NCBI GenBank assembly: GCA_009746045.1
Contig: RPFO01001017.1
Location: 62,001-126,000, forward strand
Direction of reading: 5' to 3'
Source of the DNA: Mesostigma viride
Lineage: Eukaryota > Streptophyta > Mesostigmatophyceae > Mesostigmatales > Mesostigmataceae
Length of the DNA: 64,000 nt
Shown: positions 1 through 64,000 of the stretch, one piece after another
Position numbering within the stretch: the first letter of the stretch is position 1
How the letters are laid out: each line of letters starts with the position of its first letter
Notes under the pieces: generated by a model
Databases searched by the model: none
What the model was told of the DNA's origin: nothing
What the model saw: only the letters and a program-made list of their open reading frames with translations
Translations under genes and position numbers: made by a program

Positions 1-454
1 GTTCCAGGTGCAATCGCTCCAACAAGGGAAGTCGAACCTTCATTCCTTCCTGCAAATCAGGTCGCGCAAGCTTTCGGTGGTCTTGCTCGACATCCCTTAA
101 GTTAGACCTACAATGAGCATGGTGGGGCAGCAGAGGCGGACATCCCGCCGGCTATCAAAGTTTACTTCGGCCGGGACTTTCTACCAGTTTTAAGATGGCG
201 CACCATGGCTAGGCGCAAACTAGCACAGTTATGGGAAATGGGCAGACTAATTGCGTGAACAGGATCGTTTACAGAATTTGATATTTACGATTTGGTACTC
301 GCAATGGTCACCGCTTGACATCGAAATGGCGAACGTGCAAATAGCCTGGCAAGACGTGTGTGACGACACTAATTGTGACGAAGTGTGGTGCCCGGCGTCA
401 CGTGCCTCTTCGATTCCCGGCAAATTGGCAACTCGCGCCAGGGTGACAGCAGCC
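1..454. other. Unassigned left edge
   Basis: No gene, repeat or RNA could be recognised here. Short open frames on both strands show no family motif and no splice-supported extension. Confidence 0.4.
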
Positions 455-556
455 CGAATATACTGTAAGACGGGCCGGGTGCGGTTTCTCGGCGCGCGCG
501 GTGGCTGCGAGTTGAGAATCCTGCAACCTGGTGAGTTTCCCGCCATCCTGATCTAA
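455..556 (+). pseudogene. Decayed reverse-transcriptase scrap of a non-LTR element
   Basis: The end of this stretch encodes LQPGEFPAILI. It matches LQPGEFPAVLIFVDF in the reverse transcriptase at 20193-20855 of this window, just before the catalytic Asp of the first RT motif. The frame stops directly after the match and the 5' part is barely alignable. It is a small relic of that retroelement family, lying next to the LINE that starts at 647. Confidence 0.6.
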
Positions 557-632
557 TCTCTAGGGAGAGAAGTAGTAGCCCCCATGCTGACACAGGATCA
601 AGATTGCCCTGTCGGTTCACCGGCGCGGGAAT

Positions 633-646
633 AAACTCAACTCAAC
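633..646. repeat. Target-site duplication, 3' side of LINE
   Basis: The 14-mer AAACTCAACTCAAC here is repeated exactly at 5520-5533, on the other side of the LINE. It is made of the AACTC repeat that served as insertion target. Confidence 0.85.
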
Positions 647-771
647 TTTTTTCGGGGAAATGGGTATATTTTATTAGCCAATTATGGACCAAAGAGGTGA
701 GAGGGGAAATGAGTATCAGCGAATCCTAATGAAGGTGGGCACGCACACGTGTGGCGGTGACAGGTGAAAGG

Positions 772-1758
772 CTAATAGGGCGCGTTATTAGACCAGGGAA
801 GCCATTGGACCTGAGTGATGTCGCCATGAGGCATACTGGTGAATACCTGATTACGGCCCAGTAGATCATGAAAAAGCTGGAGCGGGCTGGGCTTGTCGTT
901 ATTGGGCCCTGGGTCCCACACCCTGTGTTGTTCCTGAGCTAACAGCCAGTAGCGGCGCATAGCCGCATTCCATAGGTATATAAAGCGCCGGACTACGCCG
1001 CCGCGGGTATACTCCTCGCGGACCTTAAAGACTGTCTCGTTGCGTATGGTCCAGATCGCGTATAGCATAGTAGTGCGTAGCCATATCCATTCTGCTTGGG
1101 AAACTGAAAGCTCGGACCCTGGTGTGCCAGCAATACCGAAAATGATGGTACGCACGCTGATTGGGAGAGTGGGTGGCGATGCCGTCCATGCGGCCCAGAT
1201 GTTAATGAGCCACGTCCAAACCCCAGGGAGATTACAGTAAAGAAACCTGTGCTCAATGGTTTCACTAGGGTGCGTGCACAGGCATGATGCATCATGACCA
1301 AAACGCTCGTGGAGCATGGCGCAGACCCCTATCGCCCTATGCATCAAAAGGTGTTGTACATCAGTGGCCCTGCGGTCCACGAGAGGGTGGTCTACCGCCA
1401 GGGTAATCATCTTAACCCAAGTGTAGCCCGGCCAATGTATTCCCCAGCGGGCTCGGCCCGGGTGGGGCTGATGGTACATATGCAACAAGATATCATAACC
1501 CCAATCTGCGGTGTACTCAAAGATACATTTGCTGGTTCTGATGTCCCCCTTGGTTAAGACCCATCCAAATTCAACCGGGTCCAGATGTAGTAGATCGAGC
1601 CGTGTGTTGCCCACGTGTAGCCATGTAATGCTCTCAACCGGGGATAATGGGTCCGGCTGGATCATGCAGATCTTGGCACAGACCATGGGACTACGCGTAT
1701 GCGGTGACACTGGGAAGCTGGCGTGTACGCATATAAGGTGGATAGTTGATACAGACAC
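772..1758 (-). pseudogene. LINE ORF2 C-terminal part, displaced by a frameshift
   Basis: This frame overlaps the end of the main LINE frame and continues it in a different register. It contains the zinc-binding zf-RVT-like signature common at the C-terminus of LINE polyproteins: DRRATDVQHLLMHRA, then CLCTHPSETIEHRFLYC followed by a Trp-rich stretch. The frame change lies between about 1660 and 1758. It is either a disabling indel or, less likely, a programmed shift. About 120 bp of 3' UTR follow before the A-tail. Confidence 0.75.
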
Positions 1759-4700
1759 CCATTGTGGCCAGAAATAGCGTCCAGCAGTTGTAGTTGGAGC
1801 CCCTCAGGTGGCAGAACCGTCACGACTAAACCCTTGCACGCAGGCGTGACTCCGTCGGCGTAGAAGCTAACCCAGTCGCCGGTTATAATTGGCTTGCGTG
1901 GGGCAGTCATCAATGCATGCCACGCCGCTGGTATCGCACTTATAAGAGTTTGCCACGCTTGCAGGGAGGGCATGTGGGAGACCCAAGTGCTGACCTCGTC
2001 GTAGCTGAGCCGTCGGTACGCAGCGCCGTGCCCCAGGTAGAGGTCCAGCACCCTGACAATCGGCGGTGACGCGCGCAGAAAGCCATCATACGGGTTGTGT
2101 CCGTGGAGAGTGCCCAGGGGCTTGTTAGTAGCGTCTGTGATTAAGTCATTAAAAAAGAGTGGCTGCCGTGCCACCTCCTCTCTAGTAGTAGGAAAGACTA
2201 GGCGACCCGGCTTGAGCTTATTGTAACCTGTCCATATGCGCTGCCAATACCATGGGAGTCCTTTGTACGAAATAAGGGTGCTGCCCAGTATGCCCGCCCC
2301 CAGTTGCCACGAGGTGCCACTAGCATGGGTGGAAAGAGAGGCTAGCGTTTCACGTGCAAGCATGCAGCCAGGGTGTGTGTTAACGCCCATAAAAACGGAT
2401 ATCACTTGTTTAGCATACAGCGACCACAGACGCCATTGTATGTTGTGGAGCCCGAGGCCCCCGTGCACCCATGACATGAAGGACATCTCTCTGTTGATCC
2501 ATCCGTGGACCGTGTGGGAGATTAAGCCTTTCTGTTTCCAGACAAAATTGCTGCCAAGGCGTTGGATGAGCTGTGTGGTGGCATCATTGGGTGGGTGTGC
2601 TTGGCAATAATACAAGACCTTAGAGAACAACAGTTGGTTGACGATCAGGGTTCGCCCTCGTAGGCTCATGCGGTGGACGGCCCCCCAGCGCCCTGCGGTA
2701 AGGAGAACGCCTGCAAGCTTGCCCACGTGGTTGGTTTCATCATACATGAAAGAACGTTGTTCAGCCAAGCGTCCCTCGGGTGTGCAGCCGATGGGACAAT
2801 TGTGCAAAAGGTGGTGATCCCCCGGCTTGACCCAGGTCACAGCCAGGTTGGGGAGGGCGTAGCGTAGGGTGTTGGTTTTGCCGATATGCAGTCCCGTGGA
2901 CTTGAGCACATTGCATCGTTGTTGTGTGGCAACAGAATAGGTAGTGATATTATCCATGACAGCATGCACTTCAGGCAGAGAGATACAAACATTTGTTGTG
3001 TCATCCACATAAGCCGTTTGGAATATACCTTTACCGTTACCTGTCGGGAAGCCCCGAATGCGAGGATCGTTCTGGTGTAGCCAGTAGAGTCCTGCGTGGG
3101 CCAAGAGAAATAGAATAGGGGACATGCAATCTCCTTGTGGTAGCGATCGTGAGCTAGCGCCGGTCGCTGACTTGTGTCCGTCTATTAGTAAATACCAAGC
3201 CAGGGATTTGATCATACCCATAATGACGGTCATGAGTTGTGGGCCAAATCCTAGTGCGGTTAGAATGTGTTCTAGGTATTCCCAGCACATACGGTCAAAG
3301 GCTTTTTCAAAATCCCAAAACAATATGAAACCCTCTATATCGTCGCGCCAGGCTTTTTCCACAATGTCCATGATGAGGGTAATGCTGTCGTTGATGTGGA
3401 GATTGGCCCTAAAGCCCACTTGCTCCGGACCAATGAGGAAGTCTAGGACGGTGTATAAGCGTCGTTGGATTATTTTACTGATGATTTTGTACGCTACCGT
3501 AAGGAGACGGATTGGGCGGTAGTTTTTCCATAGAGTCTTGTCTCCTTTTTTGTACAGTAAGATAAGCGCAGATTCAGCCCATCTGCCGCTCACCTTACCG
3601 TGCCGCCAAATTTCAAGAATACATTCGTAGAAATCTATGTGTAGAAGGGACCAGAACGTTTTCCAGAATTCAATAGGCAGACCGTCGACCCCGGGGGCGC
3701 TACCGGTTTTGATGTGTTCCATAGCTGTTGTGGCCTCTTCCATGGAGGGGATTTGATCGAGTTCCTGCTGTTGAGCTGGTGTAAGGCGACGGGGAATGGC
3801 ATGTAGGATTTTTTGCATGGCTGCAGATGAGTCAGGATGGGGTTCGTTTAGAAAGAGAGCTGAGTAGTAACGGTGACCACTCTGTAGTATGGAGGTGATG
3901 TCTCGGTGGCTGCCGTGTTCGTCTTGGATTTCCGTGATAGAGGAGTGAGCTTTAGGGGTAGGAATCAGAGCAAAGAACTCTTTGGTCATTCTTTCTCCTA
4001 CCTGGTGCCACCACAGATTTTCTGAGTCTAGTGCTAATGTGTGACGCTCGAAACGTAGTTTGTCAAGTTCGGTCTGAGCTCTTTGAAGTTTTGTTAGTTC
4101 CGATTGATACAGGGTAGGCTTCGCTTGGAGTTTATTCACTATGCGTTGGTAGTACCGATAGTCCTGTCCTTTCTGGCGGCGGATATTTTGTGAATACAGT
4201 TGGGAAAATTCTAGAATGTTAGCTAGGCCCTCCTGCATCCAGCTGCAGCAGTCTGTGTAGCTACCCTTGCTGGCTCTCCACGACTGCCAGCGTGTCATGA
4301 TCTCAAGGTAGTACTTATCGTCCGCGAGTAGGTGTTTGTTTAAGCGGGGAATGCCGGGGCCCCGGGCGGAGTTGGTGTGATGGGCAAGGGTAACGATGAG
4401 TGGGTAGTGATCAGAAAAATTAACAGAACGGTCGACCGATGCGTAGCAAACTAGGTCCGCCCATGCGGGTGTGATGTAGATTTTATCAAGACGACGAGTA
4501 GTGCGTACATTTAAACGTGTGGCCAGCCAAGTGGGCCCGTGGTCTCGTGAGCGGATGACATCCTGTAAGTTCAGGTCCATGATCTGTTTACTGAAGGCCG
4601 CTGTGCGTATAGGGGGGTGTTCATCCAGGTCTATATTGAAATCGCCCATCAACGCAATTTCGAACCCCTGTGAGATAAGGTCAGCGGCCATTTTGAAGAG

Positions 4701-5279
4701 GGAAGGGTAGAATGAGGCTTGATCCGTTGGCTCGGTTGGGGCATATACACTAATAATGTATCCCTTATTTCCTGCCCATGTAATGGACTGCCGCGTCCAA
4801 CGGCCCTGCCATCTAGCCTCCGCTGTGTCGGTAGCTATAGCCCAGTCCTGGCATGTCAGCGTAGGGTTGGGAGGTTTACGGTATTGAATGAGGGCAGTGC
4901 CCCCTTGTGTACCGCGTGCCCATGCCCAACGGTGAACTGTCCTAGGTGCAAGTGCTCTAGCAGCTCTAAGGGCGGTGCGTGTGGCAGCTTCTTGGATTTT
5001 ATGTTCCTGCAGTCCTATCCAAATTTCATGCGAGGGGCCCACGTAGCGCTCGAGCAAGTTGTGTAATGCATTTGCTAATTCTCGTGTGCGAGGTATTCGC
5101 TGTCCCTGCCCTGGTGTGTGTGACCCGTATGTGTTCAGCCCCCTGACATTCCACGATACCAGTGTTAGTTGACTCATGTCATTGCAGGGCTCCAGCGGAC
5201 CAGGCCGGGTAGGTTCCGTGTAGGTCCCCATGGCGTGGTGAGATTGGACCTGCGAAAGGTGAAAGACACGGCACAACAT
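1662..5279 (-). CDS. LINE ORF2: endonuclease-reverse transcriptase polyprotein
   Basis: This 1205-residue frame makes the machinery for target-primed reverse transcription. The N-terminal third is an exonuclease-endonuclease-phosphatase domain: SWNVRGLN near residue 42, GLQEHKI, SVYAPTEP, ALMGDFNIDLDEHP, RRLDKIYI and NFSDHYPL supply the usual metal and catalytic residues. The RT domain follows: KNYRPIRLL, GFRANLHINDS, FILFWDFEKAFDR (first Asp), SLPQGDCMSPILF and TAYVDDTTN. The catalytic box is YVDD; YADD or FADD is more usual in LINEs. The start is the first Met of the frame, and a start at the Met of MSQLTLVSWN is equally possible. The frame ends early. The natural C-terminus continues in another frame (772-1758), so this copy carries a frameshift. 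Confidence 0.85.
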   Translation of the reverse strand: MLCRVFHLSQVQSHHAMGTYTEPTRPGPLEPCNDMSQLTLVSWNVRGLNTYGSHTPGQGQRIPRTRELANALHNLLERYVGPSHEIWIGLQEHKIQEAATRTALRAARALAPRTVHRWAWARGTQGGTALIQYRKPPNPTLTCQDWAIATDTAEARWQGRWTRQSITWAGNKGYIISVYAPTEPTDQASFYPSLFKMAADLISQGFEIALMGDFNIDLDEHPPIRTAAFSKQIMDLNLQDVIRSRDHGPTWLATRLNVRTTRRLDKIYITPAWADLVCYASVDRSVNFSDHYPLIVTLAHHTNSARGPGIPRLNKHLLADDKYYLEIMTRWQSWRASKGSYTDCCSWMQEGLANILEFSQLYSQNIRRQKGQDYRYYQRIVNKLQAKPTLYQSELTKLQRAQTELDKLRFERHTLALDSENLWWHQVGERMTKEFFALIPTPKAHSSITEIQDEHGSHRDITSILQSGHRYYSALFLNEPHPDSSAAMQKILHAIPRRLTPAQQQELDQIPSMEEATTAMEHIKTGSAPGVDGLPIEFWKTFWSLLHIDFYECILEIWRHGKVSGRWAESALILLYKKGDKTLWKNYRPIRLLTVAYKIISKIIQRRLYTVLDFLIGPEQVGFRANLHINDSITLIMDIVEKAWRDDIEGFILFWDFEKAFDRMCWEYLEHILTALGFGPQLMTVIMGMIKSLAWYLLIDGHKSATGASSRSLPQGDCMSPILFLLAHAGLYWLHQNDPRIRGFPTGNGKGIFQTAYVDDTTNVCISLPEVHAVMDNITTYSVATQQRCNVLKSTGLHIGKTNTLRYALPNLAVTWVKPGDHHLLHNCPIGCTPEGRLAEQRSFMYDETNHVGKLAGVLLTAGRWGAVHRMSLRGRTLIVNQLLFSKVLYYCQAHPPNDATTQLIQRLGSNFVWKQKGLISHTVHGWINREMSFMSWVHGGLGLHNIQWRLWSLYAKQVISVFMGVNTHPGCMLARETLASLSTHASGTSWQLGAGILGSTLISYKGLPWYWQRIWTGYNKLKPGRLVFPTTREEVARQPLFFNDLITDATNKPLGTLHGHNPYDGFLRASPPIVRVLDLYLGHGAAYRRLSYDEVSTWVSHMPSLQAWQTLISAIPAAWHALMTAPRKPIITGDWVSFYADGVTPACKGLVVTVLPPEGLQLQLLDAISGHNGCLYQLSTLYAYTPASQCHRIRVVPWSVPRSA

Positions 5280-5545
5280 GCACAGGGCGTGGGCGTGAGA
5301 TAGTCATTAAAAGAGAGACCTACTGTGCAGTGTGCTGTGAGCAGAACCAAAGCGATTGGAAAGGCTGCATTACACCCACGTTTGGGTAATGGCAGCAGGT
5401 ATTGAGAAAAGTCGTTATGGAGGTGTCTTGGTGATAGCGGATCACCTGGTGTGGCGATAACTATTCCATAGTCATTGCGCCTGTGAAAGGGTAACCGAGG
5501 GTACAGGAGGTCACGCTCCAAACTCAACTCAACTCAACTCAACAG

Positions 5546-5602
5546 GATTGCCAGCCACTTGGCTCAGTTGGCTGGCACTTGTCCCACGCTGGGGACAAGC
5601 CA
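5546..5602 (+). other. tRNA-like A-box and hairpins
   Basis: TGGCTCAGTTGG fits the RNA polymerase III A-box consensus (TRGCNNARNNGG). It sits inside a GCCAGCC/GGCTGGC stem and is followed by a second hairpin, CTTGTCCC/GGGGACAAG. No convincing B-box or acceptor stem closes the structure, so this is not called a tRNA. It could be the head of a tRNA-derived SINE. Confidence 0.3.
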
Positions 5603-5640
5603 AGAAAACACTCAACCTGCTGCAGAATCATGAAGCTGTA

Positions 5641-5750
5641 ACTAATTAATTTAGTAACATAACTCCGTTGGGAGTACACGTAGCACATATCCCGGAGAAG
5701 GGGCATATGGCTTTTTTTTAAATGCATTCTGGGCTACTTCCTGCAAGGGG
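5641..5750 (-). mobile_element. Short 3'-end retro-insertion with target duplication
   Basis: A 110-bp insert is flanked by the 12-mer CATGAAGCTGTA at 5629-5640 and again at 5751-5762. Read on the minus strand it matches the 3' tail found at 18820-18917, 18960-19100, 40499-40690 and 40920-41055 (…CCTTGCAGGAAGTAGC…CATATGCCCCTTCTC…CTCCCAACGGAGTTATGTT…) and ends in AATTAATT. It is a severely 5'-truncated LINE or a SINE sharing that LINE tail. Confidence 0.8.
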
Positions 5751-5762
5751 CATGAAGCTGTA

Positions 5763-6564
5763 TGAGAACAAGATGCAAATAGCGGATGAGCTGAACGAGG
5801 TGAACCCACCTCTGACGGCAGTCACGGCACTCCCTGTAGGAATACCGAATAATTCCTTCTAGCGGCTAGCCTTACAGTACTAAAGAATTTCGATATTTAG
5901 AGAACCAGAGTCTGATATGTGTGCCAGATTGTGTGGGGACGTAGGAATAACGTATGTGTGCTCCAGTTGCCACCAAAATTCCAACAAGTAGGAGGCCGCC
6001 ACCGATTCGAATTTGAGAATTTGTGATATGGTGGGCGCGCGGCAGTTGACATCCACCGTGCACATGAGGGCGGCCGCGAATTGGGAGAACATGAGTAGGC
6101 AAGCCTGAGGTTTCCGGCAGGGCTCACCCAAATAGCAAGCTATTTGGAGCGGGTCTACTGTAACATCCGTTTCGTGATGGTCAATGTGCTGGTGCGCATG
6201 CGTTAAGGGCAGCCGCATTATCGAAATTACGCTTGCCTTCGAGGCATTACAAATGCGATGTAACTTTGAGAGCCGGAAAACCCGCTTACCGATAGATAGC
6301 TGAATGCCGGCTGATCATTTGACAAACTTATTCGCATTGATATATGTCGGCGGGTGGCCATAGGTGAATGTCGGGTCTACTGCAGACTTAGTACGAGCAC
6401 GTGCTTTCCGCCATCCGTCTACTTTCCAGTTCGCTTACTGGGCAAGTAAGTACGCATAACTTCCGATTTGGCCGAGTCCGATTGCGAGGCTGCTAGGCTT
6501 CGCGATAGCGACCCCTCCCCAGGGGATCGGATGGGCCGAATCTAGTGCGGGCCTCCTAGGGCTC
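5763..6564. other. Intergenic, presumptive promoter of the dioxygenase gene
   Basis: Nothing coding was recognised. The stretch lies directly upstream of the start codon at 6565 and should hold the promoter and 5' leader, but no clear TATA box or other defined motif can be pointed to. Confidence 0.35.
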
Positions 6565-9500
6565 ATGGTGCGAAGCTTTCAAAGGCCCCACGTGCCTGGC
6601 CGGCAGCGGCTGCGCAAATTGCTTCTCTTTGCGGTTGCCATCCTGGCCTGCCGTGCTGTCGTCGGCCCGTTCGTCCTTGACTGGCGTCGACCACCTCTCG
6701 ACGAACCCGTGGATGCGTGCGACCTCGCACAATGTATCGCCGCCCCCACCGCCAAGTACTTTATGTATGAAGGCCGCTTCAGCGCGTGGATGAATGAGCA
6801 GCTGAGCCCTGCGTGCCGGGAACAGTGCTGGATCGGCAACCACCGGGTCCTGTGCGAGAATTGCAGCGACATCGACGTGCCGGGGAATGAGGTGAAGCGG
6901 CGGATATGTGGCGCGTTCTGCAACGTCCACGGGTCATGCCCCATGTCCAGCGCCGTGGAGAAGCCGCACCCGGTTTGCCCGGTGCGTGTTTGCATTGGTC
7001 AGCATAGACAGACATGTAACACGTGGGTGGCTAGCGTTGGGGCCACACCTCACATGACTTTCATGCATGCTCCCACTTGCATATATACTACCCGGCGACG
7101 TCGGGCACCATCGTGTGGTGCCCTTTGTCCTGGAGGAGTTTGGGGCCATGGGGCCCCTGACCTCCGCCTTCTTCAAGGAGTGTTGCCGGCTCCGGGAGGA
7201 CCGGCTGGACCTGGAGGGCCAGCGGGCCCCATGGTCGGCGCGGACCTGGACGTCATATTGGCGTCAGCGCTTGTCGGTGGCGCTGACTCGGGCCATGGCT
7301 GACATCATGCTCCGCCGTACGCGGGCTGATTTTGCGGTGCAGCAGGGCTATTAGGTTCCTCCCGTTAGGCGTTTCCATTGGTCTTATCGTAGTATAGAGC
7401 TTTGACATGGCTCTGTATATAGGTTTATAGCTGGGCGTTTGCTTTGGTTTGAGTGATTTCACTCTGCTGTAAGTAATTATATTTTTAATATATATATACT
7501 ACCCGTGTGAACTGGCCTGCGATGATTAGAAAACACTGCCACAGGCCACTGTGTGTGGGCTGCTGGCCCTTACATGGGCTGGCTAGCCTACTAGTGTCTA
7601 TAGAGTGGTTGAGCGACGAGCGCATGTGGTGCCTGTTCCTTAGTCAAAAGGGGGGCTCAGGGGATGCGAGGGCCCAGGCCACTGTGAGGGCTTCCGCAGC
7701 GGTGAATGGTGCCCAATGAAAAGAATTGAATGGCATGAACTGTCCTTTCTGCACCTCCTCATCCTCCATGTGGCCCGTTGGCACGGCCGGATCCGTGCGC
7801 GCGCCGGCGCCAAGTGTGTCCTTTCCCTTGGTGTGAACATCAGCCAACACTGGCGTGGATGAGACAAACTGCGCAGGTGTGCCCGCCTCACCCCACGCAC
7901 AAGGCTGCCTTACCACGCGCACAAGCCTGCCTTAGCGCATGCACAAGCCTGCCCTCCCCCCCGCACAAGCCTGCCTTACTGCGCGCACAAGACTGCCTGA
8001 GCGCAGGCACAAGTCGTGAGTCACTGTACGACAGTGTAGTCACTGTACGACAGTGTGCCAGTAGTTCATTCTCGTCACTGATCAGTCGTCCATTCTTGTT
8101 GATACTGAGCAGTAGTCCATTCTGATTACTGAGCTAGAAAGGTGAGGGTCCACATTAAGCCATGGACCGTCAAACGCTGGAAGTTTCGGTTGTCATTCCC
8201 CCAGCTAGGCCTCGCGAGGGTGGCACCGTCCATAAGGGGTCGCCTGGCCCAGTTCTGGTTCTATATGCTACTCCACATCCAGCGCTAGGCCACCCCTATA
8301 GTTCGGGGTCGCCTGGCCCAGTCCTGGTTCTATATGCTACTCCACATCCAGCGCTAGGCCACCCCTATAGTACGGGGTCGCCTGGCCCAGTTCTGGTTCT
8401 ATATGCTACTTCACATCCAGCGCTAGGCCACCCCTATAGTACGAGGTCGCCTGGCCCAGTTCTGGTTCTATATGCTACTCCACATCCAGCGCTAGGCCAC
8501 CCCTATAGTTCGGGGTCGCCTGGCCCAGTTCTGGTTCTATATGCTACTCCACATCCAGCGCTAGGCCACCCCTATAGTACGGGGTCGCCTGGCCCAGTTC
8601 TTGTTCTATATGCTACTCCACATCCAGCGCTAGGCCACCCCTATAGTATGGGGTCGCCTGGCCCAGTTCTGGTTCTATATGCTACTCCACATCCAGCGCT
8701 AGGCCACCCCTATAGTACGGGGTCGCCTGGCCCAGGTCTGGTTCTATATGCTACTCCACATCCAGCGCTAGGCCACCCCTATAGTACGGGGTCGCCTGGC
8801 CCAGGTCTGGTTCTATATGCTACTCCACATCCAGCGCTAGGCCACCCCTATAGTACGGGGTCGCCTGGCCCAGTTCTGGTTCTATATGCTACTTCACATC
8901 CAGCGCTAGGCCACCCCTATAGTTCGGGGTCGCCTGGCCCAGTTCTGGTTCTATATGCTACTCCACATCCAGCGCTAGGCCACCCCTATAGTATGGGGTC
9001 GCCTGGCCCAGTTCTGGTTCTATATGCTACTCCACATCCAGCGCTAGGCCACCCCTATAGTACGGGGTCGCCTGGCCCAGTTCTGGTTCTATATGCTACT
9101 CCACATCCAGCGCTACCTAGGCCACCCCTATAGTACGGGGTCGCCTGGCCCAGTTCTGGAGTAGGAGAGTGTCACAAAAATTCTAAAGTGAGGATGCAAC
9201 GCGGGCCGCGTATCGTTCATCCCAGATTTTAACTAGGCCAAAACCGAGGTTATTTCAAGGTGCTTGAGTCTTCATTGAATGCTCCCTTTTTCGCGGAGTG
9301 CCTGGCTCTGTTGCGACTGCCAGCCTCATGATGCGTTCCTCTTTGTGCTTCCATTGCACATGGGGGCCATGGGGGCCTCTGCCTTCTTCCCCTTTGCGCC
9401 TCTGCCTTCTTCGCCTTGTCCCCATGGTTGCCCGCAGGCATACGACCCCTCCCTGAGGGATAACCGGGTGGCGCTTTTGAAGTCCCTGGGGGCCACCGTC

Positions 9501-12500
9501 CAACCGGGCGCGGTCCACGGTATCGAGGTGCGCCACTTTGACGGTGTTGAGGTGCCTGCATGGCATGCATGGCTCCTTACATTAACCCCGCAACCAAAGG
9601 GCTGCAAACGCACCCAAGGGCTGCGCGGTTGTCCAGATGGGGAGGGAGGCCACAGGGACGCCCCATAGCATCGACGTCAGCCAGCTGTACGCGGCACCCT
9701 GCAGATGCCAGCACTGTCCATTGCAGAGGCCATGGCGTGTCTGTAACGTGCTCTAGATCTACGCTAGGTGGGTTATGCGCCGGATTCACGTGCGCCCGCT
9801 CAGCTGGCATTCTGGCTGATGTGGCATGCTGGTGCACGCGGCATGACGTGCTGTCGCATGCGTCTATTCTAGTGATCCGAAACACGGGCAACATGCAGAT
9901 ACTGGTGTTAGGCTCCCGCACAGTACCATGAACAGGTACGCTGGCAGGTGTCCACAACGTGCCGCGCGCTGGCAGGTGTCCGCAATGCCTCACACCATCC
10001 GATGGCTTGAAGTACTGTGCAGCGATTCGAATTGGCATAATCTTCTTTAAGTGTTTTAGATATATTTCTGAGGCATTTGCTCATATGGTATCGTGGGATT
10101 GTGTGGCATGCTTTGTTGTTTTCAAAGAGAGACAAATGAGGGAGACCGGAGGGGAATGGTGGAGTGGAATGGCCGGCATTCCCATGTTGCCCATCGTTGA
10201 TTTCCCACCAGGATCACTTGCAACGATTATCCTCTCATCTGCCCCCCATCTTATCATCGGTGCTGTCCTAATTGTCGTATCAGCATCCCACTACGCCCAT
10301 GCAAATAAGGCCCCATCGGTTGTCGCTCCTTTTAAATTCGAAGTCTCGCTCCCTGGTTGCAGCTCCACAAGCCGGCTACGGCTTCCAGGGGCTGTATGAT
10401 TGTGAAGATGTTGTGAAGTGGCACCACTTTGCAACTCCACAAGCCATTGCAGGTCCTGTCGGTGTAGCTTGCTCAGGCACCAATTTGCCCACCCACAACT
10501 CGATGCAAATGGAATGGTCATGTCCATAACTTGCTCACTGGACGCCCCCCCCTGGCTCTCCCCCCGCAGGTGCACGGCATCAGCATCAGGGAGCCCTGGG
10601 TGCTGGCCCACAGTGAACTGCAGTGCGCCATCAAGCACCTCACTCAGGACTACGTGATTGTCAACTTCAAGGGGCAGGTGTGGGTGGCAGAATACCATCA
10701 CAGCTGCTTCCCATACGAGGTGGTGGCCTTGCCAGCTGCAGCAAACAAGCACAGACTGGCACAGGGACATGGCACAGTCGGCATGTAGCAGCAGTGATGC
10801 AAGTGCGACTGCACATTTCCGCCTCCCTGCATTTCCATGATCATAACGACTCGACAAACGCAGATAAGATAACAGCTGGCTCAAGCTACCACGGTCCGGA
10901 TGCTTCCACATTTCTGGCCTGCGCTGGTTGTCTCCTTGATATGCCACTTTGAGCCACGCACAGACTTGCATCACCTCGGACGTCCTCACGCAGGTAGGAG
11001 CCCAGCTAGCTTGATGTGGAAGCATCACATGGTCGCAGCAGCGGTGCAGACAGCGGCTGGTTGTCTCGTTGATGTCACCGGAGGGCTGACCCTTTGATAG
11101 CCTGGGTAATCCCCAAGTGTTTCTGAGCGCTTTGTCGCTCCCTGTCAGGTTACCCATGGCTTAGGGAGCTTGTCACCCCTTCCTGTCCCTTCCTTCCCAT
11201 CGCTATATATCCGAGGGGGGTATCCCTTCCTTCCCATCGCTATATATCCGAGGGGGCTATCCCTTCCTTCCCACCGCTATATATCCGAGGGGGCTATCCC
11301 TTCCTTCCCACCGCTATATATCCGAGGGGGCTATCCCTTCCTTCCCATCGCTATATATCCGAGGGGGCTATCCCTTCCTTCCCATCGCTATATATCCGAG
11401 GGGGTATCCCTTCCTTCCCACCGCTATATATCCGAGGGGGCTATCCCTTCCTTCCCACCGCTATATATCCGAGGGGGCTATCCCTTCCTTCCCATCGCTA
11501 TATATCCGAGGGGGCTATCCCTTCCTTCCCACCGCTATATATCCGAGGGGGCTATCCCTTCCTTCCCACCGCTATATATCCGAGGGGGCTATCCCTTCCT
11601 TCCCATCGCTATATATCCGAGGGGGCTATCCCTTCCTTCCCATCGCTATATATCCGAGGGGGCTATCCCTTCCTTCCCATCGCTATATATCCGAGGGGGC
11701 TATCCCTTCCTTCCCACCGCTATATATCCGAGGGGGCTATCCCTTCCTTCCCATCGCTATATATCCGAGGGGGGTATCCCTTCCTTCCCATCGCTATATA
11801 TCCGAGGGGGGTATCCCTTCCTTCCCATCGCTATATATCCGAGGGGGGTATCCCTTCCTTCCCATCGCTATATATCCGAGGGGGGTGTCCCCCCAAAGTA
11901 ACCCCCTCCAAAACCACCTTGGACCTTTCCCGCCCTGCAGCTTCGGACACTATAATTCTTTTCCCCCTATATAATCCCCTCCTATTGCCCTGGCATGCCC
12001 TGGCCCGCAGGTTGGGACCAGCTGCGAGCTGGACGAAGACCTGTGCTACTCGCTGGGCCCGGCGCATCAGGCCACCAACTTGAACCGATCGGGGCCGCGT
12101 GTCAATGTCATGTCCAACCACCCGCTGCTGGGCACCTACAACCTGATGGCCGAAGGTACGCGCGCGGCGGCATGCCCTCCTCGCTAACCAGGATCGTTCG
12201 CGGGGTGACATGTGCGCATCGACGAAGGTGTTTTGCCCAAAACGTACCCCCTGCATCGACAAAGGTGTTTTGCCCAAAACGTACCCCCTGCATCGACAAA
12301 GGTGTTTTGCCCAAAACGTACCCCCTGCATCGACAAAGGTGTTTTGCCCAAAACGTACCCCCTGCATCGACAAAGGTGTTTTGCCCAAAACGTACCCCCT
12401 GCATCGACAAAGGTGTTTTGCCCAAAACGTACCCCCGGCATCGACAAAGGTGTTTTGCCCATAACGTACCCCCTGCATCGACAAAGGTGTTTTGCCCAAA

Positions 12501-15500
12501 ACGTACCCCCTGCATCGACAAAGGTGTTTTGCCCCAAACGTACCCCCGCCGTGGCTCTATCCTGCACCTGCGGTACCAAGCGCATTATGTGCGTGCGTTG
12601 TGCCCCTGTTCCCAGTCACGCGCGCGACCCTTTCTCGTTCCCCTACGGTTGCCTGACCGACCAGTTGAGGGCGTCTGGAGCCTTCAGGTCCTTAATAGCC
12701 TCTAAATCTCCTTCGCCCATGAAAGCCTTTGAAGCCTCTAAAGCCCTTTCGGCCTCTAAAGCCTTTAAGGCCAGAAAGCCCCCAGGCGGAGGTTGTAATG
12801 TGTTGGTTAGGTACTTTCTGGGGTCTCAGTTTTCAGCCTGACGTGCTATGTATCCTGTCGTCCTCACTATATGCTGTCGTTATCCTGGTTTGCCTATTTC
12901 TCATGTTTAGCATGCGCTCCTTGTGTCATAAACTTGATCTATCTAGCCGTGCCTGCATGCCTGCTCTTCTCTGTGTGGGTGTGGGTAACTGCAAACAATG
13001 CTGCTTGTAAATGCTCTGACCAATGATCCATGATGCTCATGCCGATTAACGTTGTTATGGGTTTGACCTTGTGCCGGGTGGTCCATCGGGTCATTGGAAC
13101 ACTTGGCATCCACTGGGGCGCCATGCACCGACTGGGGATGCCCCGGCTTCGAACGGACGGAAATAACAACCCTCCAGGATGGCACATGGATGGCACCGGA
13201 GAGGTGCGTCCTTATGTATGAATGCCTAGTATCTACACTACTATTACTATGGAAATAGATACAGGTATTCAAGGCGCTTGTAAATAACAACCCTCCAGGA
13301 TGGCACACGGATGACGTCAGAGAGGTGCGCCTCCCTTTGCATCCGTTTTATACGTGTCCAAGTTGCTAGTTGGGTTGTGTAGCTGTCCCTTGTTACTAGG
13401 ACTCCTAGTTCACACTTCACTTGTTGCGGTCTCATAACTTCATACTACTATAAGATATTTATTCTGATTGAAATAATCATACCAAAACGTTTCCGCGTGC
13501 CTTTTGTCACCATCTGGTCACGCACACCACTACTACCACCGCCGTTGCACTGGCCGCGCTGCCACCAGACAGTTAATTAATATGCTGGTAATCATGCCAC
13601 CAGACAGTTAATTACTATGCTAGTAATCATGCCACCAGACAGTGAATTAATATGCTAGTAATCATGCCACCAGACAGTTAATTAATATGCTAGTAATCAT
13701 GCCACCAGACAGTTAATTAATATGCTGGCAATCATCACAAGTTTTACTAGCTTTTCTACTATACAGCTTTCCTACCACCATCTTTCTACTGGTATAGATG
13801 CTGCTGGGGTGTCATTTACTGCGATATCTGGATCATTTGTTTTTGGTTTATCCCTGATTAATTTCACCGCTAACGAGGACACCTTCCTCCCGTGACTAAC
13901 ACAGCTGCACCACTGCATTGGGATAGCGTTGTTTGCCCCCATCCAGGCGTGCACTCACGGCATTTTTGACGTGGTGCAGGCGCAGCCACCCCGCGGGAAC
14001 ACCGGGTTCAGCATCGCGCGAGAGGTTATAAATAGCCTGCCCAAGGAGAGGCTGGACTACTGGAAGAGGTGAGCTGTGCTGTATGCCCTTCTCAAGTGCG
14101 CGTGCTGCCCTTTGGGCTCACTGGTTGCGAGCGCTCATAAGGTTTCGGCATGAGTGACACGTTCGAGCATAAGGTTTGGGCATGAGTGACACGTTCAAGC
14201 ATAAGGCGTGGGCATGAATGACACGTTCGAGCATAAGATTTGGGCATGAGTGACACGTTCGAGCATAAGGTTTGGGCATGAGTGACACGTTGGAGCATGG
14301 AACTATCGAGCAGCTCAAAATCTCGTGTGTGTTTTTACAACGCACGCAGCGATCATGATCCACTGAATAATGATTACATCTGCGAGGCAGACCCACTGCA
14401 GATGATGCGCAGAGGATAAGGGCATGGCACACGCAGCCCGTGCCGTTGCTTACTTTGCTGTCCATGACAAAACGCCATGCTCAAGCCGCAGTTCATACAC
14501 ATACGCACATACACACATACATACATACGGCCTGCGCTCGTTGTCTCCTTGATATATACGGCCACCCGCCCGCCCGCCCACACGTCCGTCCGTCCGTCCG
14601 TCCGTCCGTCCACGTGTCCATTCGTCCATCCATCAACGTATTTAATTGAACAATTGCGGGAAAGCAGTTGGGCTGGACAGTGCGCCTTGGTTCTATGTGG
14701 CATGGTTTAAAAAACATGCACAACACCTCCGCAGCATGGTGTTGTGCATGTGCCGTCATGCATGGCGATGCCAAGTTGTTTCACTTTCGCTCCGATGCCT
14801 CCGTGTACGATGTTCTTTCTAGTCCGCTTTATGTTATGGTAGCATACGTTGCCTTGCTCGACACTAGAGTTTTAGTCAAGGTTGGTATGGAACCACCTAG
14901 CCTTCAAACCAGCATTGCTGGTCTCCCCTCTTAGCTATGAAAGAAAGTGGTACCATATCGCCACATGCACAATGACCTGGCGTCCACCCCAAGGGGGCCG
15001 ATGGGTGGGGTGCTGCCTGGGGGGTTGCAAAGCTGAGGGTGACTCTGGGTGTGGATTGCAGCTGGATATGCAGCGTAGATTGTAACATAAGGATCGATCG
15101 GGTGACATCCTTTTACACGCCTTAGGCTCTGCATGCCTGACACATGCCAGTATTAGTCAAATCGCTTAAACTTGATAGCGAAACAAAGCTTAATTGTAGA
15201 GAGGGTGAGGGATAATGGGAGGGAGTAGAGGGGCACGTGTGGTTTACATGCGGTTTGAATGCATTGTATATTGTCCTTAAGAAAGTTGGTAATCTCCGTA
15301 CAGCCAATTCGATCGGTACATGTGTTAAAATCCACTCGGGTATGATTCTGGCTAGCTTGCCTACATTCAAATGACGGCCTGACCAAAGTTGAAGCTTCTA
15401 CTGGCAGCCGTTGCCCCTGCCGCCCGGTGCTTGCTACTTACACGTCCTCTTCATTTCTGTCGTGGCTTATGCATGTGTATGGCAGGATCTGGTGGCAATC

Positions 15501-15879
15501 AACCGCATACGACAAGCTGAAGAACGTCACCTTCCCCCTCATCGTGGAGCATCCGATCACAGGGGAGCTCATAATTTATGTGCACAACTATGTAGTTTTT
15601 GGCATCGATATGGATACACCTTCGGGGCGGATGTTTGAACCTGGGGAGAGCAAGGGGTTTCAGAACGAGCTGGACACGTCCCTCACCGCACATTCTTTCA
15701 ACATGTCCTGGGAGACGGGCGATGTTGCCTTTGTGGATAACTTCTTCCTGTTGCACAAGTCCTGGCCACAAAGTGCAGAGAGCCCCGATTTAGGGCTTCG
15801 GGTGGTACGTAAAACAACATGCAATTGCCTTCTTCCACCTTTCTTGCCACATAATGTGCAGGTTGGTGGCGGACAGTAA
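6565..15879 (+). CDS. Signal-anchored TauD/TfdA-family 2-oxoglutarate dioxygenase
   Basis: Proposed exons: 6565-6981, 9438-9551 (or ending 9527), 10570-10677, 12011-12155, 13947-14068, 15486-15804, 15862-15879. Exon 1 has a hydrophobic signal anchor (residues about 19-38) and a Cys-rich region with eleven or so Cys. Exons 2-3 give the TauD start (HGISIREP… VIVNFKGQ). Exon 5 gives RGNTGFSIAREVINSLP. Exon 6 gives FPLIVEHPITGELIIYVHN, then WETGDVAFVDNFFLLHKSW with the distal metal His, then GLRV. The family is Fe(II)/2-oxoglutarate oxygenases; the substrate is unknown. The exon 4 to exon 5 phases do not match, and the expected HxD metal motif is not seen, so a small exon between 12156 and 13946 is probably missing from this model. 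Joining exon 1 to the rest is inference from compatible phase. All long introns carry minisatellites. Confidence 0.72.
7095..7491 (+). mobile_element. 5'-truncated non-LTR element in dioxygenase intron 1
   Basis: The insert is flanked by a perfect 14-bp duplication, ATATATACTACCCG, at 7081-7094 and 7492-7505. It carries the last about 85 codons of a retroelement polyprotein (VVPFVLEEFGAMGPL … LRRTRADF, stop at 7352-7354) and a 3' UTR ending in CTGCTGTAAGTAATTATA and an AT-rich tail. The same 3' terminus recurs at 52895-52935 and, inverted, at 19110-19165. Without the insert the intron reads straight through. Confidence 0.82.
7506..8235. other. Intron 1 sequence between insert and minisatellite
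   Basis: No exon was recognised. A run of imperfect repeats built on GCACAAGCCTGCCTTA lies at about 7900-8005, followed by a doubled GTCACTGTACGACAGTGT near 8020-8060. Confidence 0.4.
8236..9160 (+). repeat. 69-bp minisatellite, about 13 copies
   Basis: The unit starts GGGGTCGCCTGGCCCAG and ends CACCCCTATAGTAC. The period is exactly 69 bp, so a 23-residue repeat stays open in one frame, but nothing indicates translation. Copies differ by one to three bases. The penultimate junction has a 4-bp insertion (at about 9115). It lies in intron 1 of the dioxygenase gene. Confidence 0.92.
10815..10942 (+). repeat. Dispersed short repeat (copy 1)
   Basis: About 125 bp, similar to 29488-29622. They share ACGACTCGA, GATAACRGC, GGCTCRAGCTACC, GGTCCGGAT and a final GCCTGCGCTGGTTGTCTC followed by CTTGATATG. 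GGCTCGAGCTACC is not far from a pol III B-box. It is possibly a SINE; a partial copy of its middle is at 40448-40498. It lies in dioxygenase intron 3. Confidence 0.6.
11009..11083 (+). repeat. Diverged partial copy of the dispersed short repeat
   Basis: It ends in GGCTGGTTGTCTCGTTGATG, matching the 3' end of the repeats at 10815 and 29488. The remainder is only loosely alignable. Confidence 0.4.
11195..11890 (+). repeat. 37-bp minisatellite, about 19 copies
   Basis: The unit is CGCTATATATCCGAGGGGGC plus TATCCCTTCCTTCCCAT or a CAC variant. The period is 37 bp with occasional one-base changes in the G run. It fills the end of intron 3, ending about 120 bp before the acceptor of exon 4 (12010). 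Confidence 0.92.
12213..12546 (+). repeat. Second, unrelated 37-bp minisatellite, 9 copies
   Basis: The unit is CATCGACAAAGGTGTTTTGC plus CCAAAACGTACCCCCTG, period 37 bp. It begins 57 bp after the donor of exon 4. The first unit has GACGAAGGTG, resembling the exon end GCCGAAG|GTACG. It shares its period but not its sequence with the array on the other side of exon 4. Confidence 0.92.
12547..13560. other. Intron 4, no exon recognised
   Basis: The stretch contains a CCTTTAAGGCC-type imperfect repeat (12690-12785). A duplicated segment, AAATAACAACCCTCCAGGAT followed by GGCACA, is present at 13160-13190 and 13281-13307. The missing metal-binding exon of the dioxygenase may be hidden in this intron. 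Confidence 0.35.
13561..13735 (+). repeat. 35-bp minisatellite, 5 copies
   Basis: The unit GCCACCAGACAGTTAATTAA plus TATGCTAGTAATCAT has a strict 35-bp period at 13561, 13596, 13631, 13666 and 13701. It lies in dioxygenase intron 4. Confidence 0.9.
14135..14300 (+). repeat. 32-bp minisatellite, about 5 copies
   Basis: The unit is CGAGCATAAGGTTTGGGCAT plus GAGTGACACGTT, period 32 bp. It lies in dioxygenase intron 5, about 65 bp after the exon 5 donor. Confidence 0.88.
14300..15485. other. Intron 5 remainder
   Basis: No exon is seen. It contains a (CGCC)n/(CGTC)n microsatellite at 14560-14622 preceded by GGCCTGCGCTCGTTGTCTCC, a fragment of the dispersed short repeat. Confidence 0.45.
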
Positions 15880-15891
15880 CTGGATGCTAGT

Positions 15892-15896
15892 TGTAA
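15892..15896 (+). terminator. TGTAA polyadenylation-like signal
   Basis: TGTAA lies 12 nt after the dioxygenase stop codon. TGTAA is the usual poly(A) signal of chlorophyte algae; a single occurrence is weak evidence. Confidence 0.4.
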
Positions 15897-16257
15897 GAAC
15901 ACCCAAGAGCCAATGTCTGTTGGTACAAGCATCTACCTATAAATATATTCAGAAGAGACTGGGTAATTAATTTTACTGCCGCTTTAAATTTCAAGATCTA
16001 CGATAATCCTGACAGACACGATGTGTTTCTTCAGGATGAATGTAGTCACGTGCAGTAGATGAACAAGTACAAAATCGTTCTGATGTGTGGTTCTAAAGCG
16101 ACGAAGGGTGTCAGTGCAAGGGCAAGTGGTATTCTCTGCACTTTTCGATGCCGTCAACCTTGAAATAGTTGATGCTATCACAAAGTGCAGGTACAATTTT
16201 GAAATAATAATGTAGATCATCCTGTAACAATATCAAGTCAGACAGTTTGTAATATTA

Positions 16258-16395
16258 TATATTCATTAAGAATGATAAATTGCGGTGGTGAGATTGGCAA
16301 TCAACATAAGGAAAACCCCCGAAAAGAAGAAGAACCCTGAAGAAATAGTAATCTGACACGGACATCCAAGGATCACGCCAGCTGCATAAGGTACA
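16258..16395 (+). mobile_element. Partial copy of the foldback element of 52.6-52.9 kb
   Basis: It matches the reverse complement of 52726-52860: TTCATTAAGAATGATAAATT, GAGATTGGCA, CATAAGGAAAACCCC, GAAGAACCCTGAAGAAAT and the internal GACATCCAAGGATCACGCCA. Only one terminal arm plus the loop is present; the second arm is missing. Confidence 0.75.
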
Positions 16396-17052
16396 ACTAA
16401 CTACATCACAAAACTACGACACGCAGCCACATCGCTGCCGGCCCACCATGCAGGCCTGGGAGGGATCTATAGGCCTGGCAAGGGGGAAGCCGGTATACTG
16501 GAGGGGGGCGGTCATCCACGTTGACCACAAGCCCTGGCAGGCCCCTCCTGCCACCTAGACTAGGGAATATATACCAGTAGTGTAGATTAGTCATGCAGGC
16601 TTAGCCTAGCATGTGGCCCACGCGCATGTGCGCCCATAATGGCCCCCATTGATGATGCCTTCAGCATTTAGCCAAGCCATGCCTATAATGGGACCCCCAT
16701 GGATTTTGCATTAAGAATTTAGCCATGCTTTGCCTATGCAGAGAGATGCTAGCTCTCTGTTGAGAAGCCATGCCCTAGCTCTTGTATAGCCATGATGATC
16801 TTCCCCCACATGACATGCTCCCCCTGATGGACGGAGGCCAGCCACGAGCCACGAGCTGCGAGCCACGAGCCATGAGCCACGAGGTAGCCATGGCTGACGG
16901 TGGAGCTCATAACTTTCACGTTTCAGCACCGAATTTAGCCGTGAATATCACAATCGACGCGTCTTTCTACGGCGCACATGCTGATATAATTTTCCACATC
17001 TGATATAATAATCAGAAGAAATCAGAATTCTGCAGCTATTACGCAATATACG
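16396..17052. other. 5' flank / leader of retroelement copy A, with an older 3' UTR piece
   Basis: 16440-16560 contains the end of an ORF1-like frame (CCGGTATACTGGAGGG followed by GTTGACCACAAGCCCTGGCA, as in the 3' ends of the copies below). 16730-16830 matches their 3' UTR (GCAGAGAG…TTGTATAGCCATGATGATCT). So an additional ORF1-end fragment lies upstream of copy A. Confidence 0.5.
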
Positions 17053-18471
17053 ATGAGCAAACGCCCATCGACGCAACGCAGCCTGACGGCTGCGCTCGGC
17101 AATGAAAATACGTCTGCAGCTCCGGCTGCAGCTTCGCCCTCAAGCCCGGCAGGCAGCGGTGACACTAGTCGCGCACTGGTGGTCGCCCAGCACCCTCCCG
17201 GGCTTCATGCCTCGCCCTCAGCCTCGCCTGAGCCCAAAGGCGCAGCCGCCCAACCGAACCGAGCTGGTCTGAGCGCGACTTTGACGTCGACGGGTTATTT
17301 TCCAACTTCGACGACGCCAGACCCAGCTATTTCGACATGCCACCCATCAGGTTACTGGAGCTCGTGTTTTATGGGTTACACGCCTCCATTTTCGACCTGT
17401 GCCAACGCCTTCAAAGCCTTAGTCGCCTCCGCACTGGACCAAGCTGACGGCAGGTTTTCTCACCGACCTGAGAACCTGACCCACTGGTCTCGCCCCCGTC
17501 TTCAGCTCGCCGCCCTCTTTTCCCTCCTTCAGCGCTCTGCCGCGGACCTCTGGGCCCCCTCCCCCCGCTTGACCGAATCCACCTTCCTCCTCCACCTCCA
17601 AGAAGCCATCTCACAGCACGTGACGCCCCTAACTGCAGATGTGGCAGCTGTGGGTCGCACGCTGGCTGCTGAGCTCCCCACCATCCCCACCACCACCGCC
17701 ACCCTCCTCGCCTCCACCCCCCCCCGCGCCCTCCGCCTCCACCGACTCCATCACCGCCCAGCTCCGCGACATCGACCAGCGTCTTAAGGATAATGCCATC
17801 GCTATCGAGGTCCTGCAGAACACCGCAGGCCTCACCGCCCAAGCGGTGAAGGACATTGCCGCCAAGCCAGCCCCGGCTGCCAGGCCTGCATGGCCGGCGA
17901 TGCTCCTCCCATCACGACCTGGGCGGATATGCTTAAGCAGCACACCACCTCCACCACCTCGATCCGCCGTCGCAGCCCAGCTCCAGCGGCAGACACTTGA
18001 CCTCCGCGAGGAGGCCGAGCTTGCCAAGCGCAGCCTAAACGTCATTGTCAGGAACTTCGACATGGAGGAAGGTGAGAATTCCGAAAAGCTTACCCGTGCG
18101 TTTGAGAGAGAAATCCTTGGTCGCATGGGCCTGAATGGATCGAGCTGGTCGCCCACCGCCTTCCCCGCGCGCGGGGTAAGGCCGGGGCGCCCCCGCTCCT
18201 TCTCACCTTTCAGAACCCGGCGGACAAGATTTCTTTCCTCGGCAGACGCCGCAAGCAGCTCGAGAAGACTCACTTCACCCTTGACGACGACTTGACCCTG
18301 GCGCAGCAACAACGTACGGCGACGGGAGCTATGGCCGACCTACCTCAAGCTCCGGCAGACCAAGGCGGGCCCGGGCAGCCGGTGTACTGGAAGGGGGCGG
18401 CCATCTACGTCGGCCACAAGCCCTGGCATGCGACCCCCGCGGCCCCAACGACTCCAGACGCCCCAGCTTAG
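17053..18471 (+). pseudogene. Non-LTR ORF1 protein, copy A, frameshifted
   Basis: The Met frame (MSKRPSTQRSLTAALGNE…) is rich in Ala, Ser and Pro. After frame changes near 17700 and 18180 it continues as a predicted coiled coil (ITAQLRDIDQRLKDNAIAIE), then QTLDLREEAELAKRSLNVIV, and ends TLDDDLTLAQQQ … IYVGHKPWHATP, with the stop at 18469-18471. The order coiled coil, RNA-binding-like core, basic C-terminus resembles LINE-1-type ORF1 nucleic-acid chaperones. At least two indels break the frame, so it is not expected to make full protein. Copies B, C and D in this window share the C-terminal signature. Confidence 0.72.
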
Positions 18472-18917
18472 TAGGGGAACACAGCAGTAGTAGTGTAGAA
18501 TAGATAGACCGTGGCCATGTACATGTACGCCTCCTCCTACAGGCACTACACCAGCTGACTCACGAGCATTTATTAACCATGTACATGTGTGCCTATGATG
18601 TGCCACACCCCAGATGCTGCCTAGCTTTATTTAGTTCAGCTGTGCCCATGCAGAGAGCTGCTCTCTCGGCTGAGAGCCACGCTTTAGCTTTTGTATAGCA
18701 ACGATGATCTTCCCCACCTATGACGGGCTCCCCTTCGCTGGGAGTTGCCCGAGACTCTGGGTGGTGCAGGTGCCCTAGTGCACCTAGAGCAAGTGTTGTT
18801 TAGATTCCCACCCTTGCAGGAAGTAGCTCAGAATGTATTATAGGCCATATGCCCCTTCTCAAGGGCTGTGTGCTACAGATACTCCCAACAGAGTTATGTT
18901 CCTAATTAATTAATGCT
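18472..18917 (+). mobile_element. 3' UTR of retroelement copy A
   Basis: It follows the ORF1 stop, contains CATGCAGAGAG and TTTTGTATAGC blocks, then the tail TGCACCTAGAGCA … CCCTTGCAGGAAGTAGC … ATATGCCCCTTCTC … CCCAACAGAGTTATGTTCC and ends in AATTAATTAAT. The same tail occurs at six or more places in the window. Confidence 0.7.
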
Positions 18918-19100
18918 CCCCCTTAGCTGGGCATAGCGTGATAGATAATGAGGGTGCAGGTGCCCTGGTGCACCTAGAGCACGGGTAGCTTACATTCCCA
19001 CCCTTGCAGGATGTAGCCCAGAATGTATTAAAAGCCATATGCCCCTTCTCAGGGATATGTGCTACATGTACTCCCAACCGGAAGTTATGTTCCTAATTAA
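18918..19100 (+). mobile_element. Second 3' tail copy directly adjoining
   Basis: It repeats the tail of 18770-18917 (GTGCAGGTGCCCTGGTGCAC … CTTGCAGGATGTAGC … CCCAACCGGAAGTTATGTTCC) and ends in TTAATTAATTAAT. It is either a separate 5'-truncated insertion or a tandem tail duplication. Confidence 0.7.
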
Positions 19101-19109
19101 TTAATTAAT

Positions 19110-19165
19110 AGGCCTGGGAGGGATTATATATTAAAAATTATAATTACTTACAGAAAAGTGAAGGC
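19110..19165 (-). repeat. Inverted copy of the CTGTAAGTAATTATA retro-tail
   Basis: On the minus strand it reads GGGTGCCTTCACTTTTCTGT followed by AAGTAATTATAATTTTTAAT. This matches 52884-52925 and the 3' end of the insert at 7095-7491. Confidence 0.6.
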
Positions 19166-19278
19166 ACCCAAACATAAGGGATTATTAATTAATTAATTAA
19201 TAGACACGTGACTGCGTCACGTGAGCATAAGCCCTCAGTGGGAGCGGAACATGGGATGGAATGGATGGTATAAGCTAT

Positions 19279-20740
19279 CTAGGTCCTAGTTACAGGGGTG
19301 TGGGCACCGCGGCCCGAATCGCTATGAATGCCATACTTGGTCACACGCGGAGCCCCCACAGGCTTGGGGGTGGTCTCCTTCATCACTACTTGCCATCTAT
19401 CCTTGCGCACCATCTGCCTCCATATTACAGACAAACCAGGAGGCTGCCCGGGGGTGAGCCCGTCACGTCTAGTGTAGCACATGTCCATGCCGAGTCTATC
19501 ACGAAAAGTCCACGGGTGGCGGCCCTGCCGCGCGCGGCCGGGGGCACGCCAGGTGAGGACATATCGCCCAGGCTGGGCGGGCTTGGTGCCAGCTAGTCTA
19601 TCTGATGTATCTACCTGATCTGTGCGGGCCAGGTGCCCGGCTAGGCCCAGGCGCCTGTGCCTAATAATGTGGGAAACATAGGGCAAATCAGCGTACAAAT
19701 CCTCATTACTAATGTGCAAACCAAAGGGGATGTTAAGGGCCTTGCGCAGCATCTTGGTGACGGCGCCGTCGAGTCGTTGCTCCAGCTCCTGCATCAGTGT
19801 CCACGTCTCGGCGCCGTAGGTCAGGATCGTCAGAATGACGACCTTGAAGAGGTCACGCTTGACGATCCGGGGTAGGGCGGGGTTGCTCCACCAGCGGCGG
19901 TGGTCATGGAGGTGCGCCCACGCCATGCCGATCCGTGTCGTCATGTCGTCCTCGCAGTCGGGAAGCCAACTGCCGAGCAGCTTGAAGCGGCCTGAAGTAG
20001 GGTAGTTGACCTCGGCATCGTCTAAGAGGCGGAGTGTGGGTGGGGGCCCTGCCATGCCGAGGGCCAGGGCCTCCGTTTTGGGGCTGATTTCTAGACCAAC
20101 CGCCCGAGCCTCGAGCGCCAGGCAGTCCAGCCAAAGTTGGGCAGACTCCGGCTTCTCGATGAGCGTGATGTCGTCGGCATAAATGAGGTCAGCTAGTAAA
20201 TTCTGCTTGTTAGTCGGCCCCCTTCCCCAAGCTCGTTCGTGATCGCTAGGCCAGGGGCACGGCCTGCAATGCTAGCAAAGCGAGCACGTGCCTGGCGCAT
20301 AACATAATCCACTACAATAATAAACAGGTACGGCGACAGGACGCAACCCTGCCAGACGCCGGTCTGCAGTGGGCAGGGCGGGGTAATGCCGTGTTGAGTG
20401 CGCACCGAAGTGGTCGACCCCTCATACAGCGTGCGGATGACGGTAATCAGGGGAGTGGGGACGCGAGCGCGAGCAAGTACAGCCCATAGAGCGTCCCAGA
20501 GGACAGAATCAAAAGCCTTGATGAAGTCGACGAAGATCAGGACGGCGGGAAACTCACCAGGTTGCAGGAGAGCGATTTCCTCGAAGAGGCGACGCGCGAC
20601 GAAGATGGCCATGACGGTGTTGCGCCCAGGACGGAAGCCCATTTGACTTTCCCCAAGGTGACAGTCGAGAGCAGAACGAAGGCGGTTGAGGATCATGCGC
20701 ATGAACAACTTAAGTGCGGCGCTCTGGATGCAGACTCCTC
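19279..20740 (-). pseudogene. Non-LTR reverse transcriptase, 5'-truncated, broken
   Basis: The minus strand encodes RT motifs in order: GFRPGRNTVMAIFVARRLF, VLIFVDFIKAFDSVLW, PLQTGVWQGCVLSPYLF, LIYADDITLIEKPE (near 20190-20150, in a short gap between open frames). Then come the thumb and C-terminal part TYGAETWTLMQELEQRL, HRRLGLAGHLARTDQVDT and WQVVMKETTPKPVGAP. At least one frameshift separates the palm (20193-20855) from the rest (19279-20055). The GHLAR motif is typical of the C-terminal region of several LINE clades. It probably belongs to the same family as the RT ends at 25387 and 41460. Confidence 0.82.
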
Positions 20741-20952
20741 TATAAGGGATTATATATGGTAGTATTGTAGTATGTATATGGTAGTATTGTAGTGAGCTAG
20801 TATTGTAGTGAGTATAATGGTAGGATTGTTTGCACCCATCCATCCATCCATCCATCCATCCATCGGGGTTAATGCTCCGTGACTCCCCAACGGGAGCACG
20901 AGTCTATTTAATTAATTAATTAATTAATTAATTAATTAATTAATTAATTGTA
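20741..20952. repeat. Microsatellites and hairpin with TTAA tail
   Basis: A (GTATTGTAGT)-like block is followed by (CATC)n at 20838-20864. Next is a GTGACTCCCCAACGGGAGCAC hairpin-type 3' terminus, then about eleven TTAA units (20907-20948). The hairpin plus TTAA run is the recurrent end of the local retro-tail family. Confidence 0.7.
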
Positions 20953-21059
20953 GTGAGATAATATTACATGTGTCAAAGTTTCCTAAATTTGATGCATGGT
21001 TGCCATCCATGCAGAGACAGGCCGGAAGTTTGCAGTTCTAGGAGCGAATTAAAAGTTTG

Positions 21060-21200
21060 TGTAATCTGCGTCTACATATTAATTAATCAATTCGTGCTCC
21101 CGTTGGGGGTTTATCAGAGCGACAACCAGCGCAGGCTAGTTTATATATGCATCAACCACGCGACGCAATTTACGTGTTTATTTATCATTAATGCATGAAC
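21060..21200 (-). mobile_element. Retro-tail end with hairpin, minus orientation
   Basis: On the minus strand the segment ends CCCCAACGGGAGCACGAATT, then GATTAATTAATA. 21113-21135 resembles an inverted piece of the dispersed short repeat (GACAACCAGCGCAGGC). Confidence 0.45.
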
Positions 21201-21227
21201 CCATCACGGGCATCATATTCAGGATTT

Positions 21228-21292
21228 ATGCTTTTGATTCTGTCCTCTGGGCCGCTCTATGGGCTGTCCTTGCCCGCGCTCGCGTCGGCCAC
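21228..21292 (+). pseudogene. RT scrap
   Basis: It encodes DSVLWAALWAVLARARV, matching DSVLWDALWAVLARARV of the RT at 20193-20855. Only about 20 codons remain. Confidence 0.75.
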
Positions 21293-21499
21293 AATTCCAC
21301 AATTGCCATTCGATCCTCCGCGGATACAAGTTTGTGACGTGTAACGGATTGCTAGGACTCACCAAGCAGCGTTCAGCGCGGGTGTGTCTGATGATGCAAC
21401 AGTCCACGTCACAGTACCCTAGTACCATCCGATATACTAAATAAATATCGGCCCTCGGCCACTGACTACAGACTCTCGATCTGCTGCCCATGTGCGGCT

Positions 21500-22085
21500 T
21501 GGGATACAACTAAGTAACTAATCTGGGGTTGCTGGGGTTGCTGGGGCGGCAGGGGTCGCCTGCCAGGGCTTGTGGTCAACGTAGATGATCGCCCTCCTCC
21601 AGTATACCGGCGCTTCTTCGACCTGCTGTCTGCCGGAGCTGGAGGTAGGTCGGCCATAGCTCCCGTCGCCGTTGTTGCTGCGCCAGGGTCAAGTCGTCGT
21701 CCAGCGTGTAGGAGGTCCCATCAAGCCGCATGCGACGCTTGAGGAACTCCATCTTATCAGCCACAGCCGTCAAAGGTGAGGAGCACCGACTGGGGATGGG
21801 CCAGCCTTACACTGTACCCCGCGAGCTGGGAAGGCGGGTCACCCCCGGCTTGCCCTCACCAGTGAGAGCCATCATTGGGGTCGACAAGGATTTTGTTCTC
21901 AAACGCCTGGGCAAGGGTCGTGGAGGTCTCATCCTGCGGCTGGTTGAAGTGCTTGACGATGACTTTGCACGGCTGCGCTTGTCGAGCTCGGCCCGTCGTG
22001 TTATAAAGGGCCTCCTCGTGGAGGTCCAGCGTCTGCTGCTTGAGCTTGGCGGCGATATGGCGGAGGTGGTGGTGGTGGTTTGCAT
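21500..22085 (-). pseudogene. Non-LTR ORF1, copy B
   Basis: The minus strand carries QTLDLHEEALYN, KVIVKHFNQPQDETSTTLA and, further on, GTSYTLDDDLTLAQQQRRRE with a C-terminal region, matching copies A and C. It is 5'-truncated and frameshifted. Confidence 0.72.
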
Positions 22086-22284
22086 GCATGCATGGTTGGG
22101 GCATTAAGAATAATTAAATAATTATTTAAACGCGTGCTCCCTTTGGGGAGTCACGGAGTACCTAAGTGATTTTAATCCCTGAGTGTGCACAGGGGGTAGT
22201 AGGGGGGCAGAGACCCCCCCTTCCCTCACGCCACAGGCATGCCACTAGGGTGCTCAATATAATTATACGATCCGGCCGGCTGGG

Positions 22285-22440
22285 GCATGATGCAGACGAT
22301 ATTTGTATAACAACTTAATTTGTGTAATTATCTGGAAGACAACCATTAATTTGTGTTATAATGTTTCTAATGAGATTAGCATAGTACCCCGTGGCATGCC
22401 TATGCGCATGACACGCATGCAAGTACTTGCGGAGCTGAGG
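22285..22440 (+). repeat. Dispersed repeat, copy 1
   Basis: GATGCAGACGATATTTGT … TGTGTAATTAT … TTTCTAATGAGATTAGCATA … GGCATGCCTATGCGCATGAC … CAAGTACTTGC. It matches the reverse complement of 41275-41385. Confidence 0.7.
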
Positions 22441-22502
22441 CCTGATCAAGGTACCGACCTGGCCCCAGACTTTGAGGGCCATCACGTGACCATCTAGAGA
22501 CT

Positions 22503-22945
22503 CATTAATTGATTAATTAATTAAGAACATAGCTCCGTGGGGAGCATATATGTAACGCATAGCCCTGAGAAAGGGGCATCTATGGGTTTGTAATACAATC
22601 AGGGCGACAACCTGCAGGTGTAGGATGTACAACTATCACCTGCTCTGGGTGCACAAGGTGCACCTGCACCGCCATGATGGTTCATGCCTCCTAATTGAGC
22701 TCACACAGGGCGGCTTGGGGAGAGGGCCTAGAAGGCCTGCATGACAACATGGGGTGGAAGGTATATATGGCGAGGCTATAGCTGGTGTACACATGGGATC
22801 TCAGCAGAGAGTAACTCGGCCTGCATGGGCAAAGCATGACTCGACATTGCTACGGCTATTGCAAGGGCTGGCGTGGGCCCATCACGTAGGCATACATGGC
22901 CACATCACTAAGCTTTCTAGTCTACACTAGTCTGCCATACATTCC
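22503..22945 (-). mobile_element. 3' UTR of retroelement copy C
   Basis: On the minus strand it follows the ORF1 end of copy C. It contains the CAGAGAG block, GTGCACCTTGTGCACCC, TGCCCCTTTCTCAGGG and CTCCCCACGGAGCTATGTTC, and ends in TTAATTAATTAATC. Confidence 0.65.
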
Positions 22946-23990
22946 CTAGGCTGGGGTGGCTGGGGTGGCTGGGGTGGCTGGGGCGGCAGGGGTCGCCTGC
23001 CAGGGCTTGTGCGGGGCGACGTAGATGTCCGCCCCCTTCCAGTATACCGGCTTCTGCCCCGCCGTCTGCCGGAGCTGGAGGTAGGTCGGCCAGAGCTCCC
23101 GCCGCCGTTGTTGCTGCGTCAAGGTCAAGTCGTCGTCCAGCGTGTAGGAGGTCCCCCCAAGCCGCTTGCGACGCTTGAGGAACTCCATCTTATCCGCCAT
23201 GGTGTCAAAAAAGGTGAGGAGCAAGGGGGAGGGGCCGGCCTTACCCCGCGAGCGGGGAAGGCGGGTCATCCCCCGTGGCTTGCCCTTACCAGTGAGAGCC
23301 ATGGGGACAAGGATTTTGCTCTCAAACGCCAGGGCAAGGGTCTTGGAGGTCTCGTCCTGCAGCGGGTCGAAGTGCTTGACTATGACGTTAAGGCTGCGCT
23401 TGTCGAGCTCGGCCTCCTCGCGGAGGTCCAGCGTCTGCTGCTTAGCTGAGCCGGGCGGCGATGGCGGACAGTGGTGGTGGTGGTGTGGTTCATCAGCATG
23501 GCTGCCCAGGTCTGGGTGGGAGGGGCATCGCCGGCAGGGCCAGCAGGGGCTGGCCGGGCGGCGATGTCCTTCACCGCCTGGGCAGTGATGCCTGCGGTGT
23601 TTTGCAAGCATTCGATGGCTATGGCATTGTCCTGCAGGCGCTTGTCGATGGCGAGGAGCTGGGCGGTGAGGGCGTCGGTGGTGGTGGAGGTGGAGGCGAG
23701 GAGCTTGGAGGTGGCGGTGGTGGTGGAGGAGAGGAGGGGAAGCTCGGCAGCCAGCGTGCCGCCCATGGCCGCCACATCATCTGCGGCGAGGGGTGTCACG
23801 TGCTGCACGAGGGCCTGGTTGATGATCAGTGGAGCGGATTTCGGAGGTGGAATGCATGGAAGTGGGAGCCCAGATCTCGGTGACAGCGCCCGAGGAGGGA
23901 GCAGAGGGCGAGGAGCTGAAGGCGGGGGCGGGGGTAGCTGGACAGATTCGGAGCGAAAGTACCGACCACGCGGCCAGGCGGCGTGAGGCG
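22946..23990 (-). pseudogene. Non-LTR ORF1, copy C
   Basis: This is the best preserved ORF1 after copy A. DALTAQLLAIDKRLQDNAIA is the coiled-coil segment, followed by QTLDLREEAELDKRSLNVIV, KHFDPLQDETSKTLALAFES, LLTFFDTMADKMEFLKRRKR, GTSYTLDDDLTLTQQQRRRE and VYWKGADIYVAPHKPWQATP, ending in an (Ala-Thr-Pro) run. Frame changes separate the N-terminal half (23380-23808) from the C-terminal half (22946-23611). Confidence 0.75.
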
Positions 23991-24189
23991 ACCGAGGACG
24001 TCAAGGTGCTGGCTAGAGACTCATGGATTTGAAACTTGACAGCTATAAGAAGTCCTTGCGTCGGCATCAGATATCTGCATGACATGCATGAGTAAAACAC
24101 AATGGCCGGTACAAGTCATCAACTGGATGCACTTGGAATGGGACAACATGCATTATTGCACGTCTTGGCATATTAAAGCATATTATAGC

Positions 24190-24656
24190 TCTGGAGGACC
24201 ACCGCCAGGCCCAGCAACGGGAGGTCACCGACCGCGCTCGCCGCGAGTGCCGAGTGATGCTGCGTCGTTTCCCCCAGAAGCCAGGTGAGACGTCAACCTC
24301 CCTTGCTGACGAGCTCAAGGACCAGCTCCTTACCCTCATGGGCCTGGTAGGTGAGGTAGAACTGCGAGGGTGCCACCGGCCGCCTTTGACCCACTCACGG
24401 GACAAGGCGGCTCCCCCACCAGTCCTGCTCACCTTCCCCTCCCCTGAGGACAAGCAGCGGTTCCTCTCTCGTCGCAAGAGGTTGCACGACCTCACCTTGA
24501 CGCTGGACGACGACCTGACCCCCGCTCAGCAGCAGCAGCGACACGACCTGTGGCCTCAATACCTCCCCCACAAGCAGGACCCCCAGAAGCCCAAGGTGTA
24601 CTGGAGGGGCGGGGACCTGATGATCAACCACAAGATGCGGTCGCCCCCTGCGGGCT
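24190..24656 (+). pseudogene. Non-LTR ORF1, copy D (C-terminal half)
   Basis: It encodes MLRRFPQKPGETSTSLADEL … LLTFPSPEDKQRFLSRRKRL … LTLDDDLTPAQQQQR … VYWRGGDLMINHK and stops at 24656. It is a diverged relative of copies A and C and is truncated at the 5' end. Confidence 0.72.
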
Positions 24657-25060
24657 AGAATAGCCCTAGCTTGAACCATTATGAGTCACCGCGGCAGCGA
24701 TGCCTAGAATGTTTGCCTAGCCGAGCCCCCATACCTAGTCACGTGCCCCGCTCACGCACAGCACACAACCATCCATAGCCTTAGCTTAGCTTTTGTACAG
24801 CCATGCTACGTCCTGGCTATGATCAGGTTACTTGCCCACGCTCATTGTTATGATATGCTCACATGGGTCTTATTGCACCCACAGAACTTGCCGGATCGTA
24901 TACCGTGTCCGATCGCTACTGTGGCATGCCTCTGGCATGAAGGAGAAAGGGGTCTCTGCCCTTTCTTCCTGTTGTGCACATGCAGGGTTTAAAAGCACTC
25001 CGGTGCTCCGTGACTCCCCAACGGGAGCACGAGTAACCGCGTAATTCATTAATTAATATT
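24657..25060 (+). mobile_element. 3' UTR of copy D
   Basis: It contains TTAGCTTTTGTACAGCCATG and ends with the hairpin GTGCTCCGTGACTCCCCAAC followed by GGGAGCACGAGT and TTCATTAATTAAT, as at 20870-20950. Confidence 0.6.
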
Positions 25061-25234
25061 ATAGTTCTAGCTGTTTAGATTCAGGCATGTATGTGATGGC
25101 ATTTTCAGCCATAGCTCATTCTGGCCGTTCGCTAGTGCCTTAGCCAAATTCTTGAGCCCACCTCACCTTACAAGCTATGCGCCAGCCTACTTATTAAGTG
25201 AGACAACTAACTATACCTGGACGCGTGGCAACCC

Positions 25235-25975
25235 AACGCGCCGGGGAAAAAAAATTAAATTATAACATGACTCCGTTGGGAGATCATGTAGGACATATTC
25301 CCGTGGATGGATGGAGGGGGGGGCAAAGCCGCGAAACCGAGCTAATCTAACTCTAAGCTAATCTAATCTGGAAAACCCTACCTATTCTACTCAGCAAAGC
25401 GCCCCTTCCGCTTGGGGGGAGGGGGCTTGCCCACAGGGGCGGGCGTATGAGCCTGGACAATGGTCTTCCACCTCTGCTTGTCCTGCATAGCAGTCCACGC
25501 AAGAGAGAGGGAGTGAATGCGATGTGCAAACTGCGCTGGGACCACTAGGTCAGCCATCAACTGCTGTCGGTAGGTCATGACATGTTTGCCTACCTTCTTA
25601 GGAATGTCCTTGGGGCCAGGCCAGGTCAGGATATGCCGTCCTGGCTGGGGGCCGGCCAGGCCGAGGGCGGTGTCTACCTGGCTGGTGCGAGCAAGATGTC
25701 CTACGAATGCTATCCTACGCTGTCTAATCTCGTCCGAAATGCGAGGCATGCCCTGGTACAAAGATTCTAGAGACCTATGCGTGGAGAGCCCGAAATTCAG
25801 GGCCTGACGGAGCATCCTGGTTACCGTGCCGTTTAGCTTGGCCGCCAGCGTGTCCGTGAGCGTCCATGCCTCGGCGCCATACGTGAGCACCGTGAGGACC
25901 AGGACCTTGAGGAGCATGCGCTTGCGGTGCTCGCCAAGGAACGCCGGGGAAGGACTTATGGTACTGCATGGTTAT
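25235..25975 (-). pseudogene. 5'-truncated non-LTR RT C-terminus with 3' UTR
   Basis: The open frame 25387-25917 encodes VLTVLTYGAEAWTLTDTL, RQRRIAFVGHLARTSQVDTA, HSLSLAWTAMQDKQRWKTIV and GKPPPPKRKGRFAE, then stop. The 3' UTR contains CTCCCAACGGAGTCATGTTA and ends in TAATTTAATTTTTTT. The same C-terminus and tail occur at 41460-41781. Confidence 0.8.
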
Positions 25976-26189
25976 ATTGCACCCGCAGTGTTGCGCCCGG
26001 GCACCCTGCTGTGGAGAGAGCGCTCTGTGGCCTGCCCATGTACTTGTGGCAGTGAAAGAAGCTCGGGCGACCCCCCTCCTTCTCATTGTGTAAAGGGGTA
26101 AATAGGTGTGTATAGGGACCGTTGAAGCTTCCTTTACTCTGTATTGGCACCGACGTGACGCAGTCACGTGTTAATTCATTAATGCATGC

Positions 26190-27334
26190 AAGGTGCACTC
26201 TTTCCCCCTAACATATAACTGGGCAGCTTTCTTTCGTTAACTCAAATCTTTTCAATATGAGCCCCCCAAAATTACCTTATAAGGTTTTCCATCTCAATCA
26301 CACAGGAACTTTGGTAACCCCTACACGATTTTGAATAACTCCGTGTGTCACCCCAGCGGCAGCTCATGATGAATGTCCTGCAGAATCACCATCACTTCAG
26401 AAAGGCTCGATGGATGCATGAAAGTTCTATATTGCACGCAATGCCCAGGCAGCAGACCCACATCCCATCCTCTTGCTGCACCGCCACGCTCCAGCTGCTT
26501 CAGTCGATTACTTCCCACTGCAAAATGGTAACACAGGAGCATGTTTTTTATGCGCAAACATCCAACAGAACGCTCAGGCAGTGACACGTGCAAGCCCGCT
26601 CTTGTTGGCTCACCGGGGCCATGCAGGCGCGTTACTTAAGACAATTAATGCACTCGGATCCAGCATGCACAGCAAATGGACGTTGGCGGGTTGACAACAT
26701 GACGCGCACAACAAGGTTGGTTGGTTGTATGTTGTTGTGAATGGACAATCGAACACGTCAAGGGGCGGGCCAGTATCTGGCTGCATGGCTGCACATTCCA
26801 ATCTTCACCGTCTTTGCAATGAGGGCCACCTCAGGACACCAACACAGCGGGGATGACATACTGTGGCATGCTAGGTTGGTAGCATGGAGCTGGCAGGCTT
26901 CTAGCACTTAAATCGCTTGAACCTGACTGTGCCTGAACGATGAAGCCCACGATGTAAGGCTGCTGGTAAGCTTCCTTCACCATACACCCGGTAAGGTGCT
27001 GCCAAGGTTCCCACACTTTACACCAGGGAGAACATATTTGGGGCTAGGAACAACCAACTCCCCCAAAACTGGCTTCCATGACCCCGCCTCCCTCACCCCA
27101 GAGCTTCCTCATCCCTGCCAGATGGATCTCATAAAATTGTTGTAAAATTCAGTGCATACCGACCTCCAGGAAAGCACCACGCGACCACAGCAAGGGACCA
27201 AACATGTCATCAGAGAGTGTCAACGAAGATGGTTTCATGGGCACTTGCCCCAAGCCCCCGCCCTCCTCCCTCCCTTGTGCTATGGCTGAGCCCTAAACCC
27301 TAAACGGGCATCACTTTGTGAACCCCCGGGAAAG
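26190..27334. other. Intergenic, nothing recognised
   Basis: Short frames on both strands show no family motif. The stretch includes the 3' flank of the armadillo gene, which ends at 27335. Confidence 0.4.
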
Positions 27335-30300
27335 CTACTCCAGGAACGACCCTTCCGCCATGAACTGCAGGCGATCAACTAGCAATGGACTCTGTACAAT
27401 ACAAATCGAACCTCGTCACCTTAGGCCTGACTGGGTGGAGCAGCTTCGTAGCCAACTCAAATACTGCAATAGGATGAAGATGGGTTGAGCAATGAGCATT
27501 TTCATAACCAAAGCTCTTATTGTAACCGGGCCTATGTGGGTTCAACCACCTCGAACCAACGGCATTATTCATTGTTTTCATGGTGTATCTAACACTCAAG
27601 GGCAGCTTCCTTATGACCCCCTTATCCCTCACCTGCAGGCTGGCCAGCGCGCGCTCGGCGGTCGCCTTGGCCTCCGGGTACCTCGCCAGCTGGCACAGCT
27701 CCAGCAGGTGCTGCGCGGCGCCGTAGCGCAGTATGGTGTCGCGGTTCTCCTCGTTGTGGTAGGCCAGGCACGACAACGCGCGCGCCGCCTTCACCTTGGC
27801 AGCCAGCACCGAGGAGGAGGGGGATGAAGAAGAAGAGGGGAGTGTGCCATTGCTGCTGGTGCCGTCACCGTTCGAGGATCGTCCACCGTGGCTGAGGCGG
27901 AGGACGGAAATGAGGGCGGGGATGCCACCTGTTGGCGGGCGCAGGAGAGTACTTTAAGATGTCAGTATTAACCAAAGAGCATGGAGAGCTACAGGCATCC
28001 AGCAGATGTCACGGTGTCGACACGATGCCCTTCTGTGCCCTACCTGCATGACAATGGAGCCGAATAGCGACCGCAGTAACAACAACTCTTGCCCCCTACT
28101 TGCATGACAAATGAAACTAACCAGCCAACGCACCGACGGCATTTTATCTTCTACCTGCATGCATAATGCCACCAACCAACCGCCGATTCACCATCCTGCC
28201 CCGTACCTACATGATGAATGAAACCTGACAAACACAATGACCTCAAACCATCCTGCCCCCTACCTGCATGATGAATGAAACCTGACAAACACAATGACCT
28301 CAAACCGTCCTGCCCCCTACCTGCATGATGAATGAAACCTGACAAACACAATGACGTCAAACCATCCTGCCCCGTACCTACATGATGAATGAAACCTGAC
28401 AAACACAATGACGTCAAACCATCCTGCCCCGTACCTACATGATGAATGAAACCTGACAAACACAATGACGTCAAACCATCCTGCCCCCTACCTGCATGAT
28501 GAATGAAACCTGACAAACACAATGACGTCAAACCATCCTGCCCCCTACCTGCATGATGAATGAAACCTGACAAACACAATGACGTCAAACCATCCTGCCC
28601 CCTACCTACATGATGAATGAAACCTGACAAACACAATGACGTCAAACCATCCTGCCCCCTACCTACATGATGAATGAAACCTGACAATTCCAATGACGCC
28701 AAGCCCGCCTGCCCTGTTCCTGTGTGGCGGATGGCACCGACCAGCTGTCATGATGCCGACGCCATCATCCCCCCACCCACCTGCACGCCCTCATCCAGCG
28801 CCACGGGCAAGGGCACCGACCCGCCGTGGCGACAACCGTAGTAAGGCAGGGGGATACCGACAGGAGTCAAGCACCCACCTGCGTGCCGGATGGCGGACCG
28901 CGTGCCCTCGTCCAACGCCAGGTTGCCCAGGGCGCCTGCTGCCTTGGCCTGGCCGTCCGGCGTGCCAGAGACCAGCAGCGAGACTAGCGCGGGCACCGCC
29001 CCCGCGCGCGCCAACCGCGGCCGGTGCTTCGCGTCCAGCGCCAGGTTCCACAACACGGCGGCCGCGCTCGGGCGGCACTCGGCGGGCCCCCGCGCCACCA
29101 GCAGCACCAAGTCCTCCACGCAGCGCTGGCGGCGGCAGCAACAGGGTGGAACAAGGATCAGAATTGGCGGCGGCAGCAACGGGGGAGGGAGGGAGGAATT
29201 AGGAGGAACGGGGTGAGTCAGGGTGGCCAAAGGGGGAGGAGCGGGATGGGTGGTGCTGGCAGTGAAGCGGGGTGAAGATGGGGGAGCATGGGGTTGGATA
29301 GGGGTTGGAGCGGGGTGGTCAGGGAAGAAGTGAGTGATGAAGGGGGGGCGATACAGCTGGCCAAGCAAAGGGAGAGGGGGGGGAGGGGGGACATATGCTC
29401 TGATCAAGCAAGCTGTTTCCGGCCCCACCGTCTAGGGCATCTAGTCGCTCTACACGTAAGCCAGCCATAATTTCAATGCACAAGGCTACACATTTCCATC
29501 ACCATTCATATTCATCATCCTGAACGACTCGAACACGCGGACACGATAACGGCAGGCTCGAGCTACCATGGTCCGGATTCTTCCGATTTCTGGCCTGCGC
29601 TGGTTGTCTCCTTGATATGCGGAAGCCAGGCTTGTAGGGGAAGAGGGTGGGAGCCGAGATGGTGTTGGTGGTGGTGGGGGGGCGGAAAAGGGAAGGATGC
29701 AGGTGCCAAAAGAGGACCAGGACGGCACACTCAGCCAATGAGTGACAAGTAGGTGATGGATCTCCAGAACACGATCATGGTGAGCCAGGTGGAGTCTCCA
29801 TCAGTGTGCCCACGAACAGGCTCTATGGACACACTGGATGACAGGACATGGGAACCGACTGCTGTGCACAGTGAGATGGTTGGTGGCATCCGTCACATGC
29901 TGTTATTGGGTACTCAAGTGCCTCTATCCCAGGTCACTGTAGCACTACTGTCCCAGGTCACTCTACCAGTTGTATCCTGACGTCACCTGTAAGCACTTGA
30001 AGGCCCCAGCTCCCTCTATCAGACACTCACATGCGACCCCGCGATGTGCTATCCCAGATCACTCTAGCCCTTCTATTCCAGGTCCCTCTACCAGACAAAC
30101 GAGCGCACGCTCACATGCGACCCCGCGATGTGCTATCCCAGATCACTCTAGCACTTCTATTCCAGGTCCCTCTACCAGACCAACGAGCGCACGCTCACAT
30201 GCGACCCCGCGATGTGCTATCCCAGATCACTCTAGCACTTCTATTCCAGGTCCCTCTACCCGACAAACGAGCGCACGCTCCCATGCGACCCCACAATGTG

Positions 30301-33300
30301 CTATCCCAGATCACTCTAGCCCTTCTATTCCAGGTCCCTCCACCAGACAAACGAGCGCACGCTCCCATGCGACCCCGCGATGTGCTATCCCAGATCACTC
30401 TAGCCCTTCTATTCCAGGTCCCTCCACCAGACCAACGAGCGCACGCTCCCATGCGACCCCACAATGTGCTATCCCAGATCACTCTAGCCCTTCTATTCCA
30501 GGTCCCTCCACCAGACAAACGAGCGCACGCTCCCATGCGACCCCGCGATGTGCTATCCCAGATCACTCTAGCCCTTCTATTCCAGGTCCCTCTACCCGAC
30601 AAACGAGCGCACGCTCACATGCGACCCCGCGATGCGCTATCCCAGATCACTCTAGCACTTCTATTCCAGGTCCCTCTACCGCTGAGACCAACGAGCGCAC
30701 GCTCACATGCGACCCCGCGATGTGCTATCCCAGATCACTCTAGCACTTCTATTCCAGGTCCCTCTACCAGACAAACGAGCGCACGCTCCCATGCGACCCC
30801 GCGATGTGCTATCCCAGATCACTCTAGCCCTTCTATTCCAGGTCCCTCTACCAGACCAACGAGCGCACGCTCCCATGCGACCCCGCGATGTGCTATCCCA
30901 GATCACTCTAGCCCTTCTATTCCAGGTCCCTCCACCAGACCAACGAGCGCACGCTCACATGCGACCCCGCGATGTGCTATCCCAGATCACTCTAGCCCTT
31001 CTATTCCAGGTCCCTCTACCCGACCAACGAGCGCACGCTCCCATGCGACCCCACAATGTGCTATCCCAGATCACTCTAGCACTTCTATTCCAGGTCCCTC
31101 TACCCGACCAACGAGCGCACGCTCACATGCGACCCCGCGATGTGCTATCCCAGATCACTCTAGCCCTTCTATTCCAGGTCCCTCTACCAGACCAACGAGC
31201 GCACGCTCACATGCGACCCCGCGATGCGCTATCCCAGATCACTCTAGCCCTTCTATTCCAGGTCCCTCCACCAGACAAACGAGCGCACGCTCACATGCGA
31301 CCCCACGATGTGCTATCCCAGATCACTCTAGCCCTTCTATTCCAGGTCCCTCCACCAGACCAACGAGCGCACGCTCCCATGCGACCCCACAATGTGCTAT
31401 CCCAGATCACTCTAGCCCTTCTATTCCAGGTCCCTCTACCAGACAAACGAGCGCACGCTCACATGCGACCCCGCGATGTGCTATCCCAGATCACTCTAGC
31501 CCTTCTATTCCAGGTCCCTCCACCAGACAAACGAGCGCACGCTCCCATGCGACCCCGCGATGTGCTATCCCAGATCACTCTAGCCCTTCTATTCCAGGTC
31601 CCTCCACCAGACAAACGAGCGCACGCTCCCATGCGACCCCACAATGTGCTATCCCAGATCACTCTAGCCCTTCTATTCCAGGTCCCTCTACCAGACCAAC
31701 GAGCGCACGCTCACATGCGACCCCGCGATGTGCTATCCCAGATCACTCTAGCCCTTCTATTCCAGGTCCCTCCACCAGACAAACGAGCGCACGCTCACAT
31801 GCGACCCCACAATGTGCTATCCCAGATCACTCTAGCCCTTCTATTCCAGGTCCCTCTACCAGACAAACGAGCGCACGCTCCCATGCGACCCCGCGATGTG
31901 CTATCCCAGATCACTCTAGCCCTTCTATTCCAGGTCCCTCCACCAGACAAACGAGCGCACGCTCACATGCGACCCCGCGATGTGCTATCCCAGATCACTC
32001 TAGCCCTTCTATTCCAGGTCCCTCCACCAGACAAACGAGCGCACGCTCACATGCGACCCCGCGATGTGCTATCCCAGATCACTCTAGCCCTTCTATTCCA
32101 GGTCCCTCTACCCGACAAACGAGCGCACGCTCACATGCGACCCCGCGATGTGCTATCCCAGATCACTCTAGCCCTTCTATTCCAGGTCCCTCTACCAGAC
32201 AAACGAGCGCACGCTCCCATGCGACCCCGCGATGTGCTATCCCAGATCACTCTAGCCCTTCTATTCCAGGTCCCTCTACCAGACCAACGAGCGCACGCTC
32301 CCATGCGACCCCACGATGTGCTATCCCAGATCACTCTAGCCCTTCTATTCCAGGTCCCTCTACCAGACAAACGAGCGCACGCTCCCATGCGACCCCGCGA
32401 TGTGCTATCCCAGATCACTCTAGCACTTCTATTCCAGGTCCCTCCACCGCTGAGACCAACGAGCGCACGCTCACATGCGACCCCACGATGTGCTATCCCA
32501 GATCACTCTAGCCCTTCTATTCCAGGTCCCTCTACCAGACAAACGAGCGCACGCTCCCATGCGACCCCGCGATGTGCTATCCCAGATCACTCTAGCCCTT
32601 CTATTCCAGGTCCCTCCACCAGACAAACGAGCGCACGCTCCCATGCGACCCCGCGATGTGCTATCCCAGATCACTCTAGCACTTCTATTCCAGGTCCCTC
32701 CACCCGACAAACGAGCGCACGCTCCCATGCGACCCCACGTTGTGCTATCCCAGATCACTCTAGCCCTTCTATTCCAGGTCCCTCTACCGCTGAGACCAAC
32801 GAGCGCACGCTCACATGCGACCCCACAATGTGCTATCCCAGATCACTCTAGCCCTTCTATTCCAGGTCCCTCCACCAGACAAACGAGCGCACGCTCACAT
32901 GCGACCCCACGTTGTGCTATCCCAGATCACTCTAGCCCTTCTATTCCAGGTCCCTCTACCGCTGAGACCAACGAGCGCACGCTCCCATGCGACCCCACGA
33001 TGTGCTATCCCAGATCACTCTAGCCCTTCTATTCCAGGTCCCTCCACCAGACAAACGAGCGCACGCTCCCATGCGACCCCACGATGTGCTATCCCAGATC
33101 ACTCTAGCCCTTCTATTCCAGGTCCCTCTACCGCTGAGACAAACGAGCGCACGCTCCCATGCGACCCCGCGATGTGCTATCCCAGATCACTCTAGCCCTT
33201 CTATTCCAGGTCCCTCCACCAGACCAACGAGCGCACGCTCCCATGCGACCCCACGATGCGCTATCCCAGATCACTCTAGCACTTCTATTCCAGGTCCCTC

Positions 33301-36300
33301 TACCGCTGAGACCAACGAGCGCACGCTCCCATGCGACCCCACGATGTGCTATCCCAGATCACTCTAGCACTTCTATTCCAGGTCCCTCCACCAGACAAAC
33401 GAGCGCACGCTCCCATGCGACCCCGCGATGTGCTATCCCAGATCACTCTAGCCCTTCTATTCCAGGTCCCTCCACCAGACAAACGAGCGCACGCTCCCAT
33501 GCGACCCCGCGATGTGCTATCCCAGATCACTCTAGCCCTTCTATTCCAGGTCCCTCCACCCGACAAACGAGCGCACGCTCACATGCGACCCCACGATGTG
33601 CTATCCCAGATCACTCTAGCACTTCTATTCCAGGTCCCTCCACCAGACAAACGAGCGCACGCTCCCATGCGACCCCGCGATGTGCTATCCCAGATCACTC
33701 TAGCCCTTCTATTCCAGGTCCCTCCACCCGACAAACGAGCGCACGCTCACATGCGACCCCGCGATGTGCTATCCCAGATCACTCTAGCACTTCTATTCCA
33801 GGTCCCTCTACCAGACAAACGAGCGCACGCTCACATGCGACCCCGCGATGTGCTATCCCAGATCACTCTAGCACTTCTATTCCAGGTCCCTCTACCCGAC
33901 AAACGAGCGCACGCTCACATGCGACCCCGCGATGCGCACGCGGTTGCCCTCCGACAGCGACAGCGACCACAGCGCGGCGCTGGCGTTGGTCACCGCGTCG
34001 CCCCAGTGGAGGCAGGGGGGCGACGAAGGCAGGTCCGAAGAAGGAGCAGAACCAGGAGGTGGGTAAGGGCTGAGATGACCCGCTGCGCCCTTGCTGCCGC
34101 CGTTGCTTGAACTGTGCTGACTGCTGATGCACGCGCCACACGCGCAGGCGACACTCGCGCCCACCGCCGCCCTCCCGTCCTGGTCCTCCCGCCCACTGGC
34201 AGCATTAGCAACCCCCTGTTTGTGGGCGGTGGAGGCCTCCCTGCGGCAGCTGGCATCCGCGCCAACCGGCCTCAACGGCGTGGGCGTGGGCGAGCACTGT
34301 GGCACGCGGGGGGTGGCCGGTGATGGGCACCCGGGCGTGCGGTGGTGGCGCCGCTCCGTGTCCCCAGGACTGGAACCCGCAACGTCCACAGGGGACCGGT
34401 GCGCCCGTTGCGGCCCTGCCTGGGCACCCCCGCTGGGGCTGGCCGCCCCCCCCCTACCACTGGCCAGTGCCAGGGCGGCCACCCCCTCCCCCAGTAGCGC
34501 CATGAGGGGTTTGATTGCGCCCGCTTGCGCGATGGCGGCCTTGCAGCGCCCGCTCTTGCTGCACAGGTTGGCCAGCACGCGCGCCGCCATGCTGCGCTGA
34601 AACAGGGGCAGGCCTCCGTCGACAGACAAGGAAGGGGCGTTGCCAGATGCACCCGCTGCCCCACCCTGGCCGGCACCCTCAGACCTGAACGAAGGCACAG
34701 CGCCCGTGTGGCCGTGCCCACCGCGCGTGTTGCGGAGGAGAGCCACTAGCGCCGCCGCGCCTCCCGCGTGCACAATGGCCAGCTTGTGACGTTCATCAGT
34801 GGCACCTGCGCCCTCCCCGGATGCGGCCGTGCTGCCATCCGCCCCCATCGTTGCCCTCACACACACGCCATCCCCCTCGGGCTGCTGCAGCAACACCACC
34901 AGCGCATCGGGGGCAGCCGGCAGGCCCTTGGTGGGGGCGGGAGAGGCATCTGGTGTGGGCGCGGCCCCTGGCGTCCCTGGTGCGCCGGCGCCCAGCACCA
35001 GGTCGTCCCAGGACAGGGAGCGCGACGCCGCGGTGACGTCTGCCAGTGTTACCTGGTGGCGGCACGATGCCATGAGGCGCGAGCACAACGCATGACGATG
35101 AGGGCGCGAGAACTGGGTTCAATAGAGCAAAGCACCCACCATGTGTGCAGGCAAGGTTCCACGCAGGAGGGCAGCACCGACAAGTGCGTGCCATTCGGGT
35201 GGCTGTGCATCCTACTAGAGCGGAGTAGATGGGACAACGGATTCCCCCATTTGCCTGTAACGAGCAGCTGCCCTTGCCATGTGGCACCATGTGGCGCAGT
35301 GAATTGGGGGCATGGGCAACAATCAAGGGGCATGAGGGGCATGGGACCGTACGGCTGTAGTTGAACCAAAAGCGCAAGCCAATGCGAGAGAGCCCACGCC
35401 CCCCGTGCCCCCCATGCCACCCCGTACCCCCAGCATGACAGCATGCACGCAAGGGGCCACAGCGAGCATGACAGTGTGGGCCAGACATCGCAGACATCGC
35501 AGCGATGGCATGACACGCAGAATGGCCCACCACCGCGCGCGTTGGGCCCTCTACACAACAGTAGAGCCTCCATATTAAAGCTCACAGGTGAGAACACTGA
35601 AGGGGCCACGCACCACCGCGCGCGTCCGGTCCTCTGCGCACGCGCTGCCCAGCTGCGTCACCAGCGACGTCACGCGCTCCGCTTTCGCCACCGCCACCAA
35701 GCGAGCATGCCACCGCTGGCTCTGCTCCAGCTCGCACCGTGCAGACGCCAGCTCAGCGCGCAGGTCGGTCAGCGCCGCGCCGGCCTGGCGCAGGATGGCG
35801 TGTGCGGGGCCGTGCCAGACGCAAGAGACATGGTGGCGGGGCTGAGTCGACCCCACTTGCGGCCGACCTGGTGCCGGGGCCGTGACGCCGGCACAGCCAC
35901 ATGCCTCGCCTCCAGCATCGCTGTCATTATGATGACCGTGATCAGCATCACCATGGGGGTTCCCATCACCCCCGGGCGTTGATGCCACGGGACGGTTCGT
36001 GCTGCGAGCGGACCCCGGCGTTGCTTGCGGGAACAACTCCTGGCCCCACGACTGCACCACGGTCATCAGCTCCATCTCCCGCTGCTCGGCGCGCTGCCGG
36101 CGGTCCACCTGCACCCGCAGCTCGCCCTCCAGCCGGCCCTTCTCCTCGTGGACCCGCTTGGCCGCCTCCGCCAGCGCGGACACCTCCGCCAGCTGGCCGC
36201 GCAGCTGCAGCCGCTCTTTCTCTAGGAAGCGGATGTAGGCGCGCTGGAACGCCGACGTGGCCTCCAATTTGGTCTGGTCCGCCGATACCTTGTGGCATAG

Positions 36301-36741
36301 TGCCGATACCTTGGACAACCGCTTGCTGAAGTCGAATTGGGGCTCTGGGGATGATGGGGCATGTTCGGTGGTATCGTTGAATAGGTCGGAGAAGGGAGCC
36401 TGAGCGTTGGCGGGTAGGCTGCTGTCAGGAACGGTGAATTGCGGGCCGCGTTTCTTAGACGGCGTGAGGATGGACTTGAGCTTTATCCCCAGAGGCGACC
36501 CGCTCGCTATCTCTGCTTTTATCCGTGACTTCTTCTCAGGCGTCGTCATTTTCCACAGTCCGCTTCCGGCATTGCTTTCATTCGTCACTTCGCTGAGTGC
36601 GTGCCGGTTCTCACGTCCGACGGCCGGGGACTTCGGATCTAGTGACCTGCGTACCTCGTTGACCATGTGAAGACCCCATTTCTCGCTATCAATTCTGCTT
36701 GGACATGACATTCTTAACGACCCTTTATATGGTGGAAACAC
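27335..36741 (-). CDS. Coiled-coil and armadillo-repeat protein
   Basis: Exons on the minus strand: 36741-35614, 35052-33919, 29125-28879, 27928-27633, 27364-27335. Phases close to a 944-residue protein. Exon 1 is basic, with Ser/Pro-rich segments and coiled coil (about residues 137-235: LEKERLQLRGQLAEVSALAE, then EKGRLEGELRVQVDRRQRAE) and a second helical stretch before its end. From there armadillo repeats follow: LVTQLGSACAEDRTRAV, HAGGAAALVALLRN, AARVLANLCSKSGRCKAAIA, NASAALWSLSLSEGNRVRIA, AAAVLWNLALDAKHRPRLAR, KAAGALGNLALDEGTRSAIR and ALSCLAYHNEENRDTILRYG. Low-complexity Ala/Gly/Pro inserts split the exon 2 repeats. Armadillo arrays are protein-binding scaffolds; no partner can be named. 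The tiny last exon (FMAEGSFLE) is inferred from phase. Two introns consist mostly of minisatellites. Confidence 0.82.
27985..28183 (-). repeat. Decayed units of the 57-bp minisatellite
   Basis: At least three diverged units (CCCTACCTGCATGACAATG, CCCCTACTTGCATGACAAAT, TTCTACCTGCATGCATAATG) continue the array at 28184-28700 on its distal side. Each keeps a CATGCAG|GTAG-like or CATGCAAG|TAG minus-strand junction. Confidence 0.7.
28184..28700 (-). repeat. 57-bp minisatellite, 9 copies
   Basis: The unit is CCATCCTGCCCCCTACCTGC plus ATGATGAATGAAACCTGACA plus AACACAATGACGTCAAA, period 57 bp. It lies in intron 3 of the armadillo gene. On the gene's strand every unit contains CATGCAG|GTAGGGGG or CATGTAG|GTACGGGG, closely resembling the real exon 3 donor CACGCAG|GTGGGTG (28879/28878). 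Intermediate copies lie between exon and array at about 28718 and 28776. Confidence 0.9.
29488..29622 (+). repeat. Dispersed short repeat (copy 2)
   Basis: See the copy at 10815-10942. It contains GGCTCGAGCTACCATGGTCC and GCCTGCGCTGGTTGTCTC. It lies in intron 2 of the armadillo gene. Confidence 0.65.
30001..33930 (-). repeat. 84-bp minisatellite, 47 copies, with 172-bp higher-order units
   Basis: The unit contains CATGCGACCCCGCGATGTGC, TATCCCAGATCACTCTAGC and CGAACGAGCGCACGCTC-type segments. The first and last ATG of CATGCG lie at 30031 and 33919: 46 intervals of 84 bp plus six 4-bp insertions (GCTGAG variants at 30681, 32449, 32789, 32961, 33133, 33305). The last four are 172 bp apart, i.e. 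dimer units. The array abuts the donor of exon 2 of the armadillo gene (33919/33918), and the unit includes that donor: units with CTCACATGCG read CAT|GTGAGC on the gene's strand, while units with CTCCCATGCG have lost the GT. Long open frames across it in several registers follow from 84 being divisible by 3. Confidence 0.93.
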
Positions 36742-38016
36742 CTGTGGTTAACCCGTACGTCTTGCTTTTACTACTTCTCTTGGCCGGTACAAATATGCAA
36801 GGAACTATAAGGAGTCGTCAACAACTCCGCCATGCAGGTGGGTCGTCCCGCATTGCGCTAATTTGCATTTTTAGCGTGCGAAAGCCGGCCCCGGGAATAT
36901 GACTAGCATACGTGTTCCTCTTGCCATGTTAAAAAGATTCAGGAGCCGCCCAAACTTGCGATTTGGAGAATTGCATGCAGGCCAATCGTCCTGCAAACTT
37001 ATTGCAGCCTAATTCCTGCTGTGGCTAGTTTTGGAGCCGTTGGCTGTGAATAATTGACCGTCTAACGGTAACGAGCCACGTGCGTGCGTATACAAATTCT
37101 TTGTACTGTACCCCTGCTGTACCACTCAGCTGCCAGACGCACCGAGGCGGGTCCGGCCGCCGCGCCGCGGCCCGGCGTTGCAGGCAAACAACAGTCGAGT
37201 AGAGTCGAGTGCCCCTCAGGCCTCAGCCCTCAAGGCCTCAACGTTGTTGTTGCCCACGCCGCACATGGGCAGCAGAGATTTGGAAACGGCCCTTATGCCG
37301 TAACCTTGACCTTATGAACCTAGCGTAGTGTCCTAGTCAACACTCAACAGTCAACAACAACAAAGGCAGCAACTACGGTGAGATCTTCTCTGTCGGATGA
37401 TAAAAGATTCATGACGTCCGAGTAGCGACCGTTTCAGCTTGCGCGAACGCTCCCATTCGTACTTGGTGGTTACCACCTACATTGTAGTACTGCCCATTTG
37501 CGGCGTGGGAAACAACAACAACAACAACAACAGTGTAGTACTAGCGAGCAGTCCGCGTTGCGGCCTTGCTGGCGTGTAGGAAATCAACCGTTGGGTCCGC
37601 GCGCATGTCAACTGCCAACTCACACGAGTCACATCACGCGTCAAGGTCACTGGTCAAGGGGGTGCCCGCCTTTGTGGGTGACAGAGTTGGCGAGCTGGAT
37701 GCGTATATAGAACGTCCGTTGCTCGCAAGCCGGGGCATAACAATCCATCCTCGGCATTGTAGCCGTAATACATCATCGCTGATGTAGGTTGGTGTATCTA
37801 TTCTTGTCTGGAAAGCACGGTTTTGCTTTTCTCATAGTCCTTCCCGTGCTTGTCGGTATCGATATTTCCGGTCGGTACACTAATATGGGCTGTGTTGCCT
37901 AGTATTGGGTTCGATTCCATTTCATCAAATCTCTCTGCTCTTGCTGGACCTAGAAGAGGCGTACGAGAACTTTTGAACAACTCATCACAAATCTCAGCCC
38001 AGCCACGCCTGTAGAA
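36742..38016. promoter_or_regulatory. Shared upstream region of the divergent armadillo and LIM genes
   Basis: 1275 bp separate the two start codons, which point away from each other. No TATA box is evident. There is a short (CAA)n run at 37510-37530. The 5' leaders and both promoters should lie here; no exon was recognised. Confidence 0.5.
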
Positions 38017-39198
38017 ATGTCCGCCTACTCGGATCCTAGTGTCCAAACCGCGATCATTAAGTCCACCTTGGAGTTGTTGACCAATGCCATGACCGAGCGA
38101 GCAAGGCTGCTGTCCAACTGGGAGCTGGACAAGCATCGGCAGCAGCAAAAGCTTCAGGTAAATGCCACTCGCCCCTTCGGCGGTCTCATAGCAGCTGGTC
38201 TTCGGACGCTGGGCGCAGGTGAAGGTCGCGCGTGCCCACTGCATGCAAATTGATTCTATCTCTTTCCCCGGCTCCGCCATGCTGCTCTGCAGGCAAACCT
38301 GTTGAAGAAGAAAGCCAAGAAGGAGAGCGAGAACGCGTCGGCGTCGCCCGTGATCACGCCGTCCTCGCCGCGGACGGTCGCGTCCCCGCGCGCGAAGGAC
38401 GAGCCGGCCAAGGACGAGGCGGGGAAGGAGGAACACGATCTGCGGCCGTCCGAGAGCACGTGCGTTAGCTGCAACCTGCCGATGGCGAGCCAGGCGGGGT
38501 TCGCCGTGCGTGGCGATGTCTGGCACGCACAGTGCTTTGTCTGTGAGGCGTGCAAAAAGCCCTTCCCCGACAACGTGTTTGTGCCGCGCGAGGTGCCCCC
38601 TGAGGAGTCCGGCGGCGAGCATAAGGAGAAGTTCTACTGCTTGCCCTGCCACATCGACCTGTTTGCGGCGCGCTGCGTCGGCTGCGGGGAGGTCATCCGC
38701 GACAGCACATACCTGACAGCGTTGGGTGGCGGATGGCACGAACGCTGCTTCGTGTGCACCCACTGCAAGAAGCCGTTTCCGGACAGCTCATTCATGACGC
38801 GCGATGACAAGGCCTACTGCGCGGCCGACTTCAACGAGCTATTTGCACCGCGCTGCACTGCGTGCCACAAGCCCATTTTGGTCGACGAGGACGTGATCCA
38901 CTACAAGGACAACATGCTGCACCCGGCCTGCTTCCGCTGCGCCATCTGTGCGTGCCTGCTCACCGACAAGTTCCACGAGAAGGGTGGCGCCACGTTCTGC
39001 TCCAAGTGCTACGACGACCGCTTTGGGATGCACTGCCTCAAGTGCACGGCGATCATATCGGGCAGCGCGCTCAAGGCGCTGGGCGGGCTGTGGCACCCTG
39101 AGTGCCTCACCTGCACCAAGTGTGACGTCCAGTTGACGGGGATCATGAAGGACATTCAGGGGAAGCCCTACTGCAAGGAGTGCGCGGCAACCATGTAG
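38017..39198 (+). CDS. Four-LIM-domain protein
   Basis: Two exons, 38017-38157 and 38293-39198, with intron donor CAG|GTAAAT and acceptor CTGCAG, join in phase 0 to a 348-residue protein. Residues 1-50 are helical and charged (MSAYSDPSVQTAIIKSTLEL…). Residues 52-103 are a Lys/Ser/Pro-rich linker with SPR-type sites. Four LIM double zinc fingers follow at about 104-171, 175-231, 235-291 and 295-345 (for example CVSC … HAQC … CEAC; CVGC … HERC … CTHC; CTAC … HPAC … CAIC; CLKC … HPEC … CTKC … CKEC). The first LIM has a longer second loop with an acidic insert. LIM arrays bind proteins, often cytoskeletal; the order resembles paxillin-type tails without LD motifs. The stop is three residues after the last zinc ligand. 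Confidence 0.93.
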
Positions 39199-39420
39199 GG
39201 GTGGAGGGGGGGGGGGGGGTGGCGGGGGGCTACTGCAGCAAGAGCGAAGCTGCCCTGTATGGAGGTTGTTGGGGGGTTGGTCTACTGCAAGGACTTTGCC
39301 GCGACCATCGAGGGGGGCCATGTTCAACATACTCGCAAAACAATCCCCAAAGCCGTAGTTAGGGGAGGCCCGAACGCAAGGAGCTTGCCGCCAGCGCATG
39401 GATGAAGGGGGCCATGGACT
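39199..39420 (+). repeat. Three decayed copies of the LIM gene's coding end
   Basis: The gene end TACTGCAAGGAGTGCGCGGC (39169) reappears as TACTGCAGCAAGAGCGAAGC at 39231, TACTGCAAGGACTTTGCCGC at 39283 and CGCAAGGAGCTTGCCGCCAG at about 39373, each followed by a G-rich stretch like the one after the stop. Confidence 0.8.
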
Positions 39421-40447
39421 GCAAGTGGATCTGATTGTGCAGAGTTGGTGCTGGGTGCATGTAACCGAGTTGAGGTGCCCGGCCAACGGCAAATTCTGCG
39501 TTGGCTGCTACCAGGGGGCATCATGGCGCCGTGGTTGATATTACCATGATTTTTGGTTGTTGTTGAAATTACCGCAATGGCAACTGATTGGCAGTGAACG
39601 GATTTCCCACACAAAGTGGTAGCTCACGCTCCCCTGCATGGCTCTCCTTTGGCTGGTTGGTACAGCGAGCCAGCGATCCTCAGCCAGGAGTGTTGGGCTG
39701 TGCCACTTTGATACCTGTGGCATCATTGGCATTTGATTGGGCCTGTTTATGCATGGAATGATTGCGTAGTTTGGGCCACATGTCGCTTTTCATGTAGCTT
39801 TGCTGTCCTTTCGAAGTGGGGTGGCCAGTCTTGCTGGAAGGGTTATTTGAACTTCTGGGCCAGCTATGTGCAAGAAACTCAAGGCATTATTCGCAGCTGC
39901 CACAATGTATTTTGAGAATTGACGTAAACTGCGTAGGAAGCCACCGCTGAGGCGCAGTACATTACTAATGCCATCTCAGCAGGATGTGGAATCGGTGCCC
40001 ATTCGTGACTATTTTTCAGCTCTTGAAGGTCATTGCTCATTTTGCTCTGACATGGTATTAGCATTGATAAGCAATGGCTATATACTACGGCTGGCCTTCA
40101 GTGCATGTTCACGCACTTACTTATGGCTGGCCGTTCCATTCCCATTTCATCGAGGATTTCTGCTCACGTGACGCATTAATGCGTTAATTGTAGTGCTACG
40201 TTGTCTCGTGCTTAGCATCAATGATAATTATAACATATTGTTGGCCATTGCGGATGTGCTTGAAAGATTTGTACCCTATTCATTCATTCGTTCATGCATT
40301 CACGTGCCTCCGTTGGGATTGAGAGTCACGGGGTCAACTTTTTCAGTACGTACCTTTGTCCTTTCATCCCTGTTTGATGCCCAGCAAGAAGGGGGCATGG
40401 GACCCCCCCCCGCCCCCCTTCTCTCGTTGCGTTGAACCATGTCATAA
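39421..40447. other. Intergenic, nothing recognised
   Basis: No coding motif, array or retro-tail can be supported. A TGTAA at 39459 could serve the LIM transcript. Confidence 0.4.
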
Positions 40448-40498
40448 GAGAACAGCAGACAAACACCGAAAAGATAACAGCAGGCTCGAGCTACCATT

Positions 40499-40880
40499 AA
40501 TCAATTAATTAATTAGTTAGGAACATAACTCCGTTGGGGGTACATGTAGCACATATCCCTGAGAAGGGGCATATTCTGATCAGGCACTCCGCAAAGGTGA
40601 AAACCATTTGCGTTCAGTGCCGGGCCATATGAAGCAGAGAAGGGGCATATGGAGCTTTGTACATTCTGGGCTACTTCCTGCAAGGGTAGGGTGTAAACTA
40701 CACCTGCTCTAGGTGCACCAAGTGCACCTGCACCACCATGATGTATCATGCACAGCTTTTCTCGTGTCGGAAAGGCCGGGCATGGGGTGGAAGATCATCA
40801 TGGGTATACAAAGGCTAGGGCATGGCTTCTCAGCAGAGAGTGACTCTCTGCATAGGCAGAGCTTGGCTGAATTCTTAACC
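40499..40880 (-). mobile_element. Retroelement 3' UTR copy, minus orientation
   Basis: It starts with TTAATCAATTAATTAATTAG, then AACATAACTCCGTTGGGGGT, CCTGAGAAGGGGCATA, GGGCTACTTCCTGCAAGG, GGTGCACCAAGTGCACCTGC and CTCAGCAGAGAGTGACTCTC. This is the same order as the 3' UTR at 22503-22945. No coding part remains. Confidence 0.7.
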
Positions 40881-40895
40881 CGTGTTTTTTTTAAT

Positions 40896-41070
40896 TAGAA
40901 CGCGATATAGCCCTGGTGCACCTAGAGCAAGGGTCCTTTACATTCCCACCCTTGCAGGAAGTAGCTTAGAATGTATGATAGGCCATATGCCCCTTCTCTG
41001 GGCTATGTGCTACATATACTCCCAACGGAGTTATGTTCCTAATTAATTAATTAATTAATATCGCGTTGTA
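40896..41070 (+). mobile_element. Retro-tail inserted in an AACGCGATAT site
   Basis: A plus-strand retro-tail (CCCTGGTGCACCTAGAGCAA … CTCCCAACGGAGTTATGTTCC … TTAATTAATT) is framed by TAGAACGCGATATAGC on the left and ATATCGCGTTGTAAGC on the right. AGAACGCATATAGC follows at 41081. The same AACGCGAT palindromes occur at 43233-43290. Confidence 0.6.
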
Positions 41071-41256
41071 AGCTTTTTTTAGAACGCATATAGCACCTAA
41101 GGAAAAATTTTTTTCATGGTCATGTATATACTTTCCTGAAAGCCCATAAATCAAAGGATTTTTTGAGCTACACAGACCTACAAAATGCTAAGTCATTAGA
41201 GAGATACACTGGTTTGAATACAGGGGGGTCTGACCATGACCGCAATTTCTTGACCC

Positions 41257-41793
41257 TAGGTCACAAGTAAGTAAGTAAGTAAGTAAGTACTTGCGTGTCA
41301 TGCGCAAAGGCATGCCACGGAGTACTATGCTAATCTCATTAGAAAAATAATTACACAAAAGTTTAAACAAATATCGTCTGCATCATCCCCCAACCGTTAA
41401 GCACTAGATGGGGATGTAATCCTCATCCGAGCTGTCCTCTACTGTAATAGGTCACAAGTACAGATGTTGCTGGACAACCTAGTCCCAGCCCAGTTTGAAT
41501 ACCGCATCCACTCTCTCTCCCTTCTTTGGACTGCCATGCAGAACAAGACGCGGTGGCAGAAGATTGTCAAGGCTCACACGCTCGACCCTGTGGGCAAGCC
41601 CCCTCCCCCCAAGAGGAGGAGGCGTTTTGACGAGTAGGTCAGTTAGGATTTTTCTAGACTAGATTAGCGTTAGGATAGTTAGATTACGCGGCTGTCCCCT
41701 TTCCACCACCCCTCAAGGAATATGTGCTACATGATCTCCCAACGGAGGCATGTTATAATTAAATTTTTTTAATTTTTAATTTAGGTCACAAGT
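41257..41793. mobile_element. Two serial retro-insertions sharing one target
   Basis: The 12-mer TAGGTCACAAGT occurs at 41257-41268, 41448-41459 and 41782-41793. Between the first two lies a minus-strand copy of the repeat of 22285-22440 with an (ACTT)n tail. Between the second and third lies a plus-strand LINE 3' end, 41460-41781, encoding IHSLSLLWTAMQNKTRWQKI and GKPPPPKRRRRFDE plus stop, with a tail AATTAAATTTTTTT. The latter matches 25235-25975. Confidence 0.82.
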
Positions 41794-43230
41794 CATGTGC
41801 TTATTCACAAATGGTTCATGAAAAAAATCTGGCTTCTTGCACGAGCTATGGGCAACATATGCAGGCTCTGTGAAACAAAACTCAGGCCGGCCCATTGGGC
41901 CACTGGAGCTATTTTTCATTAGCATCACAATTACAACGCAGTACAACGCAGTGGGAAAAATGAGAGCCCTTCACGACATGACGCAACGACACGAGCCCCA
42001 TAAACGGGGCCATAGTGAGCTTGGAGGGTCAAAACGTTGAAAATAGGTGTTGTATAAGTTATACAGCATCAAACATGCATCAAACATCATGACTGGATGA
42101 CTGAATCAGGCAGCCATAGCCAAAGCATCATCCACTCTCACAACGTGTTGAGCACATGCCTCGTGGGAACGGAGGTGCTGGGTTTTCATTCCATAACGCG
42201 TGCAATACTGAAAGAAAGAGGCACGTGTAATGCAAGGCTTGGATAGGTTGAGTGATCCATGAGCTTACATGCAGGCAAAGATGACGCTGAAATGCATGCT
42301 AGCAAATGGTGGCAAGATGCTAACAACACATGATTATACACCATGATTATGGGCACCCAGCTGATCTTCTTGCACAATCAACGCAGTATAAACCATCAAC
42401 ATCCAATCCTCACGATATATGCACGGCTTGACGACGTATGCAGCACCTAAATACTGCACAACTGCAACCTGCTATTCTGATCCCCTGCTATGGCTGACAT
42501 GCAAGCAACGTCGAGTAGGATGGCGGTCTTAGAGAGGCTGGGCAGAGGTCGGTAGAAATAAGTGGAAAACTGGCAGAAACTAGGTAGAAACACGATATAC
42601 TTACGCCTGCAAGCACTATTGAGCCGGTGGCAGAGGCCATTTCCAGGAAAATACAGCATACCGTAGCAATAGCCACGGTCACGCCTTACGCTATTTGCAG
42701 GCACCATCATGCCCGGAGCTACCCAATAAAAGTCTGCACAAATCTCGGTTTAGCCGAGAGTCCGGGCGTTCGGAATGAATAAACATGTGTTAAGAAGTCG
42801 AAACACCATGGAAATACCAAGCATGGTGCCGCAGCAGACCCGAGTCTTGACGTAATAATATGTATGCCGGTTTCCAGGGTTTCCGCATGAAAGTTGGGTG
42901 AGAAACTGGAAAAAACTACGTTTCCTTTGCCCCAGTACTTCAACAAACTCGTAGAAACCTAATTATCAACCTTTGAACGCATCATCATGGTCGTGCTACC
43001 CAACAGCCACTGAAATTCGCGCGAAAACTGGCGAGATCTACTTGTCGCCATCGCCGTCGTCTTCACCTTCGTCCCGCGAAAATGCCTGATTTCAGTGGTA
43101 CATATTTGTTAGCAGCTGTCACCAAAAAAATACCAAAAATACCAGGATTTTTTCTTGAATTCTATGAGATGTTTCTGACCTATGTTGAAAGTTTCAGACC
43201 AAAAATCGCATGTTTAATAGGTTTGCCACG
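41794..43230. other. Intergenic, nothing recognised
   Basis: Short frames on both strands lack family motifs, and no tandem array or retro-tail is visible. Confidence 0.4.
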
Positions 43231-43292
43231 TGTCAGATTACAACGCGATACATCGCGTTCTAACCCTACAACGCGATGTATCGCGTTGTAAA
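43231..43292. repeat. Twin AACGCGAT palindromes
   Basis: Two near-identical inverted repeats stand side by side: TACAACGCGAT-AC-ATCGCGTTCTA and TACAACGCGAT-GT-ATCGCGTTGTA, with 11-bp arms around a 2-bp centre. Confidence 0.75.
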
Positions 43293-43699
43293 AAAACACG
43301 GTTTATGCCATACCAGTTGTTTCCAGAAAACAGCGGGAAGCTGGTTGGTTTGTCAATACAAGTCATAACAAGGACACATGTGTGCCATATGCTTTACCTA
43401 CCCCTGCGTTTTCTTGTAGAAAAACATGGCCGGGACCATCCCCCTGAACCAACATCTCACTTGATGTGATGGGGAGCGGCACGCAAGACCAGTGCTCACT
43501 TGGCAGAGGCAAGCGTTTGATGTAACGTTCCGTGCAAGGCAGATCTCACCTGCTCTGAATGGCCCCAGTGGCCACTTTGCTTATTTGGTCTCACTCCAGC
43601 TGGCTACTCTAAAAGTTATACGTTGTCTCATTGATATATCACAGCTACCCTGAGACAAGTACAGAAATTGGACCGTCATAAACCACGATAGCCAGTTAG

Positions 43700-43880
43700 A
43701 CATAAAGAGGACTCTGACTCGCAAGCCGGTCGAGCCAGCAATCAGTGGTAACTGAAAAGTCTATCAGTAGTAGGAGAAGGGCCTCGCCTTCCCTAATTCC
43801 ACAAGGCGGTTGAGCAAGCAATCAGTGGTACGAGAAAAGTCCCACATTCTCTTATTCACAAGAGCAATCAGTGGTAGGAG
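43700..43880 (+). repeat. Irregular tandem repeat around AGCAATCAGTGGTA
   Basis: Three units start at about 43737, 43816 and 43863 (AGCAATCAGTGGTA … GAGAARRG…CC…TTCCCT). Spacing is uneven. Confidence 0.65.
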
Positions 43881-44400
43881 AAGAGCCCCGCGTTCCCTTC
43901 CAGGCCAGCCCGGTGGTCCAAGTTGGGGTTGGGGCTGCGCGCCGTCTTCTTCCTGCAGTCACAAGCAGTAAATACCCACGCAGTGTCATGGATCGCAAGC
44001 ACACAGCACGCCATGGGGGGGTGGCCGGCCGTACAGGCCATGGGAGGGGAAGCAAACATAGGAGAACGCACGTGCACAAACCGTAGCTGGGGCGCACACT
44101 ATTGTTAACACTACTTCTACAAGGGGTACAATGGCACCTACGTGTGTGAATGTGTGTTAGCCTTTTCGTACCTTGTAATAATGATCTGTGTAGATACATG
44201 TTATTTCTACTCACATAGACAGTGGCAGGTTTACATCTCAATGTAGCTCCTGCCACCTGGCCAAGAAAAACTGGCCAAAGCTTTGGCCAAGACTGATCCG
44301 GATCAGGCCGCACCGGCCTCAAAAGGTATGTCACGTGAACCCTATGACCTAGCTATAGCGGCTACCCTTCCATCTCACTATAGAAACTATGTTCAGAGAA
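43881..44400. other. Intergenic, nothing recognised
   Basis: No supported feature. Confidence 0.35.
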
Positions 44401-44898
44401 CCACGATTCTACCCACCCACAACAAAAACCCACCCACAACCCACCCCACCCACAGCAAAACCCCACCCACAACCCACCCCACCAACAACTAAACGCCACC
44501 CACAACCCACCCCACCCACAACTAACCGCCACCCACAACCCACCCCACCCACAACAAAACCCCAAGCACTACCCACCCCACCCACAACAAAACCCCACCC
44601 ACTACCCAACCCACCAACAACTAAACGCCACCCACAACCCACCCCACCCACAACAAAACCCCACCCACAACCCACCCCACCCACAACAAAACCCCAAGCA
44701 CTACCCACCCCACCCACAACAAAACCCCACCCACTACCCACCCCACCCACAACTAACCGCCACCCACAACCCACCCCACCCACAACAAAACCCCAAGCAC
44801 TACCCACCCCACCCACAACAAATCCCCACCCACTACCCAACCCACCCACAACTAACCCCCAACCACTACCCACCCCACCCACAACTACCCCCACCCAC
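44401..44898 (+). repeat. 33-bp C-rich minisatellite, about 15 copies
   Basis: The unit is CCCACCCCACCCACAACAAA plus ACCCCACCCACAA, 33 bp, so a Pro/Thr-rich 11-residue repeat stays open but has no sign of being a gene. The G-rich strand (GGGTGGG) could form quadruplexes. It lies about 360 bp beyond the CDK11 stop. Confidence 0.88.
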
Positions 44899-44999
44899 AA
44901 TCATCCCATGTTACCAAACGAATGCTTTGGGTTCATGACTGCTGTCGTTGTCCCCTACCACCCCCCTTCAACCAACCTCTCACCCATCATCTCTAATTC

Positions 45000-45222
45000 T
45001 TGCACGTCGGGCACGCCGGCATAAGCTCCTTTCCCTCACCATTTCCTATCTACCTACGATCTCAAACCCCTGTCCTATCACCTCGTAGGCAATGCTCCCC
45101 TTTCCTATCTACCTATGATCTCAAACCCCTGTCCAATCACCTCGTAGGCAATGCTCCCCCTACACCCCGCACATCTCACCCGTCGTCTTGCGCGAAAGGT
45201 ACGTGAGCATGAGCTCCTCAAC
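45000..45222 (-). repeat. Copies of CDK11 terminal-exon sequence and a 64-bp duplication
   Basis: CCCGTCGTCTTGCGCG…GGTACGTGAGCATGAGCTCCT at 45179-45217 and ACGTCGGGCACGCCGGCATA plus AGCTCCTTTCC at 45003-45034 resemble exon 6 sequence at 45308-45350. Between them the segment CTATCTACCTACGATCTCAA…ACCTCGTAGGCAATGCTCCC is present twice in tandem (45046 and 45110). Confidence 0.75.
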
Positions 45223-45258
45223 ACACGCCTGATCCCAAAATCCAGCTTATCGAGCATT

Positions 45259-48200
45259 TTAGCCAATCGAGCTTTCTAGCCGACGTGGGAGCCTTCCCCA
45301 CCTCTCGCCCGTCATCTTGCGCGTCGGGTACGTCGGCATGAGCTCCTTCTCCTTGGGCGGCGGCTGCTCCCGGAACCATGAGTGCTGTAACGCCTCGGCC
45401 GCGCTGATGCGCTTTGTCGGATCGTACGTGAGCAGGCGGTTGAGCAGGTCGAAGCCGGCGTCCGACAGAGTGGGCTTGCCGGCAAAGGAGGTCGCAGGGA
45501 ACTTGTCCCGCAGGTGGCTGTAGGGGTGCTGCGTGAAGTTGGCCTTGCGGGACAGCTCCGCAAAGCCGGGCCAAATCTTGTCGTTGGGGGTGCCCAGCAT
45601 CTTGAAGATCTGCCAGGGGGGGGGGGGGGGGGGGCAGGGGGTGAAGGGAGGGAGAGTGGGACATCGGCAGGAGGAAGCCGCATTGGGGTTAGTGGAAGAG
45701 GTGATGTGATACTCACGCATGGCACAAAAGCGGTGCACAAACTGCTTCATACGCGTGACATCGGCAGATGGGAAGTGGACAATGACGCCTGCCTACCCCT
45801 TCTCCTGACAAACCGCTCGTTACCGGCCCCACACACACACCTGATTCCGCTTTCATAGACCTTCACACTGTCACCTGGTCGATCTGGTGCAGCTTGCCTT
45901 AACACCCTCTTATCAACCCCTCATCTCGCATTAACTTAGAACCGCCCCTTACCTGGTCGATCTGGTCTAGCTTGCCTTAACAACCTCTTATCAACCTCTC
46001 ATCTCGTATTAACTTAGTACCGCCCCTCATCTGGTCGACCTGGTCCAGCTTGCCTTACCACCCTCTCATCGACCTCTCATCTCTTGTTAACTTAGAACCG
46101 CCAATCACCTGGTCGATCTGGTCCAGCTCGCGCTTGCCCTGGAAGAGCGGCTCCTTTGCCAGCAGCTCCGCAAATATGCACCCGACCGACCACATGTCGA
46201 TGGCTGTCGAGTACGTCTTCGTGCCCAGGAGCAGCTCAGGGGCGCTGTTGTGGTTGTTGGTGGTGGGTGGGTGGGTGGGTGGGTGGGTGGGTGGGTGGGT
46301 GGGTGGGTGGGTGGGTGGGTGGGTGGGTGGGTGGGTGGGTGGGTGGGTGGGTGGGTGGGTGGGTGGGTGGGTGGGTGGGTGGGTGGGTGGGTGGGTGGGT
46401 GGGTGGGTGGGTGTGGGTAGGGTGTGGGAAGGGGGGGATGGACGGAGGGGCATTAAGTCAGAGGTAGAGGATTGGGAACAGACCGTCAGCATTTGGGCAC
46501 TTGGCAGCAGCTCAGGCGCTTGAGGGTGGGGGGCAGCCTGACGATGTGTGTGTGTGCATGTGTGCGTGTGTGTGCTTGTGTGTGCATGTGTGCGTGTGGA
46601 CGGGTGGGCGGGTGGGCGGGTGGGCGGGCGGGCGTGTGTGTGCGCGTGTGTGTGCGTGTGTGTGCGCGCGCGCGTGTGTGGGTGTGTGGGTGTGTGGGTG
46701 GGCGGGCGGGCGGGCGGGCGGGCGTATGTGTGTGTGTGTGCGCGCGTGGGGGAGGGGGCGGGCGGGCGGGCGTGTCTGTGTGTGTGTGTGTGTGCATGTG
46801 TGCACATGTGTGTAAAGAGGGACGTCTTACAACTCTCTGTTAATGCTTTCTTATATTCCGTGCGGCCTAGCACACATGATTACTAGTACCCGATGGCTCT
46901 GATTGCGCGATGTTCTCACGAATAGCGACATGGGGGTTCTCACGAATAGCGACATGGGGGTTCTCACGAATAGCACTCACCGGTACCAGAGCGTGACGAC
47001 CATGTGCGTGTAAGGCTTTAGCGGGGACCCGTACTGCCGCGCGAGGCCAAAGTCACAGATCTTCAGCTCCCCCTTGTGGTTGAACAGCAGGTTGGACGTC
47101 TTGAGGTCGCGGTGGAGAACCCAGTGCTCGTGCAGGAAGGCGACGCCCTCCAGCAACTGCTGCATGAGGCACTTGACCTCGGACGTGGAGAAGCGCTGGC
47201 TCATCTCGCCCATGAGGGACTTGACGTCGTGGTCCATGAACTCCATGACCATGAAGATGCTGCAAGTTCCGAAATTTGAGCAGCAAGCCATCACAGTGTG
47301 GTGGCATCGTGAGCGGGGGTATGCCCATGAACTCCATCACCACCAAGATGCTGCGGGTGGGGGACACAGGATATAAATAGCACAGGATATCAACAGGATA
47401 TAAATAGCTCGCCGATCAGCCATGAAACAGCTAGGTAGGGGGGCGGTCCCTGGGGGGGATCCCTTGAGCTCCGTCACTCAGGCGTGCTCTGATCACATAA
47501 GCTCCATCACCATGCGCAGAACATCCGGCAGTGGTGCATGGCCATTCTGTCGTCTTCTGATAGAAAGGGTAGCGGAGCGTGGTCCACGAACACCATCAAC
47601 ATGAGCATGCGCCATGCTGTGGGTGGACAGGTTGCCATGCAAAGCAGTCGCGACAAGGAAGCAATAGCGACAACAACTAGCGCCGCTGCGCCACGCTGTA
47701 GTTCCCACACCACCAGACAGCACGCTCTCCTGCCCAGGCACTTGCCCCTCACCACCTGCCCTGCGTCACGCTACCGTACCTATGCTACCGCTTCCATGAC
47801 ACGGGCTCACCTGACCAGGCCCTTGGCCACCACCAACTGCCCGACATCACGCGACGTGCCTAAGCGACCGCTCCTAAATCGTGCTCACCTGTCCAGACTC
47901 TTGCCCACCACCACCTCCTTGACGTCCACGATGCACGGGTGGTGGAAGGAGAGCAGGATGTTGATCTCCCTCAGCGCGGTCTGGGGGAAACCCTCCTTCT
48001 CCTTCTCCATCTTCACCTTCTTCAGCGCGACGATCTCGCCCGTGGCCTGCGCGCCACCACATAGGTGAGGACCAACCGCAAAGTTGACCAAACAATAAAA
48101 CCAAATCATATGAGCTCGACAATCTCGCCCGTGGCCTGCAACCGCCGGTTAACCAACGGTTGGTTAGAAGCGATGAAAAGGGCACATAAATGTACCCATA

Positions 48201-50454
48201 AATGTACAGAACCCATGAATGTACAGTGAGAACTAACAAATCAATTAACACGTGGCACTGAGTATGCACAGGGAGGAGAAACAGGGAGGGCTAACTAATG
48301 AATTAACACGTGGCGGTAAGGATAAAAAGTTAGAATCAACAGGTCCAAGTTAAGGATGAACACGGAGGATGAACAGTAAGGCTCCGGTCGGACGAAACAA
48401 CAACAACAAAGACGGCCCATTATCCCTATCGGTCCCTGGGATCCTGCCAGACTGCCCTCCTCCCACCTGCCTGCACATTTGCTTACCAGCCAGCTGGGCG
48501 AGCAGTTACCAACTTTTTTGGCAACTGGCCCACTGACCCAACCCGACCCGCACCAATCAACCCGCCCGCCCGCCCGCCCGCCCGCCCGCCCGCCCGCCCG
48601 CCCGCCCGCCCGCCCGCCCGCCCGCCCACCCACCCACCCACCCACCCACCCACCCACCCACCCACCCACCCACCTTGTTGCGGGCGCGGTACACCACCCC
48701 GTACGTTCCCTCGTCGATGCGGTTGAGGCGCTCGTACTCGTCCACGTGGCGGCAGCTCTGCAACATGCTGATGTGGCGGCGGGGGTCCTCAGGCCGGTCA
48801 TCCCCACTCGTATCCTTGCCCCCGCCACCATCGTCGTCGTCCTCGTCATCATCCTGGGGGAGAGCAATGGGCACACATGGCGGGAGAAGTGGGCACACAT
48901 GGCGGGAGAAGTGGGCGCACATGAGCAGGGAGTGGCTGAACAGGGTGGACGAGGGTGGGGGCACGGGGGAGCAAGAAGAGGAAGGGGGGAGAAGGGGGCC
49001 AGGGGGGCAGTAGGGGCAAGGGGGGGCAAGGGGGGGCAAAAGGGGCAAGAGACATGACACTTTTCTGTAGCACCTTGCGCATGGCTGCGGGTGTAGGGCA
49101 CGCAAGACTCCATAATTGCATCAGTTTATGACCATTCGATGATAATGTCCTCCCTAATTGATTGTGGCTGGACCACCAAAGTGTTTCCACCTTCTTACAG
49201 GACCACACATCACCTCCTCCACCAACACACGCCGCAACAAGGCCAAATATAATCGGTGTCACCTACACCCAGACCCGACACCAGACCACACGGCGCACCC
49301 CCTCATCACACACGCGCCGCGACAAGGCCAAGCAGGATAAACCTAATCCTTGAACACGGTTAGAAAAGTCCCCTTCCACGCCTCACCTCCTCATCCGACA
49401 GCGCGGGCGGCCGCCCCACCAGCTCGTCGTCGCTGTCGTCGTTCTCGATATCCGCCCGCTCCCGCGCGTTCAGCTCCCGCTCGTAGTCCGACTCAGTGCC
49501 CCTCCAGCTCTTGCGGCGCGGTAGCGCCCCCTTGCCGCCCCCCTCCTGCTGCCGCGCCGCCTGCTCCTCCTTCTCCTGCTCTAGCTCTTGCTGCCGCCAC
49601 CCAACTACGCCATCCACATAGTCATTGTCCTCATCGCTGCCGCTACTGCTGCTGCTGTCACGGATGTCACGGCCCCGACGCGCGCCACCTGAGGGGTCCC
49701 TGGCCCCTCGCCGCCTCTTCCTGCTGCCGCTGCCAGAATCGTTGCCCGAAGCTGAGCCCGACCGGCTGCGGCTGCCTCGGCCGTCCGCGTCCCGCCGGCC
49801 TTTAGACTGGCGTCCGGAGTCATAGTCCCTGTGGGATGTTGACCGGGGGAGGGCGCCACTGGAGCGGGGGGCGTCATCCCATGCTACAGGGGAGTAACGG
49901 GAACGCTTTTGACCAGGGGCCGCCGGCTCGGCGTCCGCGTCGCCGCCGCGGTCGTATTCCGCGGGGCCGGCGTCGTCACCCGAGCGGCTATCGCCACTGT
50001 CCGCCGGGCTGGCATCCTGCCGGCTGCCGCCTCGGCTCCTATGGCGCGCCCTGCCTTGGGAATTGGAGGCCCCAAGGTCGTCGTCGCTGCCTCTGTCTCC
50101 GCCAGACGTCATCCCATCTCCATCGGACGCGCTTCTACGGCCGTAGGAAAGAGGTTGTCCCGCGGAGCCGTCTCTTCTGTCGTAGTCTCGACCGCCCCTG
50201 TCCCCCTGTTTGCCACGGTAACGATACGTTTCCCGGTCGCTATCTCCCCGATGCCTGTCCCGATCGCCTGGGTAAGCTACCCTCTCATCTTCCCGAAACC
50301 GCACCCGGTCTTTCTCTCCCTTCCGATCCCTCCTGTCATCGCGGTTTCTGTCGCTATATTCACCTCTACGATAATCGCGGCCGTCACCACCGCGCCCGAC
50401 ATCCCTCCTGGCTTCACTTCCCAGGTTGCTCTTACGAGCACCTTTCGGGTCCAT
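45259..50454 (-). CDS. CDK11: CDK11 / PITSLRE-type cyclin-dependent kinase
   Basis: Exons on the minus strand: 50454-49387, 48853-48674, 48046-47889, 47259-46981, 46244-46109, 45609-45259. All phases close, giving 723 residues. Exon 1 (356 aa) is the Arg/Asp/Ser-rich, charged N-terminus typical of CDK11, a nuclear kinase acting in splicing and transcription. The kinase domain has [11 protein letters not shown] (about 403), VALKK, the cyclin-contact helix PQTALRE (437-443) in place of [15 protein letters not shown] (catalytic Asp about 520), DFGLA (about 538), T-loop [27 protein letters not shown] and a short C-terminal tail. The segment MEKEKEGFP before the helix is specific to CDK11/CDKG. 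CDK10 is the next best match but lacks this N-terminus. Several introns carry copies of their own splice junctions. Confidence 0.93.
45873..46122 (-). repeat. 78-bp tandem repeat carrying the CDK11 exon 5 donor, 4 copies
   Basis: Copies start at 45873, 45951, 46029 and 46107, strictly 78 bp apart. The last contains the true end of exon 5 and its donor (GACCAG|GTGATT). The other three, in the intron, read CTGGTCGATCTGGT(C/G) on the plus strand, i.e. a copied exon end. Two keep CAG|GT on the gene's strand: 45873 as CAG|GTGACA and 45951 as CAG|GTAAGG. The copy at 46029 has CAG|AT. Confidence 0.88.
46260..46412 (-). repeat. (GGGT)n microsatellite at the CDK11 exon 5 acceptor
   Basis: About 38 uninterrupted GGTG/GGGT units on the plus strand, ending 16 bp from the intron 4 acceptor (46245). 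On the gene's strand the intron ends (CACC)n…CCACAACAG. Confidence 0.93.
46540..46810 (+). repeat. GT/GC/GGGC complex microsatellite
   Basis: Alternating (GT)n, (GC)n, (GGGC)n and (GGGT)n blocks in CDK11 intron 4. Such alternating purine-pyrimidine runs favour Z-DNA. Confidence 0.85.
46912..46981 (-). repeat. 24-bp repeat at the CDK11 exon 4 donor, 3 copies
   Basis: TTCTCACGAATAGCGACATG plus GGGG is repeated (about 46914, 46938, 46962). The last copy runs into the donor CG|GTGAGTGC, so on the gene's strand copies read CATGTCGCTATTCGTGAGAA with an inner GTGAG. Confidence 0.75.
47350..47640 (-). repeat. Decayed copies of the CDK11 exon 4 start
   Basis: The true junction reads GCAG|CATCTTCATGGTCATGG (47260/47259). 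Copies: CGCAG|CATCTTGGTGGTGATGG at 47351, TGCGCATGGTGATGGAGCTT at about 47515-47496, and CAGCATGGCGCATGCTCATG plus TTGATGGTGTTCGTGG at about 47620-47585. Confidence 0.75.
47729..47860 (-). repeat. Two decayed copies of the CDK11 exon 3 end and donor
   Basis: The real exon end is at 47889-47930 (CTGTCCAGACTCTTGCCCAC on plus). Copies are CTGACCAGGCCCTTGGCCAC at 47811, with an intact CAG|GTGAGC on the gene's strand, and CTGCCCAGGCACTTGCCCCT at 47730 with the donor destroyed. Spacings are 78 and 81 bp. Confidence 0.8.
48111..48140 (-). repeat. Copy of the CDK11 exon 3 acceptor
   Basis: CTCGACAATCTCGCCCGTGG followed by CCTGCAA duplicates the exon 3 start (CGACGATCTCGCCCGTGGCC|TG at 48028-48049), 89 bp upstream in the intron, with the AG intact. 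Confidence 0.8.
48560..48673 (-). repeat. (CCCG)n(CCCA)n microsatellite beginning at the CDK11 exon 2 donor
   Basis: On the gene's strand the donor AAG|GTGGGTGGGTGGG is itself the first unit of a (GGGT)n run of about 15 units, which then changes to (GGGC)n. Confidence 0.92.
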
Positions 50455-51441
50455 GGCCGTAATCCCCTTAACGCGAGGACATTCCTAACAAGCTCCCATG
50501 CGGGGTCTACTCTTTCGTGGTCCTAGAAAGTTCCACATGCTTAAAATCCCGATAGCGCCACAAATTGAATAGCCTTTGGATATGAAGGATTTAAAGCACG
50601 TTAATCACGTCAGTGCGCTGCCATTCTCCCAAACTGCCCGGAATTCTGGCAATGTCCTTGTAGTTGTGCAGCGAAGTGGCTGTTGCACACACCCCTGTTT
50701 TTTCACGTTTTGGTTTCACGTTAACGGTGAGTCATGCTTGCGTGCGTCTCATCAGAGACTGAACGCAGCCTGGCAGCCTGGAAGGACTCTCAGGAGTGTG
50801 CAGCCTTTACGGATACTGTTGTGTAGAACTACCCCTGTACGTCCGTGTAGGTTTATGCTCGTGTTCATTGGCCAATACTAGAAAAGGGTCCGGCGCGCCA
50901 GTGCCCCGGCAAAGCCTATTTAGTATCTACCTCTAGATACCTCCCTTAGCAACTTACCGTCTTGCATTCGTCCCTCACTGGCAAAGCCACAACGAACAAC
51001 GCTGGTATGCGTCCAGCTCAGCTCGCTTGTGCCCATTTCCGTGGCAGGGCAGCTGTGGCCATGCCCGTGCGTTCCGCTGCTGCCATCTGGCTTGTGGCTC
51101 CCCGTTTCAGCAGCTTCTCGACATATATTGACACGACATAAATATTAGCCTTTCCTACTATCCTGATTTAGTATAGGCGAAAAACGAGGATTGAGTAGGC
51201 AGTTCGCTCTACGAAGCCGGGCCCTGATTGTTTTATTGCTGCATTTTTGAACTGAGGACGAAGTCGGTTTGCAAACAAGTTCGTGTCATTACAACTAGAG
51301 AAGAGACTGTGGGCTTTAGAGTTGGCAGCAGCCAAAGAGCAGCATTTTCCAGATTGATGGGATTGTCCGAGGGAAAGGCGCTGCTGTAAGAGGACATTTG
51401 TACACAAGATCCTGCTATTCTATACTTCCTCCTCAATCAAA
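50455..51441. promoter_or_regulatory. Shared upstream region of the divergent CDK11 and DUF445 genes
   Basis: 987 bp lie between the two start codons. No TATA box, exon or repeat was recognised. Promoters and leaders of both genes should lie here. Confidence 0.5.
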
Positions 51442-54400
51442 ATGAACTCTGCAAGGGAAAGAATGCTCTCTGAAGGGAAAGAAATGTCCAGGATGGTTGA
51501 CTCGTCCGAGGCAGATCCTGAGAATCCCACAGAGTTATCCAGATTCAGCACGGATGCGATTCCAACGTCCTCTAATTAGTAAGCACATACACGACGTCTT
51601 ATCACGCACGCCTATATTTGTCGTGATACATTCTGGTTGACTGATTTGTGGTTCCCCACCAGAGGCTCATATTCGATGATAGAGGCATGTCAAAATTGAA
51701 GTTTGCGCTTCCTTCTTTCCATTTGTTGAAATGTGCAAGATACAGTCTTAGGCTTTATGTGTGATAGCCTGAGTTAGGAAGCTGGTCAGACATGACGAGA
51801 AGAAGTGCATCAGCCCCATCGCAGAATGGATGTGTGAAATTGCCCAGCTCTATAGCACGCGTGCAGTACTGGCCTTGATCTATTGCAAGCAACAGAAAAA
51901 TGTTCGTGCTTGACAAGAGGGGCGAATGAGCATGTACTCACAGCTGATCCAAACAAACGCTGGACCAACATAGGGTGTGATGCTGTTGTAATAAAATCAT
52001 GGTACACCAGCATTGGGGTTATAAGGGGTTATAATGTGTCCACAGTATGCCCTTGGAAGCCTCGCTGGGGACTGAATACCACTCACTGGTAGCACCCAGC
52101 CATGTACCACACCCAGTATGGTATCCAATTTTCACAGTCAGGTAGTCCGTAACCGGACCGTGTAGCGGCACACGGGAAGCAATCCAGTGATACAAGTTAG
52201 CAATAGAATCAAGCAACAAGTATGAAAAGGGGGCAGCTGCCTTCTCAATAACTGCCTCTATGTATAGATATACGTTGATGTGCTAATGTGCTGCCCTCGT
52301 GCTGCCACACTCCCCGCTCCGTTTTGTCATATGGCAGCGACAGCTGCCATGTGATGTTCGGATGGGCTGCCCTGCTGCCATCAGGCCCTAGACTTGACAT
52401 TATTATGCCCTGCTCCTGTGCTGCACCCTGCTCCTGTGCACATGCCCTCGCTTTCTGATGAGCCCTGGTCTTGTCATATGCCTGCTTCTGTGGTCCGCCA
52501 GCAACAGCCGTGACGACGCCAGTGACGACGAGGCAACACTGGATGCCATGTGCTTCCAGTACTCCAAGCCGGTGCGTCCCACGTATTTATAATCGTGACA
52601 ATATATATTCGTTGAGAATGATAAATTACGGAGGTGAGATTGGCACGCAACATAAGGAAAACCCCGAAAAGAAGATGAACCCTGAAGAAATTAATAGTAA
52701 TATATATGAATGTATATGTACGGCCTTGTGCAGCTGGCGTGATCCTTGGATGTCCGTGTCAGATTACTTAATTTCTTCAGGGTTCTTCTTCTTTTCGGGG
52801 TTTTCCTTATGTTGCATGCCAATCTCACCTCCGTAATTTATCATTCTCAATGAATATATATGTATACGGTTTGTTTATTTTTACGTGGGTGCCTTTACTC
52901 TGCTGTAAGTAATTATATTTTTAAATATATATACGGATATATACGTACGTACTCATCATTAATGATTGATGAATATGCCGGTAGCTTCTGAGCTTTCTTA
53001 TTTTCTGTGTTCCGCGGAATCTCAGATTTGGGCCGCTAGCGTTTTCACGTTTGTTGCTTTCTGATCTGACGACAATGTACTAGTATATGAATATACTACT
53101 ATGTACTATATACTATATACCATATACTACCATATACTACTATCATTGTATCAAGTCAACATGTGCCTTGATCGGCACAATGGGATGGTACTCCCGAGTC
53201 CTGCCTGCCGGGCAATGTGGGATAACGCACGCCGTGCCCCGCTGCGAGATTCATTCCTAAACATAAAGCTGCAAGTGACACAGCGGCTATGTCACACGCC
53301 TCTGCAACACCGGCATGCTATAGCGACCAGGCACTGCTAGTCCATGCTGGGCGTGCGGTAACGGGCCTGCCCTGGTCTGACATGACAGCTCAGCTCTCCT
53401 TGTGCATGACGGCTCGCCATCTGTTCCAGTAAGTTACTGGTTATGACTCAAATATATCTTTTGTATGGGTGTTGACCGATGCCGGCCCCCCTTTCACGTC
53501 TGTGCACATCATAAATACATATTGTTAGATGACGTCCTCTGTTTGGGCGTCATCCGACCAGCCCGCCTTCGCGTGTGCGTGCCCTTGGCGCGCATGCAGG
53601 CTACCCTGTCGGGTGCAGTGCTAGTCACTTGGTGTCTGTCGATCCTTCCCTGTTGTCCGGTGCTGGCACACATCTTTACTACAGTTGAGGGGTTGTATAC
53701 ACAATCACACGCGCACACACACACACACACACAACAATATACTATACTATACTTTAGTGACCACACAAACAGATGAGCATGTGCATGCTAATGCCAGTTC
53801 CCTCGATTGAATGGTTTACATGACGGGCTGTCTTACCTGCTGTTCGTGGGGTGGACCACATGACGGGTTGTCTCACCTGCTGTTGGTGGGGTGGACCACA
53901 TGACGGGTTGTCTCACCTGCTGTTGGTGGGGTGGACCACGGTGGAACATGACGGGTTGTCTCACATGCTGTTGGTGGGGTGGACCACATGACGGGTTGTC
54001 TCACCTGCTGTTGGTGGGATGGACCACGGTGGAACATGACGGGTTGTCTTACCTGCTGTTGGTGGGATGGACCACGGTGGAACATGACGGGTTGTCTCAC
54101 CTGCTGTTGGTGGGGTGGACCACGGTGGAACATGACGGGTTGTCTCACCTGCTGTTGGTGGGATGGACCACGGTGGAACGTGACGGGTTGTCTCACCTGC
54201 TGTTTGTGGGGTGGACCACGGTGGAACATGACGGGTTGTCTCACCTGCTGTTGGTGGGGTGGACCACGGTGGAACATGACGGGTTGTCTCACCTGCTGTT
54301 GGTGGGGTGGACCACATGACGGGTTGTCTCACCTGCTGTTGGTGGGGTGGACCACGGTGGAACACGACGGGTTGTCTCACCTGCTGTTGGTGGGGTGGAC

Positions 54401-57400
54401 CACGGTGGAACATGACGGGTTGTCTCACCTGCTGTTGGTGGGGTGGACCACGGTGGAACATGACGGGTTGTCTCACCTGCTGTTGGTGGGGTGGACCACG
54501 GTGGAACATGACGGGTTGTCTCACCTGCTGTTGGTGGGGTGGACCACGGTGGACCATGACGGGTTGTCTCACCTGCTGTTGGTGGGGTGGACCACATGAC
54601 GGGTTGTCTCACCTGCTGTTGGTGGGATGGACCACGGTGGAACATGACGGGTTGTCTCACCTGCTGTTGGTGGGGTGGACCACGGTGGAACATGACGGGT
54701 TGTCTCACCTGCTGTTGGTGGGGTGGACCACGGTGGAACATGACGGGTTGTCTCACCTGCTGTTGGTGGGGTGGACCACGGTGGAACATGACGGGTTGTC
54801 TCACCTGCTGTTGGTGGGGTGGACCACGGTGGAACATGACGGGTTGTCTCACCTGCTGTTGGTGGGGTGGACCACGGTGGAACATGACGGGTTGTCTCAC
54901 CTGCTGTTGGTGGGGTGGACCACGGTGGAACATGACGGGTTGTCTCACCTGCTGTTGGTGGGGTGGACCACGGTGGAACATGACGGGTTGTCTCACCTGC
55001 TGTTGGTGGGGTGGACCACGGTGGAACATGACGGGTTGTCTCACCTGCTGTTGGTGGGGTGGACCACGGTGGAACATGACGGGTTGTCTCACCTGCTGTT
55101 GGTGGGGTGGACCACGGTGGAACATGACGGGTTGTCTCACCTGCTGTTGGTGGGGTGGACCACGGTGGAACATGACGGGTTGTCTCACCTGCTGTTGGTG
55201 GGATGGACCACGGTGGAACATGACGGGTTGTCTCACCTGCTGTTGGTGGGGTGGACCACATGACGGGTTGTCTCACCTGCTGTTGGTGGGGTGGACCACG
55301 GTGGAACATGACGGGTTGTCTCACCTGCTGTTGGTGGGGTGGACCACGGTGGAACATGACGGGTTGTCTCACCTGCTGTTGGTGGGGTGGACCACGGTGG
55401 AACACGACGGGTTGTCTCACCTGCTGTTGGTGGGGTGGACCACGGTGGAACACGACGGGTTGTCTCACCTGCTGTTGGTGGGGTGGACCACGGTGGAACA
55501 TGACGGGTTGTCTCACCTGCTGTTGGTGGGGTGGACCACGGTGGAACATGACGGGTTGTCTCACCTGCTGTTGGTGGGGTGGACCACGGTGGAACATGAC
55601 GGGTTGTCTCACCTGCTGTTGGTGGGGTGGACCACGGTGGAACATGACGGGTTGTCTCACCTGCTGTTGGTGGGGTGGACCACGGTGGAACATGACGGGT
55701 TGTCTCACCTGCTGTTGGTGGGGTGGACCACGGTGGAACATGACGGGTTGTCTCACCTGCTGTTGGTGGGGTGGACCACATGACGGGTTGTCTCACCTGC
55801 TGTTGGTGGGGTGGACCACGGTGGAACATGACGGGTTGTCTCACCTGCTGTTGGTGGGGTGGACCACGGTGGAACATGACGGGTTGTCTCACCTGCTGTT
55901 GGTGGGGTGGACCACGGTGGAACATGACGGGTTGTCTCACCTGCTGTTGGTGGGGTGGACCACGGTGGAACATGACGGGTTGTCTCACCTGCTGTTGGTG
56001 GGGTGGACCACGGTGGAACATGACGGGTTGTCTCACCTGCTGTTGGTGGGGTGGACCACGGTGGAACATGACGGGTTGTCTCACCTGCTGTTGGTGGGGT
56101 GGACCACGGTGGAACATGACGGGTTGTCTCACCTGCTGTTGGTGGGGTGGACCACGGTGGAACATGACGGGTTGTCTCACCTGCTGTTGGTGGGGTGGAC
56201 CACGGTGGAACATGACGGGTTGTCTCACCTGCTGTTGGTGGGGTGGACCACGGTGGAACATGACGGGTTGTCTCACCTGCTGTTGGTGGGGTGGACCACA
56301 TGACGGGTTGTCTCACCTGCTGTTGGTGGGGTGGACCACGGTGGAACATGACGGGTTGTCTCACCTGCTGTTGGTGGGGTGGACCACGGTGGAACATGAC
56401 GGGTTGTCTCACCTGCTGTTTGTGGGGTGGACCACGGTGGAACATGACGGGTTGTCTCACCTGCTGTTGGTGGGGTGGACCACGGTGGAACATGACGGGT
56501 TGTCTCACCTGCTGTTGGTGGGGTGGACCACGGTGGAACATGACGGGTTGTCTCACCTGCTGTTGGTGGGGTGGACCACGGTGGAACACGACGGGTTGTC
56601 TCACCTGCTGTTGGTGGGATGGACCACATGACGGGTTGTCTCACCTGCTGTTGGTGGGGTGGACCACGGTGGAACATGACGGGTTGTCTCACCTGCTGTT
56701 GGTGGGGTGGACCACGGTGGAACATGACGGGTTGTCTCACCTGCTGTTGGTGGGGTGGACCACGGTGGAACATGACGGGTTGTCTCACCTGCTGTTGGTG
56801 GGGTGGACCACATGACGGGTTGTCTCACCTGCTGTTGGTGGGGTGGACCACGGTGGAACGTGACGGGTTGTCTCACCTGCTGTTGGTGGGGTGGACCACG
56901 GTGGAACATGACGGGTTGTCTCACCTGCTGCCGTGCGATAGACCACGGTGTGACATGGTTATATGACGGGTTGTCTGACCCAGCATCATGTGGGGACCTT
57001 ATTCTCCTTTCTTGCGTCTGTGTGCGGTCACCGCCGGTGCATGGGAACATCCTTGTGATGTCTGTCGCCCCTGTGACTGGACACTGCTCGCGTTGGCACG
57101 TTGCGGCGGCGGCCAGACTTCCACCATCAGTCTCGGTGACTGGGCCAACATCATCGCGTTCCTCATCATGCTCTGGGGTGGGTGACGCGGGGGGGGGCGG
57201 GGATGGGGTAGGGGATGGGTTAGGGAATGGGGTGGGTGATAAGGCGGGTGATGGGGTAGAGGGTGGCGTAGGGGATGGGGTAGGGGATGGGGTAGGGGAT
57301 GGGGTAGGGGATGGGCTGGGGGAAGGGGTAGGGGATGGGTTATGGAATGGGGTCAGTGATGGGGTGAGTGATGAGGGTGAATGACGGACAGGTTCTGTGA

Positions 57401-60400
57401 GGAAGGGCTGTGGAGAGGGCCACGTGCTTGGGTCCAGTGGATGATCGCCGGTAGTGCGGACGAGCGTATGGAATGATCAGGCATCCCACGGGGTGCGTGC
57501 TGCTCCACTAGCCCCCCATGCTGCGTGCCATACATCCATGAGAGGGGGTGCCCTGTGCCATACCGTGAATCATCTGGCCATACGCGTCACGCCACGACAC
57601 GCCATGCCGCTAGCATGTCATGCTCCGTACTGCACCTTTTTCAAGTGCGCGAGTAACGATTCCTTGCCCCTGCAACGGCTGCTTCTGGCATGGCGGCGCT
57701 ATCGAGGGCATGGCGGCCAGAGTCAGGCCTCGGGGGAGCAGTGGGTACTGGGCGATCATACCCATGTGTGGATGCCTCACCTGCGGCAGGCCTTGCGCAC
57801 TTAACACGCACTGCTGTTACATGGAGATCCTGGTGAGGGGTACTGAGTACCCAGTTGTAGGGGTACCGGACACCTGTTCGAAAGGGACACTTGGCGATTT
57901 GTGGATGTCTCACCTACCCGATGGCACTGCCCACCCCCCATGCCCCCAACCTGGCTCCCTGCAGGTATCTACCTGAGGATGCACTCCACCGATGAGGAGT
58001 GGGCGGGATGTATCCTAAAACTGTCACCTGTCACCTGTCACCTGCCGCTTTTCGCCTGCCGCATGCCTGCCCATCATTATCTACGCCAGTCCTTCCCTAC
58101 GCCATTCCTTGTTGCGGGCACCCTTGCTTTGCCCACCCTTCCTCAGCCAGGTCACACGGATGAAAGCTATTCCTTAACGCAGTATGACATGGCCATTCGG
58201 GCACCCTACCGCGGAGGTAAATGGCCATCTGTGGGCTGATTCCCTGCATGGGGCCAACCGGACATGGGATGGTTCATGGGGCGGTAATGGCGCGCAGGCC
58301 TGATGTGCCGCCTTATTCTGGCGTTCGGGCTGTTTGGCTTTGCGGGCGGCATCACCAACTGGATTGCGGTGAAAATGCTTTTTGACAAGGTGAGGCGTGA
58401 GTGGATATGCTCATGCGGTGTGGTGTGGGGGCCCAGTCATGTGATGCTACCGCTTGCTCTGAAGGGAGATCACTTTTTACGACCAGTAGCCCTAGTAGTA
58501 CTAGTACTGCCAATGGGTCATCATCAAGATGCTCCTTGAGACAAGGTGGGCAGCCATTGGCCAGTTTGGTGACTCGGCAGCGTGGTGTTAGGGAAGACCT
58601 TACAGTAGTACTGACTACTGCTGCTGTACCGTTTTCAAGGTGCACTTTGACAGCGTGACTTTGACAGTGCGATATGCCAGGCTACCAACGCTGCAGGTTG
58701 TTGTTTACCCCAGGACAGACTGTCTGGGCATCCGCGGTCTGCCGTATTTGTCGCCTTGGCATGTCGTCCCTATCGTCATTGTGGCAGGCATCGGTGCACA
58801 CGCCAATGGGTTGCCTGCTTGTTGTGTGTTGTCCCACCGCTCTTGTAGCGCTCTTATGCTGATGCTGGTGCTGCACCGCATGTTGACCTGGTTGCGGGCT
58901 GCTTGTCTATTCAAACTTAATGAATGCTCAGTGTATACTGGGGCTACTGGCAACTGCGCTTCCTTCTTGCTCTACCGTACCCCCTGCTCTGCTTATCATC
59001 GAACCCCTTGCAACTGCGCTTCCTTCTTGCTCTACCGTACGCTCTGCGTCTACCACAGTGTGCATGCGCGTTCGTGTGTGCTTTGACTTCTAAATTATGT
59101 GCCCGTGCTTTGCGGGCGTTATACCTCCGTGAGTGTGCGTGCGTGTGTGTATGTCTGTGCATGCGTGTGTGTCTGTGTGCGTGTGTTTGTGTGTGTTTAT
59201 GTCTGTGTCTGTGTGCATGTTTCTGTGTGCGCGTTTCTGTGAGCGCCACACCTGTGTGTGTGTGCGTGCGGTGGCCGCCAGGTCCCTGGGCTGTACGGCA
59301 GCGGCGTCATCCCTGACAGGTTTCGGGAGATCCGCGCCACCATCAAGGACATGCTGATGGACACATGTGAGTAACGTGGCGATCATGAGCATAAGGAATT
59401 AGGGGAGGGGGGGGACATGTTGATGGACACATGTGTGCATGCTAGCTGAGCATCCTAGTACTACTAGTACTGCTATATAATCATTCAGATGCGCACCAGT
59501 GTGTATCGTTGCCACAGCATTACAAATTAGGCCAGTACACGCTGATAGGCGCATGTGGGTGTGCAAGACCGTTTATCGTGGTCCATGATGACAGGGAGGG
59601 AGGGAGTAAAGGACCCAGGGATGGAGTAACGGACAGCGGGAGAAGGATGACGAATACAATCCTGGTCTGTGCTTCACACGGCAACGACAAACTGCTGCCA
59701 TGCTGCATGCCTATCACAGCAGCCGTGTGCGACCAAGGGGCACTACCTGCAGGAGAAGATAACAGCACGTTGAGACGGCAGATAGGGGTGTCAAGACGGC
59801 AGTATGGGTGTGAACACGGCAGATAGGGGTGTCAAGGCAGCAGATAGGGGTGTGGAGACGGCAGATAAGTATGTCGAGACGGCATATAGGAGCGTCCAGG
59901 CGGCAGATAGGAGTGTTGAGACGCAGATAGGGTTGTTGCGACTCCGACGATGGTAACGCGACATGCTTGCGGAGCATCGCAGCTAGGCGGTAGCTATCAT
60001 AGTAGTATCTGACCTGTCTTTTTCTAGCAAACAGCAGGGCATCCGCTCCGCACGTGAACTCTGCCACCAGCGTTGGGGTTGGTCAAAAGTACTAGCGACG
60101 ATCAAGCACAGCGCAGGCCGTTGCATAGTCGTTGTGTAGGCCAGTTGCTAACAGGAGTCACATGGTCATCTCCCAATTTATGTAGCTTTGTGGAAATGTA
60201 ACCGTCCTGTCCTATCCTATCCTGAGCATTTTGCTGCATTCCAGTTGTAGCTGGGTTCTCAACGGGTTGAGGGAAACATGTGGGTCGGCAGGCATGCACA
60301 ACCTGCGCGACTGTCGTGAGGGAAACACGTGGATCGAGGCATGCACAGCCTGCGCGACTGTCGTGAGGGAAACACGTGGATCGAGGCATGCACAACCTGC

Positions 60401-63400
60401 GCGACTGTCGTGAGGGAAACACGTGGGTCGGCAGGCATGCACAACCTGCGCCACTGTCGTGAGGGAAACACGTGGGTCGGCAGGCATGCACAACCTGCGC
60501 GACTGTCTTGAGGGAAACACGTGGATCGAGGCATGCACAACCTGCGCGACTGTCGTGAGGGAAACACGTGGATCGAGGCATGCACAACCTGCGCGACTGT
60601 CGTGAGGGAAACACGTGGGTCGGCAGGCATGCACAACCTGCGCGACTGTCGTGAGGGAAACACGTGGATCGAGGCATGCACAACCTGCGCGACTGTCGTG
60701 AGGGAAACACGTGGGTCGGCAGGCATGCACAACCTGCGCGACTGTCGTGAGGGAAACACGTGGGTCGGCAGGCATGCACAACCTGCGCGACTGTCTTGAG
60801 GGAAACACGTGGATCGAGGCATGCACAACCTGCGCGACTGTCTTGAGGGAAACACGTGGGTCGGCAGGCATGCACAACCTGCGCGACTGTCGTGAGGGAA
60901 ACATGTGGGTCGGCAGGTGTGCACCATACTACGCTACGCTATTGTCGTATGTGCACGTGCTACTCCTGTTATATCTTGCAATGCCAATCCAATATGCATG
61001 TTTGACCTGGGTTGATTTTTCACTTTTTGTGTGCTGCCTTCGTTGCTTTGCGACAACATCGTTGCCCTCCTGGCTTTGCACATGCTTCTGGCTGTACTCT
61101 CGTGTCAGGCAAGTCGTTGCTCATAGTCTGCCCGCGTAATGCTGGTGCCCATCGGCCACTTCCCTAATACTGCCAACTTCACCTGCCTGGGTCTCCGTTT
61201 CCTTGCCCCACCTCTGCTTTCCGTTGTGGACACTTGGGCAACCTGTCGTCCGCCGCGCCAGTCTTCAACCCGGACTTCATGCGGCACCACATGAGCCGCA
61301 AGATCGACAAGCTGTCTGACTCCTTGGACCTCAGTACGTGTGCTCTAGTCATAGATGGCAGATTCCTTGCGCATGTGACATCATTCCCTGTGCACGTGAC
61401 ATCTTGAGCTGATGTGGTTGGCAAATTTTGTGTAATTGGGAATTCGTCATCGCCCTGTCGTGTGTATGTGTGCGTGTGTGTGTGCTCCACTGGTGGCACG
61501 GCTTGTGCCTTGTATGCGTATGGTGTAATGAGAGTAGTTCCTGCGCCGTCAAAGACACGAGCAAGTGTGGCATCAGGGACGGCCAGGACTGCCCAATCAC
61601 AAGAAAATAAATAATGTCTTGCTAAATTAGTACCCTCCCTTGGAATCCCCCAGTGATTATCGCCAGGTATGTTCCTTCCAACTGTTGATGTGCCTTGTGG
61701 CTTGTTACTTGTTTGTTTTGTGCCTATTCTTAGCATTCAAGTAAATATGAATTACTATTACTTGATAGCCGTGTCGCTATCGATCACAGTAAAGTCACGT
61801 CCCACTTTTTCCTGACCAAATGGGCAATGACGCCATCGCTCCACACTCTCGCTAAGCGAACACCGCATTAAGGCACGCATAGCAAGCTATGTATGAGATG
61901 CTATTTCGCCAAGAAGTTTTCTGTGCTCTCCCTGCTGGACCCCATCCCTACCACACCTTAACATTCCTGGCAATAAAAATTCTAGCTGTAAACCATTACA
62001 AATATTAAGTTTCAAGGTTTACACCCTACCTATGTTATGGTGCGGTAACTGCCCTTTTTGGCATTTTCATATGGAGGAGTAGTGTGAATAAACCAGCTAA
62101 ACTTATTCCCCCTCCTCCCCTCCCCTCCCCCCTTTTCCCCCTTTTGTGTGTGGCCCCACCACCACCTTGCGACCACACCTCGCGACCACCACGCTGCGAC
62201 CACCACCGCCCTCAACATTTGTGCTGGTAGCCGACAAGATCCGTGCCATGATGGAGAGCGATGACGTGGACAAGCTGTTGGACGCCAAACTGTTCGAGAT
62301 GGGCACGCGGCCTGAAGGTATAGTGACTGCTATAGTGACTTATGCATGCCGAGCTATTTGGTAAACGATGGCTTGGACAAGCACCCACTCACAAGCGGCT
62401 GGACGCAAAGCTGTGCGAGAGGCGCACATGGCAGAAGCGCGAGCCCATAAGCATGCAGGCAGCGATGTGGCAGATATTAGGCTGGTCCGCGCATAAGACA
62501 TGTAATAAGATGGAATAAGAATAGCAGACAGCATCCATGAAGTGCTTTATTCACGAGATACTATCAACTATAATTGTTGTTTATTATCATACTAATTAAT
62601 CATTGTTCTATACCAATTGACACGGGCAGGGCACAAACCTCGTTGCGGAAAATATCTGGAAATGATATTAGTTATTACATCATACCAGCTGTCATGGTAA
62701 TTACATGGTACCAATAGTAGTAGTGATTACGTGGTTCCAATAGTAGTAGTGATTACGTGGTTCAAATAGTAATAGTGATTACGTGGTTCCAATAGTAGTA
62801 GTGATTGCGTGGTACCGATGGCAACTGTGATGCTGGAAGAGTGCACCATGCAGCGCAGGCAGTACAAGGTGCTCCACAGAAGAGTCTTGTCCACAGCCCT
62901 GATAGGCACTTGAAACCAAACTGGCGTTTGCTCTGTACAAACTGTCGTTGCTACCATTCTCAGGCTGTCCTGATGCCACCCTGGCGCGCGTGTGTCTGGC
63001 TGACCCCAGTCTTCTGAGTTCGTGGGCTTATTGCTGGCATCCCCTTTTTTTTCTATTGTTTCTTCTCGCGTTGCCCATGCCTGCGATGTTTCCCAGTGCT
63101 TTCTTGCCGTATTCCCTCGGGCATATCCTAGGGTTGACTCCATGTACTAGGTAATGCACTCGGATCATGCGTCCATGAACCTAGCGCAGAAGTGTACTGC
63201 GCTACAGTAGCGTAAAACCTTATCGCTACTATACAGGGGTGATGGCGTGTCCATAGGTCCATGAGGTCCTAACCGGCCTGTTCATTCTGCCGCAACATCT
63301 TTCTACCTACATGTCTTGTTTGTCAAAACCCTACTTCATAACCCTGGGTGCCGACCCAGGCAAGGTATTTGGGACGGCGTCCGCCTGTGTCCCCCTGCCT

Positions 63401-63790
63401 CGTGTGACCGCCCACGCATGATGCTGGGGATGGCATCTGCCTCAATCCCTTTTTCGCATAAAACGACGTCCGTCGATCCTGTGGTACCCCGCCCAGGCGT
63501 GATGTCAGCGATGATGTCGTCCCACATCCCAATCTCGTGGGAACTGGCAGTACCTGTTTGCCGGAGCACTGCCTGCCATTCCTACCCGGTGGTTCAGCGC
63601 CCAGGCATGACGTTCGTCATGATGGGCCGCACCCCCTGTTCGTGCCTCACCCTCTGTTCTCGCCGCACCCCCTCTTCCTGTTGTCTTCTGCCCAGGCATG
63701 ATGTTTGCGATGATGGGCCTGACGCCTGACAAGCTCAAGCCGATCGTCAAGCCCTTCTTCCTGTCGATGAGCAAGGATGTGGGCCCGCTG
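51442..63790 (+). CDS. DUF445-family membrane protein (partial at 3' end)
   Basis: Exons: 51442-51578, 52502-52571, 57117-57177, 57965-58009, 58298-58389, 59282-59366, 61262-61333, 62231-62317, 63696-63790, all phase-consistent; the gene continues past the window. The acidic N-terminus (MNSARERMLSEGKEMSRMVD…) is followed by a membrane segment WANIIAFLIMLWGIYLRM, then ILAFGLFGFAGGITNWIAVK merging into the DUF445 signature GGITNWIAVKMLFD. Next are VPGLYGSGVIPDRFREIRAT, FFNPDFMRHHMSRKIDKLSD, DKIRAMMESDDVDKLLDAKL and MGLTPDKLKPIVKPFFLSMS. DUF445 proteins are membrane proteins of unknown function, common in bacteria and present in algae. The small exons contrast with very long, repeat-filled introns (intron 2 is 4.5 kb). 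Confidence 0.88.
51579..52501. other. DUF445 intron 1
   Basis: No repeat array or exon was recognised. It has several TGCTGCC-rich imperfect repeats near 52290-52440. Confidence 0.45.
52602..52862. mobile_element. Foldback (MITE-like) element with about 80-bp inverted arms
   Basis: The left arm, 52602-52680 (TATATATTCGTTGAGAATGA … GAGGTGAGATTGGCA … CATAAGGAAAACCCC … GAACCCTGAAGAAATTAA), is the inverted complement of the right arm, 52775-52862, with few mismatches and a roughly 95-bp loop. There is no coding capacity. A partial copy is at 16258-16395. Confidence 0.88.
52870..52940 (+). repeat. CTGCTGTAAGTAATTATA retro-tail
   Basis: GGGTGCCTTTACTCTGCTGT followed by AAGTAATTATATTTTTAAAT matches the 3' terminus of the element at 7095-7491 and the inverted copy at 19110. 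Confidence 0.7.
52941..53818. other. DUF445 intron 2, non-array part
   Basis: It has AT-rich TATACTA repeats near 53080-53145, a (CA)n run at 53708-53735, and no exon. Confidence 0.5.
53819..56965 (+). repeat. 48-bp minisatellite, about 66 copies, with 40-bp variants
   Basis: The unit TGACGGGTTGTCTCACCTGC plus TGTTGGTGGGGTGGACCACG plus GTGGAACA is 48 bp. Interspersed 40-bp units lack CGGTGGAA. Short units end at about 53891, 53979, 54307, 54587, 55251, 55771, 56291, 56619 and 56803. Intervals of 520 bp occur twice in succession and 328 bp twice, showing higher-order duplication. Open frames on both strands follow from 48 being divisible by 3. It lies in DUF445 intron 2. Confidence 0.93.
57178..57383 (+). 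repeat. 12-bp G-rich repeat starting at the DUF445 exon 3 donor
   Basis: About 16 units of GGGGTAGGGGAT / GGGGTGGGTGAT. The true donor context is TGGG|GTGGGTGACG, so the unit resembles the donor itself. Confidence 0.82.
57384..57964. other. DUF445 intron 3 remainder
   Basis: No exon or clear array was recognised. Confidence 0.45.
58390..59281. repeat. DUF445 intron 5: 60-bp duplication and GT-rich run
   Basis: CAACTGCGCTTCCTTCTTGC plus TCTACCGTAC occurs at 58951 and 59011, 60 bp apart. 59128-59270 is a degenerate (GT)n tract (TGTGTGCGTGTGTTTGTG…) ending just before the exon 6 acceptor. Confidence 0.75.
59413..59442 (+). repeat. Copy of the DUF445 exon 6 end and donor
   Basis: GGACATGTTGATGGACACAT|GTGTGC copies the true GGACATGCTGATGGACACAT|GTGAGT (59366/59367), 66 bp downstream, with GT kept. 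Confidence 0.85.
59772..59930 (+). repeat. 21-bp minisatellite, about 8 copies
   Basis: The unit GAGACGGCAGATAGGGGTGTC varies in each copy. It lies in DUF445 intron 6. Confidence 0.8.
60262..60925 (+). repeat. 47/49-bp minisatellite, 14 copies
   Basis: The unit is CGTGAGGGAAACACGTGG plus ATCGAGGCATGCA or GTCGGCAGGCATGCA plus CAACCTGCGCGACTGT. The 47-bp (ATCGA) and 49-bp (GTCGGCA) forms are mixed. It lies in DUF445 intron 6. Confidence 0.9.
61334..62230. other. DUF445 intron 7
   Basis: No exon is needed here: exon 7 (phase 1) joins exon 8 directly. A GTGTATGTGTGCGTGTGTGT tract lies at about 61460-61480 and a CCACCACC/TTGCGACCAC repeat just before the acceptor. Confidence 0.5.
62391..62437 (+). 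repeat. Copy of the DUF445 exon 8 end
   Basis: AAGCGGCTGGACGCAAAGCT plus GTGCGAGAGGCGCACATGGC plus AGAAG copies the exon 8 end (62271-62317), 120 bp downstream. The donor GT has become CG. Confidence 0.82.
62697..62818 (+). repeat. 26-bp repeat, about 5 copies
   Basis: The unit GATTACGTGGTTCCAATAGT plus AGTAGT lies in DUF445 intron 8. Confidence 0.85.
63353..63690 (+). repeat. Four decayed copies of the DUF445 exon 9 acceptor and start
   Basis: The true junction GCCCAG|GCATGATGTTTGCG has its CCC at 63691. Copies with CCC at 63600 (CCCAGGCATGACGTTCGTCA), 63492 (CCCAGGCGTGATGTCAGCGA), 63411 (CCCACGCATGATGCTGGGGA) and 63355 (CCCAGGCAAGGTATTTGGGA) become less similar with distance. Confidence 0.87.
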
Positions 63791-63834
63791 GTACGCCAGT
63801 AAACATGTCTTCACCCACCGTGGTACTAGTACCA

Positions 63835-64000
63835 CTATGCCTATGAGAGCAAGGACGGGGGGCCCTTTGTAGATCCCCCCTTTTTCCTGTTCATGAGCAA
63901 GCGCGTGCGTCCGATGGTAGGTGGACATGGCTCCCTCGCCATCCCTCCAGGTACTTGTACATCGATAGGGGCAAGCATGTGGGGCCTTTGGTAGGTGTAT
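63835..64000 (+). repeat. Three decayed copies of the DUF445 exon 9 end and donor
   Basis: The true end is GAGCAAGGATGTGGGCCCGC plus TG|GTACG (63790/63791). Copies: GAGCAAGGACGGGGGGCCCT plus TTGTAG (about 63868), GAGCAAGCGCGTGCGTCCGA plus TG|GTAGG (63916), GGCAAGCATGTGGGGCCTTT plus G|GTAGG (63990). The last two keep donor-like GTAGGTG. Confidence 0.85.

What the first reader, a model, noticed from the sequence alone, without database searches (positions are those of the whole stretch)
27335..64000. Genome-wide-looking pattern: minisatellites and decayed tandem copies seeded at splice junctions
In four unrelated genes, segments of about 30-60 bp spanning an exon end and its splice site recur as decaying copies, always on the intron or 3' flank side of the true junction. 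They often lie 74-91 bp apart, with 78 bp seen in CDK11 introns 3 and 5 and DUF445 exon 9. In armadillo introns 2 and 3 the unit of a large minisatellite carries the donor. Copies seen directly: CDK11 exons 3, 4, 5, 6; DUF445 exons 6, 8, 9 (both sides); LIM last exon; armadillo exons 2 and 3. Inference: a replication or repair process active at exon ends duplicates junctions, leaving rows of spare splice sites, and may drive intron growth. Models in which tandem duplication containing AGGT creates introns are known, but this repeated one-sided decay series is not something I can name.
Basis: partly seen in the sequence, partly recalled or inferred. Interest (0 to 1): 0.9.

Follow-up and report, generated by a model that had tools for sequence, protein, structure and literature searches.

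The report
Duplicated exon ends in algal introns
In this stretch of the green alga Mesostigma viride, short pieces of exon ends really are repeated in decayed form inside the neighbouring introns, but this looks mostly like ordinary local DNA duplication that leaves readable traces at exon edges, not a special process aimed at splice sites.

Summary
The window matches Mesostigma viride gene models. With corrected gene models, 14 of 46 exon edges have a copy of their terminal 30 bp within 400 bp of adjoining noncoding DNA. Controls: 0 of 46 on the reverse strand; 2 of 694 tests against introns of other genes. A fifth gene outside the reported range has one too (1 of 5 edges). One-sidedness follows from geometry plus selection. 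Interiors of the same introns are duplicated about as often (10.9 hits expected at edges, 14 seen, P=0.12), and a stop-codon edge is duplicated as well. An excess at 3' exon ends (10 families, 3.8 expected; 5.1 after a detection correction, P=0.034) is suggestive only. Unexpectedly, only 5 of 15 families repeat the whole unit including its intronic part; simple tandem duplication with neutral decay fits this poorly (P 0.003-0.005). The genome search did not complete, so "genome-wide" is untested.

The parts
27416..36711 (-). Armadillo-repeat gene, 5 exons: 36711-35614, 35052-33919, 29125-28879, 27928-27633, 27463-27416
   Evidence: Open frame across GT..AG introns; Pfam Arm hit. No published model checked.
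29912..33941 (-). 84-bp minisatellite starting in the last ~20 bp of armadillo exon 2 and filling most of intron 2; 46 copied donors besides the true one (21 GT, 25 GG)
   Evidence: intronic part in register 64/65
28190..28714 (-). 57-bp minisatellite, 9.2 copies, armadillo intron 3, unit carries CAG/TAG-GTA; one weak copy of the exon 3 end starts at 28739
35524..35557 (-). Copy of armadillo exon 1 3' end (shift 83)
   Evidence: exonic 22/27; first 25 intronic bp also similar (p=0.008), the rest of the unit not (p=0.33)
38017..39198 (+). LIM gene, exons 38017-38157 and 38293-39198; published Mv07791 apparently splices near CAT|GTAGGG to a further exon, so the last edge may be a donor or a stop
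39230..39411 (+). Three decayed copies of the end of LIM exon 2 (shifts 64, 114, 201)
43868..50454 (-). CDK11 (plant CDKG-like) gene, 7 exons: 50454-49387, 48853-48674, 48046-47889, 47259-46981, 46244-46109, 45609-45302, 43952-43868
   Evidence: exon 7 by resemblance, seen by eye, to C-termini of P0196 and P0240
48113..48139 (-). Copy of CDK11 exon 3 acceptor edge (shift -89)
   Evidence: exonic 21/23
47724..47913 (-). CDK11 exon 3 donor edge and two tandem copies (shifts 78, 159)
47325..47610 (-). Three copies of CDK11 exon 4 acceptor edge (shifts -91, -266, -350)
45871..46131 (-). CDK11 exon 5 donor edge and three tandem copies, 78-bp unit; the second copy's site reads CAG|GTAAGG, the true one CAG|GTGATT
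44965..45204 (-). Two copies of CDK11 exon 6 donor edge (shifts 129, 325)
43737..43849 (-). Copies of the CDK11 stop-codon edge (not a splice site; shifts 46, 104, 126)
51493..63790 (+). DUF445 gene, 9 exons in the window: 51493-51578, 52502-52571, 57117-57177, 57965-58009, 58298-58389, 59282-59366, 61262-61333, 62231-62317, 63696-63790; runs off the window
59413..59435 (+). Copy of DUF445 exon 6 donor edge (shift 66); weaker copies at 59482 and 59534
   Evidence: exonic 19/20
62403..62437 (+). Copy of DUF445 exon 8 3' end (shift 120)
   Evidence: not a hit with the 30-mer query
63410..63635 (+). Three copies of DUF445 exon 9 acceptor edge (shifts -91, -199, -280)
63847..63993 (+). Three copies of DUF445 exon 9 donor edge (shifts 78, 126, 200)
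53898..56930 (+). 48-bp minisatellite, 64 copies, DUF445 intron 2; touches no exon; 64 donor-like motifs on the antisense strand only (counter-example)
13057..13342 (+). Out-of-range replicate: exon of a TauD-like gene (to 13203) with a copy of its 3' end and donor at 13289-13342 (shift 121)
   Evidence: TauD domain hit lies in a later exon; this exon modelled by reading frame only

Best explanation
Local direct duplication, with copies tens to about 160 bp apart, is frequent in the noncoding DNA seen here; some products have expanded into minisatellites. A duplication that spans an exon edge copies the exon's end plus its splice site (or stop codon) into the intron or 3' flank, and is tolerated because the exon-proximal site keeps working (shown: copies and arrays; inferred: tolerance). 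Strong duplications inside exons are removed by selection, so exon edges are the coding DNA that gets copied, and the copies end up on the noncoding side (inferred from geometry). The exon original is held by protein constraint while intron originals and copies decay, so old events stay readable at edges and look like a one-sided decay series (that copies carry no coding constraint is shown; the frozen-original effect is modelled, not proven). No junction-seeking process is needed for most of the pattern. The duplication chemistry is not shown; break repair with fill-in synthesis, or slippage, are candidates.
For: Interiors of the same stretches predict 10.9 of 46 edge hits, 14 seen. Hits do not fall off into the intron: 30-bp windows starting 0-300 bp inside noncoding DNA hit in 14-44%, edges in 45% (3') and 18% (5') (inner windows were searched in both directions, edges in one). 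14 of 28 families do not reach an exon by 12 bp. A non-splice edge, the CDK11 stop codon, is duplicated. In 28 copies of 14 edges, mismatches fall evenly on codon positions (47/272, 43/275, 53/277; p=0.61), as in noncoding DNA. Units are private to their locus. A neutral-decay simulation gives edge events a 1.32-fold detection advantage. A paper read in passages calls small tandem duplications the most common short insertions in the human genome and says that insertions in humans and plants hint at break repair as their source (PMC8355091).
Against: Families reach 3' exon edges more often than uniform placement predicts: 10 against 3.8 (P=0.0008; 0.006 by Poisson), and 10 against 5.1 (P=0.034) after the detection correction; for all edges 14 against 8.3, P=0.045. 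With big arrays excluded as queries, intron interiors hit at only 9.5%, so the comparison depends on how arrays are counted. Exon interiors are not free of repeats: 91 of 1629 pseudo-edges hit (reverse strand 22 of 1629), though the run-starts printed score only 22-26 while 11 of 14 edge hits score above 26; so 'removed by selection' rests on inference. The predicted concentration of old families at edges is absent: 4 of 8 at >=90% identity, 10 of 20 below. Ten of 15 families lack a recognisable whole intronic part, which tandem duplication with neutral decay predicts poorly (Fisher P 0.003-0.005).
Confidence: 0.62

Rival explanations
1. Exon 3' ends are hot spots: a process tied to transcription or splicing (for example nicks or R-loops near donors) preferentially duplicates them.
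For: 3' edges 10 of 23 against 5.4 expected from the same stretches (P=0.008); 10 families against 3.8 expected; the armadillo intron 2 array begins inside the exon end; one of three 3' edges in a further gene.
Against: 5' edges show no excess (4 against 5.4), and 3' against 5' is not significant (Fisher P=0.11). Allowing for detection, P=0.034; if exon edges stay readable twice as long, P=0.24. A stop-codon edge is affected. Only 46 edges of four genes were tested.
Confidence: 0.2
2. Many copies are short templated insertions, not head-to-tail duplications: 20-50 bp of exon end copied into the nearby intron during break repair (polymerase-theta-like filler synthesis), so no intronic partner is expected.
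For: Ten of 15 families lack the whole intronic part although exonic identity can be high (DUF445 exon 6 19/20, CDK11 exon 3 acceptor 21/23, TauD-like exon 1 31/36); conditional simulation Fisher P 0.003-0.005.
Against: Does not by itself explain why exon ends rather than mid-exons are copied (6 of 474). Five families are in register over the whole unit, armadillo exon 1 over the first 25 intronic bp (p=0.008), and DUF445 exon 9's acceptor side has a match elsewhere in its intron (p=0.015). Nested duplications could erase the intronic part. The test was thought of after looking at the data.
Confidence: 0.15
3. The copies are functional spare splice sites or alternative exon ends kept by selection.
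For: Some copies keep a good site, e.g. CAG|GTAAGG in CDK11 intron 5; 8 of 10 nearest donor-side copies lie at a multiple of 3 (post hoc, P=0.003 uncorrected; 8 of 11 if LIM's ambiguous edge is counted).
Against: No codon-position signal; in-frame stop in the extension to the nearest copy in 10 of 10 donor families; none of three published protein models looked at uses a copied site; 25 of 46 copied donors in the armadillo array are GG; acceptor-side shifts are multiples of 3 in 0 of 7 copies.
Confidence: 0.03
4. The matches are chance or low-complexity similarity.
For: The introns are rich in simple repeats; some interior matches are near chance level (eight sets of shuffled introns gave 2-13 pairs each); CDK11 exon 5's acceptor-side match is of this kind.
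Against: 0 of 46 on the reverse strand; 2 of 694 against introns of other genes (own 14 of 46, Fisher P about 2e-16); 0-1 edge-overlapping pairs per set of shuffled introns.
Confidence: 0.01

Closest known systems
Small tandem duplications from repair of staggered DNA breaks (PMC8355091, passages seen)
   Same: Direct local copies of tens of bp, no mobile element needed
   Different: Here many are old and decayed, and only 5 of 15 families are demonstrably head-to-tail with the intronic part
Intronic minisatellites
   Same: Head-to-tail units of 33-84 bp with 87-96% matches
   Different: The armadillo intron 2 array begins inside the exon and its unit includes the live donor
[quoted passage not shown] potato RdRp case PMC4974935, passages seen; Drosophila PMC2891723, abstract and passages seen)
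   Same: A local duplication copies exon sequence with splice signals; the potato case duplicates an intron-exon structure
   Different: Here the introns already exist; no new intron position was shown
Introners / introner-like elements (recalled; in the calls only a listing, PMC4457414, and a mention)
   Same: Repeats associated with introns
   Different: Units here are private to each intron (3 short hits among 210 intron pairs)

Membership tests
Small tandem duplication | Copy in the same orientation and close by | tested here: met
   15 families direct, nearest shift 46-159 bp; reverse strand 0 of 46 edges
Small tandem duplication | Head-to-tail: the DNA between junction and copy is repeated once more after the copy | tested here: inconclusive
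   5 of 15 families yes (p<=0.01), 10 of 15 not over the whole unit; decay or a different origin
Minisatellite | Tandem array of 10-100 bp units | tested here: met
   Armadillo introns 2 and 3, CDK11 introns 5 and 6, DUF445 introns 2 and 6
Rogers-type intron gain | Duplicated exonic AGGT segment becomes a new intron at a position without one before | not tested
   No orthologous gene structures were compared; the repeats lie within existing introns
Introner elements | Similar sequence in many unrelated introns | tested here: not met
   3 of 210 intron pairs share a short hit, none at an exon-edge unit by its coordinates
   All edges 14 against 10.9, P=0.12; 3' edges 10 against 5.4, P=0.008; families at 3' edges 10 against 5.1, P=0.034 after correction
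Functional spare splice sites | Copies used in mature transcripts | not testable with these tools
   No RNA reads; three published protein models do not use copied sites

The most novel reading that the evidence does not exclude
In Mesostigma viride the 3' ends of exons are repeatedly used as templates for local copying into the downstream noncoding DNA, often without the adjoining intron sequence, so that copying is tied to the exon end itself (for example break repair coupled to transcription or splicing). This would make exon ends seeds of intron growth.
Probability: 0.15. Interest if true: 0.75.

Novelty: new member of a known kind. Interest (0 to 1): 0.42.

Why it matters
If the ordinary reading holds, exon edges act as fixed reference copies that keep old local duplications readable, giving a way to count and date them in introns of a long-intron alga near the base of the land-plant lineage; it also warns that 'one-sided' repeats at splice sites need the same-intron interior as control. 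If the excess at 3' exon ends, or the exon-only copies, hold genome-wide, there would be a testable link between exon ends, break repair and intron growth.

Tried and rejected
Chance and low complexity: rejected by reverse-strand, other-gene and shuffle controls. Coding constraint on copies: no sign. Functional extended exons: in-frame stop in 10 of 10 donor families; LIM's extension has none beyond its own stop codon. 'Young versus old' test for the frozen-original effect: no difference, so no support. Mid-exon control: passed, but judged not diagnostic. Exon-interior repeats: weak hits in 91 of 1629 pseudo-edges, 37 of them in CDK11 exon 1. Introner-like families: not found. Multiple-of-three spacing: 8 of 10 donor-side, 0 of 7 acceptor-side copies; post hoc, no mechanism given the stops, left open. 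My DUF445 exon 58151-58216 was an error, removed from then on. Pfam scans of 20 chosen open frames in 1-27 kb gave reverse-transcriptase, endonuclease and TauD domains and one DUF3138 hit below its cut-off; other genes there may have been missed. A tblastn of the LIM exon against phage records found nothing. Paper searches (capped listings) listed no title on this pattern in Mesostigma; most subscription journals are not held. Two M. viride genome papers were seen as passages: one gives mean intron length 1142 bp and repeats in 30.1% of intron space (PMC6947507); the other's held text does not use the word intron (PMC7027972).
Full report
Where the window comes from. The LIM exon gives a 100% match to a Mesostigma viride gene model (eukprot jgi/Mesvir1/127, Mv07791); that 'Mesvir1' stands for Mesostigma viride is my reading of the label. 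CDK11 matches Mv07792-RA.2 at 100% over 96% of the query, and DUF445 matches Mv07793 at 89%, the difference being my wrong exon. The three map to the window in order. Mesostigma is a streptophyte alga. One genome paper gives a mean intron length of 1142 bp and repeats in 30.1% of intron space (PMC6947507, passages).

Gene models. All modelled introns are GT..AG with intact frame. Pfam supports a protein kinase, four LIM stretches, an armadillo repeat and, below its cut-off, DUF445. The published protein models confirm the junctions of LIM, CDK11 and DUF445 with three differences. My extra DUF445 exon was wrong and was removed. The published LIM model runs past my stop into a further exon. The published CDK11 isoform seen reads through the exon 6 donor; my exon 7 resembles, by eye, the C-termini of P0196 (Oryza) and P0240 (unnamed). 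The armadillo model rests on frame and Pfam only.

The observation. Fifteen of 44 exon edges had a significant copy of their last 36 bp in 500 bp of adjoining noncoding DNA. With corrected models, 14 of 46 edges had one for the last 30 bp in 400 bp: 10 of 23 at 3' edges and 4 of 23 at 5' edges, with 0 of 46 on the reverse strand. Against the first 400 bp of introns of other genes the rate was 2 of 694. Copies of 16 edges and their shifts are listed. The 15 families discussed below are the 14 hits without the weak CDK11 exon 5 acceptor match, plus DUF445 exon 8 and the TauD-like gene. That gene lies outside the reported range, has a TauD domain in a later exon, and shows the feature at one of five edges: exonic identity 31 of 36, with donor.

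Is the junction special? Exon segments 36 bp or more inside exons match the adjoining noncoding DNA in 6 of 474 overlapping tests at score 23 or more, about as often as the reverse strand (5 of 474). That follows from any local duplication model. The fair control is the interior of the same stretch. Resampled pseudo-edges predict 10.9 hits against 14 seen (P=0.12); for 3' edges 5.4 against 10 (P=0.008); for 5' edges 5.4 against 4. This counts big arrays by length; with arrays excluded as queries, intron interiors hit in 9.5%. Counting families instead, 28 were found and 14 reach an exon by 12 bp or more; uniform placement predicts 3.8 at 3' edges (10 seen, P=0.0008) and 2.5 at 5' edges (4 seen, P=0.23). 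A simulated detection advantage of 1.32 for edges raises the expectations to 5.1 and 3.3, giving P=0.034 and 0.41, and P=0.045 for all edges. The 3'-end excess is therefore suggestive; it comes from four genes in one window, brought to attention because a reader saw it there. The predicted concentration of old families at edges was not seen (4 of 8 at 90% identity or more, 10 of 20 below). Exon interiors give weak hits in 91 of 1629 pseudo-edges, reverse strand 22.

Not splice-specific. The CDK11 stop-codon edge has copies. The 64-copy array of DUF445 intron 2 touches no exon yet contains a donor-like motif 64 times on the wrong strand, so a donor-like motif in a unit is weak evidence by itself.

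What the copies are. Mismatches to the exon, in 28 copies of 14 edges, are spread evenly over codon positions, and in 10 of 10 donor families the extension to the nearest copied donor contains an in-frame stop: they behave as noncoding DNA. In the armadillo array 21 of 46 copied donors are GT and 25 are GG (true donor left out).

An unexplained part. If a copy arose by head-to-tail duplication, the intronic part of the unit should be repeated too. In 5 of 15 families it is (armadillo exon 2; DUF445 exon 9 3'; CDK11 exon 3 3', exon 5 3' and exon 7); in 10 it is not recognisable over the whole unit, including cases with high exonic identity. Of these ten, armadillo exon 1 is similar over the first 25 intronic bp (p=0.008), and DUF445 exon 9's acceptor side has a match elsewhere in its intron (p=0.015). 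A simulation of tandem duplication with a constrained exon and neutral decay, conditioned on the exonic score, gives a combined Fisher P of 0.003-0.005 at three indel settings; individual values below 0.05 were 2 or 3 of 15. Erasure of intron sequence by nested duplications and deletions, exon-to-copy conversion, or origin as short templated insertions could each account for it.

Mechanism and verdict. Shown: local direct copies and arrays, their private nature, the absence of coding constraint on copies, and their presence at coding edges of both splice and stop type. Inferred: frequent local duplication, removal of strong exon-internal events by selection, and longer readability beside a constrained original. 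Known relatives are small tandem duplications from break repair (PMC8355091, passages) and intron gain by tandem duplication (PMC4974935 passages; PMC2891723 abstract and passages). I file the finding as a new member of a known kind, with two open signals: the 3'-end excess and the exon-only copies. The 'genome-wide' part is untested because the genome search did not complete.

Noticed in passing
13057-13342: TauD-like gene outside the reported range with a copy of an exon 3' end and donor 121 bp downstream.
   Followed up: partly
1665-5300 (-) and 20196-20900 (-): Reverse-transcriptase open frames (RVT_1, the first also with an endonuclease/exonuclease domain), LINE-like by my reading.
   Followed up: no
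53898-56930: 3-kb, 48-bp minisatellite in DUF445 intron 2 with 64 antisense CAGGTGAGA motifs and no link to an exon.
   Followed up: yes
39199-39399: Reading on past the LIM stop codon, the frame stays open for at least 67 codons across decayed copies of the protein's own end; the published model apparently splices over this stretch.
   Followed up: partly
donor-side copies: 8 of 10 nearest donor-side copies lie at a multiple of 3 bp from the true donor, 0 of 7 acceptor-side copies do; post hoc, and the donor-side extensions have stops.
   Followed up: partly
52600-52860 and 16240-16400: Near-identical stretches (two inverted copies at 52.6-52.9 kb, one at 16.3 kb) look like a small inverted-repeat element; seen by eye only.
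   Followed up: no
48561-48671 and 46262-46413: A (GGGT/GGGC)n tract begins at the CDK11 exon 2 donor, and a (CCCA)n tract ends about 17 bp before the exon 5 acceptor.
   Followed up: no
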